Assembly: GCA_026874595.1 (NCBI GenBank)
Contig: CM049306.1
Location: forward strand, 14,901,019-14,965,018
Length of the DNA: 64,000 bases
Direction of reading: 5' to 3'
Origin: Sipunculus nudus
Lineage: Eukaryota; Annelida; Sipuncula; Golfingiida; Sipunculidae
Shown: piece by piece, positions 1 through 64,000 of the stretch
Layout: every line of letters begins with the position of its first letter
Position numbering within the stretch: position 1 is the stretch's first letter
The notes under the pieces: model-generated
Told to the model about the DNA's origin: nothing
Seen by the model: only the letters and a program-made list of their open reading frames with translations
Database searches by the model: none
Made by a program: the position numbers and the translations under genes

Positions 1-222
1 TAAAAAAGCTGTTTCCCTTCTGAGAAACAGCAAGAGAAAAGAACAGCTTGTTCAAGCTAGACACTGAATCAATCTGCAATTATGTAGTGTTAAGAAAGGG
101 TTTCTGTATGGTCTGGCATGGCCTTTCACACTGTCTGCAGGTGACTAATGGGAAGTTATCTGATCCTGCTACACCTCCCTCAATGTGCCGGGTTAATGGA
201 AGTAAGTGTACACTTCCCCTGC
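1..222. other. Unassigned sequence before the 268-bp array
   Basis: There is no convincing gene. A 65-codon open frame runs here but has no recognisable domain and runs into the tandem array at 223. Confidence 0.4.
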
Positions 223-1015
223 TCTCCTTGACAATCCACATATAGTTATCCTTGGGCTTGCTTCTTTATTACAAATGCTCTTCAAACCTCTTACATTCTA
301 TAAATGCTGGCTAGCACATGGTCTGACAAAATAATAAACATAAACACCTTTTCATTTCCTATTAGTATTTCTTCAATACATGTACTTACCCATTTTCTGG
401 AATTCCAACCATTTTCTAAATATACGTATGTATATGTAAATGGCATTATAGTAGTGCACAGGCCACCTAAATTTATAATTTATAAATTTGTCTCCTTGAC
501 AATCCACATATAGTTATCCTTGGGCTTGCTTCTTTATTACAAATGCTCTTCAAACCTCTTACATTCTATAAATGCTGGCTAGCACATGGTCTGACAAAAT
601 AATAAACATAAACACCTTTTCATTTCCTATTAGTATTTCTTCAATACATGTACTTACCTATTTTCTGGAATTCCAACCATTTTCTAAATATACGTATGTA
701 TATGTAAATGGCATTATAGTAGTGCACAGGCCACCTAAATTTATAATTTATAAATTTGTCTCCTTGACAATCCACATATAGTTATCCTTGGGCTTGCTTC
801 TTTATTACAAATGCTCTTCAAACCTCTTACATTCTATAAATGCTGGCTAGCACATGGTCTGACAAAATAATAAACATAAACACCTTTTCATTTCCTATTA
901 GTATTTCTTCAATACATGTACTTACCTATTTTCTGGAATTCCAACCATTTTCTAAATATACGTATGTATATGTAAATGGCATTATAGAAGTGCACAGGCC
1001 ACCTAAATTTATAAT
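223..1015. repeat. Tandem array of a 268-bp unit, about 3 copies
   Basis: The unit begins TCTCCTTGACAATCC and restarts at 223, 491 and 759, exactly 268 bp apart each time. The third copy ends near 1015, where it diverges after an AATTTATAAT stretch. The copies are almost identical: I see one C/T difference (ACCCATT versus ACCTATT) and one change in the third copy (TAGAAG versus TAGTAG). Each unit holds an open frame of about 69 codons that only reflects the repetition and has no recognisable domain. Near-identity implies a recent duplication, or an assembly artefact of a longer array. Confidence 0.95.
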
Positions 1016-1573
1016 AACTGAAATTCTTTCTCTATGAATTAAAGGAAATTTTAATGAAAGCAAAGGCTAGTTAAAGCCATCTAAGTGAAGTAGCAGAGGC
1101 CATGTTTAAAATGTAAAATATTCAAATTCAGGCCAGTTAGAAGTAACTAATTATCTGTTGGAAAGCAGAGGTATTATGTTTCCCCTTGATTCTTTGGTTC
1201 ATTTGTCTGTTAGCAGCCTCAGGCAAAAAGTATTCAGTGGATTTTGGCAAAACTTTGTACAAGGTTAGTGTCACACCCAAATAACAGTCAACTTAATTTT
1301 GGAGGTTATCTGGATCAGTGGATCACCATAATATATTTTAAAGTCAAGAATCACATACAACTGTGACACAGGGTGATTCCTTTGTCAAGAGTGGACGACA
1401 CCCATTAATAGGTATTTGGGGCAGGAAGGTGAAACCATGTGACAGAAGCATGACACTGTTTACGCATAACCAGCTGACTCCAACTACACACTCTATAGAT
1501 GCATAATAACAGTTATACATATGTATATGCCAACTTTTAGACAGGATGCTACAATTAAAACTTTATAGTTAAA
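1016..1573. other. Unassigned AT-rich spacer
   Basis: I see no exon with supporting splice signals, no terminal repeat and no tandem repeat in this stretch. Confidence 0.4.
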
Positions 1574-2058
1574 CCTTAGTCCACCAACCCTGTCCACCTG
1601 TTTCTGGTGATTATTTGTTGAAATTTTAAAGAATGCAAAAACTTTTTGCACCAATCGCAGAAAGAGAAAAATGCGTAATGAACTATTTTGGAAATAAGAA
1701 CCTACCTTCTGTTTCATTTTTCTGGGAACAATTTAAAACCATTTTATGAGAAACTAGTCCAATCTGCAGCAAAATCTTACCACCAACTTAATTATAAAAT
1801 GGATATTGCAGAGAAAAGTGATGACATCATTATATACATAACATACAAAACAGGCTCCTATAACTATGGGTTCAGTGATCAACAGCAGTTGACCCTTGTT
1901 TACAGCCAGACCTGTATTCTCCCAGTGTACAGACTTCACTTTTACCTCATACATTACATTTATAGCCATACACCTGAAGGAGTAACAGTGGTCACTTGTC
2001 AGGGACACTATGAATCACAGATATATAAAAGACAAGTCAACCAGGCCTTAGATATTTA
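1574..2058 (+). repeat. Dispersed repeat R, copy 1
   Basis: The head reads TTAGTCCACCAACCCTGTCC. The body contains CAATTTAAAACCATTTTATG and TGATGACATCA, and the tail contains CAAGTCAACCAGGCC. The same order of blocks recurs at 40723-41075 and 54234-54664, and isolated heads and tails occur around 44300-45080. Its mobile class is unknown. The 123-codon and 84-codon open frames on the two strands here are spurious products of the repeat. Confidence 0.7.
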
Positions 2059-2145
2059 AATGATAAGCAGGAATGAAGCAAAAAATGACATATTTTCTTC
2101 TTTTAGCCAATGGTATTAGTTTTGTTTGTCAAGTTTATCTAACCA

Positions 2146-2564
2146 ACCGGCTTCTGTGGCTCAGAGGTAGAGTTCAGAACTAAAAGCCGGGAGATCGTGA
2201 GTTGGAATCTCAGCTGAGGCGATGAAATTTTTCACACTCGTACCCCACCCATGATGAGGGCTCTGCAGGCTTAATGGGAAGGCCGTGCCCAAGGGCAGTA
2301 GTTCACTCACAGAAGAGTACGCCTTTCGGGGCCTCCTCAGTCATATTACCAAGCTATGGGTCTGATTAGGCACCCAGGGCCATCAGGTGCAGTATTCACC
2401 GGGCCTGGTTAATGCCAGGATATAAAATGAGAGTGAGCATGTGGTACTGCCCTGTCACAGTCTGAAACCAGAATAGAATTCTGCAGATGTACATATATGT
2501 AGTTAAGTAAGCATTCAAAAATGGAGACGGTAACCTCCACCAAAAAAATAATTGAAAAAAAAAA
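2146..2564 (+). mobile_element. Complete tRNA-derived SINE
   Basis: The element starts CCGGCTTCTGTGGCTCAGAG. It contains an RNA polymerase III A-box-like TGGCTCAGAGGTAGAG and a B-box-like GTTGGAATCTC about 30 bp downstream. A roughly 330-bp tRNA-unrelated body follows, ending in an A-rich 3' tail. It is flanked by a direct repeat: GTTTATCTAACCA at 2133-2145 and GTTTTATCTAACCA at 2565-2578, as expected of a target-site duplication from LINE-mediated retrotransposition. Part of its body (GGGAAGGCCGTGCC and neighbouring blocks) recurs near 47665. Confidence 0.88.
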
Positions 2565-2587
2565 GTTTTATCTAACCAGTTACCTAA

Positions 2588-3060
2588 ACAAGTGACCCAT
2601 GGGTCACGACGCTAAGCTGACTAGGAAGAAACTCACAAAATGAATTTTATCATCTGAATGCCAAATTTATCCCCATTCAAATGTAGCAATTACAGTTCTC
2701 AGAAAACATTCACAAGGAGCACAAAAAATATAGCTTACCATGACCTTATTTCATGTTTCCATGGATATTGCTAAAGACTTCCCAGTATTTTACACTGGAA
2801 CATTCTAGGGCCAGCATATACTATTTGTGCCCTTCTGATTTTTCAGGGTCCCTAAAAATCATGTCTTTGGTCCAAGGTTCACAGAAAATAGGTTACCAAG
2901 ACCTAATTTCAGGTTTCAATGCAGGTTTACTGCACACCTGCCTGAATGTTATGTTAGGAGATTCTAGGCCTAGTGGATACAATTTGTGCTCTGTTTGACT
3001 GACTGGGTGCAAAAAATACAGTTTTTCAGCATTTAAATATAGCGCAAAATATAGGTCACC
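2588..3060 (+). repeat. Family I element fragment (5' end plus one body unit)
   Basis: It starts AACAAGTGACCCATGGGTCA; the 14-bp palindrome TGACCCATGGGTCA is at 2593-2606. A degenerate copy of the subterminal GCTCAGCTGACT motif (GCTAAGCTGACT) follows. The remainder carries diverged versions of the family I body (ACCTAATTTCAGGTTTC, GATTCTAGG, ATACAATTTGTGC). It is an old, partial copy without a 3' hairpin. Confidence 0.7.
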
Positions 3061-3069
3061 ATGACCTTA

Positions 3070-3420
3070 TTTCAGGTTTTATGAGTCATCTGACCAACAT
3101 TTACACAAAGCTTGGTGATGCTAGCTCCTGTCATTTATGCAATTGTTATGTCAGTATGCTTACTTGGAGAAATCACTTAGTTCAAATTCCTGTCACTCAG
3201 CCACAATTCATTAAACCCAGATGATTTGAACAAATTTGAGAGAGCTTAATAAGAAGATAATAAGATAATTTTTTTTATTTTTTCCCTATTTTACCTAAGT
3301 AAATTAAGATAGCAAAAAAATAAGCAAAATTCTATGGAGTTTTTTTAGGTGACTGATTTTTTGCACAAAATTTGGTGATACTAGCTCTAGCCAGTTGTAC
3401 CTTTCATCTTAAGCTAATAT
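3070..3420 (+). repeat. Family II 3'-region fragment
   Basis: Blocks such as GGTGATGCTAGCTCCTG, CTGTAACTC, TTGAGAGAG and the run ending in TAAGCAAAATTC match the 3' regions of family II at 5890-6810, 20160-20660 and 31560-32357. It is degenerate and lacks the terminal motif. Confidence 0.55.
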
Positions 3421-3599
3421 GAACCTTACCTTCATGTTCATATGGAATGCATTGTCTGGCTTTATTTTATGTCAACTGTCTCCAAATCAAATGTAATTTC
3501 ATTCATAAACTGCCAGCAAACAGCCCCAAGCCTGTCTTGGAGAAACTCAACTGAATGTATGACCCATGAGAGTATCCAGGCCAATAGGCACCCAGGAAC

Positions 3600-3960
3600 T
3601 GCCAACATCCTAGATAGGGCATGGAGCTGGCCTGATCTTTAGACCTCTGGCAATCTGAGTGTGAACAGACTGAACTCTTGAACTATGGCCAAATCTGATG
3701 CAGTGGGCAGTGTCAAAGCTATAAACAGAATGCAGCTACTGCACTGAGTGAACTCTTGACCTGTACTTGGCTGCACTGAGTGAACTCTTGACCTGTTGCC
3801 TTATCTGATACAGTTCGCAGTCTGCAAAAGCTATAAATAGATCCAGGCTGACCTTTGGCCTGCTACCAAATCTTAAATAGTTGGCAGGCTGCCAAGTTAT
3901 ATATATATATATATACAGACAGTCTTGGCTGTTGGTAATCATATTACACATACTAAAAGA
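3600..3960 (+). repeat. Family II internal subrepeats (CACTGAGTGAACTCTTGACC)
   Basis: The sentence-like unit CACTGAGTGAACTCTTGACC is repeated, interleaved with AGCTATAAATAGATCCAGGC. The same block occurs at 25850-26210 and 30890-31440, always between the 5' and 3' parts of family II. A short (TA)n run lies at about 3897-3914. Confidence 0.7.
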
Positions 3961-4317
3961 CTTTGGCTAAAATGATTTTTTTTCATGCTGATGTATTCAT
4001 AAGATTGTTGATAAAAATGTTAAGAATAATAAAAGATGTACTCCTTTCATTTTAAAAGGTCTAATAATTGTGCCGAAAATGATTTTAATAAATTGTGCAA
4101 AGTTACATAAATTGAAACAATATTTTTGCAGAAGAAGACTATTGCAAAACTAAATTTGAAATAGGCTCATTAATGGCCTCAAGACCAACTTTAGCTTTCT
4201 GAGACTCTTCCAAAAATCTATGAACCCAACCTATTCTAATACAATTAAAAAAACTGTATCCTAGAATATTCTTGTGAAAATTAAATCATTCTGCTTGATT
4301 TTTTCATCATACTAGAT
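3961..4317. other. Family II remnant interrupted by family IV
   Basis: The left end (ACTTTGGCTAAAATG) matches 31520-31540 in a family II copy. The rest is unassigned AT-rich sequence. The family IV element starting at about 4318 appears to be inserted here, because family II 3'-region sequence resumes after it. Confidence 0.5.
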
Positions 4318-5875
4318 GTGTCAGAACGACACGAATGCCCCCGCCTGGGGCAAATTAGAAACATTTGTAAAATTTTGAAAAATTTTTTAAGTTCAGGAGG
4401 TGTCGTATGGTCAAAAGTAGGTCAACAAGGGCAAAATGCAAACTCGATCTGTAACGGGTCATTATCAAGCAACACACCAAAAATCATGCCAGTATATGCA
4501 GGCATTTTAAAAAAAAGTCCATACATGTGCATTTTCCATAAAAATTTCTGTCTTTCATGAAATTTTTTATGTTTAGGAGCCGTAAAACAATCAAAAGTAG
4601 GTCAACCAGGACGAAACGCGAACTCGATCTGTAACTGTCATTATCTGCCCACACATAAAAAATCAGGGTGGTATCTGCAGGCCTTGAGGAGAAAAGTCAG
4701 TACATATGCATTTGTTATGAAAATTTCTATTTTTCATGAAACTTTCTATGTTCAGGAGCAGTCAAATGGTCAAAATTAGGTCAACTGGGACAAAACAAGA
4801 ACTCGATCTGTAACTGGTCATTATCTGCCTACACACCAAAAATCAGGCCCGTATCTGCAGGCACTGCGAAAAAAAAGTCCATACATGTGCACTTTTTTAT
4901 GAAATTTTCTATGTTAGAGCACCGTCAAATGGTCAAAAGTAGGTCAACTGGGACAAAACGTGAACTCAATCTGTAACTGGTCATTATCTGCCCACACACC
5001 AAAAATCAGGCCAATATCTGCAGGTATTGTGAAGAAAAGTCTGTACAAGTGTATTTGTCATGAAAATTTATATTTAACATGAAATTTTCTATGTTCAGGA
5101 GCTGTAAAACAATCAAAAGTAGGTCAACTGGGACGAAACGCGAACTAGATCTGTAACTGGTCAATATCTGCCCACACACCAAAAATCAGGCCAATATCTG
5201 CAGGCATTGCGAAGAAAAGTCTGTACAAGTGTATTTGTCTCGAAAATTTATATTTAACATGAAATTTTCTATGTTCAGGAGCTGTAAAACAATCAAAAGT
5301 AGGTCAACTTGGACGAAACGCGAACTTGATCCGTAACTGGTCAATATCTGCCCACACACCAAAAATCAGGCCAATATCTGCAGGCATTGCGAAAAAAAGT
5401 CTGTACATGTGTATTTGTCATGAAATTTCATATTTTTCATGAAATTTTCTATGTTCAGGAGCTGTAAAACGGTCAAAAGTAAGTCAACTGGGACGAAACC
5501 CGAACTCGATCTGTAACTGGTCTATATCTGCCCATACACCAAAAATCAGGCCAATATCTGCAGGCATTGCGAAAAAAAGTCCGTACATTTGTATCTGTCA
5601 TGAATATTTCTATTTTTCATGAAATTTTCTAAGTTAAGGAGCCGTAAAACAGTCAAAAGTAGGTCAACCGGGACGAAACGCAAACTCGATCTGTAACTGG
5701 TCTATATCTGCCCACACACCAAAAATCAGGCCAATATCTGCAGGCATTGTGAAAAAAAGTCCGTACAACTGTTTGATTTCGGAATGACGGAAGGACGGAA
5801 GGACAGAAGGACGGAATGACGGACATGGGTAAAACTATATGCCCCGGCCACTTTGTGGCGGGGGCATAAAAAACA
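4318..5875 (+). mobile_element. Family IV satellite-bearing element with 180-bp units and a 3' hairpin
   Basis: Eight units carry CAAAAGTAGGTCAAC and CACACACCAAAAATCAGGCC. Comparable unit positions are about 4399, 4579, 4759, 4920, 5101, 5281, 5461 and 5641; most steps are exactly 180 bp. The 5' end holds ATGCCCCCGCC (4335-4345) and a small TGCCCC/GGGGCA hairpin. After a GACGGAAGGACGG microsatellite the 3' end has a 14-bp stem with a TTT loop (5838-5868; one G·G mismatch), then oligo-A. The 3' arm contains GGCGGGGGCAT, the reverse complement of the 5' motif. No coding sequence. A Helitron/Helentron-like class is inferred from architecture. Confidence 0.85.
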
Positions 5876-5889
5876 AATTTAAGCTGAAA

Positions 5890-6810
5890 GTGGCTAGAAT
5901 TACAAGGATTCTGACCATAAAAAACAGGTCAATGTAGGTAGCGCCACAAAAACTGCAATTTCAAATACGAGTCAAGTGACTAACATTTGCACAAAATTAA
6001 GTGATCCTAGCTCCTACTGTTTCTGAGCATGACTAATTTCATTTTCCTGTAACTCTGCTAAAATTCATCAAATTATTTGAACACGCTTGAGAGAGCTGGT
6101 CTCTGGGATCATTTCTGTGAAATATTTAACCGTTTGGCTGAATGATTTCAGAGAAGAAGATTTTCCAAAGATTTTTAGCTTTTCCCCCGTAAAAAGTAAG
6201 TTAATGCAGGTGGTGCCACATAAACGCTCAATCCTACAACATTTGGTATGATAAACATTTGATAAAATTTGGGGATGCTAGCTCCTGCTATTCCTGATAA
6301 ATTATGGGTAAATGTATTGATGACCGATGACCCCTGTACAGAAAAGGTCGATGCAGGTGGCGCCACCAATACCCCAATTTTAAATATGACTCATGTGATG
6401 AACATTTGCATAAAATTTGGTGATGATAGCTCCAGCAGTTTCTCAAAATGTAATTTTAGTATCCTTTTTTGGCCAAATGACTGTTCAGCTTCCTGTGACT
6501 CAGCCAAATTCACTGAACTGGAACTATTTGATCAAACCTGAGAAAGATTGTTTCAGCTGGGATTATTTCTATAAAATATTGAATAATTTGGCCAGAAAGT
6601 TTCAGAAAAGAAGTTTTTTTAAGCTTTCTTAGCTTTTCCCTAAAAACCTTAGTAAAAGCAGATATTGAAAATATGAGCAATATCCAATAGTTTTTTAGTT
6701 GACTGATTTTTGGCATTAAGTTTGGTGATGCTGGCCCTGCCATTTTTGAGATAGTATGGGTTAATGTACAGACAACACAAGACAGACCACAGCTCATCAT
6801 CCCATAAGCT
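5890..6810 (+). repeat. Family II 3' region (two overlapping degenerate blocks)
   Basis: It contains GGTGATGATAGCTCCAG, CTGTGACTCAGCC, TTGAGAGAG-like and CTTAGCTTTTCCC blocks. It ends near 6780-6806 with CCATAAGCTCACAGGTTCAC, a variant of the family II 3' terminus CACAGGTTCGC. The open frames at 6175-6843 on both strands lie wholly in this repeat and are not genes. Confidence 0.7.
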
Positions 6811-7694
6811 CACAGGTTCACTTAAAAAATAGTTGGAGATCATAATAAGGTTAAGGAGAATACTGATGACATATCAAACATCTCTAACCTGAAGATATGA
6901 AAGAAGCTGATGTTACCATTAATAATTCAAAGGAACAAAAGAGGTGTAGAATTCTTTATGCTTCCAAATATGAAATATTCACTGTATCATTTATCTACAC
7001 CAGTGTATAATAACAACATCTCAGTCAAGCTCATTGTCACTGGTCTATTTGTATCTACATAATTTATAAACATGGCCAGACAAAGAACAGAACAGATACC
7101 CTTTCATGGTTTTTCCAAATGTGAATGGAATGCCACTTAGTGAAAGGAATGTTGAAAAGTAAGGATCCTATTGATGAATTGTTTGTTAAGGAAATATCCA
7201 TCATTGCTTGAAAACAAGCTAATGTAAGTTAGAGTCAACTTCCAGAGTTAAGGGGATCTAAATATTTGCTCATAAAAAGATCCACAGAATCCTGGCAAGT
7301 CTGCAATAACAGTTCACAGGTATCTGATAACACTAACAGCCTGTATTGAAATTACCATCAGTAAGGCAAATCCTGAAATATCACGGTAGTCCTATTATAG
7401 CTGTGGCTTTTACATATTATCCATAACATCCAGAAGTTTTGAATTTATCATTAATGGTTCTGTATATTATTTATTGTGCAAATAATACTAATTGAAAATT
7501 AGAAAGGAGAGAAGTTAAAATTCTCATCACATCTGGGATACTGATAAGTATCAATTTATCTGCATTCACCTGATTCATCTAAAGATCCCACTGCAATAAA
7601 ATCTGCATTAATTGTGCTGATGGCTATTCTAAACAAAGTTAAAAATACTATCAAATATTCCTGGTTCCTCCATTTGCAGTAAACTGCCAATCTG
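6811..7694. other. Unassigned spacer
   Basis: I see no exon, terminal repeat or tandem repeat here. Confidence 0.35.
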
Positions 7695-7790
7695 ATGGAG
7701 TAGGACATGCATAGTGGTTAAGGCGTTGGGCTTGGGAGCTGAAGTGAAGGTCCCTGGTACTAATCCAACTGAAGCATCAATGGCATAATA
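7695..7790 (+). mobile_element. tRNA-like SINE head
   Basis: TAGTGGTTAAGGCG (A-box-like, Ser/Leu tRNA type) is followed about 35 bp later by GGTACTAATCC (B-box-like). There is no intact cloverleaf, so this is a SINE head or tRNA pseudogene rather than a tRNA gene. Confidence 0.6.
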
Positions 7791-7935
7791 GTAAAATCCA
7801 AAATTAACAAGAGGTTACAATGACTTCTGAAATATTCCTAACCCCATGCTGAATTATTCCTAACCCCATGATGCATCAATGGCATAATTGTAAAATCTGA
7901 GATTAACTTCTGAAATATTCCTAACTCCATGCATA
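7773..7935. repeat. Imperfect local duplication, about 100-bp offset
   Basis: GCATCAATGGCATAAT, a GTAAAATC block and GACTTCTGAAATATTCCTAA occur in the same order twice, with an extra AATTATTCCTAACCCCATG between. This is probably a small tandem duplication inside the SINE tail. Confidence 0.7.
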
Positions 7936-10900
7936 TAAAAACCAGAAGACTTTATAACAACATTTCATTCTTATCATATGGATACCTTCATTCTCACCCA
8001 ATAGACAATGCCACCAACAGGCCTTGGACCCATCCTTTAAAAAAAAACTGATGACAATCTGATGTTTTTTTTATTATATCCTTAACATGATAGATTTACA
8101 GCCAAAACATCAAAGTCTATACTGTTTACTACCCTCTTTACACAGGGCATTACCCACAGGCCAAATACTGGCACTGTTTGTTTTGACCTTGTATCCTGAA
8201 TCTCTACACCAGAGGGGAGCACTGTATTTTGGTCCAATCAGATGAGACCCTGTGCTGGAAGACAAAATGGTTTACCAGCCAAGTGAGGAATAAATTAAGC
8301 CAATGTTGTTCATTTCGTTTTGAGTAACAGCTCATCGCCCCGGCGACCGTTTGAACAGGCCACAGGCTCAGAGATAACGGCCCCACACGTGGTTTATGGG
8401 TGGAGCCTGCTGCCTGTTGAGTGATTGTTGACTTGCATTTGTTCAGCTGCTAGTCCAATCAGCAGTTTTTCCAGCAGACAGGCCCATGTGCACCACTTGG
8501 TGTTTAAGTGCATCACAAATGGTCAAGGCAGGCAGAAGGAAAATCAGTAGCTTCTTTAGAAGCGCAAGATTTCAGCTGCTTCGGAAGCATAACTGTGTAC
8601 TAGTGTGTAGAGAATTAATTTAACTTAATGATGAATAAATAAGAGATGAATAGAAGAACAGCAAAGCTTATTTATAATAACTATTTTACATTCCTTTATA
8701 TTCATATATGACCATCAAAATTTGTTATATTCAATCATGATCATTTTACAATGACAACCTATGTCACATGAATTGTATATGTTTTAAAATGAATATGGAA
8801 CTATATATGTATGTATACAGGTCATATCATCTGTATCAGGAAAACTGGTTTGTTAATCAAATAGTGAACTTAATGCATGTGCACTGGTAGTCTGAAGTAT
8901 AAATGAAGATTTAATCCAAAGAAACATATAAAAAAAGTGGGATCACAATATGAGTGTGTCAGTCCATAACTCAGTTATAGAGTCCATCTGGTCATTTCTC
9001 ACCAGTCACAAATTCTAGGCCCTTCAATACAACCCTGCAGCCTCCCACTTCAGCCTAGGCAGTCACTTTTCAAGTTGCAGAGTGACCAGTTGATTAAATT
9101 ATTCAACCTGTACTTCTATAAGCATTGGCATAGCAGAGTTATCAAACAAACATGGATATAATAATCTGTTTATGTGAAGAATTATACTAGTAATTCAACA
9201 GGCAAATCAGTAACATGCTGACAGCTGTTAGAGAAAGGCCATTGATACTTAAATTATATAAGACCAAGTAAATAAAGCAGTAAATGAAGATTGTCTTTGT
9301 AACTCACCTTAATTAATTCATTCAGATTAGAATGTCTTTACTGAACTCCTTGAAGCATTTCCCCAACAGGAAGAAGTTCACAGTGACAGATGGACATACT
9401 GCTACTCCAGCCTTTTTTTAGCTGGTTTTCTTTTCATGAGACAAATAAAGAGTCATCTTTATTCAAATGTATTTAAGTCTACTCTCCTAGGTAGCAGTTT
9501 TGATCAATAAGGCTCTTACTGTGTGATTTCAGGAGGAGATTACAAACTCTGTGAAACCTGGCACATATGTCCCTGTTAAAGATCCAGTTTCCTGGACAGG
9601 ATGATCATAAGAATCTGAAGACAAGCTGCAGGAACTTAGAGATATACTTTTTATTTTTTAAAAGGAAGGGAACGAAAAACAGTGTAATTCAATAAACTAC
9701 TTTATACTCAGAACCAGCCATCACAGAGTATTTTCACTCTTTGTCATTCTCAACCAGATGAAGTGAATTTGTGATAAGAACTTGGCAGACATTCACTGAA
9801 GCTTTTTGTTTAATGTAAAATAAACAGTTATGCATCAAATTATTTCTCACTGCAATAAGTATATATGTAGATCTTAATATGTTCATAGATATGACTGACA
9901 TATGGCAGCATATTAGTATAAATTTTGTTATAATTTTGACCAGTTAATGTTTTTGTGATGTTGTGTTAAAGATATAAGCAGTTAGTATGTATTATATGTG
10001 GAAGAACCAGATTTGTTTATATACAAGTCCTTTTAATAAATGATAATAAGTTAAAAAATAATTAAAACATATTAGAAATAAACTATGCTCTACAGTTAAT
10101 AAACCATCCCTTATTACTTTACCCTATTTAAAATATGTCTGTAACATTTTGCTAGTGGAGATATTTTTCTGTGGGACTCCGTGGATGTCATTTACTTTGG
10201 CATTTTGTGCAAGGTCAGTTTGTCCAGGCACTCATGTATCGTTTTCACATACCCCATAATCTACAGGCTTGTCCCTGGTTCTGTATCACCTAAAATAATA
10301 TGATTATCACATTATATTTATTTCATCATAACACTCCTGAGACAGTTATTCAACACATATTCAGTCTCTTTATCTTTCTCAAATACAATAAAATACTCAG
10401 CGGCACACTAATCCAATTAAGAACCAACGAGAAAGGCCAACATATGCCCACTGCATGAATGCTCAGGAAATTACTGTCTGTACACAAAAAATTATCACGC
10501 TGCAGCCAGACACAGTAAGAACACATAACAAAGGCAGAAATTCCCAAGTGCCCACCTGTGTTATTTTCCAGATTAAACCAAGGCAGCGCCTCCAGCATGT
10601 TTACAGTAAATGACACTGTTTGTCATATTTGCAGTTTGTACACAAACAAAAACTGTATTCATTTCCCATGCAGTTATAAGGTGAATGGTCACAATAGGTT
10701 AAAAGATCTGTAAAAAGAAACTGTACATACAAACATCCACCACTACTATTCATTAATAAGGTGTTTTAGAGAACCCCACCAATCCAGCATCAACAAAGGG
10801 GTCAACCACCCTGCATATACCTTCAAGTTATGGTCTCTTTATAGACAAAAAGTGTGTCAACATGACAAATTTGTTTCATTACTTTCATTACTTCATAAGT

Positions 10901-11347
10901 GTTTGTGGTACGCCTCTGTACACTAATTAAAACTGTGGGTTGAATGAAACAGTTTTTTTTTCACAAATTGAAAACTGTGATATAGCTTAGTGCCATAAAA
11001 TGCTAAAAAATTAATACTTGTGCAAAATTTCATCTAATTTTATTCAGTCATTATTACAGCCTGGCATTGTATTTATGAAATTATAATGTCAAGGTTTGCT
11101 GGTAAGAAAACCACCAGGAGTTTGTTAATTAATATATATAGTCAAGGCAATACTGGTATATGGGAAATATGGTTCTTTTTTTTTGTCCCCTGTCTAAGGG
11201 ATGACATGTTGAAGTCATGTTAATTTTAGTTTTCACATTCCCCTTGAAGGCATTTGGTCATGTTACTTTTAATTTTCCCCCTGTAGGTTTTAGTGTTTTT
11301 GTAATAAAATAACTTGTTAAGCAAGTTAATTTTGTTTGTTTTTTTTT
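7936..11347. other. Long apparently unique stretch
   Basis: I find no exon with convincing splice signals and no element termini. 8200-8640 is somewhat richer in G and C. The open frames at 8204-8386 and 10350-10616 (minus) lack recognisable domains. This could be intronic or intergenic. Confidence 0.35.
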
Positions 11348-11362
11348 GGGGGGGGGGGGGGG
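11348..11362. repeat. Poly-G tract, 15 G
   Basis: A homopolymer run follows a T-rich run. The assembled length is likely uncertain. Confidence 0.9.
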
Positions 11363-11525
11363 TTTATTATGATATAACTTTGATAGCCATTGTGTGGTTA
11401 GGATGATCTTTTATGGCCTATTTTTTTTTAAAAAATTCAAGCAATAATCTTTAGTTAATAGACAACAGATAATGGAATAGGCCCCTGCCTTTCAGTAATA
11501 CAAGCTCACAGGGGAACTATGTACA

Positions 11526-11529
<4 letters not shown>

Positions 11530-11606
<77 letters not shown>
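11530..11606. repeat. (TA)n microsatellite
   Basis: About 38 TA dinucleotides run without interruption. Confidence 0.97.
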
Positions 11607-11608
<2 letters not shown>

Positions 11609-11611
<3 letters not shown>

Positions 11612-11910
11612 TGAAATCTCGTTTTGTCGAACTTGCTTATGTCGAATACCCCACTTATGTTGAAGTTAAGACTCAATTTTCTGGACATCTCTGGTTATAA
11701 AACTGGAGGGGTAAAATGCTTAGCTCTCTCTGGATGCAATCCCTTGGGTGCCCTATGGAAGGTGGTCATGGTGGCCCATCCAAGGTTGGTGGTTCTCTTT
11801 GGGTGTTCTGGTTTCCTCCAACTCCAAAGACTATAAAATGCCACCATCCAAGCCATGGAGAATTTCTCATATATCAGTCATTATATCTAGTTGTACAATC
11901 CATGTAATAT
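11609..11910 (+). mobile_element. Probable transposon/SINE remnant after the TA run
   Basis: It begins CAGTGAAATCTCGTTTTGTC, which resembles pogo/Tigger-type ends, and contains repeated TTATGTCGAA-like words. Further on, GGGTGTTCTGGTTTCCTCCA resembles a block I associate with mollusc SINE-like repeats. No opposite end is visible, so the assignment rests on motif resemblance only. Confidence 0.35.
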
Positions 11911-14891
11911 AAATAAAGTCTATATTTAAAATTTTGGATCTCACCAGCTTCAGCAAAGAATAGTACAAAATACAATGAGGACCGATGAACCTGGTATCCC
12001 CCTTATCAGTAGCAGGTTTGTTATTTGCAACAAGTAAACAGAACACTTAAGAAAACAATTTCCCCTGATGTATATTCTATTACAAATATCTTGACATCAA
12101 CTACTGTTGATTAACTGCTGTTCATATCAGAATCCTTGACCAAGCATTCTCTCAAGGTTGCAGGCAAGGTAATGCTGCCTGCAGAAGATTCAAATGAGGT
12201 AGATCGTATGAGAATTTGCAACTCTTTAAATGTCAAAGATGAAATCACTCAGGGGAAGGCCATGTTTCTACAAAACCTGACCTCACTTAAAGGATCAATA
12301 TTACTGTTTAGTACCAACAGCTTTCTAATACCATAGGGACTATACTTGTTATGATTGGTAAGACCAAAAATGATTGTACAGTGCCTGCATTCACACATAC
12401 TTTGAAATATTGCCATTGGATTCAAACCAACATCACGGACAATTTTAAATGCATGGTAAAAGAATAGGATGCTGGTGGTAAGACTGCAGAGGTCATCAAG
12501 CACAAGCCCAGGGCAACTGTGGCTACAGTAAAAAAGGGAAATTCTTGTCTATAAAGAAACCTGATAATTATGTGATGGAACCATGCCACTCATATTCCCC
12601 CACTTAACAGTAGAATATGTCATGATTTCATTATTATAAAAAAAACACATATCTTCTTCACCAGTAAGGAACAGTCAGGTTTTCTGCAAGCCAAATGAGA
12701 CTCAGACTGCAGTGATCTCACTGCAGTCAACTTGCCAATTGTCTACCACTGTTTATTGTGGTTTGGCTTCAAGTCAACATCAGAAGCTTACTAATGAATT
12801 ATGGATGACAGGCTCAAGGCATTAAAGGTACAAAAGCCACAGGGAATGTTATTCTAATGACTGAAGTAAGTGGAGGGCCACATGATAATTTTACTGAACA
12901 GATTTTGACAGGCTAATTTCTTGGAGCACAAGGTCGAGAAGGCAGCAGTAACATATTAACACTAATTGTCAGAACAATGTTGTTCATCATTCATGTTGTT
13001 CAAATGTAAAATATTAAGAAATATTTTTTTAATTCAAAGAAAATATGTTAATAAGCCAAGCTATGCCTGTAAGTCCCTCAATCACTTACACTTTTACAAA
13101 CTATAGCAAAAAGGTAGAAACAAAAGAATGCAAAGAAAATATGGCTAAAGAGATACAACTATGGAAGAAAAAAATGGTCCTAATAAATGTAAGTTAATAT
13201 AAAATTTTATTCATCTTTATAATCTGATAGGGGTGGCTCTTATGTGAAAGAGTCATTTTTATATGTTTATGTTTTGGTCTGTGCTTCCACGGGAGCAGAA
13301 CTCTTGGTCAAATTTTATAAGGCCAGTTAGTCAAAACCAGACCAGGGTCGTGCATACTGAGTGTAAAAGCATTCACAGAGGATTTCTGCAATTTGATCTT
13401 TATATACAAATTGGAGACTAACAAGCATAACTAGCCTTGTGTTAGAAAGAGATCTCTGTAAGTTAAATTGAACTATAACTCAAGAATATATGAAAATTCA
13501 GTTAACATTGAAACAGAAATATATCAATGACAGACATGATCAGTTCTATTTTATTCAACCAAAATGTGACCAGTAGATCAAATAGGAGGTACCCATCTCT
13601 GCCAAGAAGTAATGCTTTCATCTGCATTTGTTTCTTTGTGATGTCTTTTTTTTAAACTTCTATATTGTCAGCAATAGTTCACAATAGGTTAAAACCAGGA
13701 TTGCATTAAACCAGAGGTCAAGAATGATCATGGAAACGATAATATACCCTGTGATTTTCTCATTGCTAAAATAGGTAAAAGCTGTATTGTTAGAACAGGT
13801 CAGGTGTTTACCCCATAATACTGTCCAAGAAATAAGCAGTAATACAGATAATCATCAGGTTGGGTGATTTTACTGTGTTCATGAAGTTACTACCAGGGCA
13901 AGGGATCCTCAATATAGAAGTAAAGAAAAACAAGTGAGTCAGGGGTCATGACACCCAGCTGATCTCTGACCACTGAGATATTCTACAAACTTAGATTGCT
14001 GTCAGTTCAGTTTTTTTGCCATTGTGTCTGTGGCAGTTGGGAAGAATTGATCAAATGGTTTTATTCAATTTTTTCTTGGTAACAGATACATATTTACATG
14101 TGTAAAAGATGGTATTCTCTGATCTGTGCATTAAATGTTAAGAATTTGTTTGCTGGACAACAGTAATGACATGTCCACCCTAATTTCTAAGGCTGAAATA
14201 TGTGTCAAAATAAAGGAAATTACAATGGCGCCACTGCTGACACAGATGTCTTCCACAGCTGAAAAGGCTGTGCATAATCAATATGGTTACTAAATTTCAT
14301 GAACATCCATGTAATCATTACTGAGATATTTTATCTTAAGTATGGAATTCATAAATCAACAGCTTGAAATGTTAAAATTTCACAATTGTGTAGCAACATT
14401 TCTGAAGAACTGGCTTGGCTAATATTTTTCATTTTTTACATGGTAACTAGGTTATATGTGCAGATGATGTACCATGTTTCATTTTTTTAAGGCTGAGTGT
14501 AAAATATTTGTTTTTATAGCCTAGAACACTCCCACAAGTCTGAACATCCAAGTGCTAAAAACACACAATAACATGTACAATTTTTGGAATGCCAGGAGAT
14601 TTACCTAGGACGTAGCAGTATTATAAGTAAGAAGTTACTAGGTCGGATGATTATGAGTTGTGCCCTATAAACAGATGGCTGGATGGACAAAGGATGATCA
14701 CTTAAAATACATGACCAGCTGTATATACCACATCTGTGTAGAGTGCATCTTACACCTATTAAGGTGACATACCAGGCAGGTGACCCCTGCCGACTGAGCT
14801 TGATTAATGAGCAATTAGGCAAATATGTGGTTAATTGCCATGGGTTCAGTGCTACAGAGCCGCTGGGGTTCTCAAGTGCAGGCACAGGCTG
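11911..14891. other. Upstream intergenic stretch of the 14947 exon
   Basis: There is no credible exon and no element termini. The frames at 12136-12336 (plus) and 12249-12503 (minus) overlap each other on opposite strands and have no recognisable domain. Confidence 0.35.
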
Positions 14892-14899
14892 TGACGTCA
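14892..14899. promoter_or_regulatory. CRE octamer TGACGTCA
   Basis: This is a perfect palindromic cAMP-response element core (CREB/ATF-type bZIP site), 47 bp before the proposed start codon of the 14947 exon. A TATATA stretch follows at about 14938-14944, immediately before the ATG. The position suggests a proximal promoter or 5' UTR; function is inferred. Confidence 0.5.
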
Positions 14900-14946
14900 G
14901 CTTAGGAGCTGCAGGCTTACTATGGCAGTCACCCTGTTTATATACA

Positions 14947-15145
14947 ATGGCCACTGGTTTTTGTGACGACAATGTCCTGTCTGAAAGTTTCGAGTCCAAC
15001 ACGGATTCAACGATCGACTTTGACTCTTCAAGCTACGACAACTTTAGTAATAATTTAGCTAAAGATAGAAGAATAACAGGGAGCGAAAAAGTACAGCCAT
15101 ACATGTTTGAGCCAACCCTAAGCGGGTATGATGACACTTGGAGTG
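14947..15145 (+). CDS. Candidate first coding exon, QPYMFEP-motif N terminus
   Basis: The ATG at 14947 (context ACAATGG) opens 66 codons plus one base. The exon ends at a canonical donor, AGTG|GTAAGT (GT at 15146-15147). The peptide starts MATGFCDDNVLSESFESNT, is rich in Asp and Ser, then has a short basic patch (KDRR) and the motif QPYMFEP around residues 47-53, followed by an acidic GYDD tail. From memory, similar QPYxFEP motifs occur near the N termini of invertebrate P2X7-like cysteine-rich intracellular proteins; I cannot verify that here. The frame stays open upstream to 14743, so an earlier ATG is possible, but the CRE and TATA-like elements favour 14947. Downstream exons are not identified. 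An antisense frame (14601-15002) is probably a shadow. Confidence 0.55.
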
Positions 15146-15179
15146 GTAAGTCAATATATTATAATAAAAAAATATTATA

Positions 15180-15540
15180 ACAAGGCCTACAGGCCTAATG
15201 CGAACCTGTCCATTAGGAAATACACCAGGTATAATGCTTCAATGCTGGATCATTACTTTTCATGTATATGAAAAATGCAAGTACTAAACATTTTGAATAA
15301 GAAGCAATTACACATACATCACTGCTGTAATTCTCGCATGGGTGCACACAACACAAAAACAATTGTAGCTGGCACCACCAGTCTTGTATACTTCGAAGCT
15401 ATCAGAGATATACACATATGCCAATTTTCAGACTGATTTATCAAACCCCTCCTGAGAAATAAGCAGGGACACACATTGTGCAAAAATTGTTGAAGGTGGC
15501 AAAAAAAATGCTTTGTCAGTACTCAGTATAGTCATACTTG
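15180..15540 (+). repeat. Family II 5'-end fragment
   Basis: It starts AACAAGGCCTACAGGCCT, with the subterminal GCGAACCTGT at 15200-15209. GGTATAATGCTTCAATGCTG and GGCACCACCAGTC blocks follow. The copy breaks off near 15540. Confidence 0.85.
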
Positions 15541-16072
15541 CATTATTTTATAGGCGCAATTCAAAATTAAATATATCGAGATATTTATTCATTTAATCAC
15601 AACACAAATGATTTCTATATGAAATCCATATGTTGACATGAGTGCCTGGGGATTTCCTTTTACAGTTCTTTGAAAGAAGGCATACTTATTGGAAGTTATC
15701 TAGAGGCATACTTATATATTAATACCCGACTATAAAAAACTTACAAGCAATGAAAAAACAGTGGATTGCTTAAAATCGGCAAAACACTATGTACATCACC
15801 GGTAGGCCTACATATCAAAGCTATATTTTTATAATATTATTGGATTTATTAAATACACAAAATAAGTAATTTTCCCAATATATATCTGGCAGCCAGATCT
15901 TAATATATATTTTTACATAATTTGTACCAGGGGGTTAAATTTTTATCGCCTTTTTAAGGCATGCTTGCAGGATGTTAAAGAAGTGTACTTGCATGTTAAG
16001 AACACAACTAAATACAACTAACAAACAATGGGAAACAGTGGTTTGCTTTAAAATTGACAATATTATTTTAAA
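15541..16072. other. Unassigned AT-rich spacer
   Basis: No exon, tandem repeat or element end is apparent. Confidence 0.35.
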
Positions 16073-17540
16073 CTAGAATACGGGTAGTCGACAAGCGACT
16101 ACGTGTATCCGCCAAAATCAGAGAAGGACGGGTGAAGTGAGGCATGGATTGAGTGGCAAGGGGATATAGAGTTACATGTGTTAAATATTAGAATGGATCT
16201 CTGCCACATAAACATGATTGTAGGTGGTGCCACCTGTTATTTGAACGAGAAACTATCCAAGATATATACACATGCAAAATTTCATGTGGAAAAGTCAAAC
16301 CACTGCAGAGATATGAGTGATTTTATCCCACAGCAGACAAACAGATGGACGCTGTGCAAAAATGGCTGCAGCTGGTGCCACCATTTTTGTTCATGTTATA
16401 AAGCTATCCAAGGGCTACATTTGTGTAAAAAAATTTTCCTGATTGGTTGAATGAGTCTGGAGATATAAGCATGGATGTCTCGTCGTGAACGTGAATGTAG
16501 GTGGCGCCACTTGTCATAAAATCAAGAAAGCTATGCGGGATGTATAAGCATGCTGAATTTCAGGTAATTTGGTCAAACCACTGCAGAGATATGAGTGATT
16601 TTAACCAAAGACAGACAAACAGATGGACGCTGTGCAAAAATGGCTGCAGGTGGCGCCACCAGTTTTTGTGTATGTTATAAAGCTATCCAAGGGCTACATT
16701 TGTGTAAATTCTTTTTCCTGATTGGTCAGACGGTTCCCGAGATATGAGCTTGGATGTCTGCAGTGTTAACGTGAATGTAGGTGGCGCCACCTGTCAAAAA
16801 TCAAGAAAGCTATCAAGGATGTATACGCATGCCGAATTTTAGGTGAATTAGTCAAACCACTGCAGAGATGTGAGTGATTTTAACCCCAGGCAGATGAACA
16901 AATGGACACTGTGCAAACATGGTTGCAGGTGGCGCCACCTTTTGTTGTGTATGTTATAAAGCTATCCCAGGGCTACATTTGTGTAAATTTTTTTTCCGGA
17001 TCGGTCAAACGGTTCCCGAGATATATGGGTTTATGTGTGGAGGGTTAACGTGAATGTAGGTGGCGCCACCTGTCATTAAATCGAGAAAGCTATCTAGGAT
17101 GTATACGCATGCCGAATTTTAGGTGAATTAGTCAAACCACTGCAGAGATATGAGTGATTTTAACCCCAGGCAGATGAACAGATGGACACTGTGCAAACAT
17201 GGTTGCAGGTGGCGCCACCTTTTGTTGTGTATGTTATAAAGCTATCCCAGGGCTACATTTGTGTAAAAAATTTTTCCGGATCGGTCAAACGGTTCCCAAG
17301 ATATATGGGTTTATGTGTGGAAACAGACGCACAAACGGACGCTTGGCAGAGACGAAAGGTCAGAGGTCAAGGTCACTTGGTTAGGCACCAGTTCACATGT
17401 GACCCGATAATTTGTGTAAGTTTCGGAAAAATCTATCCAGTAGTCTCAGAGGAGTTCTCGGGAAACGAACGCCGCGGCGGCGGCGGAACCTGGTCAAAAA
17501 CATAGTATCCGCAAAACTTCGTTTTGGCGGATACAAAAAT
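16073..17540 (+). mobile_element. Family III element: GGTGGCGCCACC dimeric satellite with hairpin ends
   Basis: The 5' end reads AGAATACGGGTAGTCG and forms a 7-bp stem, GTAGTCG/CGACTAC (16084-16102). The subterminal GTATCCGCCAAAA (16105-16117) is a perfect 13-bp reverse complement of TTTTGGCGGATAC (17522-17534) at the 3' end. There, together with TATCCGCAAAAC, it makes a terminal hairpin with a TTC loop followed by oligo-A. The core is a roughly 280-bp repeat made of two diverged halves of about 131 and 149 bp, each bounded by GGTGGCGCCACC. A GC-rich CGCCGCGGCGGCGG block and ACAGACGCACAAACGGACGC precede the terminus. No coding capacity; the open frames here are repeat artefacts. Confidence 0.88.
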
Positions 17541-17924
17541 TATCTGAATTTTGTTAAGATAGTAATTATAATTCTTCGTTCTCACATAGAGTTGATGTTG
17601 TGTGTGTGATAATACGCTCACAATGCCTTGATTTTAACAGTTAATTATCTGAATTTCGTTGAGATAGTAATTAATTCTTCATTCTAACATACAGCTGATG
17701 TTGCGTGTGATAAAACCCTCACAATGCCTTGATTTTGTACTGTGAAGGCTGAGCACAAAATGGAATGAGCTAAAAGCCACTCCAGTTTGCTCTCTTCACA
17801 AAGTTGACCCATTTCCTCAAACGTTCTGGCTGGCTCAAGGAAACCTGTGTAAACTCACACCATCACAGTTTGTGCAACTGCAGCCACCCGCTACACAACT
17901 ATTTGGCATTATTTAAACTATTAA
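17541..17924. other. Short spacer with a local duplication
   Basis: Words such as TTATCTGAATTT, GAGATAGTAATTA, CAATGCCTTGATTTT and a GATGTTG block occur twice, around 17540-17640 and 17640-17740. No gene is seen. Confidence 0.5.
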
Positions 17925-18112
17925 CAAGGCCTACAGGCCTAATGCAAACCTGTGCAATGAGATTACACCAGGTATAATGCTTCAATGCTGGACCATTACT
18001 TTTCAAGAACATGTGTAACATGTGTATGAACAATGCAAGTACTAAACACCTAGAACAAGAAACAAACAATCATCACTGCTGAAATTCTAGCATGGGTGCA
18101 CACAACACAAAA
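17925..18112 (+). repeat. Family II 5'-end fragment, interrupted
   Basis: It starts AACAAGGCCTACAGGCCTAA and continues to GCACACAACACAAAAA. At that point the family III 5' end begins, so a family III copy appears to have inserted into family II. Confidence 0.85.
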
Positions 18113-19505
18113 ACTAGAATACAGGTAGCCAACAAGCGACTACTTGTTTCCGCCAAAATCAGAGTGGGACAGGTGAAGTGAGGCATGGATTGAGTTGCAA
18201 GGGGAAATAGAATGAGGTGTATTGCATAATAGCCTGGATGTCTGCAGCCGAAATGTGTATGTAGGTTGCGCCACCTACCACAAAATCCAGAAAGCTGTCC
18301 AAGATGTACAAACAAGCAAAATTTTAGGCAGACAAGTCAAACCACTACTGACATATGATTGATTTTAGTCCACGGCAGACAAACAGATAGACACTGTGCA
18401 AAAATGGTGGCAGGTAGCGCCACCACCACTTTTGCCTATGATTAAGAGCTATTTGAGATCTATACACATGCAAAATTTCAGGGGGATATGTCAAACCAGT
18501 CCTGAGATATAAGCCTGAATGTCTGCAGCGTATACATAAATGTAGGTGGCGCCACCTGCCACAAAATCAAGAAAGCTATCCAAGATGTATATACATGCAA
18601 AATGTTAGCAGATAAGTCAAACCACTACTGAGATATGAGTGATTCTAGCCCATGGCAGACAAACATACAGACGCTGTGCAAAAATGGTGGCAGGTTGTGC
18701 CACCAATTTTGTATATGATTAAGAGTTATGTGAGATCTTTACACATGCAAAATTTCAAGGGATATGTCACACCAGTCCTGAGATATAAGCCTGAATGTTT
18801 GCAGCGTATACATAAATGTAGGTGGCGCCACCTGCCACAAATTCGAGAAAGCAATCCAAGATATATAAACCTGCAAAATTTTAGGCAGATATGTCAAACC
18901 ACTGCCTAGATATGAGTGATTTTATCCCACAGCACACAAACAGATTGACACTATGCAAAATTAATTGCCACTGGTTGTGCGTATGATCAAGTGCTATGTG
19001 AGATCTATAAACATGCAAAATTTTTGCCCAATCGGTCAAATGGTTCCAGAGATATGAGCTTGTATGTCTGCAGCGTAAATTTAAATGTAGGTGGCGTCAA
19101 CTGCCATAAAATCAGGAAAGCTGTCAAAGATGTATAAACCTTAAAAATTTCAGGTGGATAAGTCAAACCACTGCTGAGATGAGTGATTTTATCCCAAGGC
19201 AGATGAACAGATGGAAGTTGTGCAAAAATGGTTGCAGATGGCGCCACCAGTTTTGCGTAAGATAAAGAGCTATGGGAGATCTATAAACATGCAAAATTGT
19301 GGCCAAACTGGTCAAACGGTTCCCAAGATATGAGCTTGGATGTCTGTAGCTTAAATGTGATATAGGTGGCGCCACCTGTCATAAAATCAAGAAAGCTGTC
19401 CAAGATGTATACACATGCAAAATTTCAGGTCGATAAGTCCAACCAATGTAGAGATATGAGTGTTTTAATCCCAAGGTAGATGAACAGATGGACGCTGTGC
19501 AAAAA
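18113..19505 (+). mobile_element. Family III element, 3'-truncated copy
   Basis: The 5' end AGAATACAGGTAG at about 18115 is followed by the same leader as at 16073 (GTGAAGTGAGGCATGGATTG). Core units follow, with perfect GGTGGCGCCACC at 18545, 18821 and 19365 and degenerate versions between. The core spacing is about 277 bp. The element stops near 19505, where family II 3'-region sequence resumes; the terminal hairpin is missing. Confidence 0.82.
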
Positions 19506-19860
19506 TCTAAGAAAATGCTGTTAGAAAAAAAATAATAAATGATGACTGATTATTTGCAAAAAATTTGGTGATGCTAGCTCCTGCCATTTTCCAGATGGGA
19601 ATGGTTAACTAGAGATGACCCACGACGCACTGACGCACAATGGACGATGCAGCAACATTGCATAAGCTCACAGGATCACTAAAAATCCGATAATTCTTTA
19701 GATGACAAATCTTATGCAAAAAATTGGTGATGCTAGCTCCTGCCTTTTTTTAAATAGCTATGACAGATGACGGAAGACGGCCGACGGCACACCATTGCAT
19801 AAGCTCACAGATTCGCTAAAAATGCAAACCAAGTTTTTTCAAACAGCTGAAAGATATAGT
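19506..19860 (+). repeat. Two family II 3' ends in succession
   Basis: GGTGATGCTAGCTCCTGCC and a GACGG microsatellite lead to TTGCATAAGCTCACAGG at about 19660. The same order is repeated to TTGCATAAGCTCACAGATTC at about 19800. Both end in CTAAAAAT. Confidence 0.75.
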
Positions 19861-20660
19861 TCCAATAATCTGGAAATTCTGCGTCTAGACACCCGCCAGA
19901 GCCAGGTCAGTTGCCATGGTGATGTCTGGACCCCACCTGGTTGTACTGAGTGACCGCTTGACTTGGCTGCTGAAACTCAGCATGTTGTCAAATCTGTTTT
20001 CAAACACAGAAAGCCTTTTCAATTGGCTACAATGCTTTTTTAAAGCTGTATTTACCCAATCTATTCTTATAAAACTGGCAGAACCCTACCACAGAATAAT
20101 TCTTGTAAAGTTTAAACCAATCACATTAACAGTTACATCATAAATAAGTGTATAAGCTAGAAGAGTTTAAAATTACATTTTCGCTTGTAAAAAACAGAAC
20201 TTCAGATATGACATATGTGATAAACATTGGTATAAAATTTTATGATTTTAGCTCTAGCTGTTTCTGAGATTTTAATTTTAGTGTGCTCTTTTAGACAGAT
20301 GACTAAGTTCAACCTCCTGTAACTCAGCCAAAAATCTCCAAACTTGAACCATTCAAACAAACTTGAGAGAGATTGTTCCAGGGATCATTTCTGTGAAATA
20401 CTGGACAATTTGGCTGGACAGTTCCGGAGAAGAAGATTTTTAAAGCTTTTTTAACTTTTTCCTTATAAAATCCAAGAAAATGCAGTTAAAAAAAAATAAA
20501 CAAAATCTGATAGAGTTTTTCAGATGACTGATTATTTGCAAAAATCTGGTGATGCTAGCTATTGCTGTTTTTGAGATAGCTATGGTTAAAGTACAGTGAT
20601 GCACAACGCACGATGTACAAGGGACAACACCGCACCATCGCATAAGCTCACAGGTTTGCT
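19861..20660 (+). repeat. Family II internal plus 3' region
   Basis: 19890-20110 carries diverged TGAGTGACCGCTTGAC subrepeats. 20200-20660 carries the 3' block and ends in GCATAAGCTCACAGGTTTGC. Confidence 0.65.
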
Positions 20661-23245
20661 AATGATCAAACGCGATACAGAAAACGGTACACCTATTGTC
20701 ATGAATTCATACATGTGGCTTTGTTATGACTGACTGCCGTTCCTGAGCTTTCGTCATTCTGAATATTCATGAGGCATAGAACCGATCATTGCTGAATGGT
20801 TTTAATTACTTTCGACCGGTAGTAACGATAACACACAGAGCCAACAGTTACAAAAACAGTTCATTTATGGTATAATATGGTCAAATTGCAGTTTTATTTA
20901 CGCTGTTCATGTGCTTTAAGCTCAGATGACCCATGGTCAGCACCAGCACCTGCTGTTTAGGTAACTGCTTCAACAGCAGCCATCTGTTTGTATAAAGATA
21001 AAGACACAATCAACACTCCACAGCATATGTATATGTGACAATGTCATCAGTGAATATATAATACATTTTGCCAGTAGAACTGGACAGACAATAGAACAGA
21101 GATCATACAGGACTGAATACCTTAAAGCAGCAGACATAAGACATCCTGATAAGTCATCATTCATCATGGATGTCTACACTGCTGTATATTATACACGGTC
21201 TGTTTTTTCATAAAGCCAAGTAGACCAGATAGTCAACAGATCCATGGTACCTCAATCAGCCTTTATGCTGAGTTGTTTACTAAACAATAGGGCAAAGTTG
21301 TTTATGTTATCACATCTACTAGCCTGTCCACCTTCTGACATAATTTTCTCAAACTTATTTTGTTTATATGTTCAATCATACCATTGTTATCCAGATGTTG
21401 ATCGAGCTTCTATAATCATGCACCAATCATTATTCCCAACTGTTTGCAAAATCATAAAAAAAACTACATTAAACAATTAATATTTTATTGAAAATAACAA
21501 AATGACTTTTACAGAATGTTTCACAATCAAACTGTTTGGATACATAGCAGTATAACTTTAACCATTCAACACACAGAGGTTCACTTTGCCTGCTGTGGGC
21601 TAATACCTTGACACCCTGATTTGCAATGCATCACTGCTGACAGCAGACAGACATAGCCATTCATGAGCTGAATAACCATCTGAGCAACACAAAGCCCTTT
21701 TGTATTTGTTTGCACCGGCAGGTTAGATTGATTGGATTGCTATCTTCCATGGAAACTCAAAACACATTCCAGGAAATAAACAGTAAACAAGTAAACTGAG
21801 AAATATTACCTACTTGTACCACTAATGCAATTTATTGCCTCTTCATCTGGGCTGAATGTAATAGCCCTGATAACATTTAGTTGCAAACAAATAAATTTCT
21901 ATTTTTTAAAACAAATGGATAAAAATGAACTTTATGGACAAATTTATTTTTTATTCAGTAAATTTAAAAAACATGCAACAGCATCCAATATTCATAAATA
22001 TTTGCCACCAATTACCATCTTGTCTTGAGATTTTTTTTACATGTTTCTAGTTGCAGATACAAGTGGACGGCTTCCAGAACAAACACCTGTATTCAAATAA
22101 ATTTTATTCCAGCAAAGCTAATGCATTTGCAGAGGCAGATGTAGTGATATAAATTGTATCATATTGCAGTTCACGTTGACAGTGACTGCAGTAACCATAC
22201 AACCACAAAATGATTTGAACCCTGGATAAAATTATGCCATTCCTGCATGAGGATGGAGGATGAATAAAGCTAACAGAGCCTCTGGTTTGGAACTGTGTTA
22301 AATGCATCATCTACTCCTTTTTATACATTTATCAATAATATTCACAACCATTTCGCTGTATCAGGTAAAATGCACTTCTAGCATAACTGAATCAGTTTCT
22401 GAAAAAAAGAGCTTCATATCAGGGTCATTCAGTTGGAATACCATGCCAAACACAACCAGATCTATCTGAATGAAAGTGATTTTTCATGACGTTCCTTGAT
22501 ATTTCTTGAGATTTGGTCTCTATAATGGTTTTTACTGTATAATTATCATTTATCACCTTTGTTTATCACTGAACAGGTAGCTTTGATAACATGGTTACTA
22601 TTATTATCATTATATATAATTATTAAAATTATAATCATCATCATTATTATATGGCGTCTTTTGTTATGGATCACTATAAGATGTGCACATACTCGATGAA
22701 TGACTGATTCAAGTTTCAGATTTGTGAAAATCTCATAATTGTTTCAAATATTTTCATTTGTACTGTAAATGACTGATAATTGTGGTTATCAGATCAGGTG
22801 GGATTTCACAGTGTTATTCACCATGCATACAAAATGTTTATAATTTCAGTGCATTATTGTCACAATAGAAAAGAAGCCTTTGAATTTAAATAAATTTCAA
22901 TTTCTGCTGAATCTATTCAGATTTGTGTTTGAAAATGCACTTAAACAAACAAAATGAACAAGGGTAAAAGGTAATTACCTCTAACCACTTGTCAGATGTT
23001 TAAAAATAATTTTTATTCTATTGTGTTTTTTTATTCTGTGACTAATTAAAACGATCTAAAATCAATTCATGGTTAATCTGGACAATGTTTAATTATCCAC
23101 TCAGAAAATGCTGTTATGAGCTCATCACTGATCACTTTAGTATCATAGATTTGATAAAATAACGTATTCTGGGACTTAAGGTTTATTCCATGGAAGCCTT
23201 ATTTAAAAAAGCAGAGGAGTCTATTTAATGCGTACAAATTATGAC
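20661..23245. other. Mostly unique stretch
   Basis: No supported exon. An AT-rich low-complexity patch (ATTATCATT-type) lies at about 22590-22660. The short frames at 20970-21167, 21244-21480 and 21825-22310 have no recognisable domains. Confidence 0.35.
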
Positions 23246-23333
23246 ATCATCATGGGGGGGGGGGGAGAGGGGGGAGGGGGGTTAATTATATTTAGGTCAT
23301 CATGGGGGGGGGGGGGGGTTAATTATATTTAGG
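23246..23333. repeat. Duplicated G-tract cassette
   Basis: CATCATGG-poly(G)-TTAATTATATTTAGGT occurs twice in tandem, with G runs of 12 (plus interrupted Gs) and 15. Confidence 0.9.
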
Positions 23334-24730
23334 TAATCTACTGATCTAATAATTTGGCAATCAAGTGCTTGTAGGCAGAAGGCTGAGTCACTAAAAAATA
23401 TAAAACAAAAATACCTTAATTAGTTTTATTGGCCATCATTTGTAGCCACATGAATTTAAAAGGTTGTACAATCTATTACTGTCATTTTCGTCCAGTTTGA
23501 CAGATCAACATCTACCATAAAAACAGAATGACAACAAAGCAGCCGATCAAGCATGGTCAATACTTTGGGATTTACTATTAAATGTATGAAATAAAATTTC
23601 ATCCTTTTCACTACATAATTCTTGTACACCAGATGAATTTCTTTGTCTTTTCCTCAATTCAATCAATAAATCATGGCTATTCCAGTAATGCCCATGTGCG
23701 CTCTTAAGCATAAATAAATACACACTGCCAGTGCTAGAGTTTCTTATCAGATCCAGTGCAGGGCATGCCTGTATCACAAAGAGCAACATTATGTAAATCA
23801 TGTAAAAAGTGAAAGAAACTCTCAAGAAACATCTCAGACATCTATTAAAAAGGATAACATGTCAGAGGCCATGGTTTATCTTACCACAAGCTTGGAACCT
23901 TAAGGTCAAATGGCTTGCTTATATCAAACACAGAAGGTAACAATTACGCAAGGGTTGAGACAAATTAAAGAAAGCTTCTACCAAGACCATCACCTGTTTC
24001 CTGCGTTCATTCAGTGGAGCAGATTGAGATAGAAATGGCCATTAATGTACAGCCACCTCATACTGAAGAGGTTTCACAGCAGTTGCATGTCTGGAAGCAG
24101 GCAGGGGCAAAATAACTGACAGCATTAGTGGTGAGCTTTGAAAGCTAGGAAGTATGGTGTCAATATTTTGTCTTGAGAACTCCCTGGTAGAACATGGGGC
24201 TGAAGTGGTGCCAAATGGCCAGAAATAACAGAAAGCTATTGCTATTTGCAATACTGAAGGGTGTCAAGGGTCCAGCATACTTTCTTTCTAGCACATGAAG
24301 TTATCCACTTTGCTCTGCAACTGAAGCAAAAGTCAGGCACAGAGTGATTGAAGAATTGAATCAGAGACCACTTATATGCTGTACAGGGCAACAAACCAGG
24401 ATTGTCTTTAAATTTATGAAGTTTCAGTACTCTATTGCATTGTAGCCAGTCCCTGCCAGCTCTAGATCCTGGACTTCATTTATGTCTCCAAATGGTGTAC
24501 CCAACTTCCCTGTCAAAATGAATTTTTCAGAAAAACCTAATCATTAACATCATTGTATGAATTGATGTCATCTGTTCAGCCAAATTTACTAATAAGATTG
24601 GCTTTATATTTACCAGTTGGAAAAAGAATAAAATTCCCTCAAAACATTTTCTCAGAACAAGTTTGGCTTCCAAATATAACTACAGACATTTCTTGGCAAT
24701 GCAGATGCCATAGTACCCCCAGACAATTAA
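23334..24730. other. Unassigned stretch
   Basis: No convincing exon. The 92-codon minus-strand frame at 23547-23825 has a hydrophobic start but no recognisable domain and no supporting splice context. Confidence 0.35.
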
Positions 24731-24744
24731 CCCCCCCCCCCCCC
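24731..24744. repeat. Poly-C tract, 14 C
   Basis: A homopolymer run in otherwise unique sequence. Confidence 0.9.
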
Positions 24745-24837
24745 TTCAAGAATAGGCCCCTGTCTTCAGTAGCAAGCCACCATGGTTTCTTCCATCTATT
24801 AACTTGAGAAACAATATTTTTTTCACAAAATATGGGA

Positions 24838-25345
24838 ATATTCAAGGTCAAAGCCACTCTCACAGGAAAAGTCATGACCCAAATTAAATATACCTCATCC
24901 AATTACCTATATCTATGTATATGCATAATCTGAAAGAAATTTGTCCATTAGTGTTTTTTTGCTTATAATGCTCACAGTACTGTCAAGTTGCAATGAAGGG
25001 GGTATTTACAGGGAGAAAAACATGAAAAAGACAAAAGGATGATGCTACCTGTCTCCCGCAGAAGAATGCTATCAAACATCTTTGGTCAATTTTTTTTAAA
25101 CTAATCCATGCATGTATCCCTGATTGAGATATTTAAGATTTTGTATGATTTTTACCAAATATGGTTCAATGTCAAGGCCACTCTCACAGTAAAGGTCATT
25201 TCCCCAAATATAAATATACCTCATTCAATAACCCATATGTATTTTATGCATAATATGAAATGTTCTGTTCATTAGGTTTTTACTTATAATGCTCACAATA
25301 CTGTCATATGGCAGTGATGGAGTAATAAGAAAATGAGAAAACAAA
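24838..25345. repeat. Imperfect direct duplication, about 320-bp offset
   Basis: AAGCCACTCTCACAG, ATATACCTCAT, TTATGCATAAT and CTTATAATGCTCACA occur in the same order at about 24850-24990 and 25170-25310. Confidence 0.75.
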
Positions 25346-26230
25346 ACAAGGCCTACAGGCCTTATGTGAACCTGTGCAATGGGATAAAACCAGGTATAAT
25401 GCTTAATGCTGGACCATTACTTTTCAAGAACATGTGTAACATTTATATGAACAGTGCAAGTACTAAACACTTTGAACAAGAAACAGTTACACAAACATCA
25501 CTGCTGAAATTCTGGCACCACCAGTTTTGTAAACAACACAGTGATATACATATGCCAAATGTCAGACTGATATGTCAAACCCCTCCTACGTAATAAGCAG
25601 GGACATATACTGTGCAAAAATTATTGTAGGAGGCGCCACAAGTCTTGTACACGATAAAGCTACCCGACATGTATAATTATGCCTAATTTCAGGCTGATGT
25701 ATCAAATTTCTCTGTAGAAATAAGCAGGTGCATACACTGTGCAAAAGTAAATGTATGTGGCAACTTCCTTTGGGTTTGATGCACTGGGCTGACCAGGCTT
25801 AGGTGAGTAAGGCAGTTGCCCCGAGTGAACTGTGACATATTGCTACCTCAAGCTACTGCACTGAGTGAACTCTTGACCTGCACCTGGTAAGACTGAGTGA
25901 ACTTTTGACCTGTACCTGGCTGCACTGAGTGAACTATTGACCTGTTGCATAATCTGACACAGTTGGCAGTCTGCCAAAGCTATAAATAGATCCAGGCTGA
26001 ATTTTGGTGCCAAATCTGATGCAGTGAGCAATCTTCCACTATAAATAGAATGCAGCTACTGCATTGAGTGAACTCTTGACCTATACCTGGCTGCACTTCT
26101 TCCAATCCTGGCACTGTGCCAAAACTATTTATAGAGCTGACATCATCTTGGCTAATGGCCAACATCAAGGCACTGGTAATCTGTGCAAAGAGCTGCCATC
26201 CGGACACAAAAGTGGTCCCCCTACTTGAAA
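25343..26230 (+). repeat. Family II copy, 5' end plus internal subrepeats
   Basis: It opens AACAAGGCCTACAGGCCTTA with the variant GTGAACCTGTG. GGCACCACCAGTTTTGTA-type monomers follow, then GGGCTGACCAGGCTTAGGTG, then CACTGAGTGAACTCTTGACC subrepeats. The 3' region is absent. The two minus-strand frames at 25843-26207 come from the subrepeats. Confidence 0.8.
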
Positions 26231-26941
26231 TAACTTTGAAATAAATTTTCCAAATACAAAATGCTTTTCAGCTGACTTTTTATAAATAAGAATTTAGGAA
26301 TATATGTAAAATTATTACAGATGCATACTGAATGCAAAATTATAATACAGATACATATCACTGATGACAAATTCTTGAATTAAGTTGAGTATGGAAACCA
26401 ATAATTTATAATCCATGTACAGTTGTCTTTATATAACCACAGAGAGCTGAATATCCATGTACAGTGACAAGGCATTGTGGGACATTCACAAGTACAACAT
26501 TGTTGGCTGCACAATATCAGTACAGATACCTTAATATATGAGGCTTATGTTAGGTCAATCAGAGCTTTATTTTCTGTGCCCACTGCATGACACAAAGCAC
26601 TCCTGAGAGGCCTGCTGTGAGACAAAATTTCATAAAACCAGAATATAGAGAGAAACACTCTGATGGATCTAACCTGGCCCCAAGAACTGGTGTGTGAATC
26701 TGACTACTCTGAGAAGGCAGAGTCTGTCCTCAAGATTGGGTTGTGCACATTAATCCTTTATTGGCACTACAGTTGTGCATTTCCCATTTTTTAGTTTTAC
26801 ACACCAAACATTATTATACAACAAGGATGATCTAGGTTAGAGCGTGAAGGGATGCTAGCCATGTGTACAACTGTGGCTGGTATGCACAAAACTTTGCCAA
26901 CTTTAGTCAGTCTACTTTTGTTCCTTGGCTTGACATAACAA
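26231..26941. other. Unassigned stretch
   Basis: No exon, terminal repeat or tandem repeat recognised. Confidence 0.35.
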
Positions 26942-27187
26942 AACAAGAGACCCATGGGTCACTGTGCTCAGCTGAAATTGACATTGAAGTTAACAAGGGA
27001 CCCATGGGTCACGGTGCTCAGCTGTTATTGATGATCAGAAAATATGATTTGGAAGAAGGCGTAGACAAATCTTGGTTTTGTGTGGTAATATAAGCTGATT
27101 TATGAGGATGATTGCGTTTAACTCAAGTTATGTAAAAATTTTGAAAAAATCCTTTGAGAGGGAAGAGGACTGATGTCATTTATATAA
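26942..27187 (+). repeat. Two family I-type 5' ends and flank of the 35-kb complex repeat
   Basis: AACAAGAGACCCATGGGTC and AACAAGGGACCCATGGGTC occur about 50 bp apart, each followed by a GTGCTCAGCTG motif. The next 150 bp (AAAATATGATTTGGAA, GAGGGAAGAGGA) match 34780-34890, the lead-in of the 2-kb complex repeat. Confidence 0.7.
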
Positions 27188-27470
27188 TTGTATCCGCCAA
27201 ACCAGAGTTTTGCGGTTTTCAGTCCGATGCCACCTACGCTGCATAGGTTTCCAGAGAACTCTTCTTTTACCACTGGGCATAATTTTTTATAATTCGGAAT
27301 TTTGATCAGATCACATGTAAACTGCTGCGCCCTCATTTTTGGTTGACCTCTGACCTTTCCTCTCTGCCCATTTTTCATTTGTTCATCTGTTTCCACACAT
27401 AAACCCACATATCTCCGGAACTGTTTGAAGGATCAGGCTAAAAATTTTGCATAGCCCTATACAAACACTA

Positions 27471-29489
27471 ACAAGTGACCTGTGGGTCATGACGCTCAGC
27501 CGACTGACATGTTGACAATATGTCCTTGCACAGACAACTAAATAAGGTAATGTAGGTGGCATCATTGTTCATGCATATTAGCTTAAGTTCATCAAGACCC
27601 ATAAGCACAACAAATCTGATGACAAACCAATCAGCCTTTCATGAGGAATCTGGCAATTTGTGTGTATTTTGCATTATTTCTAGGGTGCTCAAACATACCC
27701 CAAAATTCTGAGAATATAGTTCACTGTGACCCAATTTCAGGTTTCTAAAACTCTCAGGATGTCAAGTTAGAAGATTCTGGGCCCAAAGGTTATGATTTGG
27801 GCCCTACTTTGGTTTCAAATTTTCAATTATTCTGAGGGGTGCTTATATTTATAAGCCCCATAGCTTAGAAAATATGAGTAACGGAGACCTAAATACACGT
27901 TTCCAAGGAGATTTTCAAAAAAACTCGATGATGAATATCACTGCACAGAATCATGGTGATCAATGCATCAGTTGTTCAGATACTTGAGCTTTCGTATCAA
28001 ATTTTTTATAATTCTGGGGGGGGGGGGGGGGGGGGGGGGGTTTGGAGCCCCATAGCTCAAAGAATATGGGTAACATAGACCTAATTCCAGGTTTCCAAGA
28101 AGACTTTTCATGGACCTCACTGGATGTAAAGTGAGAAGATTCCAGGTCCAGTGTTTACGATTTGTGCCCTGTTAACAGATGACGGCATCTTTGGAGGTCT
28201 CAAAAATAGAGAAAAAAATTGTAAAACATCGAAAAAATACAGGTGGTGCCACCATTGTTCAGAAACTGATGTAACACCCCATGATCAATATCCATGCAAA
28301 GAATCATGGTGATCAATGCATTAGTTGTTCAGATATTTGAGCTTTTGTATCAAATTTTTTATTATTCTGGGGGGGGGGAAGGGGTACTTCGGAGCCCTAT
28401 AGTTTGAAGAATTTGGGTAACAGAGACCTAATTCTAGTTTTTTAAAGGAGACTTTTCATAGACCTAACTGGATGTAAAGTGAAAAGATTCCAGGTCCAGT
28501 GTTTACGATTTGTGCCCTGTAAACAGATGACGGCATCTTTTAAGGTCTCAAAATAGAGAAAAAAATTCGTTAAAAAAAATAAAAAAAATACAGTGGCGCC
28601 ACCAGTCTGCAGAAACTGATAAAACACTCCATGATCAATATCCATGCAAAGAATCATGGTGATCAATGCATTAGTTGTTCAGATACTTGAGCTTTTGTAT
28701 CAAATTTTTCATTATTTTTTTTTGGGGGGGGGGGGGGGGGTTTGGAGCCCCATAGCTTGAAGAATATGGGTAACAGAGATATAATTCCAGGTTTCCAAGG
28801 AGACTTTTCATGGACCTAACTGGATGTAAAGTGAGAAGATTCCAGGTCTAGCGTTTATGATTTGTGCCCTGTTAACAGGTGACAGAATCTTTTAAGGTCT
28901 CAAAATAGAGAAAAAAAATCGTTAAAAAATCGAAAAAATACAGGTGGCACCACCAGTCTGCAGAAACTGATAAACACTTCATGATCAATATCCATGCAAA
29001 AAATCATGGTGATCAATGCATTAGTTGTTCAGATACTTGAGTCTCTGTATCAAATCAAATTTTGCATTCTTCTGGGGGGTTTCGGAGCCCCATCGCTCGT
29101 AGAATATGGGTCACATAGACCTAATTCCAGGTTTCCAAGAAGACCTTTCAGGGACCTCTCTGGATGTAAAGTGTGAAGATTCCATGTCCAGCAGTTACAA
29201 TTTGTGACCTGTTAACAGATGACGGCATCTTTGGAGGTCTCAAAAATAGAGAAAAAAATCGTAAAAAGTCGAAAAAATACAGGTGGTGCCACCAGTGTTC
29301 AGAAACTGATGTAACAACCCATGATCAATATCTATGCAAAAATTCATGGTGATCAATGCATTAGTTGTTGCATCAGATACTTGAGCTTTTGTATCAAATT
29401 TTTCATTATTCTGGGGGGGTTTCGGAGCCCCATAGCTCGAAGAATATGGGTAACATAGCCCTTATTCCAGGTTTCCAAGAAGACTTTTA
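27471..29489 (+). mobile_element. Family I element nested in family III, 3'-truncated
   Basis: It starts ACAAGTGACCTGTGGGTCAT with the subterminal GCTCAGCCGACT. A leader follows, then body units of about 340-351 bp anchored by AGAAACTGAT at 28261, 28611, 28962 and 29301. Each unit has GGTAACAGAGACCTAATT, TTCTAGGTCCAG-like and TTGTGCCCTGTTAACAGATG blocks. The last unit is cut inside AGACTTTT at about 29489; no 3' hairpin. The open frames in this interval are repeat artefacts. Confidence 0.82.
28016..28040. repeat. Poly-G tract, 25 G, inside a family I unit
   Basis: It replaces the short G run that follows ATTATTCT in other family I monomers. Equivalent runs are 10 G at 28369-28378, 17 G at 28724-28740, 6 G at 29074-29079 and 7 G at 29413-29419. 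Confidence 0.9.
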
Positions 29490-30091
29490 TCTCAGTAGTG
29501 GTTTGACTTATCTGCCTAAAATTTTGCATGTTTATACATCTTGGATAGCTTTCTCGATTTTGTGGCAGGTGGCGCCACCTACACTTATGTTTACGCTGCA
29601 GACATTCAGGCTTATATTTCATGACTGGTTTGACATATCCTATTGAAATTTTGCATGTGTATAGATCTCTCATAGCTCTTAACCATACATAAAACTGGTG
29701 GTGCCACCTGCCACCAATTTTTGCACAGGGTCCTTCTGTTTGTCTGCTGTGGGATAAATCACTCATATACAAGTAGTGGTTTGACTTATCTGCTAACATT
29801 TTGCATATGTATACAACTTGGATAGCTTTCTGGATTTTTTGCTAAGTCGCGCCACCTACATACACATTTCGACTGCAGACATCGATGCTAATATGCAACA
29901 CACCTCACTCTTTTTCCCCTTGCCACTCAATCCATGCTTCACTTCACCCGTCCCACTCTGATTTCGGGGGATACACATAGTCGCTTGTCAACTACCTGTA
30001 TTCTGGTTTACATTTTGAAAAGAAGTTTTATTTTCACACATGTTTTGACTTGGCCTAATGACTTTATCTACATTGCAGCAGAAGTATTTGA

Positions 30092-33000
30092 AACAAGTGA
30101 CCCATGGGTCATGACGCTCCGCTGACTGGGAAGAGATTCAGAAAAGGATATTTTATCATCTGAATGGTAGTATATATACCCATTCAACTTAACCATCAAA
30201 CAGATTAACCAACAGGCCAAGATTGTGTCTGTATTTATATATCTCAAAAATAGAGAAAAAATGCGTAAACTTTAAACACAGCCTACAGGCCTAATGCGAA
30301 CATGTGCATTGGGAAATACACCAGGTATAATGCTTCAATGCTGGACCATTACTTTTCATATATATGAAAGATGCAAGTACTAAACATTTTGAATAAGAAA
30401 CAATTACACAAACATCACTGCTGAAATTCTGGCATGGGTGCACACAACACACAATTGGTTGTAGCTGGCACCACCAGTCTTGAATACAACAAAGCTATCA
30501 GAGATATACATATGCCCAATTTCAGACTGATATATCAAACCCCTCCTGAAAAAATAAGCAGGGACACACACTTTGCAAAAATTATTGTAGGTGGCACTAC
30601 CAGTCTTGTAAACGACAAAGCTATTCCATATGTATATATATGCCCAATTTCAGGCTGATATATCAAATTCCTCTGTAGAAATAAGCAGGCACATTCACTG
30701 TGCAAAAGTCATTGTAGGTGGTGACACCTGTCTTGTGAACGAGAAAGCCATCAAAGACACATAGACAGGTCAAAATATCAGGCAAATACATCAAACTTAC
30801 CTTGAGTCTGATGCATGGGGCTGACCAGGCTTAGGTGAGAAAGGCAGTTGCCCTGAGTGAACTGTGACAAATTTGCTGGCTCAGGCTACTGCACTGAGTG
30901 AACTCATGACCTGCACCTGGCTAGACTGAGGGAACTTTTGTTCTGCACCTGGCTGCACTGAGTGAACTCTTGACCTGTTGCATAATCTGACATAGTTGGT
31001 AGTCTGCACAAGCTATAAATAGATCCAGGCTGAACTTTGGTGCCAAATCTGATGCAGTGGGCAGTCTGCCAACGCTATAAATTGAATGCAGCTACCGCAC
31101 TGAGTGAACTCCTGACCCATACCTGGCTGCACTGAGTGAACTCTTGACCTGTTGCCTAATCTGATACAGTTGGCAGTCTGCCAAAGCTAAAAATAGATCC
31201 AGACTGACCTCTAGCCTGTTGCCATATCTGAAATAGGAGCCACACCATTGCATAAGCTCATGCAGGGGCCCTGCCCTGAGGGGCATGACACCGATGAGGT
31301 GATCACATGGTGCCCATGAGGTGTTCACATGTCACCCATGAGGTGATCATATGCCTTGTGCTTGGCTGCACTGATTGAACTCTTGACCTTTATCGCGCTG
31401 CACTGAATGAACTCTTGATCTGTTGCCAAATCTGAAACAGCTGGCAGTTTCACAACCTATTTAAAGATACAGACACAATCTTTGCCTGTTGCTAAATCTG
31501 TTTTCACATACTGAAAGACTTTGGCTAAAATGCTTTTTTCTCGAAGCTGACATATTCACAAAATCTGCACTTCAAATATGAGTCATGTGACAAACATTGG
31601 CACAATGCTTGGTAATGCTAGCTTTTGTCATTTCTGAGATTACTTTGTCAGTATGCTTACTTGGCCAAATGACTGTTCAAATTTGTGTAACTCCACTAAA
31701 ATTCATCAAATGCAAACCATTTGAACAAACTTGAGAGAACTTGCCTCTGGGTTCATTTCTGTAAAATATTGAACAATTTGGCTGGACTGTTAACAAGAAG
31801 AAGACATTTAAAAGTTTTTCAGCTTTATCCCTATAAAATCTAAGTAAACTGCAGATAGCAAAAAAAATAAGCTGAATCCTACAACATTTGATATGTGACA
31901 GATTATTGCATAAAATCTGGGGATGGTAGCTCCTGCTATTCCTGAGAAATGATGAGTTAATGTACAGATGACCAATGACCCCCGTACAAAAAAAGGTCAA
32001 TGCAGGTGGCACCACTAATACCTGAATTTCATATATGACTCATGTGACCAAGACTGGCATAAATTTGGTGATGATAGCTCCAGCCAATATTGGACAATTT
32101 GGCTGAACAGTTTCAGAGAAAAAGATTTTTAAAGCTTGTTTAGCTTTTTCCCTATAAAATCTATGAAAATGCAGTAAGCCAAAAAATAAGCAAAATCCAA
32201 TAAAGTTTTTTAGAAGACTAATTTTTTGCATAAAATTTTGTGATGCTAACTCTTGCCGTTTTCAAGATAGTGTTGGTTAACGTACAGATGACGGACAACG
32301 GACGACAGACGCTGGGTGACGCCACACCATTGCATAAGCTCACAGGTTCGCTAAAAAATACAGGTGGCTTCACCAGTGTGCAGAAACTGATAAAAACACT
32401 TAATGGTCAATAACCATGCAAAGAATCATCGTGATCTCTGCATAAGTTGTTCAGATACTTCAGCTTTTGTATCAAATTTTCCATTATTCTGAGGGATACT
32501 TTGGAGTCCTATAGCTTGAAGGATATGGGTAACAGAGACCTAATTTTAGGTTTCCACAGACACTTTTCATCGGTCTCCTTGCATGACATGAATGAAGATT
32601 CTAGGTCCAATTGTTACAATTTGTGCCACGTTAACAGATGACAGCATCCTTAAAGGTCTCAAATATAGAGAAAAAAATTTGAAAAAATTTGAAATAAAAA
32701 TAAATGTGGCGCATCCAGTCTGCAGAAACTGATGGAACACCTCATGATCAATATGTATGCCAAAAATCATGACCATCAGTGTTGTAGATACTGAGATACT
32801 GCAGTTTTTGTATCAAATTTTTCATTATTCTGGGGGGTATTTTGGAGCCATACAGCTTAAAGGTAATGGGTAACAGAGGCCTAATTTCAGGTTTCCATGG
32901 AGATTTTTCATGGGTCTCCCTGTGTGTCAAGAATGAAGATTCTAGGTCCAGTCTTTATGATTTATGCCCTGTAAACAGATGTTCACTTTTTAAAAGTCTC

Positions 33001-34690
33001 AAAAATAGAGAAAAAAATTCGTAAAAAATTGAAAAATACAGGTGGCACCACCAGTCTGCAGAAACTAATGAAAACACTAAATGGTAAATATCCATGCAAA
33101 GAATCATGGTGATCTCTGCATTAGTTGTTCAGATACTTCAGTTTTTGTATCAAATTTTCCATTATTCTTAGGGATACTTTGCAGTCCTTTAGCTTGAAGG
33201 ATATGGGTAACAGAGACCTAATTTCAGGTTTCCACAGACACTTTTTATGGGCCTCCTTGCATGACAAGAATGAAGATTCTAGGTCCAGCTGTTACAATTT
33301 GTGCCATGTTAACAGATGACAGCATCCTTAAAGGTCTAAAAAATGGAGGAAAAAATTCGAAAAATTGAATAAAATATAGGCGGCACCACCAGTCTGCAGA
33401 AACTGATGAAACACTCCATAATCAATATCCATGCAAAGAATCATGGTGATGTCTGCATTAGTTGTTCAGATATTTCAACTTTTGTATCAAATTGTCCATT
33501 ATTCTGAGGGATACTTCCGAGTCCTATAGCTTGAAGGATATGGGAAACAGAGACCTAATTTCAGTTTCCACAGACACCTTTCATGGGCCTCCTTGCATGA
33601 CAAGCATGAAGATTCTAGGTCCAGTTGTTATGATTTGTACCCTGTTGACAGATAACCACATCTTTAAAGGTCTCAAAAATAGAGAAAAAAATTCGTAAAA
33701 ATTTGAAAAAAAATAGAGGTGGTGCACCCAGTCTGCAAAAACTGATGGAACACCTCATGATCAATATGTATGCCAAAAATCATGACCATCAGTGTTGTAG
33801 TTAATGAGATATTGAAGTTTTTGTATGAAATTTTTTACTATTCTGGGGTGTACTATGGGGCCCCATAGCTCAAAGGAAATGGGTAACAGAGACCTAATTT
33901 CAGGTTTCCATGGAGACTTTTCATAGGTCTCTCAGTGTGTCAAGAATAAAGATTCTAGGTCCAGTCTTTATGATTTGTGCCCTGTTAACAGATGTTCACA
34001 TTTTTAAAGGTCTCAAAAATAGAGAAAAAATTCTTTAAAAAAACCTGAACAAACACAGGTGGTGCCACCAGTCTGCAGAAACTGATGAAACACTCCATGA
34101 TCAATATCCATGCAAACAATTATGGCAATCCCTGCATTAGTTGTTCAGATATTCCAGCTTTGGATCAAATTTTCCATTATTCTTAGCTGTACTTTGGAGT
34201 GCCATAGCTCAAAGGATATGGGTAACAGAGACCTTATTTTAAGTTTCCATGGAGACTTTTCATAGGTCTCTCACTGTGTGAAGAATGAAGATTCTAGGTC
34301 CAGTCTTTACGATTTGTGCCCTGTTAACAGAAGTTCACATTTTTAAAGGTCTCAAAAATAGGGAAAACAAATCGTAAAAAATTGAAAAATACAGGTGGCG
34401 CCACCAGTCTGCAGAAACTGATGAAACATCTCATGATCAATATTTATGCCAAAAATCATGACCATCAGTGATGTAGTTAATGAGATATTGAAGTTTTTGT
34501 ATGACATTTTTTATTATTCTGGGGTGTACTTTGGGGCCCCATACCTCAAAGGATATGGGTAACAGAGACCTAATTTCTAGTTTCCATGGACATTTTTCAT
34601 AGGTCTCTCAGAATGTCATGTTACAAGATTCTAGGTCCAGCGGTTACAATTTGTGCCAGGTTAGCGGACAGACGGACAGACAGACGGACA
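30092..34690 (+). mobile_element. Family I element with nested family II insertion
   Basis: It begins AACAAGTGACCCATGGGTCA; the perfect palindrome is at 30098-30111. The leader resembles that at 2588. After the insertion (30275-32357) the body resumes in seven units of about 338-341 bp, with AGAAACTGAT-type anchors at 32382, 32723, 33060, 33399, 33737, 34077 and 34413. Two monomer types alternate. The element ends in a GACAGACGG microsatellite (34665-34697) with no terminal hairpin. No coding potential. Confidence 0.82.
30275..32357 (+). mobile_element. Family II element, near full length (about 2.08 kb)
   Basis: The 5' end is AACACAGCCTACAGGCCTAA with GCGAACATGTG at 30296-30306. Two to three monomers of about 135 bp follow (GGCACCACCAGTCTTG). 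Then come the GGGCTGACCAGGCTTAGGTG joint, CACTGAGTGAACTCTTGACC subrepeats, two 3'-region blocks, and a GACGGACAACGGACGAC stretch. The 3' end is TTGCATAAGCTCACAGG with CACAGGTTCGC at 32341-32351, then oligo-A. CACAGGTTCGC is the reverse complement of the consensus 5' motif GCGAACCTGTG. The element lies inside a family I unit, whose AATAGAGAAAAAA and ATACAGGTGG blocks sit on either side. Local curiosities are a GCAGGGGCCCTGC palindrome (31262-31274) and a 27-bp minirepeat at 31285-31355. Confidence 0.82.
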
Positions 34691-36960
34691 GACAGCATTT
34701 GCACAAATGACAGGAGCGTTTAACTATTTTATTAAAAATTAATTGCAATTATTGAGCCAAATCTAACTTTAATTAATATGATCACAAAATATGATTTGGA
34801 ACAGGAGGAAGGCAAAGGCTGGTTTTCTGTGGTAGTATAAGTTCTATTATGAGTTGATAATATCCTTGGATGAGACAGGGAAGAGGATTGATGTCTTTTA
34901 AATTATTTACAGTTGGAAATGGTGTGCTATTATCACACAGGTTTTGACTTGGCCATAAAACTTTACCTACATTGCAGCAGAATTATTTGAAAAGTCTAAC
35001 TATTTATATAAAATTAATAACTAATATTGTGTCAAATATAATTTAAATTTAAATAATAAAAGTGCTTTTTTTCATCAAAGATTTTAAAAAAAAAATTAGT
35101 GAAATAGATACCTGTATTCCTGTTTTTATGCATGAAATTATGGAGTAATAATTCATATTTGCATTCAAATACATTTGCAAAGTACTGCACCATGTCCATG
35201 TATTTATTCTGTTTCAGCCAAACAAAGTTCTTGAGAATTCAGAATAAAAAAATATCACAAATTGAAATAATGATCATAAGTACCTGGTTTGATGAATTGT
35301 ATTTATATTAAAAAAAATTAAACTATTTTTTTTCACTTTGGACTACCTTCACATCAATTTAGGCATAACAAGAGACTTGACAATTATAACATCACAGAAA
35401 TCATAATGAGAACTTGTCTAAGATCTGATTTTTTATCATATTCAACTTTTTTATTTAAAAAAAAATGTATAAGAAAAAATGTTTAAGTAATCTCACCTTT
35501 GAAATCATTATGTGTGTAAAAAATAACCCAAGGATAAGAACACCCTATAAATTATACAAGGAGAAAACTAGAGATGGGCAAGTTTAATTTTATTATATGA
35601 AATGTAGGACCATTAATATAAATTTTGATTATTTACATAGTCTTTTGACAGGCACATGTCTTAATGTCATTAGTGAAACATATTGACATCTTTAATCAGT
35701 TCTTGTCTGAGTAAAATTTAAAAATTTTGACAAATTTTATTTTTTTTTTTAAATTTTGAAATAAATATTTATTAACAAACTGAAACACTTGTAAAAAACC
35801 TGGAAATTTAGGTTAATATTATCAACTGCATCTTTATCATTAATTCCCTTCATATAATCCCTAATAGTAAAGTACAATATAATTTAATTTTTTTTTCATT
35901 ATTAATATTGAAAAGAAAAATACCATAGGTGACTCAATGGTGTTATTTGGAATACATTTTCATCCATCCATACAAAATCCATTAAACATTAGTTATTGCA
36001 AGGTTATTCCCTGTTACTCATCAACTATCAAATTCCTTTTCTATTGATTTTTTTTTTCAAGTTGTTATTACAGACCTATAAAAATTTATTTATTTATTGT
36101 TTATTGTTATGCTGTTGGTCTAAACAACCAATAGATGAATTGGGTCAGACACCTGAATCAAATGAGGCAAGCCATTTGCTGCCAGGCTGACCAGTATATG
36201 CCCCACCTCAAGCTTGCATAATTGGCCTGAAAGGTCAACTACCGGACCTACAGGTCATATTTAGGCAAAATTAAAGGTACTGATTTTATATTAATGCTAA
36301 TAACTTATAAAATTTGAAAAATGCAGAACTAATTTTGGATATAGGCCTACAACTGAATCTTGATTAAATGATGTTATATCCCTGACAAAAATATCTCTAG
36401 CTTTAGCAATTCTCATGTTAAGGGAGTAAATATATTTTTTATTTTTTACAAAGTGTATTATGTTTGGGCCCATAACTTAAAACAATTTCACAATACTGAC
36501 ATCATTTCTGCCATGTGCATAGAGTATGAATAGAAGAACATGTATATTATATATGATCAAAGTCAGATCAGTGGTTTTGATATTAGGCAGTCTTGAAGTG
36601 TAACAATGGTTTTTTAATTGAAAATTAAAGTTTTTTCTTAATATCTCGAAGGAATGAAGTTCTAGTGACCCAACTTTTGGTATTGTAGGGGGATTGGGGA
36701 CATCTAACTGTATGCCAAATTTTGGGAGCTAAGAGCCAGCCTGGGAAGCTGGGGAGGTGAGCTCTAGCAAACTGCATAACACTTGCTTGATCTAAACAAT
36801 ACTTAACATTTTGCTTGAAAACTTGAATAAAAGCTACAGTTTTTGATCAACTAGTTTCAAATTTCAGATGTTAACAGGTGAAATGCTTATGGTAACATGC
36901 TGAGAAAATTTAATCCAATGCAGTTACAGGGAAAAATGTGCCATGTTCAAATCTGAGCAA
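34691..36960 (+). repeat. Complex 2-kb repeat (family V), copy 1
   Basis: Blocks at 35210 (TTTCAGCCAAACAAAG), 35407 (AATGAGAACTTGTCTAAGA), 35680 (GAAACATATTGACATC), 36200 (AAGCTTGCATAATTGGCCTG), 36280 (TACTGATTTTATATT) and 36565 (TCAGTGGTTTTGATATTAGG) recur in the same order about 1.96-2.1 kb further on. It is very AT-rich with no credible coding sequence; the 64-codon frame at 35996 is a chance frame. Confidence 0.85.
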
Positions 36961-38905
36961 AATTTAAGATACTGATTTTATATTCATGCTAATAATTTAT
37001 AAAATTTAAAATTCAGATCTCATTTTTGGTATACCATTAAATTTTGATTAAATATAGCTATATACCTGAAAGGAAGTCTCTAGCTTCAGCGATTCTCAAA
37101 TTAAGGGAGAAATTATATTTCCTAAATTTTTTACAATTATAAAGTATTCACTAAATGTCTTGTATTTTACAGTTTCAGTCAAACAAAACCATTGAGAATC
37201 CAGGATATACTAATTTCACAAATATAAATAACGATCATAAGTGCCTAGTTTTATGGCTTTAATTTATAAAAAAAAATTACATTATCCTTTGAATACTGTC
37301 ATATCACTGTATACGCATTAAACAAGGTAAGACACTCATGATAATTTTTAACATCATAGACATCATAATGAGAACTTGAATAAGATCTGATTTTTTATCA
37401 CATTTGAATATTTTTATTTTATTTTTAAACATGTATAAAAAAAATTAATCTCAGCTATAAATCTAATAAATGTGTTAAAAATAACCCAAGAATCAAAACT
37501 CCCAATATATCTTACAAGGAGCAAACTGGAGTTAGCCTTGTTTAATTTTATTACCTGAAATGAAGGAATCAGTACTATACATTTTGATTATTTACCAAGT
37601 ATCATGTAACAGCTGATACACCCATGAATTTAAATGTCATTAGTCAAACATATTGACATCTTTAATGAACACTTGTCTGAGTTAAATTTTAAATTTTTGA
37701 CATATTACAATTTTTTTTAAATTTTGGAATAAAAATAAACCAATGAAATTAAACACCTGGAAAAGACCTGGAAATTTAGATTAATTAAATGTAATCAACT
37801 GCATCCTTGTCTATCATTAATTTGCTACAAATAATTCCTAACAGTAAACAATTTCATTTAATTATTTATTTTACATTTTTATGATTGAAATGAAAAATAC
37901 CCATTTATGACTGTCATATGGATACACTTTTGGCAATCCATGGAAGATCCATAAAACATCAGTATTGCAAGGTAATTCCCTGTTACACATTAACTATAAA
38001 ATTCCTTTTCCATTAATATTTCTTACAGTTGTTCTTTTAAACCAATAATTTTTTTTAAATTATTATTTTCATGTTTTTGGCCAAAAATCTACTATAGGAG
38101 GGGGGTCAGACATCTAGATCAAGCTAAAGGAACCCAAGAGCTTGATGGCTACAGAGTATGCCCACTTTAAGCTTGCATAATTGGCCTGAAAGGTCAACAA
38201 GAGGACATATGGAGGGGTTTCAGTATAGCTTAGGTGTGACATGGTCTCATCAAAACTTTAATAGAAGATACAGTTTTTGGTCATCTCCTTTCAAATTTCA
38301 GAATTTACAAGCTGAAATTCTTAGTGTGCATTATATGAAATTAAAATGAACAGTGCTTACAGGGAAAAATGTTCTATGGCCAATGTTGGGCAAAATTTTA
38401 GTTACTGATTTTATATTTATGCTAATAAATTTTAAAATTTGTAATATTCAGATCTATTTTTCAGTATACAATTGAATCTTGATTAAATGAAGGTATATCC
38501 CTGAAAAAAAAAATTTCTAGCTTTTCAAGGTGCATTGTTCGGGCCGATTACTTCAAACAATTGCCCAATACTGACCTACTTTTTGGTATGTACATTGGAA
38601 ATGTATGGAAGAATATGCATACTAACTATGATCAAAAACAGATCAGTGGTTTTGATATTAGGCAGTCTTGAAGTGGGTTTTTTTAATGGAAAACAGAGGT
38701 TTTTCCTCAATATCTCAAAGATACGAAGTTCTAGTGACCAAATTTTCAGTACAGTGGAAGATTCTGGGGACATCTAACTGAATGCAAAATTTTGGATTAG
38801 TAGGTTCAACAGTTTTATAATGTGCCCTGTAAATAGATGGCAGGATGACGGACAAAGGACCATGACCAAAGCTCAGATGACTTAAAGTCGGCTAAGCTAA
38901 ATATT
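36961..38905 (+). repeat. Complex 2-kb repeat (family V), copy 2 with family I-type 3' end
   Basis: It has the same block order as the preceding copy, for example AATGAGAACTTGAATAAGA at 37367 and TCAGTGGTTTTGATATTAGG at 38642. It ends with a GGATGACGGACAAAGG stretch and an imperfect hairpin at 38870-38898: AGCTCAGATGACT, loop TAA, AGTCGGCTAAGCT. This is the same terminal design as the family I element ending at 56998. The two overlapping frames at 38535-38777 are not genes. Confidence 0.85.
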
Positions 38906-38929
38906 TAAAAAAATATCAAATGGAGATAA

Positions 38930-39555
38930 AGTCTGAGAGAAACAGGTAATATAGGCCATGGATGGTTGATATGATTCAAGATATTGTTGCAAAAAACATT
39001 TTGTGGTCTGACCATATTTCTCCTGATATTCAAACTTATGCATGTCGGCAGTTTGTGAATATAAGATCTATACTATTACCATGCTGATTGGTTGGCTTTT
39101 TGATAAGCTGTTGACAATTCAGGAAATCTGTGAAACCAAAACAATGGCCTTCATATCTAAGGTCATGAATGACAAAACACATCCCCTATATTTAGAGTTC
39201 CGTTTTTTACCTTCAGGTAAACGCCTAGATACAATATTCTGCAGAACAACTCGTTTTAAAAAATCTCTCGTACCACACAGTATTAAACACTTTAACTCAC
39301 AACCCTCTTAGAAATTTAATGTTTTGAATTATGTGTTTTACCTGCAGAATTATCTGTTTTATCATTTTTACATGCTTAATTTTACATGCATCAATATGTT
39401 ATGTGTGATTTTTATGTATTTTTGTATTATTTTTATGTATTTATCTATCTATTTACTTATTTATTTTTTTATGTAATGAATTGCAAGTCAACAACAAATT
39501 CCTGGAACTGAAGGCTAATAAATGTTATCTTATCTTATCTTATCTTATCTTATAA
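38930..39555 (+). pseudogene. 3' fragment of a non-LTR retrotransposon (reverse transcriptase C-terminal tail)
   Basis: Open frames around 38980-39311 encode HPLYLEFRFLPSGKRLDT and then CRTTRFKKSLVPHSIKHFN. This closely fits the extreme C terminus of reverse-transcriptase ORFs in L2/CR1-type non-LTR elements (PSGxR, then TxRFKxSxxPxxIxxxN). The reading frame changes between the upstream SDHISPDIQTYACRQF part and the downstream part, so it is broken as well as 5'-truncated. An AT-rich 3' UTR follows, ending in a TTATC pentamer repeated about five times (about 39525-39552), a typical LINE tail. No endonuclease or polymerase core is present. Confidence 0.75.
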
Positions 39556-40722
39556 AACGTGAAGCGTTCCAATATATTTACAGAGCCCCCTTCCGCCTAT
39601 TGTTGTTAAGGTAAATTGAATACTATTTAAACCAATATCAACACAAATAGCGATTCAAACGCCTGTGTTCAGAGTAAAAAGGAGAACTTAAAACCATTGT
39701 TGGGGGGAAAAAATTGTGTTAAATAAAATATTGCTTTATGACAAGGAAACTTTAAGTAATCTAAGGAAGATATAGTACTTTATTCGAATGACCAAGAAAT
39801 TTAAGCTAAATATTATATTTTTCTATGTAAACAAGACTCACTTTTAAAACTTTGCAACCATGGCGCTTGAAACTGTCTCAGAATCTGAAAATGAACCGGT
39901 TGACCTTGCTCGCTGAGCCAACACGGCCCGTTGCCACTGGTTACACAGGCGGCTGCCTGTCAGCCGTGGCTGGGGGAAACCCCTTGGAAGACATTGTTCC
40001 CCCCCCCCCCCTTCCAACCCGGCATATCACGGTCAATTAGGACAATATATATATTCTTCTTATCAACATTTAAAGTGGACAAACACTGTCTAAGTGGTAT
40101 GTTATATGCACATTTGATAAGAATATCTTTATTTCATAACGAATATGACATTTTTTAGACGAAATATAAGAATTTAATGGTCATGTGGAATATCTCCAGT
40201 TTCCTCAAATCATCTTCTAGGGCTCTCGCACAGCATAGAGTAGCAAGAGAGCACAGGAGCTTGGGCTAATTTCCCCCCTGTATTGATGCCCCTGAGTGGT
40301 ATATGTTACATGCTGAAAAATGTGCATTATATTGATTATATAATTTCTTCAAAATTATTGTTTATATTCTGATTAATGATGCATTACCAAAAACCTGCTG
40401 TACTGCAAAATTACCTGTTACATAGGCATTTTACAACAATATTGATAAGGTGCAGTATGGGTGACCTGCTGCAAACTTGCATAACTCACACCTAAATTTT
40501 CCTTTGAATAATGTTTGATGTTTTCTTATTTTTATGTCGGTCTTAATAAGTCTTCTAGAAATTTGTGCATGTTGATGGAATAATCAAGTAAAATAAGGGT
40601 CGACAGACCATCAGTAAGAAGCCAGTTGTTGTCAGGTCACCTGTACTGCACTTTTACCAAAATATCTTCATTTTATGATGAATATGACGTTTTTACAAAT
40701 AATATTATAATTTTATTGTTTA
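39556..40722. other. Unassigned stretch with one poly-C tract
   Basis: A 13-C run lies at 39999-40011. A weak direct repeat (AATATCTT then AATATGAC) links 40120-40150 and 40660-40690. No exon is recognised. Confidence 0.4.
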
Positions 40723-41075
40723 AAGTCTGTTCCAGTACCCCTGTCCACTTGTTTTTTCGCCATTATTTATTTGTGAATCAAAGAACACCAAAACTGTTTG
40801 ACCTTGGGGAAGAAAGAGGAAAAAACGTAATTAACTATTATGGAAATAATAGCCTACCTTATGTAATTTTCCTGTAAACAATTTAAAACCATTTTATGAG
40901 TAACTGGTCTATTCTTTAGCGAAATCTTGCCACTAATCTGTTAAAGGGGCATATCAGGGCATAGTGATGACGTCATAATAGACGTGACGTACTAAAGAGG
41001 CATCAACATTCACGGAACCAATAATCAAGAGCTGCTGACCCCTGTTCACAGCGAAAATTGACCTGACGGCGAGTG
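40723..41075 (+). repeat. Dispersed repeat R, copy 2
   Basis: The head reads AGTCTGTTCCAGTACCCCTG. The body shares CAATTTAAAACCATTTTATG with copies 1 and 3. It carries a perfect TGACGTCA at 40968-40975 followed by ATAATAGACGTGACG. Confidence 0.75.
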
Positions 41076-42974
41076 CGTGATCGACAGCTCTATTAGCCAA
41101 TCAGCGAACGTTATTGCCGGACTGAAAACGAGGCCATGTAAACACACGTGGAGGCCGGACATCAGGTCGGACATTCCTGACACGTGTGTAAACTTTCAAC
41201 TATAAGTGCTCGATGGACCTCTCATAATAAATATGTTTTATTTTTAATACGGTCGAGGCATATGTTGATAATTTTTATAAAAGTTACCCCAGGTATTATT
41301 CAAAGTAACAGCAATCTGTTTTCTTCCTTCTCTTCGTAATAAAATCACAAGACGAGGAGAAACGCAGGGATGGGACAAGGCAGGCCTGATTTGGCCCTGT
41401 CATATATTGAGTCCATAATGACACATGAAATTTTCAGTTAGTCAAAAGACGCAGTCTATATGATCCTATATACCATCTATTGGTAAACACTGGCCTGTAA
41501 CCAGTGCTAAAAAGTGTTACATTTTCCCCACACTAGCGCTTCACTCTTTAAAGTTGATGGGTATAAACAAAATGTATCAATCTTGGCCCTGTCGAATCAG
41601 AGCGTCTCCCATTCCCATTTGTTCATGTGCATGGGATGATATGCAATATTCACGTGTTAATATATGCATGCGACGATATGCTATCTCCTGTTACCAGAAA
41701 TATATTTGATATATCTCTGGTAAAAGGTCAGTAACTTTTATTGACGAGGATACAAGTTTAATTGTATAGCCTTCTGCTTTATATTGTAACCATGTCGACA
41801 ATTTACATAACAGTGTGCATTTATTGGCACTCAAAGATGCAAGACGGCTATTACTGCCTTACTGATTACTGGTGTTAGAACTTAACAACTCACAGACCTG
41901 TTGGTGTGATAAAAGCGCGAACTCAGATTTTGGTGATCGACCTAGATCTTCTGATTGTTCAATTGACCAAAAAAAAAAAATACAAAAAATCGTCAAGAAA
42001 CTACCGAAAGACAAAGGTACAATCTTGAATCATTGAGCTGTTCTTTAATAAAATTAATATGTGTAACTGTCGGCTATATTAAAGGTATAATGTTTATATT
42101 TTTCACAAAAATTTGGTCTGTTCATTTGTCTGTTATTTACAAAACTTAATATATTAAGTGATCTCATAGCTTGTTGATTTTTTTATTATATAAAACAATA
42201 ATAATATTGCATTCTATGGTCGCATATGTATCCTGCGGGGGGGGGGGGGGGGCAGGAAGGTTTAAGAAAGAGAAGGGAAAATGCTATTTTTTAAGCTAGT
42301 AGTAAACAAATAGAGATAAAAAATTCATATTTGTTATTATAATCCACTTGGAACCAGACATTATGACAGCCATGAGTCATAATTAGAAAATAATCCTTAA
42401 GATGTTCCTGTTAAACAATAAACAAGATAAAATTTTTCACTGACAATATGTGTTAACACCTATTATGTACATTTCGTTGAAATTGAGTGAGAAATCGTTA
42501 AAAATTAATTTACAGTTCATTTAGGCTATAATGATGCATTACACCAGAATATATAACAAATACTTGCAAGTTGTAATAACGAAGTGAAACGGTGTTTACT
42601 TTCAATGACTGAATTATAAAGAAATGAAATAAATACACCATTAAACATTAATGGTTATTATCTTTATTAAGATAATATTTTGATGTGTCACAGTGTCTTT
42701 TATACTAAACAAATACCACAGGTATGTCACAAATGGAGCATCACTTCAGTTCTCCTTGACAATATATATACAATATATTTATATACAATATATTTATATT
42801 ATTACATGCATGAGTCACTGACTCTGAGTGTTTAAAGGAAGATTCTAAAAATTATTGCCACAAGTTGCCTTAACTTACAGAACAGCATATTTTCTATAAT
42901 ATGCACCTGTATAAAATAAAACAGTTATTTTGCACACACACACACACTCACACATAAACACAAATGTTTATATA
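41076..42974. other. More CpG-rich non-coding stretch
   Basis: 41080-41230 is visibly richer in CG dinucleotides than most of the window. A 16-G run lies at 42237-42252 and a CA-rich run at about 42932-42953. No exon is supported. Confidence 0.35.
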
Positions 42975-43163
42975 CAGGCAGATCCAGAGGGCGTGGGGGA
43001 GGGGTTGAGCCGCAACAACCTTTCTTCAGAATTTTAAACTATTTTTTCTGGCCTGCATGGACCCGTCACATTCTGGAGCAGGGGACCCTTTTATAGGTTT
43101 CTTATTAGTCTTCCTGGGTTGGCCCCTCCCCTTTACAAACCCTTAATTCGCCCGGGATCGCCC

Positions 43164-43166
<3 letters not shown>
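42975..43166. mobile_element. Small hAT-like MITE
   Basis: It starts CAGGCAGATCCAGAGGG and ends GGGATCGCCCCTG, roughly inverted ends of the CAGGGGCGGATCC type. Its interior TCTTCCTGGGTTGGCCCCTC matches TCCTCCTGGGTTGGACCC in the element at 52697-52879. It is followed directly by a (TA)n run at 43167-43244, which obscures any target-site duplication. Confidence 0.6.

Positions 43167-43244
<78 letters not shown>
43167..43244. repeat. (TA)n microsatellite
   Basis: About 39 dinucleotides with one interruption. The IYIYIY frame across it is an artefact. Confidence 0.97.
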
Positions 43245-43246
<2 letters not shown>

Positions 43247-44347
43247 TCTTGTCCCACCACATCTTTTAAAACAATACAAAAGACTTAAAGACCTTCATAA
43301 ATAATATTTATATCATACATTCATTTAAATTTCTTCTTGTACACACATCTTTCTTCCTGTGTATAAACAGGAGGCTTCCTATTAAAAACATCAATATGCA
43401 TGCAATATTTTATAATAATTTCAACTTCAGTTTTATTTAATAATTTTCTCAGAATATTAAATTTTATATAAAAAAAACACGTGATGTTCACACACCATCT
43501 GTGATTTTACTTGCCCTTCAATAATTTATTGTTTAAATACTGGTATTGACACTTGTTGAATTTTTATTATTAATTTTAATTAGATGACCTATAAACTAAC
43601 TTTCAAAGGTTATAAAATCTCTGCTTGAGCAATACATATTAAGCAAGGCTTCCTTTAATGTTTATAAAAAATGAGTTGCCCCCCCCCCCCCCCTCCGCCC
43701 CCCCCCCCCCCTATATCTAATGACAGCATATATGTCACTTTAACTTGTATGGAAGCAACACTTTTTACGTTGTCATCTTTAATTTTTTTATGAAACTGCA
43801 TCCTATGTCATAGACAAATATTTTAATAACCGTTACTTTGTTGTTTTTCAAATTTGTTCTGCTAGACTTGAACGAGTTGTAAATTTTAACCAACCGCTGA
43901 GGTGTCAAGGCTGATGAGAGGGGTCAGCTGATTCGTTCTCTGACACCAGCCGTATCGAGCAGAAACGGGCGCAAATTCATCAAACTTCTCAATTTTATAT
44001 TTAAAACATCTCTGTAGCCTACATATGTACACTTTTAACCTTAGAGTGCTTTCTTGGTAAAATTAATACTGTTTGAAGCCTGGTGCGATATACGGCTGAA
44101 GTGCCGGTTCCACGTGTATAAGAAGCACGCTTTTTCGGTTTAATGTCCTACCTAGCAACCGTATCCAAGGTGGGCGGAGCTAACTCGTCCATGCCGTCAG
44201 GTCAGACTATGTTTTCTCCGCGTGCACGCGCTTCACTGTAACGTCACATTACTTTATATCCATATCCAGGGAGGATAAACAATGGCCGCATATTAGGGAC
44301 GCCATGAACCACGGATACATTTGAGACACGTCAACCAGGCCGTAAAG
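43245..44347. other. Spacer with poly-C tracts, ending in a repeat R tail
   Basis: C runs of 15 and 14 are separated by TCCG at 43679-43711. From about 43870 the sequence becomes richer in CG dinucleotides. 44300-44347 (GACACGTCAACCAGGCCG) matches the tail of repeat R. Confidence 0.5.
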
Positions 44348-44941
44348 TATAGTCCATCTCAGTACCCGTGTCCGCATGTTTTTCTGGGATAATTTTTTAT
44401 ACAAGTAAAGCAGTGTAAACCTTTTTTGGCCAAAGGCTGCAGGAGCTATTCCGCCGACTACTTACACAAAAAGTAATGCCTTGCCTTGCTTTAATTTTGT
44501 ATGAGACGAATAATCCAAAATATGACAAAACAAGTTACACCGTTTACGACTTATTCCTTGCCTGAGAACTGATAATAAACAAGCCAGTTAAACTTATGAC
44601 GTCAGTCAATTAAAGGTGATGCGCGACCGATCACTGTGACGTCTTTGTGACGTCACTGTTGTCTAACAAATACCAAACGCAGCCATAGACATGGAAAGTG
44701 TAACATGGAGGAATGTATGGTCTAGCAGTACCGGGAAGACGCCATCCACGGTATTTCAGCAAAAATGAACGCAAAACAGTCACAAAGTAAATACGTTTTT
44801 CATGATATTATAAATTACTTTACACAAAATTAGCGGAATATCTGTTTTTCTACTTCAGGACAAAGGGCATTTTTTAAGAATATTCTTAAAATAATTATCG
44901 CGAAAAACATGCGGACATGGGTACTTGAACGGTATTTATAT
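44348..44941. repeat. Repeat R heads in inverted orientation around a CRE-rich core
   Basis: AGTACCCGTGTCCGCATGTT at about 44364 reads forward. Its reverse complement version, AACATGCGGACATGGGTACT, lies at about 44908. Roughly 500 bp between them include two perfect TGACGTCA octamers (44597-44604, 44648-44655) and one near match. It could be a foldback element or two independent insertions. Confidence 0.6.
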
Positions 44942-45080
44942 CGTGAGTAGGTAAGGTACCAAAAATTACGTTTTTGCCTCTTTATGCCAATGGTGCAAAT
45001 TTTGTTTGCGAAGTTGTCTTATGTAGGGATAATCGCGAAAAATCAGGTGGACAGGGGTACAGGAACGGACTATAGTTGAA
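44942..45080 (-). repeat. Repeat R head, minus orientation
   Basis: On the minus strand it reads TATAGTCCGTTCCTGTACCC and then CTGTCCACCTGATTTTTCGC, the same head as the copies at 1574, 40723 and 54234. GGTACCAAAAAT at its other edge recurs next to the TA run at about 54757. Confidence 0.65.
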
Positions 45081-45316
45081 TTCTCCAGTTTTCTTAGTTC
45101 CGTACCGACCTCGATCAGTCCTCGCAAACGGTCCAACCCAGAAGAAAATGGAGCATCTATGTCTCTCCTGACGTGCAGCGGGACCTGGTCATGGATTACA
45201 GACGCGATTTTCTCGTCTGCTTCACAGTTAAGGGTCAAGGCCAGTTGTCATGTGATATCACACTGCGCAGAATCGGACTCACAAGAATAGAAACGACGTC
45301 TGGGGGAAGCGGGGTG

Positions 45317-45382
45317 ATATCAGACGTGATATCATCTTTCCCCTCCATCTTGAGCGCTGATAGGACGCGACATGCTTAAGCG
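45317..45382 (-). CDS. Weak candidate first coding exon (MEGKDD...)
   Basis: On the minus strand an ATG in CAAGATGGAGG context, a YY1-like translation-start context common in housekeeping genes, opens about 22 codons (MEGKDDITSDITPLPPDVVS). The frame then meets a GTGAGT that could be a donor. The surroundings (45090-45420) are CpG-rich and include CCGCCAGAGGTCGC upstream, promoter-like for an invertebrate. A second minus-strand frame immediately downstream (45094-45238: DEKIASVIHDQVPLHVRRDI and onward) looks protein-like, but its phase does not join to this donor, so the gene model is unresolved. Coordinates are approximate. No homology recognised. The overlapping plus-strand frame (45173-45379) is an alternative. 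Confidence 0.22.
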
Positions 45383-45419
45383 ACCTCTGGCGGAGACTGC
45401 CGGATAGCGGCTGAGTTAG

Positions 45420-47119
45420 CACCAAATATTATGAAAATGTTAAATGGAATGTTTTAAAAAATATTTACCTGAAATATAATTTATCTGAACACTTTTTTAA
45501 ATTTCGTTTTAAAATGAAACATTTTCTCATAACATTTTAAGAATGTAACTGATATACCGGTAGGCCTATTTCTTTCCGTAGGCCTACAGCCATTCAAGGA
45601 AAGGACTCTTACCTACAAGCGTAATTAAGTCGTTCCTGTCTCGTTACTTTATTAAGCCTACTTATACAGCAGCTATTTACAAATCTATCATATACAGCAA
45701 GTTTCATGTACCAAGCCACCTATGTATTATGCGACGTGCCCCCTTGGCCCATGGTTCATGACCCTTGGCTGATAAGTTAGACCTAGTATAATTATGACAC
45801 CATGCTGAAACATCAACTGAGAACCTAACTTTATTCCAATATTTCTTTTTGGGAATTTTGCTCAAACTGACTTCTTAGCATTATGTTGAGATTATGGGCC
45901 GTTTACCATAATATGAATGCAACCTGACACAAGAACACTGCGGATCATTCCTCCATAGGCCTATTACTAGTATCACGACTCGAGTAGGCTTAACAGCCCA
46001 ATTATCCGATTGCCTACTGAGTCAGGTTGTCACGGCTACTTTTGACAGCGCCTCATGGCCTGCAAGTACGCTGTCAGTTGACACAAATCAAACCAATTGT
46101 TAACAATTATTTTAGTACGATCTGTAACAACATATATCATGTGCGAAAAAAAAATCTGTTTAAACTCAGCATATTGGTAACTCTGCATGTTTGTTGAATT
46201 TCTGACCGCATGAACACAAGCATGGCTCGCACTGGTTACTGGACGGTAGCCAAGTTGTCTGCGAAACAGTTAATGACCCGAAACCACAAAGACGGATTTT
46301 CAGTTTGGTGTGTGAATTCGCGTGTATTCTTTTGTGCTAATTCGTCATTCGTAGCCTATTATTAAGATTATCGGTTGTTAACGACGATATCAATGCAACA
46401 GGATGTTTGACCGTTGTTCTACATTCCCCCGTATGGCTTCTATCTCGGCTCAAGTTAGGCTTACAAGCTAATTTATATTTAAATGTTTATACCGAGTCGT
46501 GTATTCATGGCTATAGCCTAAATTCTAAACAATATATTTATTATAAAAAAATAGGAGCGTTTGATTATTTATTTTTTTTAATTAAATTTAAATCCAACTC
46601 TAGGTAGATATTTCAAAAGACACAGTGATTTCAAAGCCGTAGGTCACTGGATTTATTTTTTAATTTTGCATAATGACATTAATATATAGGCCTATGTGTG
46701 TAAATGAGGTACATTAGTTCGAACGGAAAATATACATGTATGTTCGGGAGTTTTGAAAATTAAGAAGTTTGACTTAAAAGATGCTCAAATGTGTTATAGA
46801 AGTGAAACTCAAAGAATACATTAACATTGCCTTGGTTTTTCCTTACAGATTCAACTCGAACTTCTCTGGATGTTAAGTTTGGTCTATCTTTAGATGGGGA
46901 AGGTATATATACGTTATGCCCTGCTAAAGCATGGACGACCCGGACAACAAAAAACGTCTTTAAACGACTGAAAGTGTTGGGCTAAAAAAATGTTGGCTTT
47001 TAATAGAAAGCTGAATATAAAGTGATTAATATTTGTAAGATAAAAATCAAGGGATAATATGGTGTTAAATATCTAATTCGTGGTAACCGTAATCCAAATG
47101 TAATAAATAGTAAATACAA
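45420..47119. other. Mostly unassigned stretch
   Basis: Only one possible internal exon is seen: CCTTACAG| at 46848, 54 bp, then a |GTATAT donor at 46903. The rest is AT-rich with no element ends. Confidence 0.3.
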
Positions 47120-47233
47120 CAGTGGAGGATCCAGAAATTCGAGAACAGGGGGGGGGGGGGGGGGTGCTAATATTTGTTTGGTGGCTGATGGGTGTTATTA
47201 AATCTAAGTGCTTAAAATTATATGTTGTAAATT

Positions 47234-47283
<50 letters not shown>

Positions 47284-47996
47284 AGAAATATTTATTTTTT
47301 TTATTTCATCTATTTTCACCATGTATCCCTTAAAATTAATTACAGGTATATTGGGAAATTTTTGGAAATTATTTAAATGTGCAATGTAATGAGGACATTT
47401 TGAGGCACCTGTCACATAAAGTATGAGGATTTTCTGTTGGATGTTGGGTTATATTAACGTGTGGCCGGCTTTCATATTCATATTTCTTCAAATTAAGAAT
47501 ATTAACTTGAAAGTAAAATGTTGATGTCAATGGGGAAAATGCACATCTATGTTTATAAATGGCAAAATATAATCATCTTTCAAAAGTAATTCTCGTGGTA
47601 AAAATAATTGTTAAAATGTTCAAGTCGTATATCAAAGTTTTTACCGGCTTTTCCTTAGGCTAACGGGAAGGCCGTGCCTCACTCACAGGCGAATGCAATT
47701 TGGGGGCTTCCTTGGTGTCATGACCCAGCAGAGTGTAAAAATTTAAAAGAAATAATTGGATGCTACCTTATAAAATGGACTCAATCACAAAGCTGTACAT
47801 TAATATCCTAAACTTATGAATTGGAAAGTAATAAAATGTGAATGATTGATTTATCTTATTTCTAGGGAATTTATAAGAAATGTGTGAAATGAAAATTAAT
47901 AACGGATAAATTGGAAAAGAAATAGATAAAATAAGAGATGTTTCACCTCAACCGGGGGGGCGCGCGCCGCGGGCGCCCCCTCTGGATCCGCTACTG
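47120..47996. mobile_element. 877-bp non-autonomous DNA transposon with TIRs
   Basis: The left end CAGTGGAGGATCCAG (47120-47134) and right end CTGGATCCGCTACTG (47982-47996) are inverted repeats matching at 13 of 15 positions. The direct repeat TACAA flanks both sides (47115-47119, 47997-48001). The interior has a 17-G tract (47148-47164), a (TA)n run (47236-47282), a SINE fragment (about 47655-47745) and a GC-rich block before the right end (GGGGGCGCGCGCCGCGGGCG). No transposase frame. The CAG...CTG ends suggest the hAT superfamily, although hAT usually gives 8-bp target duplications. Confidence 0.75.
47655..47745 (+). mobile_element. Fragment of the 2146-type SINE body
   Basis: GGGAAGGCCGTGCC, CTCACTCACAG-like and GGGGGCTTCC blocks match the order GGGAAGGCCGTGCC, TTCACTCACAG and GGGGCCTCC at about 2278-2336. 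It lacks the tRNA-like head and the A tail, and is nested in the 47120-47996 element. Confidence 0.6.
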
Positions 47997-48004
47997 TACA
48001 ATTA

Positions 48005-48673
48005 TACAATTCGACTTAGTTTATTAAAAATTCCTGCAAATTGTAAGGACTGCACGGTCTTTGTAACTATAAGCACTAAATATATACAATGTAGCATTCA
48101 AGACTGCATCAATTATCCGTCGAAGTACAGGAAGTGGCTTCCAACGTGACTACAATTCCTCTTTTTTTCAACAAGTTAAGCCGATATTGGCGTGTTATAA
48201 TAGTTCTATATTATGTGTTGAAGCTGAAGTGAATTTTCGTGCCAATGTTGTTACTACAGAGTAAGAACGGTGCACAGAGGCGCACAGAATTCTCACGGGA
48301 TATTTGTTTTATATTTTAATACCTTCATATTGATCATAATATTTTTTTAGATACAAGTATATAATGCGATCTAAACAGATTTTAATGGTTAGTGACCCTT
48401 TTCATCACATAATTATACACAAATGAGAAGTCAATTGTAAACACTGACATCGATTATACAACAAATCTCGGCCAACACTAAATATTGTGCGCTATTGATA
48501 AACGTCTTCAGGTTTCTGGTGTAAAGCCTTTTCTTTACTGACGTGGCTTCTTTTATTGAGGTCGATGAATGGTCAATAAAAATGACACATCGAATAACCT
48601 TCTACTCCATGCTGTAAAACGCTAGTTCGTGATATAAAAAGGAAAATTGGCTTGTGCGTCAATGTCCTGCCCT

Positions 48674-48676
<3 letters not shown>
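48005..48676. other. Unassigned AT-rich stretch
   Basis: No exon or element end recognised. Confidence 0.3.

Positions 48677-48719
<43 letters not shown>
48677..48719. repeat. (CT)n microsatellite
   Basis: About 21 CT dinucleotides. The RERERE frame on the minus strand is its artefact. Confidence 0.97.
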
Positions 48720-48722
<3 letters not shown>

Positions 48723-51450
48723 GTACATTAAGTTTGGGGATTTCAACTTCAAAACAGTGTATGTAATGTAAAAAATGTTGATCTTAAATATATATTTAGG
48801 GAGCAATTCCACTTGATTAGAAGGATCCGTATATGCATGCCTACGTATGACGCATATATATATATACATAAGTGAATGTCTTTTGCCGAAAGTTAAATGA
48901 TGAAGTCAACACGGGTTTAAAATTCTCAGAAACCAGTAAACAAGCAAATATCAATGAAATTTTAAATAATATCATAAATTACTATAATTATTTGTAATTT
49001 ATTACTGAGATGGTACTAAACTGAAGCGCAGACCATAAAAAGAGCGTTCCTATATTAAAGAACCCATCGATAGCAGTTTACAAACACTGCATTTATTATC
49101 CTCATACGTGTTTTAAAGAATAGCCAAAAGTTAGCAAAGATTTATTATGTGATGATGAAGCAATTGATATGGACAATGGACTTGTTCATGTTTCGTCAAA
49201 ATCAAACCCCGCAGCGCCGAATGAGATTTTAGGTTTTGTCGGCGCATGAAAGAGATAAATGGTAACTGCCACGAGCTTTGGATTGTGGAGTATCGAATTG
49301 CAGCTATCTGTAATCATCAATTGTCTGTCCCAAGCACTTTAAAAATCAAGGTCCCAAGGGCTTACAAAAACCCTGGACATAAGTTGAACTTTGAAAGGCT
49401 GGTTTTAATGGCTTATTCAACCGACGTCAGAAAGGAACGGTTGAAAAGTCACACAGTTACACTGAGGAGATATCTTCTATGTATCAACTTTCTAAGGCCT
49501 GTGTCTACTGCACAGGATATAATAATGAAGAAAATAGCCATGAAATAATTAGTCAACGCCCTATTTTAAATACAAAAATATTATTTAGGCCTTTCAGAAT
49601 ATTTGGGATATACATGAATATACCTGTTTGGTACTGGTTCAGAGAAAGATTATTCCTGTTAGGATTCATTTGATATGTCACAAAAAATGTAAAATACACA
49701 GTTTAATAGAATACATGAGATAATAGTATTATTCATTGTAAAAACGCCAAAATAAGTAATTTCTAAAAATAATCTTACTTATACAAGACAGTCTGTTAAA
49801 ATGGAAGGGTAAAACATAAACTCGCGAATTCCTGGTCAAAATAAAAACAAAAAAGGATGTCCTTTTTGTATTAATATTTACAAGAAAATTTATTAATACA
49901 ATTTTATAAAGAAAAATATCAACAGAAATAGGCGATTCCCTTTTTTATTTGAATGCGAACTAACCCTAATACCCTTGAAATTCGGTATACGGGGTTTATG
50001 TGATTGGGCAGAAGAATGTACACTTCCTCTCATTTATATCCTGCATGGTGCATGTCCACCAGGTCCAGGGTCCACCGCACCTTCGGTTTCGGGATGTGTA
50101 ACTATCCCTAGATCGAGATTAATAACATGCTGGCTCATAACCTCTCATGGAGTCAAAGTTTGTGTTTGTGCCGCCCATGAAAAATCTCACCAATACTCAG
50201 CTGAAATTGGCCCTCGTGATCTCTTGGCTTTGAGTCCTGCATGTGCTGTACCCTAGAGCACAAAACCCGGTTATGTTTTCAACTTCATTACTAATGAATC
50301 TTCTTAGAACATAACCGTTTAATTAGGCTGACCGTAAGAACTGGCGGCTCCTTCCTTAAATTAAACAGAGACGGGGACAAGTCAAGAGTGAGAGTGATAT
50401 TCATATAAAAACTGCGGACTGCTACATCTAAGACTTTAGCCATGTCTGTATCACTAGGTTGCATAAAGCGAGATATAAACATTTATTTTCCTTTACCTTT
50501 CTTTATATGGCGTTCTCATGGCAACCGTCTGCGTAAAGAAAACAAATGTTTAAGACTGGAGTTAAAATTCTTCTTTATCGTCATGTATGATGTGACCGCT
50601 GGTTTATTAAATGTATGTTATCACACTAACAATAAGCCGCTTGAATTAATAAAAATACAGATGACATATATTAGGAATATATAGCAAGTTAGATATTTAT
50701 GCAGGTGCAATCAATCACTGTCCTAGTATTGATAATTCATGCTTTTTCAAAACAGTGATGGATAAGGAATTCAGCACATTTCAGAGAAGTTTAATTAAAA
50801 CAGTGTTGTTTTGATACAGTTCTTGCTTATTAGTAACTGATAATGTTGGAATTAATGATATTCGATCTGAATAATATATATATACCTTCGACAGAAATTG
50901 CCTTGCTTTAGTCATGACCATAAAAGACTTGATTGTGTCAGATACAATCAAATAAAAAGGTAAAAATATATAGTTCGATAGCATTGGAAAATGATCGAAT
51001 GGGGAAATGTAATAGGAGCTCTGGGCTTCAATTACACCCTGCTACATATGCCTTGTCTTTACATAAATTAAGGTGTTATAGAAGTAAACAAAACGAACGT
51101 TCCTCGGCCATATTGTCATGCGATGTTTAAAACAAATTTACTTGAATTCTTTTGTATAAGTATAATTTGCCGACGAAAGATGAAGCAAAGTTTGGCCTGT
51201 TGCAGACGAGGGGTACGAATTCGCCTTGTCCTATATCATGCCTGAGACTTGTCTAGGCCCAAGACGTGTGATTCCGATCCGCTCTGCTCCTCTCCGTCAA
51301 CAACTCGTATCACAGTTGTGGATCCGCAACAAGCCTGAGACTGGCCTCCGCTTAATGAAAATCTACTCGTGACCGGGACAAGAAATCGCAAACACATGCA
51401 GGTAGCACAGCGTTGAGGGTCCCAAAACTAGATCCACAGGGTATTGTAAG
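48720..51450. other. Mostly unassigned; two modest open frames
   Basis: Frames at 49246-49548 (100 codons) and 49975-50256 (93 codons, in a locally more GC-rich patch) start with ATG. They have no recognisable domain or clear splice context, and I do not call them genes. Confidence 0.3.
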
Positions 51451-52349
51451 TAGTGGTGGGCCGATCATCGAGTTTTTTCGAAAGTCAGTCGGTTTGCTGC
51501 AACTTTCAAGCGCTCGATTACGAAAGGAAACTATCGATTACATCATACTCATGATTGTTTTTACCAGAATGTCTTTAAGTTATAGGCAAATATTATTCCT
51601 CCATTTTTTACATTCCGTGCTTCATATAATGAGTCTGTGTTCCCAAATAACCTCCGTATATAACTGAGTGTGTCACGGTAGATGAGAGAACGGAGGACTT
51701 GTTAAACCTCTGTGAACTGGCAGGGAGCTGCAGAATTAGCGGAGAGTTTTCTAACGAGATGTTCATTGCAAAATATGGGTGGTATGGCGTAAAAAATGCT
51801 CCATAATGCTCCAGGTCTATGCCAATTTTGCAAGATTCTATTAGAAATAATCTCATCAACTTATGTCAGGTGCCGCTGCCGCATGAGTTATTATATTTTT
51901 AGCTTTCAATTACTTATTTTTTAATTTTTACCAAAAATTATATGGGCCTGTAATTTTTCTGGCAGGCCTGTGACACCAGTATGCATGCCGGCAGTCATCA
52001 TAATTGTTATAAAATGAACGTCCTGGTAGTGAAGTTAAAATGATACGCGGGAGTATTCATGAGGGCCAGCAAGTAGATGTCCTGGACTGTGATTTAATTC
52101 TTGATTACTATAATTAATTAAAATGAAACTTTGAATAGCATTTCTTAGTGATAAAAGGAAAATATAAAAAAGGCAAAAACTTCTTTCGTCAGGTAGAATT
52201 ACTAAGAATGCGGGCTGGGTTAAAAGAGTACAGTTTCACAGATAATTGCACATTTCTGTATATTTGTCTGAACCGATTAATAATCGATCATCGATCGGTT
52301 TGCCCTAACCGATGATCGATTATGAAAAAGGAACCGACTCCCACCACTA
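51451..52349. mobile_element. Non-autonomous hAT element, 899 bp, with 8-bp TSD
   Basis: The left end is TAGTGGTGGGCCGATCATCG and the right end is CCGACTCCCACCACTA, giving a 10-bp perfect TIR (TAGTGGTGGG / CCCACCACTA). The flanks ATTGTAAG (51443-51450) and ATTTTAAG (52350-52357) form an 8-bp target-site duplication with one mismatch, the hAT hallmark. Near the right end AATCGATCATCG and CGATGATCGATT form a long hairpin (about 52281-52321). The interior is AT-rich with no transposase. The overlapping frames at 51413-51859 are not transposase-like. Confidence 0.88.
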
Positions 52350-52696
52350 ATTTTAAGGCGGAGTGCGTGTTGGGTTTGCAGAACCCTCACAAAAATACCT
52401 AACACACCGGCAAGCAGTACTGTATTCATATTATATATCTAAGATGATTATACTACATACATTGCATGGAGAGAGTAAAAACCTGATGACAAAGATTTTT
52501 TTTGTCTTCTTAGCTCGTGAATTCATATTCCGGAACATATGCAAAGCCGAGATAGTTGTTTTCCACAATAATTTGCTATAAGACCTTAAGAGAACAAAAG
52601 GATATAATAGAATGATGAATTTTGACGAAACAGCACAGAGATCTCTAGAATGTTCGAAACTCAGATGGCTCAAATCTAATATTAAATAAAGTTGAA

Positions 52697-52879
52697 GAAG
52701 CGGATTCAAGGGGACCCCCTCCCCCTTTTTCTTTAAGGATCTTAGACCAATTTTGGCAGCCTGTAACCCACCCACCCCCCCCCCCCCCTCCTTTCCGGAC
52801 ACTGATACCTTTTTTATGCTTTGTCATTAGTCCTCCTGGGTTGGACCCACTCGTTTCGTAAATCCTGTATCCGCCCCTG
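52697..52879. mobile_element. Small hAT-like MITE, related to 42975-43166
   Basis: It begins near AGCGGATTCAAGGGG and ends CCTGTATCCGCCCCTG. It shares TCCTCCTGGGTTGGACCC with the element at 42975. A C-rich tract (CCACCCACC then a run of C at about 52775-52788) lies in the middle. The minus-strand GGGG-coded glycine-rich frames over it are artefacts. Confidence 0.65.
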
Positions 52880-54233
52880 AGTTGTTGAACAGCAATAAAC
52901 AGTATTGTCATAATGTTAAGGGAATAATAAACCATATGAGTTAAATGATATCGAGATTATATAATTAAATTGCATATAAAACAGGCATATGCTTATAATT
53001 TCTGCAACAAACGTGCAAACCTTCATTGAACCAGTCACCACGCATGAGCATTTTGACGAATGAATTGCCGTTATCATTAACATCATACAGGTTAATAAAG
53101 TTTTTGGTGTTTTTTTATACAGCCAGGAATTATCAGCGGTCAATTTTATTTTACATCTGTAGACAACATAATCAGTGATTGCGTGTGATTAAGTGGGCTC
53201 AGAAAAGGAAAACAAATTTATTACCCCAAAAGGGATGTGTTTCGGGTATTGGTGTTTACAGATTGGAACCAGAATATGCAAGGACTCAGCTGAGCTGACG
53301 TTAATTGAATTATTACATCAGCTGGGTTTTGGACTTCACTGATTAGTCTTCCGCTGATAGAGTTACAGTGTCAGACGCTTGATATCTGGGCACAAATTAG
53401 GCAGTAGTTGTTGAGCCGCGTGAATTCCCAGGCACGACCAGCTGAATGGTTCCCAGCGGAAGTGGTTTCATGGGCTTTACATTGTTCTTTAATCATGTCA
53501 GCACACCTCATGACGTATGAGCTAAATTTAATGTTCATTTTCTGCATCAAATGAAGTAGGTCATATACTGTATCTGATGAATAAATACTAGTTGTAAGAC
53601 CAATAATGGAAACCAGACTCGCTTCCAGCGGACTCGCAATCTCTAAGTAAATTCCACGATCAATGCCCCGGAGCCGTACAGCATTTCCGTTACCACAGTG
53701 TTCGTCTAATCTAAAACAGTGTAATACACTGATCAGGGGTCAGGGGTATCTAGAGGAGCAGATATTAGCAATGTCCTTATACATGTATTTCAAACTGTTT
53801 AAATCTTACATATTTGTCTGATATAAAAAAATTGGTGATAACAAACACACAGGATTTTTCGCAAATATTCACGTTAACCGAAAATAGAATATTTTTAGAA
53901 AATAATTCATAGCGATCTGAGTGAAGGAACCTGATCATGGAACTGTTTCAGCGCTTTTAACCTCGGTTTATAACACTGACTGTAATCATCTTATTACAAT
54001 GACATATTCAACATTATTATTCACGGATTATTGGAAATAAATCCTCAACTTCTCACTAGAACTTTCATAAGTGGGGTCAGGCGCGTATTAAGAAAGGGGG
54101 GGGGGGGGGGGGCAGGGGGGAAATCTTTGAAATAAAATGAGATAACCTCATTACCAGAAAACGTTCGACTTGCTTCTGATGCCATTTACACAGCTGTACG
54201 TCTGAATAAAGGAGTAATGTATAACGTCTACTA
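52880..54233. other. Unassigned stretch with one G tract
   Basis: A 17-G run (about 54096-54112) follows CAGGCGCGTATTAAGAAA, possibly a decayed hAT-like end. No exon is seen. Confidence 0.35.
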
Positions 54234-54581
54234 AAGTCCGTTCCACAACCCATTCTCCCCCTTTTTTGGAAATTATTATTTTTTTTGCAAGTAAAAAAAC
54301 GACAACACTTTTTGCCTCTAGGACAGAAAGAAAGAAAATGTTAAATTATTTATGTTGGATATATTAGCCTACCTTGTGTCATTTTCTTGTAAACAATTTA
54401 AAACCATTTTATGAGAAGCTATTTCGTGGCGACATCTTACCACCAATCTATGAAATGAGCATGTCAGGGAACAGTGATGACGTCATAATACACGTTGCGC
54501 ACACAAACTATGCATACATATTTGCGGGACCAATAATCAAGAGCCGCCGACCCCTGTTTACAGTGAGACTTTTATTCCCCT

Positions 54582-54620
<39 letters not shown>

Positions 54621-54664
54621 AGACCACCGATATATATGAGGCATGTCCACCAGACCGTTAAGTG
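54234..54664 (+). repeat. Dispersed repeat R, copy 3
   Basis: It carries CAATTTAAAACCATTTTATG, a perfect TGACGTCA (54478-54485) and ATCAAGAGCCGCCGACCCCT. It is split by a (TA)n run (54585-54615) and ends with CATGTCCACCAGACCG. A second (TA)n run follows at 54677-54742. Confidence 0.75.
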
Positions 54665-54674
54665 ACTATACATG

Positions 54675-54676
<2 letters not shown>

Positions 54677-54742
<66 letters not shown>
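54677..54742. repeat. (TA)n microsatellite
   Basis: About 33 dinucleotides, immediately downstream of repeat R copy 3. Confidence 0.97.
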
Positions 54743-54744
<2 letters not shown>

Positions 54745-55421
54745 TAAGCAGGTACGGTACCAAAAATGAGTTTGTTTTTTTAATTTACAATATTACTTAT
54801 GAAATAAATTTTCAGATCATCTCGTAAATGGGCTATTTAAAAATCGATTAGACTTTGATGTGGATCCGGCTGATGGTCCAGATTCAAGAAGGACTTCCAG
54901 GAATATTCATAATAACCAGTCAGATATGCTCGATTGGACATGTGGATATGGGCCGAATAAATGAATGCAAGCACTTGTTGGGGATCATATTCACCAATAA
55001 ACCTAGGAATATGGACCAACCAGTGTATGAAAACATGGGGTGCGGATTACCCCGCATTAAGGACTGTCCCAATGGTGGAGGCCTGCATTCATGACAATGT
55101 ACATTTCTAGTTATCATTGACATTTTAAAGAATGAACACGCTTACAAGCACATCTCTTGATCTGACAACAAAATCAATATCAGCCAAATGGCTCACAAAA
55201 TAATGTACCACAATCATCTAAAATACTCACAATAACGTGTTCAAGACATGTTTAAAGAAAGACAGAAAAGTCAATAAATTTCATAAACCATACACATAGT
55301 AAAAAATGTTGAAAATGTGAAACATCTGCATATAAACTTGCAACTTGCCTATAAATCGTTCTCATTTAGAAGCATATATAGATTGTAGATGAAAAAAAAC
55401 AGAGAATTTACTTCACCTGGT
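54743..55421. other. Unassigned stretch
   Basis: Frames on both strands at 54837-55123 overlap and have no recognisable domain. No element ends. Confidence 0.3.
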
Positions 55422-57003
55422 AACAAGTGACCGATGGCTCATGACGCTCAGCCGACTGGCATGTTTACAATAGGTGGCATCAAAGTTCATGCACATTAGC
55501 TGAAGTTCATCAAGACCTGTAAGCACATCAAATTTGATGACGATCCATCCAGCTGACCTGAGGAATCTGGCAATTTGTGTGTATTTTACATTATTTCTGG
55601 GATGCTCAAACATGGGCTGTAACTCAGATAATATAGGTCACAGTGACCTCAATTCAGGTTTCTGAGGAGAACTTATGAGGAACTCTCAGGATGTCACGTA
55701 AAAAGATTCTAGGTCAAATGGTTATGATTTGTGGCCTGCCTGGTATCAAATTTTCAATTATTCTGAGGGGTGCTTATAAGCCCCATAGCTTGGAGAATAT
55801 GGGTAATAGAGACCTAATTTCATGTTTCAAAGAAGTTTTCATTGACCTCCCTGGATGTCAAGTAAGAAGATTCTAGGTCCAGTCATTACGATTTGTGCCC
55901 TGTTAACAGATGATGACATCTTTAAAGGTCTCAAAAATAGAGAAAAAAAATTGTGAAAAATGAAAAATACAGGCACCAAAAGTCTGCAAAAACTGATGAA
56001 ACACTCCTTGACCAATATCCATGCAAAGAATCATGGTGATTCATGCATTAGATGTTCAGATACTTGAGCTTTTGTATCAAATTTTGCATTATGCTGGGGG
56101 ATACTTCGAAGTCCTTATAGCTCTGAGATTTTGGGTAACAGAAACCTAATTTTAAGTTTCCAAGGAGACTATTCATGGGCCACGTTGCATGTCAAGCTAA
56201 CAAATTCTAGGTCCAGGTGTTACGATTTGTGCTCTGTTATCAGATGATCGCGTCTTTTAAAGTCTCAAAAATACAGAAAAAAATCGTTAAAAAATCGAAA
56301 AAGTATAGGTGGCGCCACCAGTCTGCAGAAACTGATGAAACACTCCATGATCAATATCCATGCAAATAATCATGTTGATCAATGCAATAGTTGTTCAGAT
56401 ACTTGAGTCTTTGTATCAAATTTTCCATTATTCTGGGGGGTACTTCAGAGCCCTATAGTTCAAAGAATATGGGTAACAGAGACCTATTTCCAGGTTTCCA
56501 AGGAGGCTTTTCACGGGCCTCCCTGCATGTCAAGATAGAAGCTTCTAGGTCCAGTCGTTACGATTAGTGCCCTGTTAAGAGATGATCGCATCTTTTAAGG
56601 TCTCAAAAATACAGAAAAAAATCGTTAAAATAATCGAAAAAAAACAGGTGGCGCCACTAGTCTGCAGAAACTGATGAAACAATCCATGAACGATATCCAT
56701 GCAAAGAATCATGGTGTTCAATGCATTAGTTGTTCAGTCACTTGAGTTTTTGTATCAAATTTTCCAGTATTCTGGAGGTTATTTCAGAGCCCCATAGATC
56801 GAAGAATATGGGTAACAGAGACCTATTTCTAGGTTTCCATGGAGACTTTTCATGGGCCTCCCTGCATGTCTAGATAAAAAATTCTAGGTCCAGTCGTTAC
56901 CATTTGTGCCCTGTTAACGGAAAGACGACCAGACGGCCGGACGGACGACGGACAAAGAGTGATTGCTTAAGCTCAGATGACTTATAGTCAGCTGAGCTAA
57001 AAA
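55422..57003 (+). mobile_element. Complete family I element (about 1.58 kb)
   Basis: The 5' end is AACAAGTGACCGATGGCTCA with GCTCAGCCGACT at 55446-55457. The leader shares CATCAAATTTGATGACGATC-like words with the copy at 27471. The body is about four units, with anchors at 55987, 56327 and 56666 (339-340 bp apart), including GGTGGCGCCACC at 56308. A GACGGACGACGGAC microsatellite follows. The 3' terminus is a hairpin at 56970-56998: AGCTCAGATGACT, loop TAT, AGTCAGCTGAGCT (12 of 13 paired), then oligo-A. The right arm is the near reverse complement of the 5' motif. No coding sequence. Confidence 0.88.
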
Positions 57004-59010
57004 TGAATCTTCCTATATACTTAATACTTTATGTTTATTTGTTCAGTGTTAGCCATTAGAATACGGTGCTGACCGTGAACCCGAGGGTAGCAATATAGGA
57101 ATATGGGCACCAGTATAGGATTATCGGCACCCTCTTGGATAACACCTAACTGTTAAGTTAGTGAACATTCTTTTATTAATTGGCGAAGACTTTTCATTTC
57201 TTGATAAATTCTGTTTTTCACAATATTTTCAAAATTATTTTTGAACATAACATACTATCTACTTACATGAATGATACTGAAATAAGCTACGACCATTAAA
57301 TAGATATGTTCTTACACACTGATATTGCAAGAATACTTTGTATGTCTTTAATATTTCAGTATCAGAAGTTAGCTTTATTTAGACATATAATGATTTGCTT
57401 GAGATTTGTTACTGTTCAATCTGCTTTCACACAGGTACTTATATCCGACATGAAAAGTATTTATTTTCCACATATAAAATCCAATAACGTACTCCAGTAG
57501 CAGAGACTCGTCAATAACATATGGAACTAAAATATATTATGCCTAATGTGCTTTTGAGCTGGCAATTTTTCTAACGCCGATATGTCAGTTGGTCTCTGGC
57601 TATGAAATATAATTTTGCATTCAACTAATTACTTAATTACTTAATGTACAGGTGGTACCCGCTAGCTCATATTAGACATGTGAGAAAACACACGCCAGAT
57701 AGGGTACCTTGTGTACGTGTATCACCAATAGTGCAAACAAAGTCCTCCAGACACACCTGTACATTACTTTTTCCTCAAACTTGCGTTTGCTTTGAATTAA
57801 ATCATCATATTAAACATCAGTGGGTTCTCGAAAGTGCCTTGTAAAATGAAGGGGGGGGGGGGGGAGATGCGACAAACATGAGCTATGAGCTAAAATGTTA
57901 GAACTGATAATTTTAAATATTCCAGTGTGTACAGCGGTAACATATATAAAGATTGTGTTCCGTTCAAACACCACTTCTGAAATTACGCAGATTCATTTAA
58001 CAAAAGTATTACGTAAGATTTATTTAATTAAAGTATTACGTAAGATTTATTTAATAAATCTATCATGTAAGACACGATGGATAGATACAAGGACTAATCG
58101 GGGCAGTGTAAACTCATAAGTTTCTTATTTTTAACCAATCATGATAAAATCATCCTTAAATATTGAGACATATGGTCTTCAGGTTTTTTATACACGGGCT
58201 AAGAATAATACAAATATTAAATCAGCAATTACGATATTAAGATATAGAGCAAAATTTGTATGTTCATTTTAGCGTCTTGATTTCAGGAATCGAACATGGT
58301 TCGAACCTGGACGTTCAGCTGTGAGTCTACACAACCTTCTACCCCTGCTTCAGAAAACAGTTAAATTACCTATGATGCTTACGTTACTGCGTAGAGAAAA
58401 GAAGGAAATCACAATGCGTCTCATCTAATACACCATGTAACTTCCAATAGAATCAGTCAATATGACTGGGCTGGATATGTACATGTTCAACACTTAATCT
58501 CTCCCTTGTGCACTTGATAGTCACTCCAGTGCAAAAGCCAAAACGATAAACAGCTAAAATTGCGCCTTTATCATCTCTACAGCTGACTACATATATGAAA
58601 TAAACATATGATATACATCTCTAGAACTGGTATATCATTCATAGTGTTGCCTTAAGAAAAATCCAAAAAAATCTAAAATAAAATTCCAGGACTGGACTTA
58701 CAAATTCCAAAAAAAAATTCCAAGACGTGAATAGAAACGCCGATATTTCTTCCAAATGGTCCACATTTAGGTTTGCTTATTTTTTAAACATGACAATCCA
58801 TTTTAAAAACTAAGTTTAAGCGAATACATTATGTACGCCAACAAATAATTAGAAGAATGCCAGCACTTTTCAATCTCAAGAATTTGAGTAAAATAGTTTT
58901 ATATAAATAAATAACCCTTTTATCAAGTAGCCCGGCTACGTTGTGTAGCATTTTGTATTAAGGACGATGATAAACAAATAATCACGTTGCAGACAATGAC
59001 CTGATGTTAT

Positions 59011-59012
<2 letters not shown>
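57004..59012. other. Mostly unique stretch with a small minirepeat
   Basis: AAAGTATTACGTAAGATTTA is repeated at 58003 and 58030 (27-bp period) with a degenerate third copy. A 16-G run lies at about 57850-57865. GGTTCGAACC at 58298-58307 resembles a pol III B box without a clear A box. No exon. Confidence 0.4.

Positions 59013-59074
<62 letters not shown>
59013..59074. repeat. (TA)n microsatellite
   Basis: About 31 dinucleotides. Confidence 0.97.
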
Positions 59075-59076
<2 letters not shown>

Positions 59077-59210
59077 CTTTCATTATTTAAATATTATGAA
59101 AGGACAATATTAATTAATTGTTTAATTGATGGAAACGTCTTCATGGAACGAACAAACGAGATAAAGTTATTTGTTTTTCAGTACATAAATGTAAGTAATA
59201 CATCGGTAAA

Positions 59211-59520
59211 TTATACATTTAACTGCTCCTGCATGGTGGATCTTCGTACCATGTTGTACAGATCGATATGAGACCTGCATTTTGAATAGTCAACTGTACA
59301 TCCAGGCACCAAAGTATACTTTCCACAATTAACTGTGTTACCTGAGACGCTAATACAACTAATAGAACAAAGGAAGAAATCCCGAGGGGTCAACGCCCAC
59401 ATACCCGTGTACGGATCCTGGCCCGAAATCTTTGTAAATGTTCTGCTGTCAATTACATGGACGGAGGTGACAAGTCTGGGTATACATACGCCACACCTGT
59501 TCAGTTTCCTGTGTACAGCT
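59211..59520 (-). other. Possible exon or decayed gene, strand uncertain
   Basis: This interval is less AT-rich than its surroundings. The minus strand is open for about 100 codons ending in a stop at 59211, with several cysteines (KISGQDPYTGMWALTPRDFF, then CSISCISVSGNTVNCGKY). The plus strand is also open (59346-59717), with CKCSAVNYMDGGDKSGYTYA and VITFNVVDCSASAGG. Only one, or neither, can be real. No domain recognised; splice signals are not decisive. It lies about 2.4 kb downstream, in minus orientation, of the 61950-62702 exon, so a link to that gene is conceivable but not shown. Confidence 0.25.
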
Positions 59521-59719
59521 GGAATAAGTCAAGTCGTAGTCAAAACGTAATCACCTTCAATGTCGTCGACTGTTCTGCATCAGCGGGTGGTATGAAAACC
59601 TGTATTAGCATATCCCAGGCCCTTCTATTTCATTTTCATATTTATATTGTCAAGAAAGTCCACAGATTTGATAATGATTTATATCTGCCGGTACCAGTCT
59701 GTCATGTGTACTTCTAATA

Positions 59720-61949
59720 TGCCAGCCCAAAACGCAAAATAGTAAACATCATGAATTGAGAATTTACACTGCCTCAGCTGACAATTATTAAAATACTATT
59801 CATTAGTTTTCAGGTGTATCATTTTTCTGAACAAGAATATAACAAACCTGATCGTGGCAAATTATCTGAAAGTTAAGCGTATTGCCAGCAAAAGTTCGAA
59901 TTTCATTCTTTGCATCTATATTTTACAATAATGTTGTGTATAATTTCTAAATAAATGAGATATTAAGGTAGCTCCTAAAATGAAATCAATTCAAAAGTAA
60001 TTTTAAATTCATATTAGACCCAATAAAGTATACATTATTTTAAGCCCAAAACATTGTTGTAAATGACGGTATACACATTATTTTAACTGTCCATTCATTT
60101 TAACATGATATTTTTACATTTTTGGTACACCATTTTAGACACCCAGTAGTAACAACCCATATTTCTGTTGAATCACATAAAGTGCATGACAATATCTGAA
60201 AAGCCATTTTTGCTTTTCCTTTTACTGTGTGTCTTTCTCTTTGAAAACTAAAATTTTATTAATTTTTTACTCACAATTAAAAAATGAAGTTTTAAGTTAG
60301 ATAGAAACATGAGGAAGAACAACAAAAATATGGGTTCTTAGATATTGTCGTGTAGTTTAATATAAGTCAACTCAAACTTAAAGTGGAGAACCTTTTGAAA
60401 ATTAAAAAAAATGTGAAAATGAATGACTTCGACGCTGTGTATTTCTTTTGAAAGAACTCTGTAATAGCTTAAAAAACTGTATAATGATGTGGGCTATTAT
60501 AAAAATTAAAACAATTTTTGGATTGATTTAAATATGATTTTTTTCCAAATATGCTTCCTCAAAATGAATTATATATCTGTATATGCATGGGTATTTCATT
60601 TTGGAAACGCTTCAAAATTGTTTTCTAGCGAGCTCCTGGAACTACTGAATTTCTACAGAATTTTAGAAGCCTTTTTATAAGTCCTTATTATTACAGCTAG
60701 ATAACTGAATATTCAATAATCAGATACCGAAATATGTAAAGATGAAAACCAAATCTGTGTGCAACTGAGGCAATTTCTTTAAGTTTGTTTCAGTTTATTG
60801 CTAGGAGTGATTATTCCTGCTTCATTTATTAAGGTATATGTGAAGTTATATGTGAAGTCTGACAATATCAAATAGCAATTCATTATATGGGAGAGCTTAA
60901 TTTATATGTGTAAGCATATGAACATGTGTGCTGAAACCTGCTGTGAGGCAGTCTGTTCCTCTTGGTAATACCACGTGGTCAGAACGGTGGACAACCTACC
61001 CAGCTGGGCTTGTTGGTCATATTATCTCATCTATAATTCAATTTATATAATATGTATAAGCAGAACATTTGGAATAGAGCTGGATTACCACGTTTATTTA
61101 CTCTGAAGTTTAGTTATTAAATCTTATTTTTTAATTCTGTTACTATAATTTGAGAGGAGTTTCTAGGCAGTGCAAGTTAAACATTATGTAAAGACTTTTT
61201 TTATCAAGCAAGGGTTTTATACTATTTTCTAGTTTTTCTGTAATGTTTAAACTATTTCCTAAAGAATCATAAAGACCTGCTCTCATAAACTGTGTCCCAG
61301 TCAAAACATTTCACTCTTTATGAACAGCCAATTAGAGTCATGCTGGTGTTGTCAGGGGAATATTGTAATGTAGCTGTCACATGTCTGGGCGGCATATTTT
61401 AATTAGCTGCAGGTCAGGGATTTAACCAGATGCTATATACAGGAGAGATATGGATTTAATATAATTGCTCTACCAATTGATGGCTTATAATACTTTATAA
61501 CTCCCTCGTATAAGATCCCACTCAAAAATTATCTTCTGTCTCAGCCGGTAAGTAAGTTCTTAGTGTGCAGCACCTGGCCCTCTTCTTCTGTTAACCTTCC
61601 TCTGAATTGTGTTACAAAAAATATTCCACAAGAGACAAAAAGGAAACAGAAGTTGATGAATAACTAAAAATCAATTGAAATTATTTGTATATTTCAGCAT
61701 CTGTCAACATGATTTGTGCCTGCAGCTGGTGAGAGAAGATCTAATTTTATTGGGCTTCTAATGATAAGATTGTCTGGGCCAAACTGTTTATACTGTGTTA
61801 CATCAGAGCACATAATATCTGATACACAGAAATTATTCAGTTATATTGCATTGAATAAATACACATTCAGGCTGTTTTTCCCCCTTTTTTGTCGTGAAAT
61901 TCAACTTTAAATATGTATTACGTATTTCTTTAAAATCAACATGACTTAC
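59720..61949. other. Probable intron downstream of the long minus-strand exon
   Basis: AT-rich with no element ends and no exon with both splice signals. By position it is intronic on the minus strand if the exon at 61950 is genuine. Confidence 0.4.
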
Positions 61950-62702
61950 CGGGTCCCTGTTTGGGTCAAGTGCGTCCACTAAGACTTTGATGTGTCCATC
62001 CTTAACAACTTTCTCCTGTACGGTACGGTGATGGCACATAGTGGTGAAAACGCGAGCACTAAGGATCTGTACACAGTGGTACGAACAGGTCTTCCAGCGT
62101 ACGCTCGGCATACAGTGATGACGTAATCCCGTCACTTGCTGTTGAGCACTCATCGAGTCCTGCAGGATTCGTAAAATCGTGCCGGGGTCCGACGAGAAGA
62201 CAATGTCCATTGGAGTCGGGCGATAATAAACCGATGCCGAGTGGCTCATCGCAGTTTTATACGGGCTTGACATCTTGTTCGACATATCTAAGTTACTCAG
62301 TGACGTATGAACATTTGAACATTCGGCACCCCCCGTTGAGTCTTCGTAATAACTGTACCTGATCTGCTCACTCTCGGCGTCGTATCTAACATTTGCCTGA
62401 CAATACTGCCCTCTTTGCTCCTGACTGGGGGATTTGTGGTCTGTCCCTGGCACCAAGTTGACAATATCTAGCGTGGCTGTGAGGGCTGAATCTACAGCCT
62501 CCTCCAGTTTCCATGGGTGATACATCCCCTCAGCAATACAGATATCCATCACCTCGTTAACCACGGCCAGGGCTGCAAAGTGCATCCTTCTTGACCATGG
62601 GAGAATATCCAGCATCAAACGGACCAGTCTGGTCAGCTGAGAGAATATTTCTATCTTCTTGGAAGAACATGTATCCTGTTGCCGTAGGTCTTCATGACAT
62701 AC
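61950..62702 (-). CDS. Internal exon (251 codons) of an unidentified ARM/HEAT-like protein
   Basis: On the minus strand a pyrimidine-rich acceptor (TTGTTTGCTCCTTAAG) precedes GTATGTCATGAAG at 62702. A canonical GACCCG|GTAAGT donor follows at 61949; the exon is 753 bp, phase 0 at both ends. The first 85 or so residues are predicted helical (EIFSQLTRLVRLMLDILPWS, then HFAALAVVNEVMDICIAEGM). Residues about 86-160 are polar, rich in Ser, Gln and Tyr, and probably disordered. The last 85 or so look like armadillo/HEAT helices (CVQILSARVFTTMCHHRTVQ, then KVVKDGHIKVLVDALDPN). No catalytic motif, signal peptide or membrane segment. Codon use and splice sites make this the most secure coding call in the window. 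Other exons, upstream (beyond 64000) and downstream, are not identified. Function unknown; a scaffold role is inference from the fold type only. Confidence 0.82.
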
Positions 62703-64000
62703 CTTAAGGAGCAAACAACCGCGGTGATTTATAACAAAAACATGAACATATAAAATATTAAATTTTATGTTACGAAATTAATATTTGGTATCACTTGCTT
62801 TTGGATAAATAGACGATACAGAGTTTGTCATCTTTATAAAATTGAAAAATAGTTTAATATTGCGGTATGTTTGTTTTGTATCACGAAGTTGATGTGTGGG
62901 CATGGCGTTTACTGTTAATAGGGATATGATTTGATCTATTCGTACGCAGCACGTCTGTGAGAAGTGGAGTGTTGGAAATAATGGACAGTTCGCCTTTGAC
63001 TGTCAATATAATTAGGTTATGGCGCTGTTAGATGTAGGTTCAAGCGGCTGTATTAGCCCCAGGGACATAACATCTCCCAAGGCAGGCAACAAAATTCACA
63101 TCAGACGACAGTCAGTTAGAACTGGGGACACTGAGTGAGATGAAAGAGAAGGGGGTCCGTGCCCATCGGAGTTTTCTTATTTTTTTCTTCCCTTTGGCTA
63201 ATGCTGATTGCCTTGTATATCTTTGTATGGGATTCTTTCTTAAGATATCGCTAGCCAACCTCGCCATCCCATAGCCTGACACAGCCAAATGCCCTGAGCT
63301 ATAATATGACAATAGTCCAAGGAACTGTTGCTATCGATTTAGCCTTGGCCCAAAGCCGTTTCTGTTAACCTTCTGGCGAAATATGTGTCCTTTACCTGAA
63401 CCGTGTTTTCATCCCGTACAGACCTTTAAAGTTGAGAATTTTGGTTTGATACTATTTTCCATATGCTGCTATATTACCTAAAAGATAAACAATAAGCAAT
63501 GAACACTTATTTTATGTTGTATTGAACATTTTACCAAATTACAGAGAAAGGAATATTCGTGCATTAATTCTTTAATAAAAACCCAACGCGACTTCGAGTA
63601 TGTTATTTGTCATAAAGAACGTTAAGGCATATTCCTTTCTGACAGAGACTGTGTTGTAAGGAATGTATTTTAACAGGAGACCGAATATAGATTTTGTGTA
63701 ATGAATTTTAACATTAAATTTATGCAAACCTTATGGGAATTTGAGTTGTGTTCACCGATTTATTGCGACAATACATTTGTTCAAATGATGATTTCCTCAG
63801 TGTATTGTACCTTCAAGCTTTGTAAATTATATATGCTATATAAATAGTGATTTTGAAGGACGTACGGGTACATATTGCTTTTTTGAACATGAAAAGATAA
63901 GTCATGTTTTTTTGCTGCCGTGTACATTCACACGATATTAACAGTTAAAGACCTGCCTAAAATAAATCGGTTTGCGAATATATTTTTGTCAAATAAACGC
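62703..64000. other. Probable upstream intron of the minus-strand gene
   Basis: No second exon is recognised on the minus strand. A 66-codon minus frame at 63112-63312 has no domain, although its basic KGKKKIRK stretch and slightly higher GC content deserve a check. Confidence 0.35.

Follow-up and report, generated by a model that had tools for sequence, protein, structure and literature searches.

The window analysed here, a stretch of 64,000 nucleotides from Sipunculus nudus, contains four families of satellite-bearing repeats (I to IV) with matched motifs at their two ends. This locus raises the question of what these families are, whether the matching of their ends is a rule of its own, and what decides the strand on which the copies lie. 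The first-pass annotation had proposed that, in each family, the terminal motif of one end recurs, as its reverse complement, just inside the other end. With regard to families III (16105 and 17522) and IV (4335 and 5857), the two motifs are indeed perfect reverse complements. The family I motifs are present at 55446 and 56986, but one of 12 positions differs. In family II, the complement of the consensus GCGAACCTGTG is exact at 32341, but the four copies on the side that had been read as 5' (at 15200, 17944, 25366, and 30296) each exhibit one change, and none carries GCGAACCTGTG itself. The hairpins with a 3-nt loop reported in families I, III, and IV have more stable folds than shuffled sequences (z of -3.8, -6.3, and -4.2, respectively), whereas the family II 5' end shows no hairpin (z of 0.3). 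The outer palindrome named for families I and II is not restricted to them, since families III (16084-16102) and IV (4318-4332) carry one as well.

The genome-wide check of matched ends suggested in the annotation was also positive. As GTATCCGCCAAAA has 13,290 matches in the genome and the reversed word only 21, chance is ruled out, and the paired ends are genuine family-specific pairs. Among 100 matches of GTATCCGCCAAAA listed, the pairs at most 2.5 kb apart comprise 15 inward, 0 outward, and 4 same-strand pairs, and 15 inward pairs were reached in 0 of 20,000 strand shuffles. The hairpin patterns of families I, III, and IV have 24,708, 5,758, and 2,443 matches, respectively, and the reversed-pattern control has 0 for each. 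At 11 of 20 family IV loci with a perfect hairpin, a 3' ATIR with 0 or 1 mismatch is found within the extracted stretch. It is followed each time by the palindrome region, which ends in CTAG (10 loci) or CCAG (1 locus) and then T (11 of 11).

The direction in which the elements had been read must be reversed. What was described as a 3' hairpin followed by oligo-A is the canonical 5' end, consisting of a T-rich target and a 5' ATIR folded with downstream bases, and the supposed 5' AACAAG with its palindrome is the canonical 3' end. On the minus strand, the order is T-rich target, 5' inverted repeat (folded as a hairpin in families I, III, and IV), microsatellite, tandem repeats, 3' inverted repeat, palindrome, and CTAG/T or CTTG/T. 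The family I element (55422..57002, minus strand) exhibits its 5' ATIR hairpin at 56971-56997 (ATIR 56986-56997), a microsatellite at about 56922-56957, a tandem array at 55743-56918, its 3' ATIR at 55446-55457, and a 3' end CTTG/T at 55422. The family III element (16073..17534, minus) comprises a 5' ATIR hairpin with a bulged C (17505-17534), a tandem array (16211-17305), a 3' ATIR (16105-16117), the palindrome, and a 3' end CTAG (16073-16076). The family IV element (4312..5867, minus) comprises a 5' ATIR hairpin with a C.C mismatch (5839-5867), a microsatellite (5780-5823), a tandem array (4380-5772), a 3' ATIR (4335-4345), the palindrome, and a 3' end CTAG (4312-4315). The family II element (30275..32352, minus) sits inside a tandem array of family I; its 5' ATIR lies at 32341-32351, its microsatellite at about 32290-32310, its 3' ATIR at 30296-30306, and its 3' palindrome and end at 30275, and 521 exact 5' ends of this family occur genome-wide. 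Further canonical 3' ends on the minus strand belong to family I (2587..2622, with AACAAG, palindrome, and a 3' ATIR with 2 changes relative to the copy at 55446; 27470..27505; 30092..30127) and to family II (15179..15210, 17923..17954, and 25345..25376), and a canonical family I 5' hairpin lies at 38871..38897, also on the minus strand. The interval 27190..29974, which also holds other repeats, contains a family III copy on the plus strand, opposite to the other copies seen in the window.

Based on these features, the four families are very probably HINEs, i.e., non-autonomous Helentron/Helitron2 rolling-circle elements with satellite-like arrays. Subterminal inverted repeats of about 11-15 bp are present in all of them, with 1 mismatch in family I, 1 change per copy in family II, and perfect pairing in families III and IV. 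A palindrome lies beyond the 3' subTIR, although it is degenerate in the family I copy at 55422. The microsatellite and the central tandem repeats are likewise found; the microsatellite of family III is degenerate, and the arrays of family II are shorter than those of the other three. As in Helitron2, the 5' ATIR folds into a 5' hairpin in families I, III, and IV, but not in family II. The boundaries of family IV find support in one clean empty site of another copy, which shows an A^A (T^T) junction and no target duplication. The family II copy inside the family I array is less clean: it fits a T/T insertion, but A-runs blur the junction. Canonical Helitron1 (5' TC, 3' CTRR, no 5' hairpin) was rejected, because the 5' ends lack TC and a hairpin does occur there; the 3' CTAG/T of families III and IV is compatible with a CTRR/T end of Helitron1 type.

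The link to Helentrons, HINEs, and bivalve-type carriers of tandem repeats made in the first-pass annotation was right. The suggestion that the matched-arm rule may be new does not hold, because this ATIR/subTIR layout is already in print. In the available portions of these reports, Bao and Jurka (2013) defined ATIRs with a 5' hairpin and described how two related elements differ by compensatory changes (PMC3627910), Thomas (2014) described subTIRs plus a 3' palindrome (PMC4067079), and Vojvoda Zeljko (2020) described 11 oyster elements with a 5' subTIR, its inverted repeat, a microsatellite (GTCC-like in several), tandem repeats, a 3' subTIR, and a palindrome (PMC7492417).

These ends suggest how the elements may move. 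A Helentron Rep would recognise the transposed strand by its 5' hairpin, whose unpaired C would mark that strand. During rolling-circle displacement, according to the proposal of Bao and Jurka, the 3' ATIR would pair with the 5' ATIR, the weaker hairpin would open, and the end point would thereby be set. The predicted ATIR-ATIR pairing exceeds the pairing of the ATIR with its distal arm by 2.7 (III), 3.6 (IV), and 4.9 (I) kcal/mol. The displaced single strand would then join at T^T, the accessible strand probably being fixed by a regional property.

Helitron-type Reps do occur in the genome (143 PF14214 matches, the longest open frame being 2,426 aa). A search for the four ATIRs (at most 1 mismatch) in the flanking 1.5 kb or so of 30 of these 143 matches yielded no autonomous element carrying them; the sole occurrence was a family IV end at locus L036. 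This candidate was rejected as a Rep partner, as it is a HINE inserted into a sequence that is continuous in L038. A structure scan for de novo ends around three large Rep copies gave none that was convincing. Two Rep loci (L011 and L012) share 99% identity across 5.4 kb on the downstream side and 6.7 kb on the upstream side, a range that stops short of their ends. In 359 kb scanned for CTAGT/CTTGT with a palindrome and an ATIR, the 19 rows obtained were copies of families I, III, and IV plus three low-complexity or weak rows, and no further family. Among the papers listed for GGTGGCGCCACC in a literature search, none was relevant.

The 5' hairpins of families I, III, and IV each contain one unpaired C, located 5 bp from the 3-nt loop. 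A mended stem was seen in 0 of 100 listed copies in each of the three families. The full 14-letter arm of family III is found in 0 of 100 listed rows; the mismatch position of family IV is G in 93, A in 7, and C in 0 of 100 listed copies, and that of family I is A in 97, T in 2, G in 1, and C in 0. A scan based on structure only recovered the ends of families I, III, and IV plus some AT-rich chance rows. The defect lies 5 bp from the 3-nt loop in the copies of the window and in copies at three other loci (L001, L006, and L007), and its placement is the same in two family I copies in the 60 kb beside the window (L068 and L069). As a perfect inverted repeat looks identical on both strands, the unpaired C could serve as a strand mark. 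In the available portions of work on the HUH enzymes TnpA(IS608), ISDra2, and TnpA(REP), unpaired or mismatched bases are described as distinguishing the strand (PMC5371812, PMC8266576). It is nevertheless quite possible, at slightly less than even chances, that the conserved C is a founder accident without any role. Each family may go back to a small number of masters, in which case its uniformity needs no selection, and the pairing letter of family IV does occur at 23 places genome-wide, of which those extracted resemble ordinary copies. However, the defects differ in kind (III has a bulge, IV has C.C, and I has C.T) and yet share their distance of 5 bp from the 3-nt loop, and in all three families the base of the ATIR left unpaired is C. 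As the absence of mended stems within a family may reflect founder descent, the case for a function of the C rests on the comparison of the three families. No earlier report of a conserved stem defect was found among the literature matches listed, from a search mostly outside subscription journals.

Since the end rule is the published Helitron2/Helentron layout, the main import of this locus is the regional polarity that its families share. HINE orientation tends to be regional and common to unrelated families. On contig C1, among the matches listed, 80 of 81 copies are on the plus strand between 0 and 1.2 Mb, 13 of 13 on the minus strand between 1.2 and 1.48 Mb, and 17 of 18 on the plus strand between 1.48 and 2.95 Mb. 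Agreement is much weaker beyond the first 3 Mb of this contig. Between 3 and 16 Mb, where family I matches were taken to 14.5 Mb only, 246 of 340 cross-family pairs at most 100 kb apart agree among the matches listed, a number reached in 0 of 2000 shifts. For families III and IV alone, the signal in this region is modest (20 of 23 nearest pairs within 60 kb agree, reached in 29 of 2000 shifts). Family II copies agree with their nearest neighbour in 5 of 5 cases when it is at most 20 kb away, in 7 of 9 at up to 50 kb, and in 8 of 13 at up to 100 kb, counted with a family I neighbour listing that lacks at least four minus copies beyond 1.33 Mb. Agreement is also observed within single loci on other contigs, one family IV locus (L047) being discordant.

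Our leading guess is that replication-fork direction lies behind the shared polarity. We tentatively propose, as a possibility rather below even chances, that strand-specific Helentron insertion follows fork direction, because single-stranded T's would be exposed on one template strand; the tens of thousands of HINEs would then be a fossil record of germline fork direction, and the unpaired C would be the mark of the strand read by Rep. The skew of the host flanks relative to element direction at 20 loci, where the flanks may hold HINE pieces, is -0.018 for GC (sem 0.010) and 0.030 for AT (sem 0.013). As a possible orientation control, an abundant repeat other than the HINEs was sought in the sequence examined, but none was recognised; a tRNA T-arm word has 640 matches, but just 3 of the 100 listed fall within C1:0-30 Mb, which does not suffice for a comparison. 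No report of orientation domains of Helitrons or Helentrons was found in the literature searched, mostly outside subscription journals, and both the stem defect and the regional polarity go beyond the published descriptions compared, as far as their available text extends.

It is unlikely that transcription or selection, rather than replication, produced these domains, for example through piRNA-like unistrand clusters or because copies in one orientation were selected against. Unistrand piRNA clusters are described in Drosophila in the available part of PMC10643416, and gene direction could correlate with polarity here, as the two longest open frames in 124 kb (484 and 314 codons, neither with a Pfam match) are both on the minus strand. 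Nevertheless, the polarity spans about 1.1 Mb, flips, and flips back, and agreement extends over 3-16 Mb and to loci on other contigs, which is wider than one cluster. Even less probable is that the agreement arose artificially, through the nesting of copies, segmental duplication, a skew of A and T runs, or the way in which matches were listed. Nested copies do occur, I-III pairs about 2.05-2.08 kb apart recur among the matches listed, and two loci (L050 and L051) resemble duplicates. However, in distance comparisons using copies from contig C1 throughout, cross-family agreement between 3 and 16 Mb persists at 10-30 kb (66 of 85) and at 60-100 kb (76 of 113) among the matches listed, and, with family I excluded (0-16.1 Mb), 79 of 102 pairs agree at 10-100 kb versus 669 of 1343 at 1-3 Mb, also among the matches listed. 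Moreover, A runs and T runs of at least 5 number 538 and 457 in 124 kb, far short of the observed bias, and the repeated stretches there mostly match HINE loci.

With regard to known systems, MITE-type cut-and-paste DNA transposons with terminal inverted repeats, the class first given to the bivalve element Pearl, would share the short inverted repeats near either end and an interior without a long open frame, but are very improbable here, as the repeats are asymmetric with the outer palindrome on one side only, the clean empty site shows just its A^A (T^T) junction, and Pearl was later reclassed as a non-autonomous Helentron (PMC7492417, available portions). The Cg_HINE elements of Crassostrea gigas, as described in the available text of PMC7492417, are alike in their 5' subTIR with a local inverted repeat, GTCC-like microsatellite (in several), satellite-like array, 3' subTIR, palindrome, and oligo-T insertion without target duplication, and no autonomous partner is linked to them; this likeness is one of description, not of sequence. 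In contrast, their local inverted repeat is 7-12 bp long, whereas in the present families it spans the entire ATIR and extends past it, with a single defect, and element orientation is not treated in that text. Helitron2 (PMC3627910, available portions) shares ATIRs of 8-15 bp, a 5' ATIR hairpin, a 3' ATIR upstream of the 3' hairpin, and a target after T's, whereas the elements described here exhibit tandem arrays and no Rep/helicase, and family II has no 5' hairpin. The DINE-1/HINE elements of Drosophila and mites (PMC4067079, available portions) resemble them by layout, not by end sequences, with subTIRs, a 5'-end inverted repeat (DINE-1), a 3' palindrome, a TT target, and microsatellite or tandem repeats; unlike there, no autonomous partner is linked here. 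IS200/IS605 and TnpA(REP) are alike in mode of action only, a single-strand hairpin being folded with an unpaired or mismatched stem base (PMC5371812, PMC8266576, available portions), and a Rep/helicase rather than TnpA is presumed for HINEs. According to the same portions, IS200/IS605 orientation tracks the direction of host replication, a link that for HINEs we only infer. If the polarity follows fork direction, it would account for the choice of target strand by Helentrons, it would allow germline replication maps of non-model species to be drawn from an assembly, and it would be the animal counterpart of what is reported for IS200/IS605 in bacteria.

The first-pass annotation had described paired end motifs in four satellite-bearing families, all of which were found in the window, which spans C1:14,901,019-14,965,018. 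The subterminal inverted repeats (ATIRs) form a perfect inverted match in III and IV and show one mismatch in I; family II has four 5' copies with one change each relative to an exact 3' partner. The 3-nt-loop hairpins proposed for I, III, and IV are present and fold more stably than shuffled sequence, and the II end folds no better than shuffled sequence. Tandem arrays lie between the ends, with periods of about 180 bp in IV, 279 bp in III, and 340 bp in I. The direction originally given to the elements is reversed: after reverse-complementing, the order is T-run, 5' ATIR hairpin with downstream bases, microsatellite, tandem repeats, 3' ATIR, palindrome, and end, as published, with a canonical 3' terminus at CTAG|T in III and IV and at CTTG|T in I and II.

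The rule that one arm matches the motif at the other end had been considered possibly new. It is already known, because published layouts match: in the available excerpts, the definition of Helitron2 by Bao and Jurka has the same end order (PMC3627910), the same layout is described in flies, mites, and oyster (Thomas 2014, PMC4067079; Vojvoda Zeljko 2020, PMC7492417), and some Helitron2-like elements of Fusarium also carry the inverted repeat within a hairpin structure (PMC5148889). Bao and Jurka proposed that pairing between the two ATIRs breaks up the 5' hairpin and thereby sets the end point, and presented two related elements with compensatory changes (PMC3627910, in the part available). 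The Helentron-type assignment holds: judged on the structural features tested, families I-IV are HINEs, II being without a 5' hairpin. No autonomous partner sharing the ends was linked to families I-IV.

Pattern searches over the whole 1.43 Gb genome gave 13,290 matches for the III motif vs 21 for the backward-read word, 5,758 (III), 2,443 (IV), and 24,708 (I) matches for the 5' hairpin patterns (control 0 each), and 521 exact 5' ends of II (control 0). Within 2.5 kb of each other, 100 listed III matches form 15 inward, 0 outward, and 4 same-strand pairs. Among 20 IV loci chosen for a perfect hairpin, 11 have the 3' ATIR within the fetched stretch, all with the palindrome region and ending in CTAG (10) or CCAG (1), then T.

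Boundaries were examined for one IV copy, which has a clean empty site, and for one II copy, nested in another repeat. The IV copy (loci L072 and L036) splits a sequence that is unbroken in locus L038, both sides being 98% alike; the junction reads ...CAAGAA / CTAG...CATAA / AAAATAAA..., and insertion occurred between two A's, i.e. two T's on the canonical strand, with target duplication absent. The II copy (30275-32352) lies within an A-rich portion of a family I repeat, and its joined flanks align over the junction with small gaps. The IV copy (C3:10.57 Mb) is located near a Helitron-type Rep gene and adjoins a lysine/glutamine-rich, coding-like tandem repeat.

Helentron Rep genes whose open frames reach 1.9 and 2.2 thousand codons occur at L011 (C7:31.58 Mb) and L012 (C11:50.39 Mb), together with L059-L065. 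L011 and L012 are 99% identical far outside the Rep gene, the examined stretches stopping short of the ends, and would be Helentrons of very large size or else blocks that have been duplicated. A 12-bp palindrome, GGTGGCGCCACC (≤1 mismatch), recurs 25 times across the window, for instance at 16500, 28242, and 56308, and lies inside tandem units of I, III, and others that otherwise seem unrelated. Among the matches listed, a III hairpin is found about 2.05-2.08 kb from a I hairpin at several loci, which suggests a composite or favoured nesting. A 268-bp unit repeated three times in tandem at 223-1015 has 99% identity between its copies, HINE arrays being more diverged, and the longest open frame of the window (61836-62777, minus strand, 314 codons), without a Pfam match, is perhaps an exon of some gene.

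In families I, III, and IV, the 5' hairpin is built on a common plan of 6-8 outer pairs, one unpaired ATIR C, 5 inner pairs, and a 3-nt loop. The defect is a bulge in III, C.C in IV, and C.T in I. A fully pairing arm occurs in 0 of 100 listed III copies; the mismatch letter among 100 listed copies is 93 G, 7 A, and 0 C in IV, and 97 A, 2 T, 1 G, and 0 C in I, and 23 places in the genome carry the pairing letter for IV. By calculation, the 5' ATIR pairs more strongly with the 3' ATIR than with the distal arm, the difference being 2.7 (III), 3.6 (IV), and 4.9 (I) kcal/mol. A single stem defect also renders the two strands distinguishable, and by analogy with bacterial transposases we infer that the unpaired C may serve strand recognition. 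A genuine alternative is descent of each family from a founder, which would likewise give a uniform defect. The conserved unpaired base is worth follow-up.

Above all, the strand polarity shared by unrelated HINE families deserves follow-up. Orientation along contig C1 was taken from listed matches (up to 100 places per pattern search), with one family I listing used below 1.332 Mb, one to 16.1 Mb, and one to 14.5 Mb, because the first lacks minus-strand copies beyond 1.33 Mb; the agreement persists with that faulty part removed. Among the matches listed, all families together are on the plus strand at 80/81 places in 0-1.2 Mb, 17/18 in 1.48-2.95 Mb, and 19/20 in 4.25-5.3 Mb, and on the minus strand at 13/13 in 1.2-1.48 Mb, 14/17 in 2.95-4.25 Mb, and 19/20 in 15.45-16.1 Mb, with borders set post hoc from the same data; polarity in 5.3-15.45 Mb is more mixed. 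Among the matches listed in C1:0-16.1 Mb, the domains of shared direction range from roughly 100 kb up to 1 Mb in length, and the direction flips near 1.2, 1.48, and 2.95 Mb. In the window plus 30 kb on each side, repeat-copy alignments are same-strand save those fitting one reversed III copy. Genome totals of family I are balanced by strand (12,526 vs 12,182).

Cross-family agreement in 3-16 Mb, among the matches listed, is 16/18 at 0-3 kb, 29/33 at 3-10 kb, 66/85 at 10-30 kb, 59/91 at 30-60 kb, 76/113 at 60-100 kb, 161/274 at 100-200 kb, 455/768 at 200-500 kb, 599/1228 at 0.5-1 Mb, and 2388/4736 at 1-3 Mb. The 246 of 340 agreeing pairs at ≤100 kb were reached by 0/2000 independent circular shifts, the 201 of 289 at 10-100 kb by 3/2000, and, in a smaller set without one family I listing, 126/169 by 0/2000 (among the matches listed). 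When family I is left out (0-16.1 Mb, matches listed), 79/102 pairs agree at 10-100 kb vs 669/1343 at 1-3 Mb. On several contigs, 12 of the 20 IV loci hold other repeats common to the window region, mostly co-directed with the IV element in 11 loci (two of which, L050 and L051, are apparent duplicates) and opposed in one (L047).

Our leading guess for the source of this polarity is fork direction, since IS200/IS605 elements follow replication and Helitron-type elements likewise act via an HUH-type Rep. Transcription or small-RNA clusters are also possible causes of the domains. Duplication, with copies in duplicated stretches counted among the rest, is probably not what aligns three families in the canonical direction. 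Target-run skew (538 A-runs vs 457 T-runs in the window plus 30 kb each side) and nesting do not account for the agreement at 10-100 kb. Reports of such orientation domains for Helitrons were not found in the literature searched.

With regard to known systems, the elements share their layout with Helitron2 as described in the available part of Bao and Jurka, including the 5' hairpin in I, III, and IV. These hairpins also resemble those of TnpA(REP), IS608, and ISDra2 in having an unpaired or mismatched stem base: according to the excerpts of PMC8266576, E. coli TnpA(REP) requires a mid-stem mismatch for activity, the unpaired state seeming weightier than its sequence, and the IS608 and ISDra2 transposases touch such a base. 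As for fork direction, the orientation of bacterial IS200/IS605 elements is reported to track replication through a preference for the lagging-strand template (PMC5371812, in the part available), whereas in the HINEs the regional polarity is observed and its link to the fork would follow by analogy.
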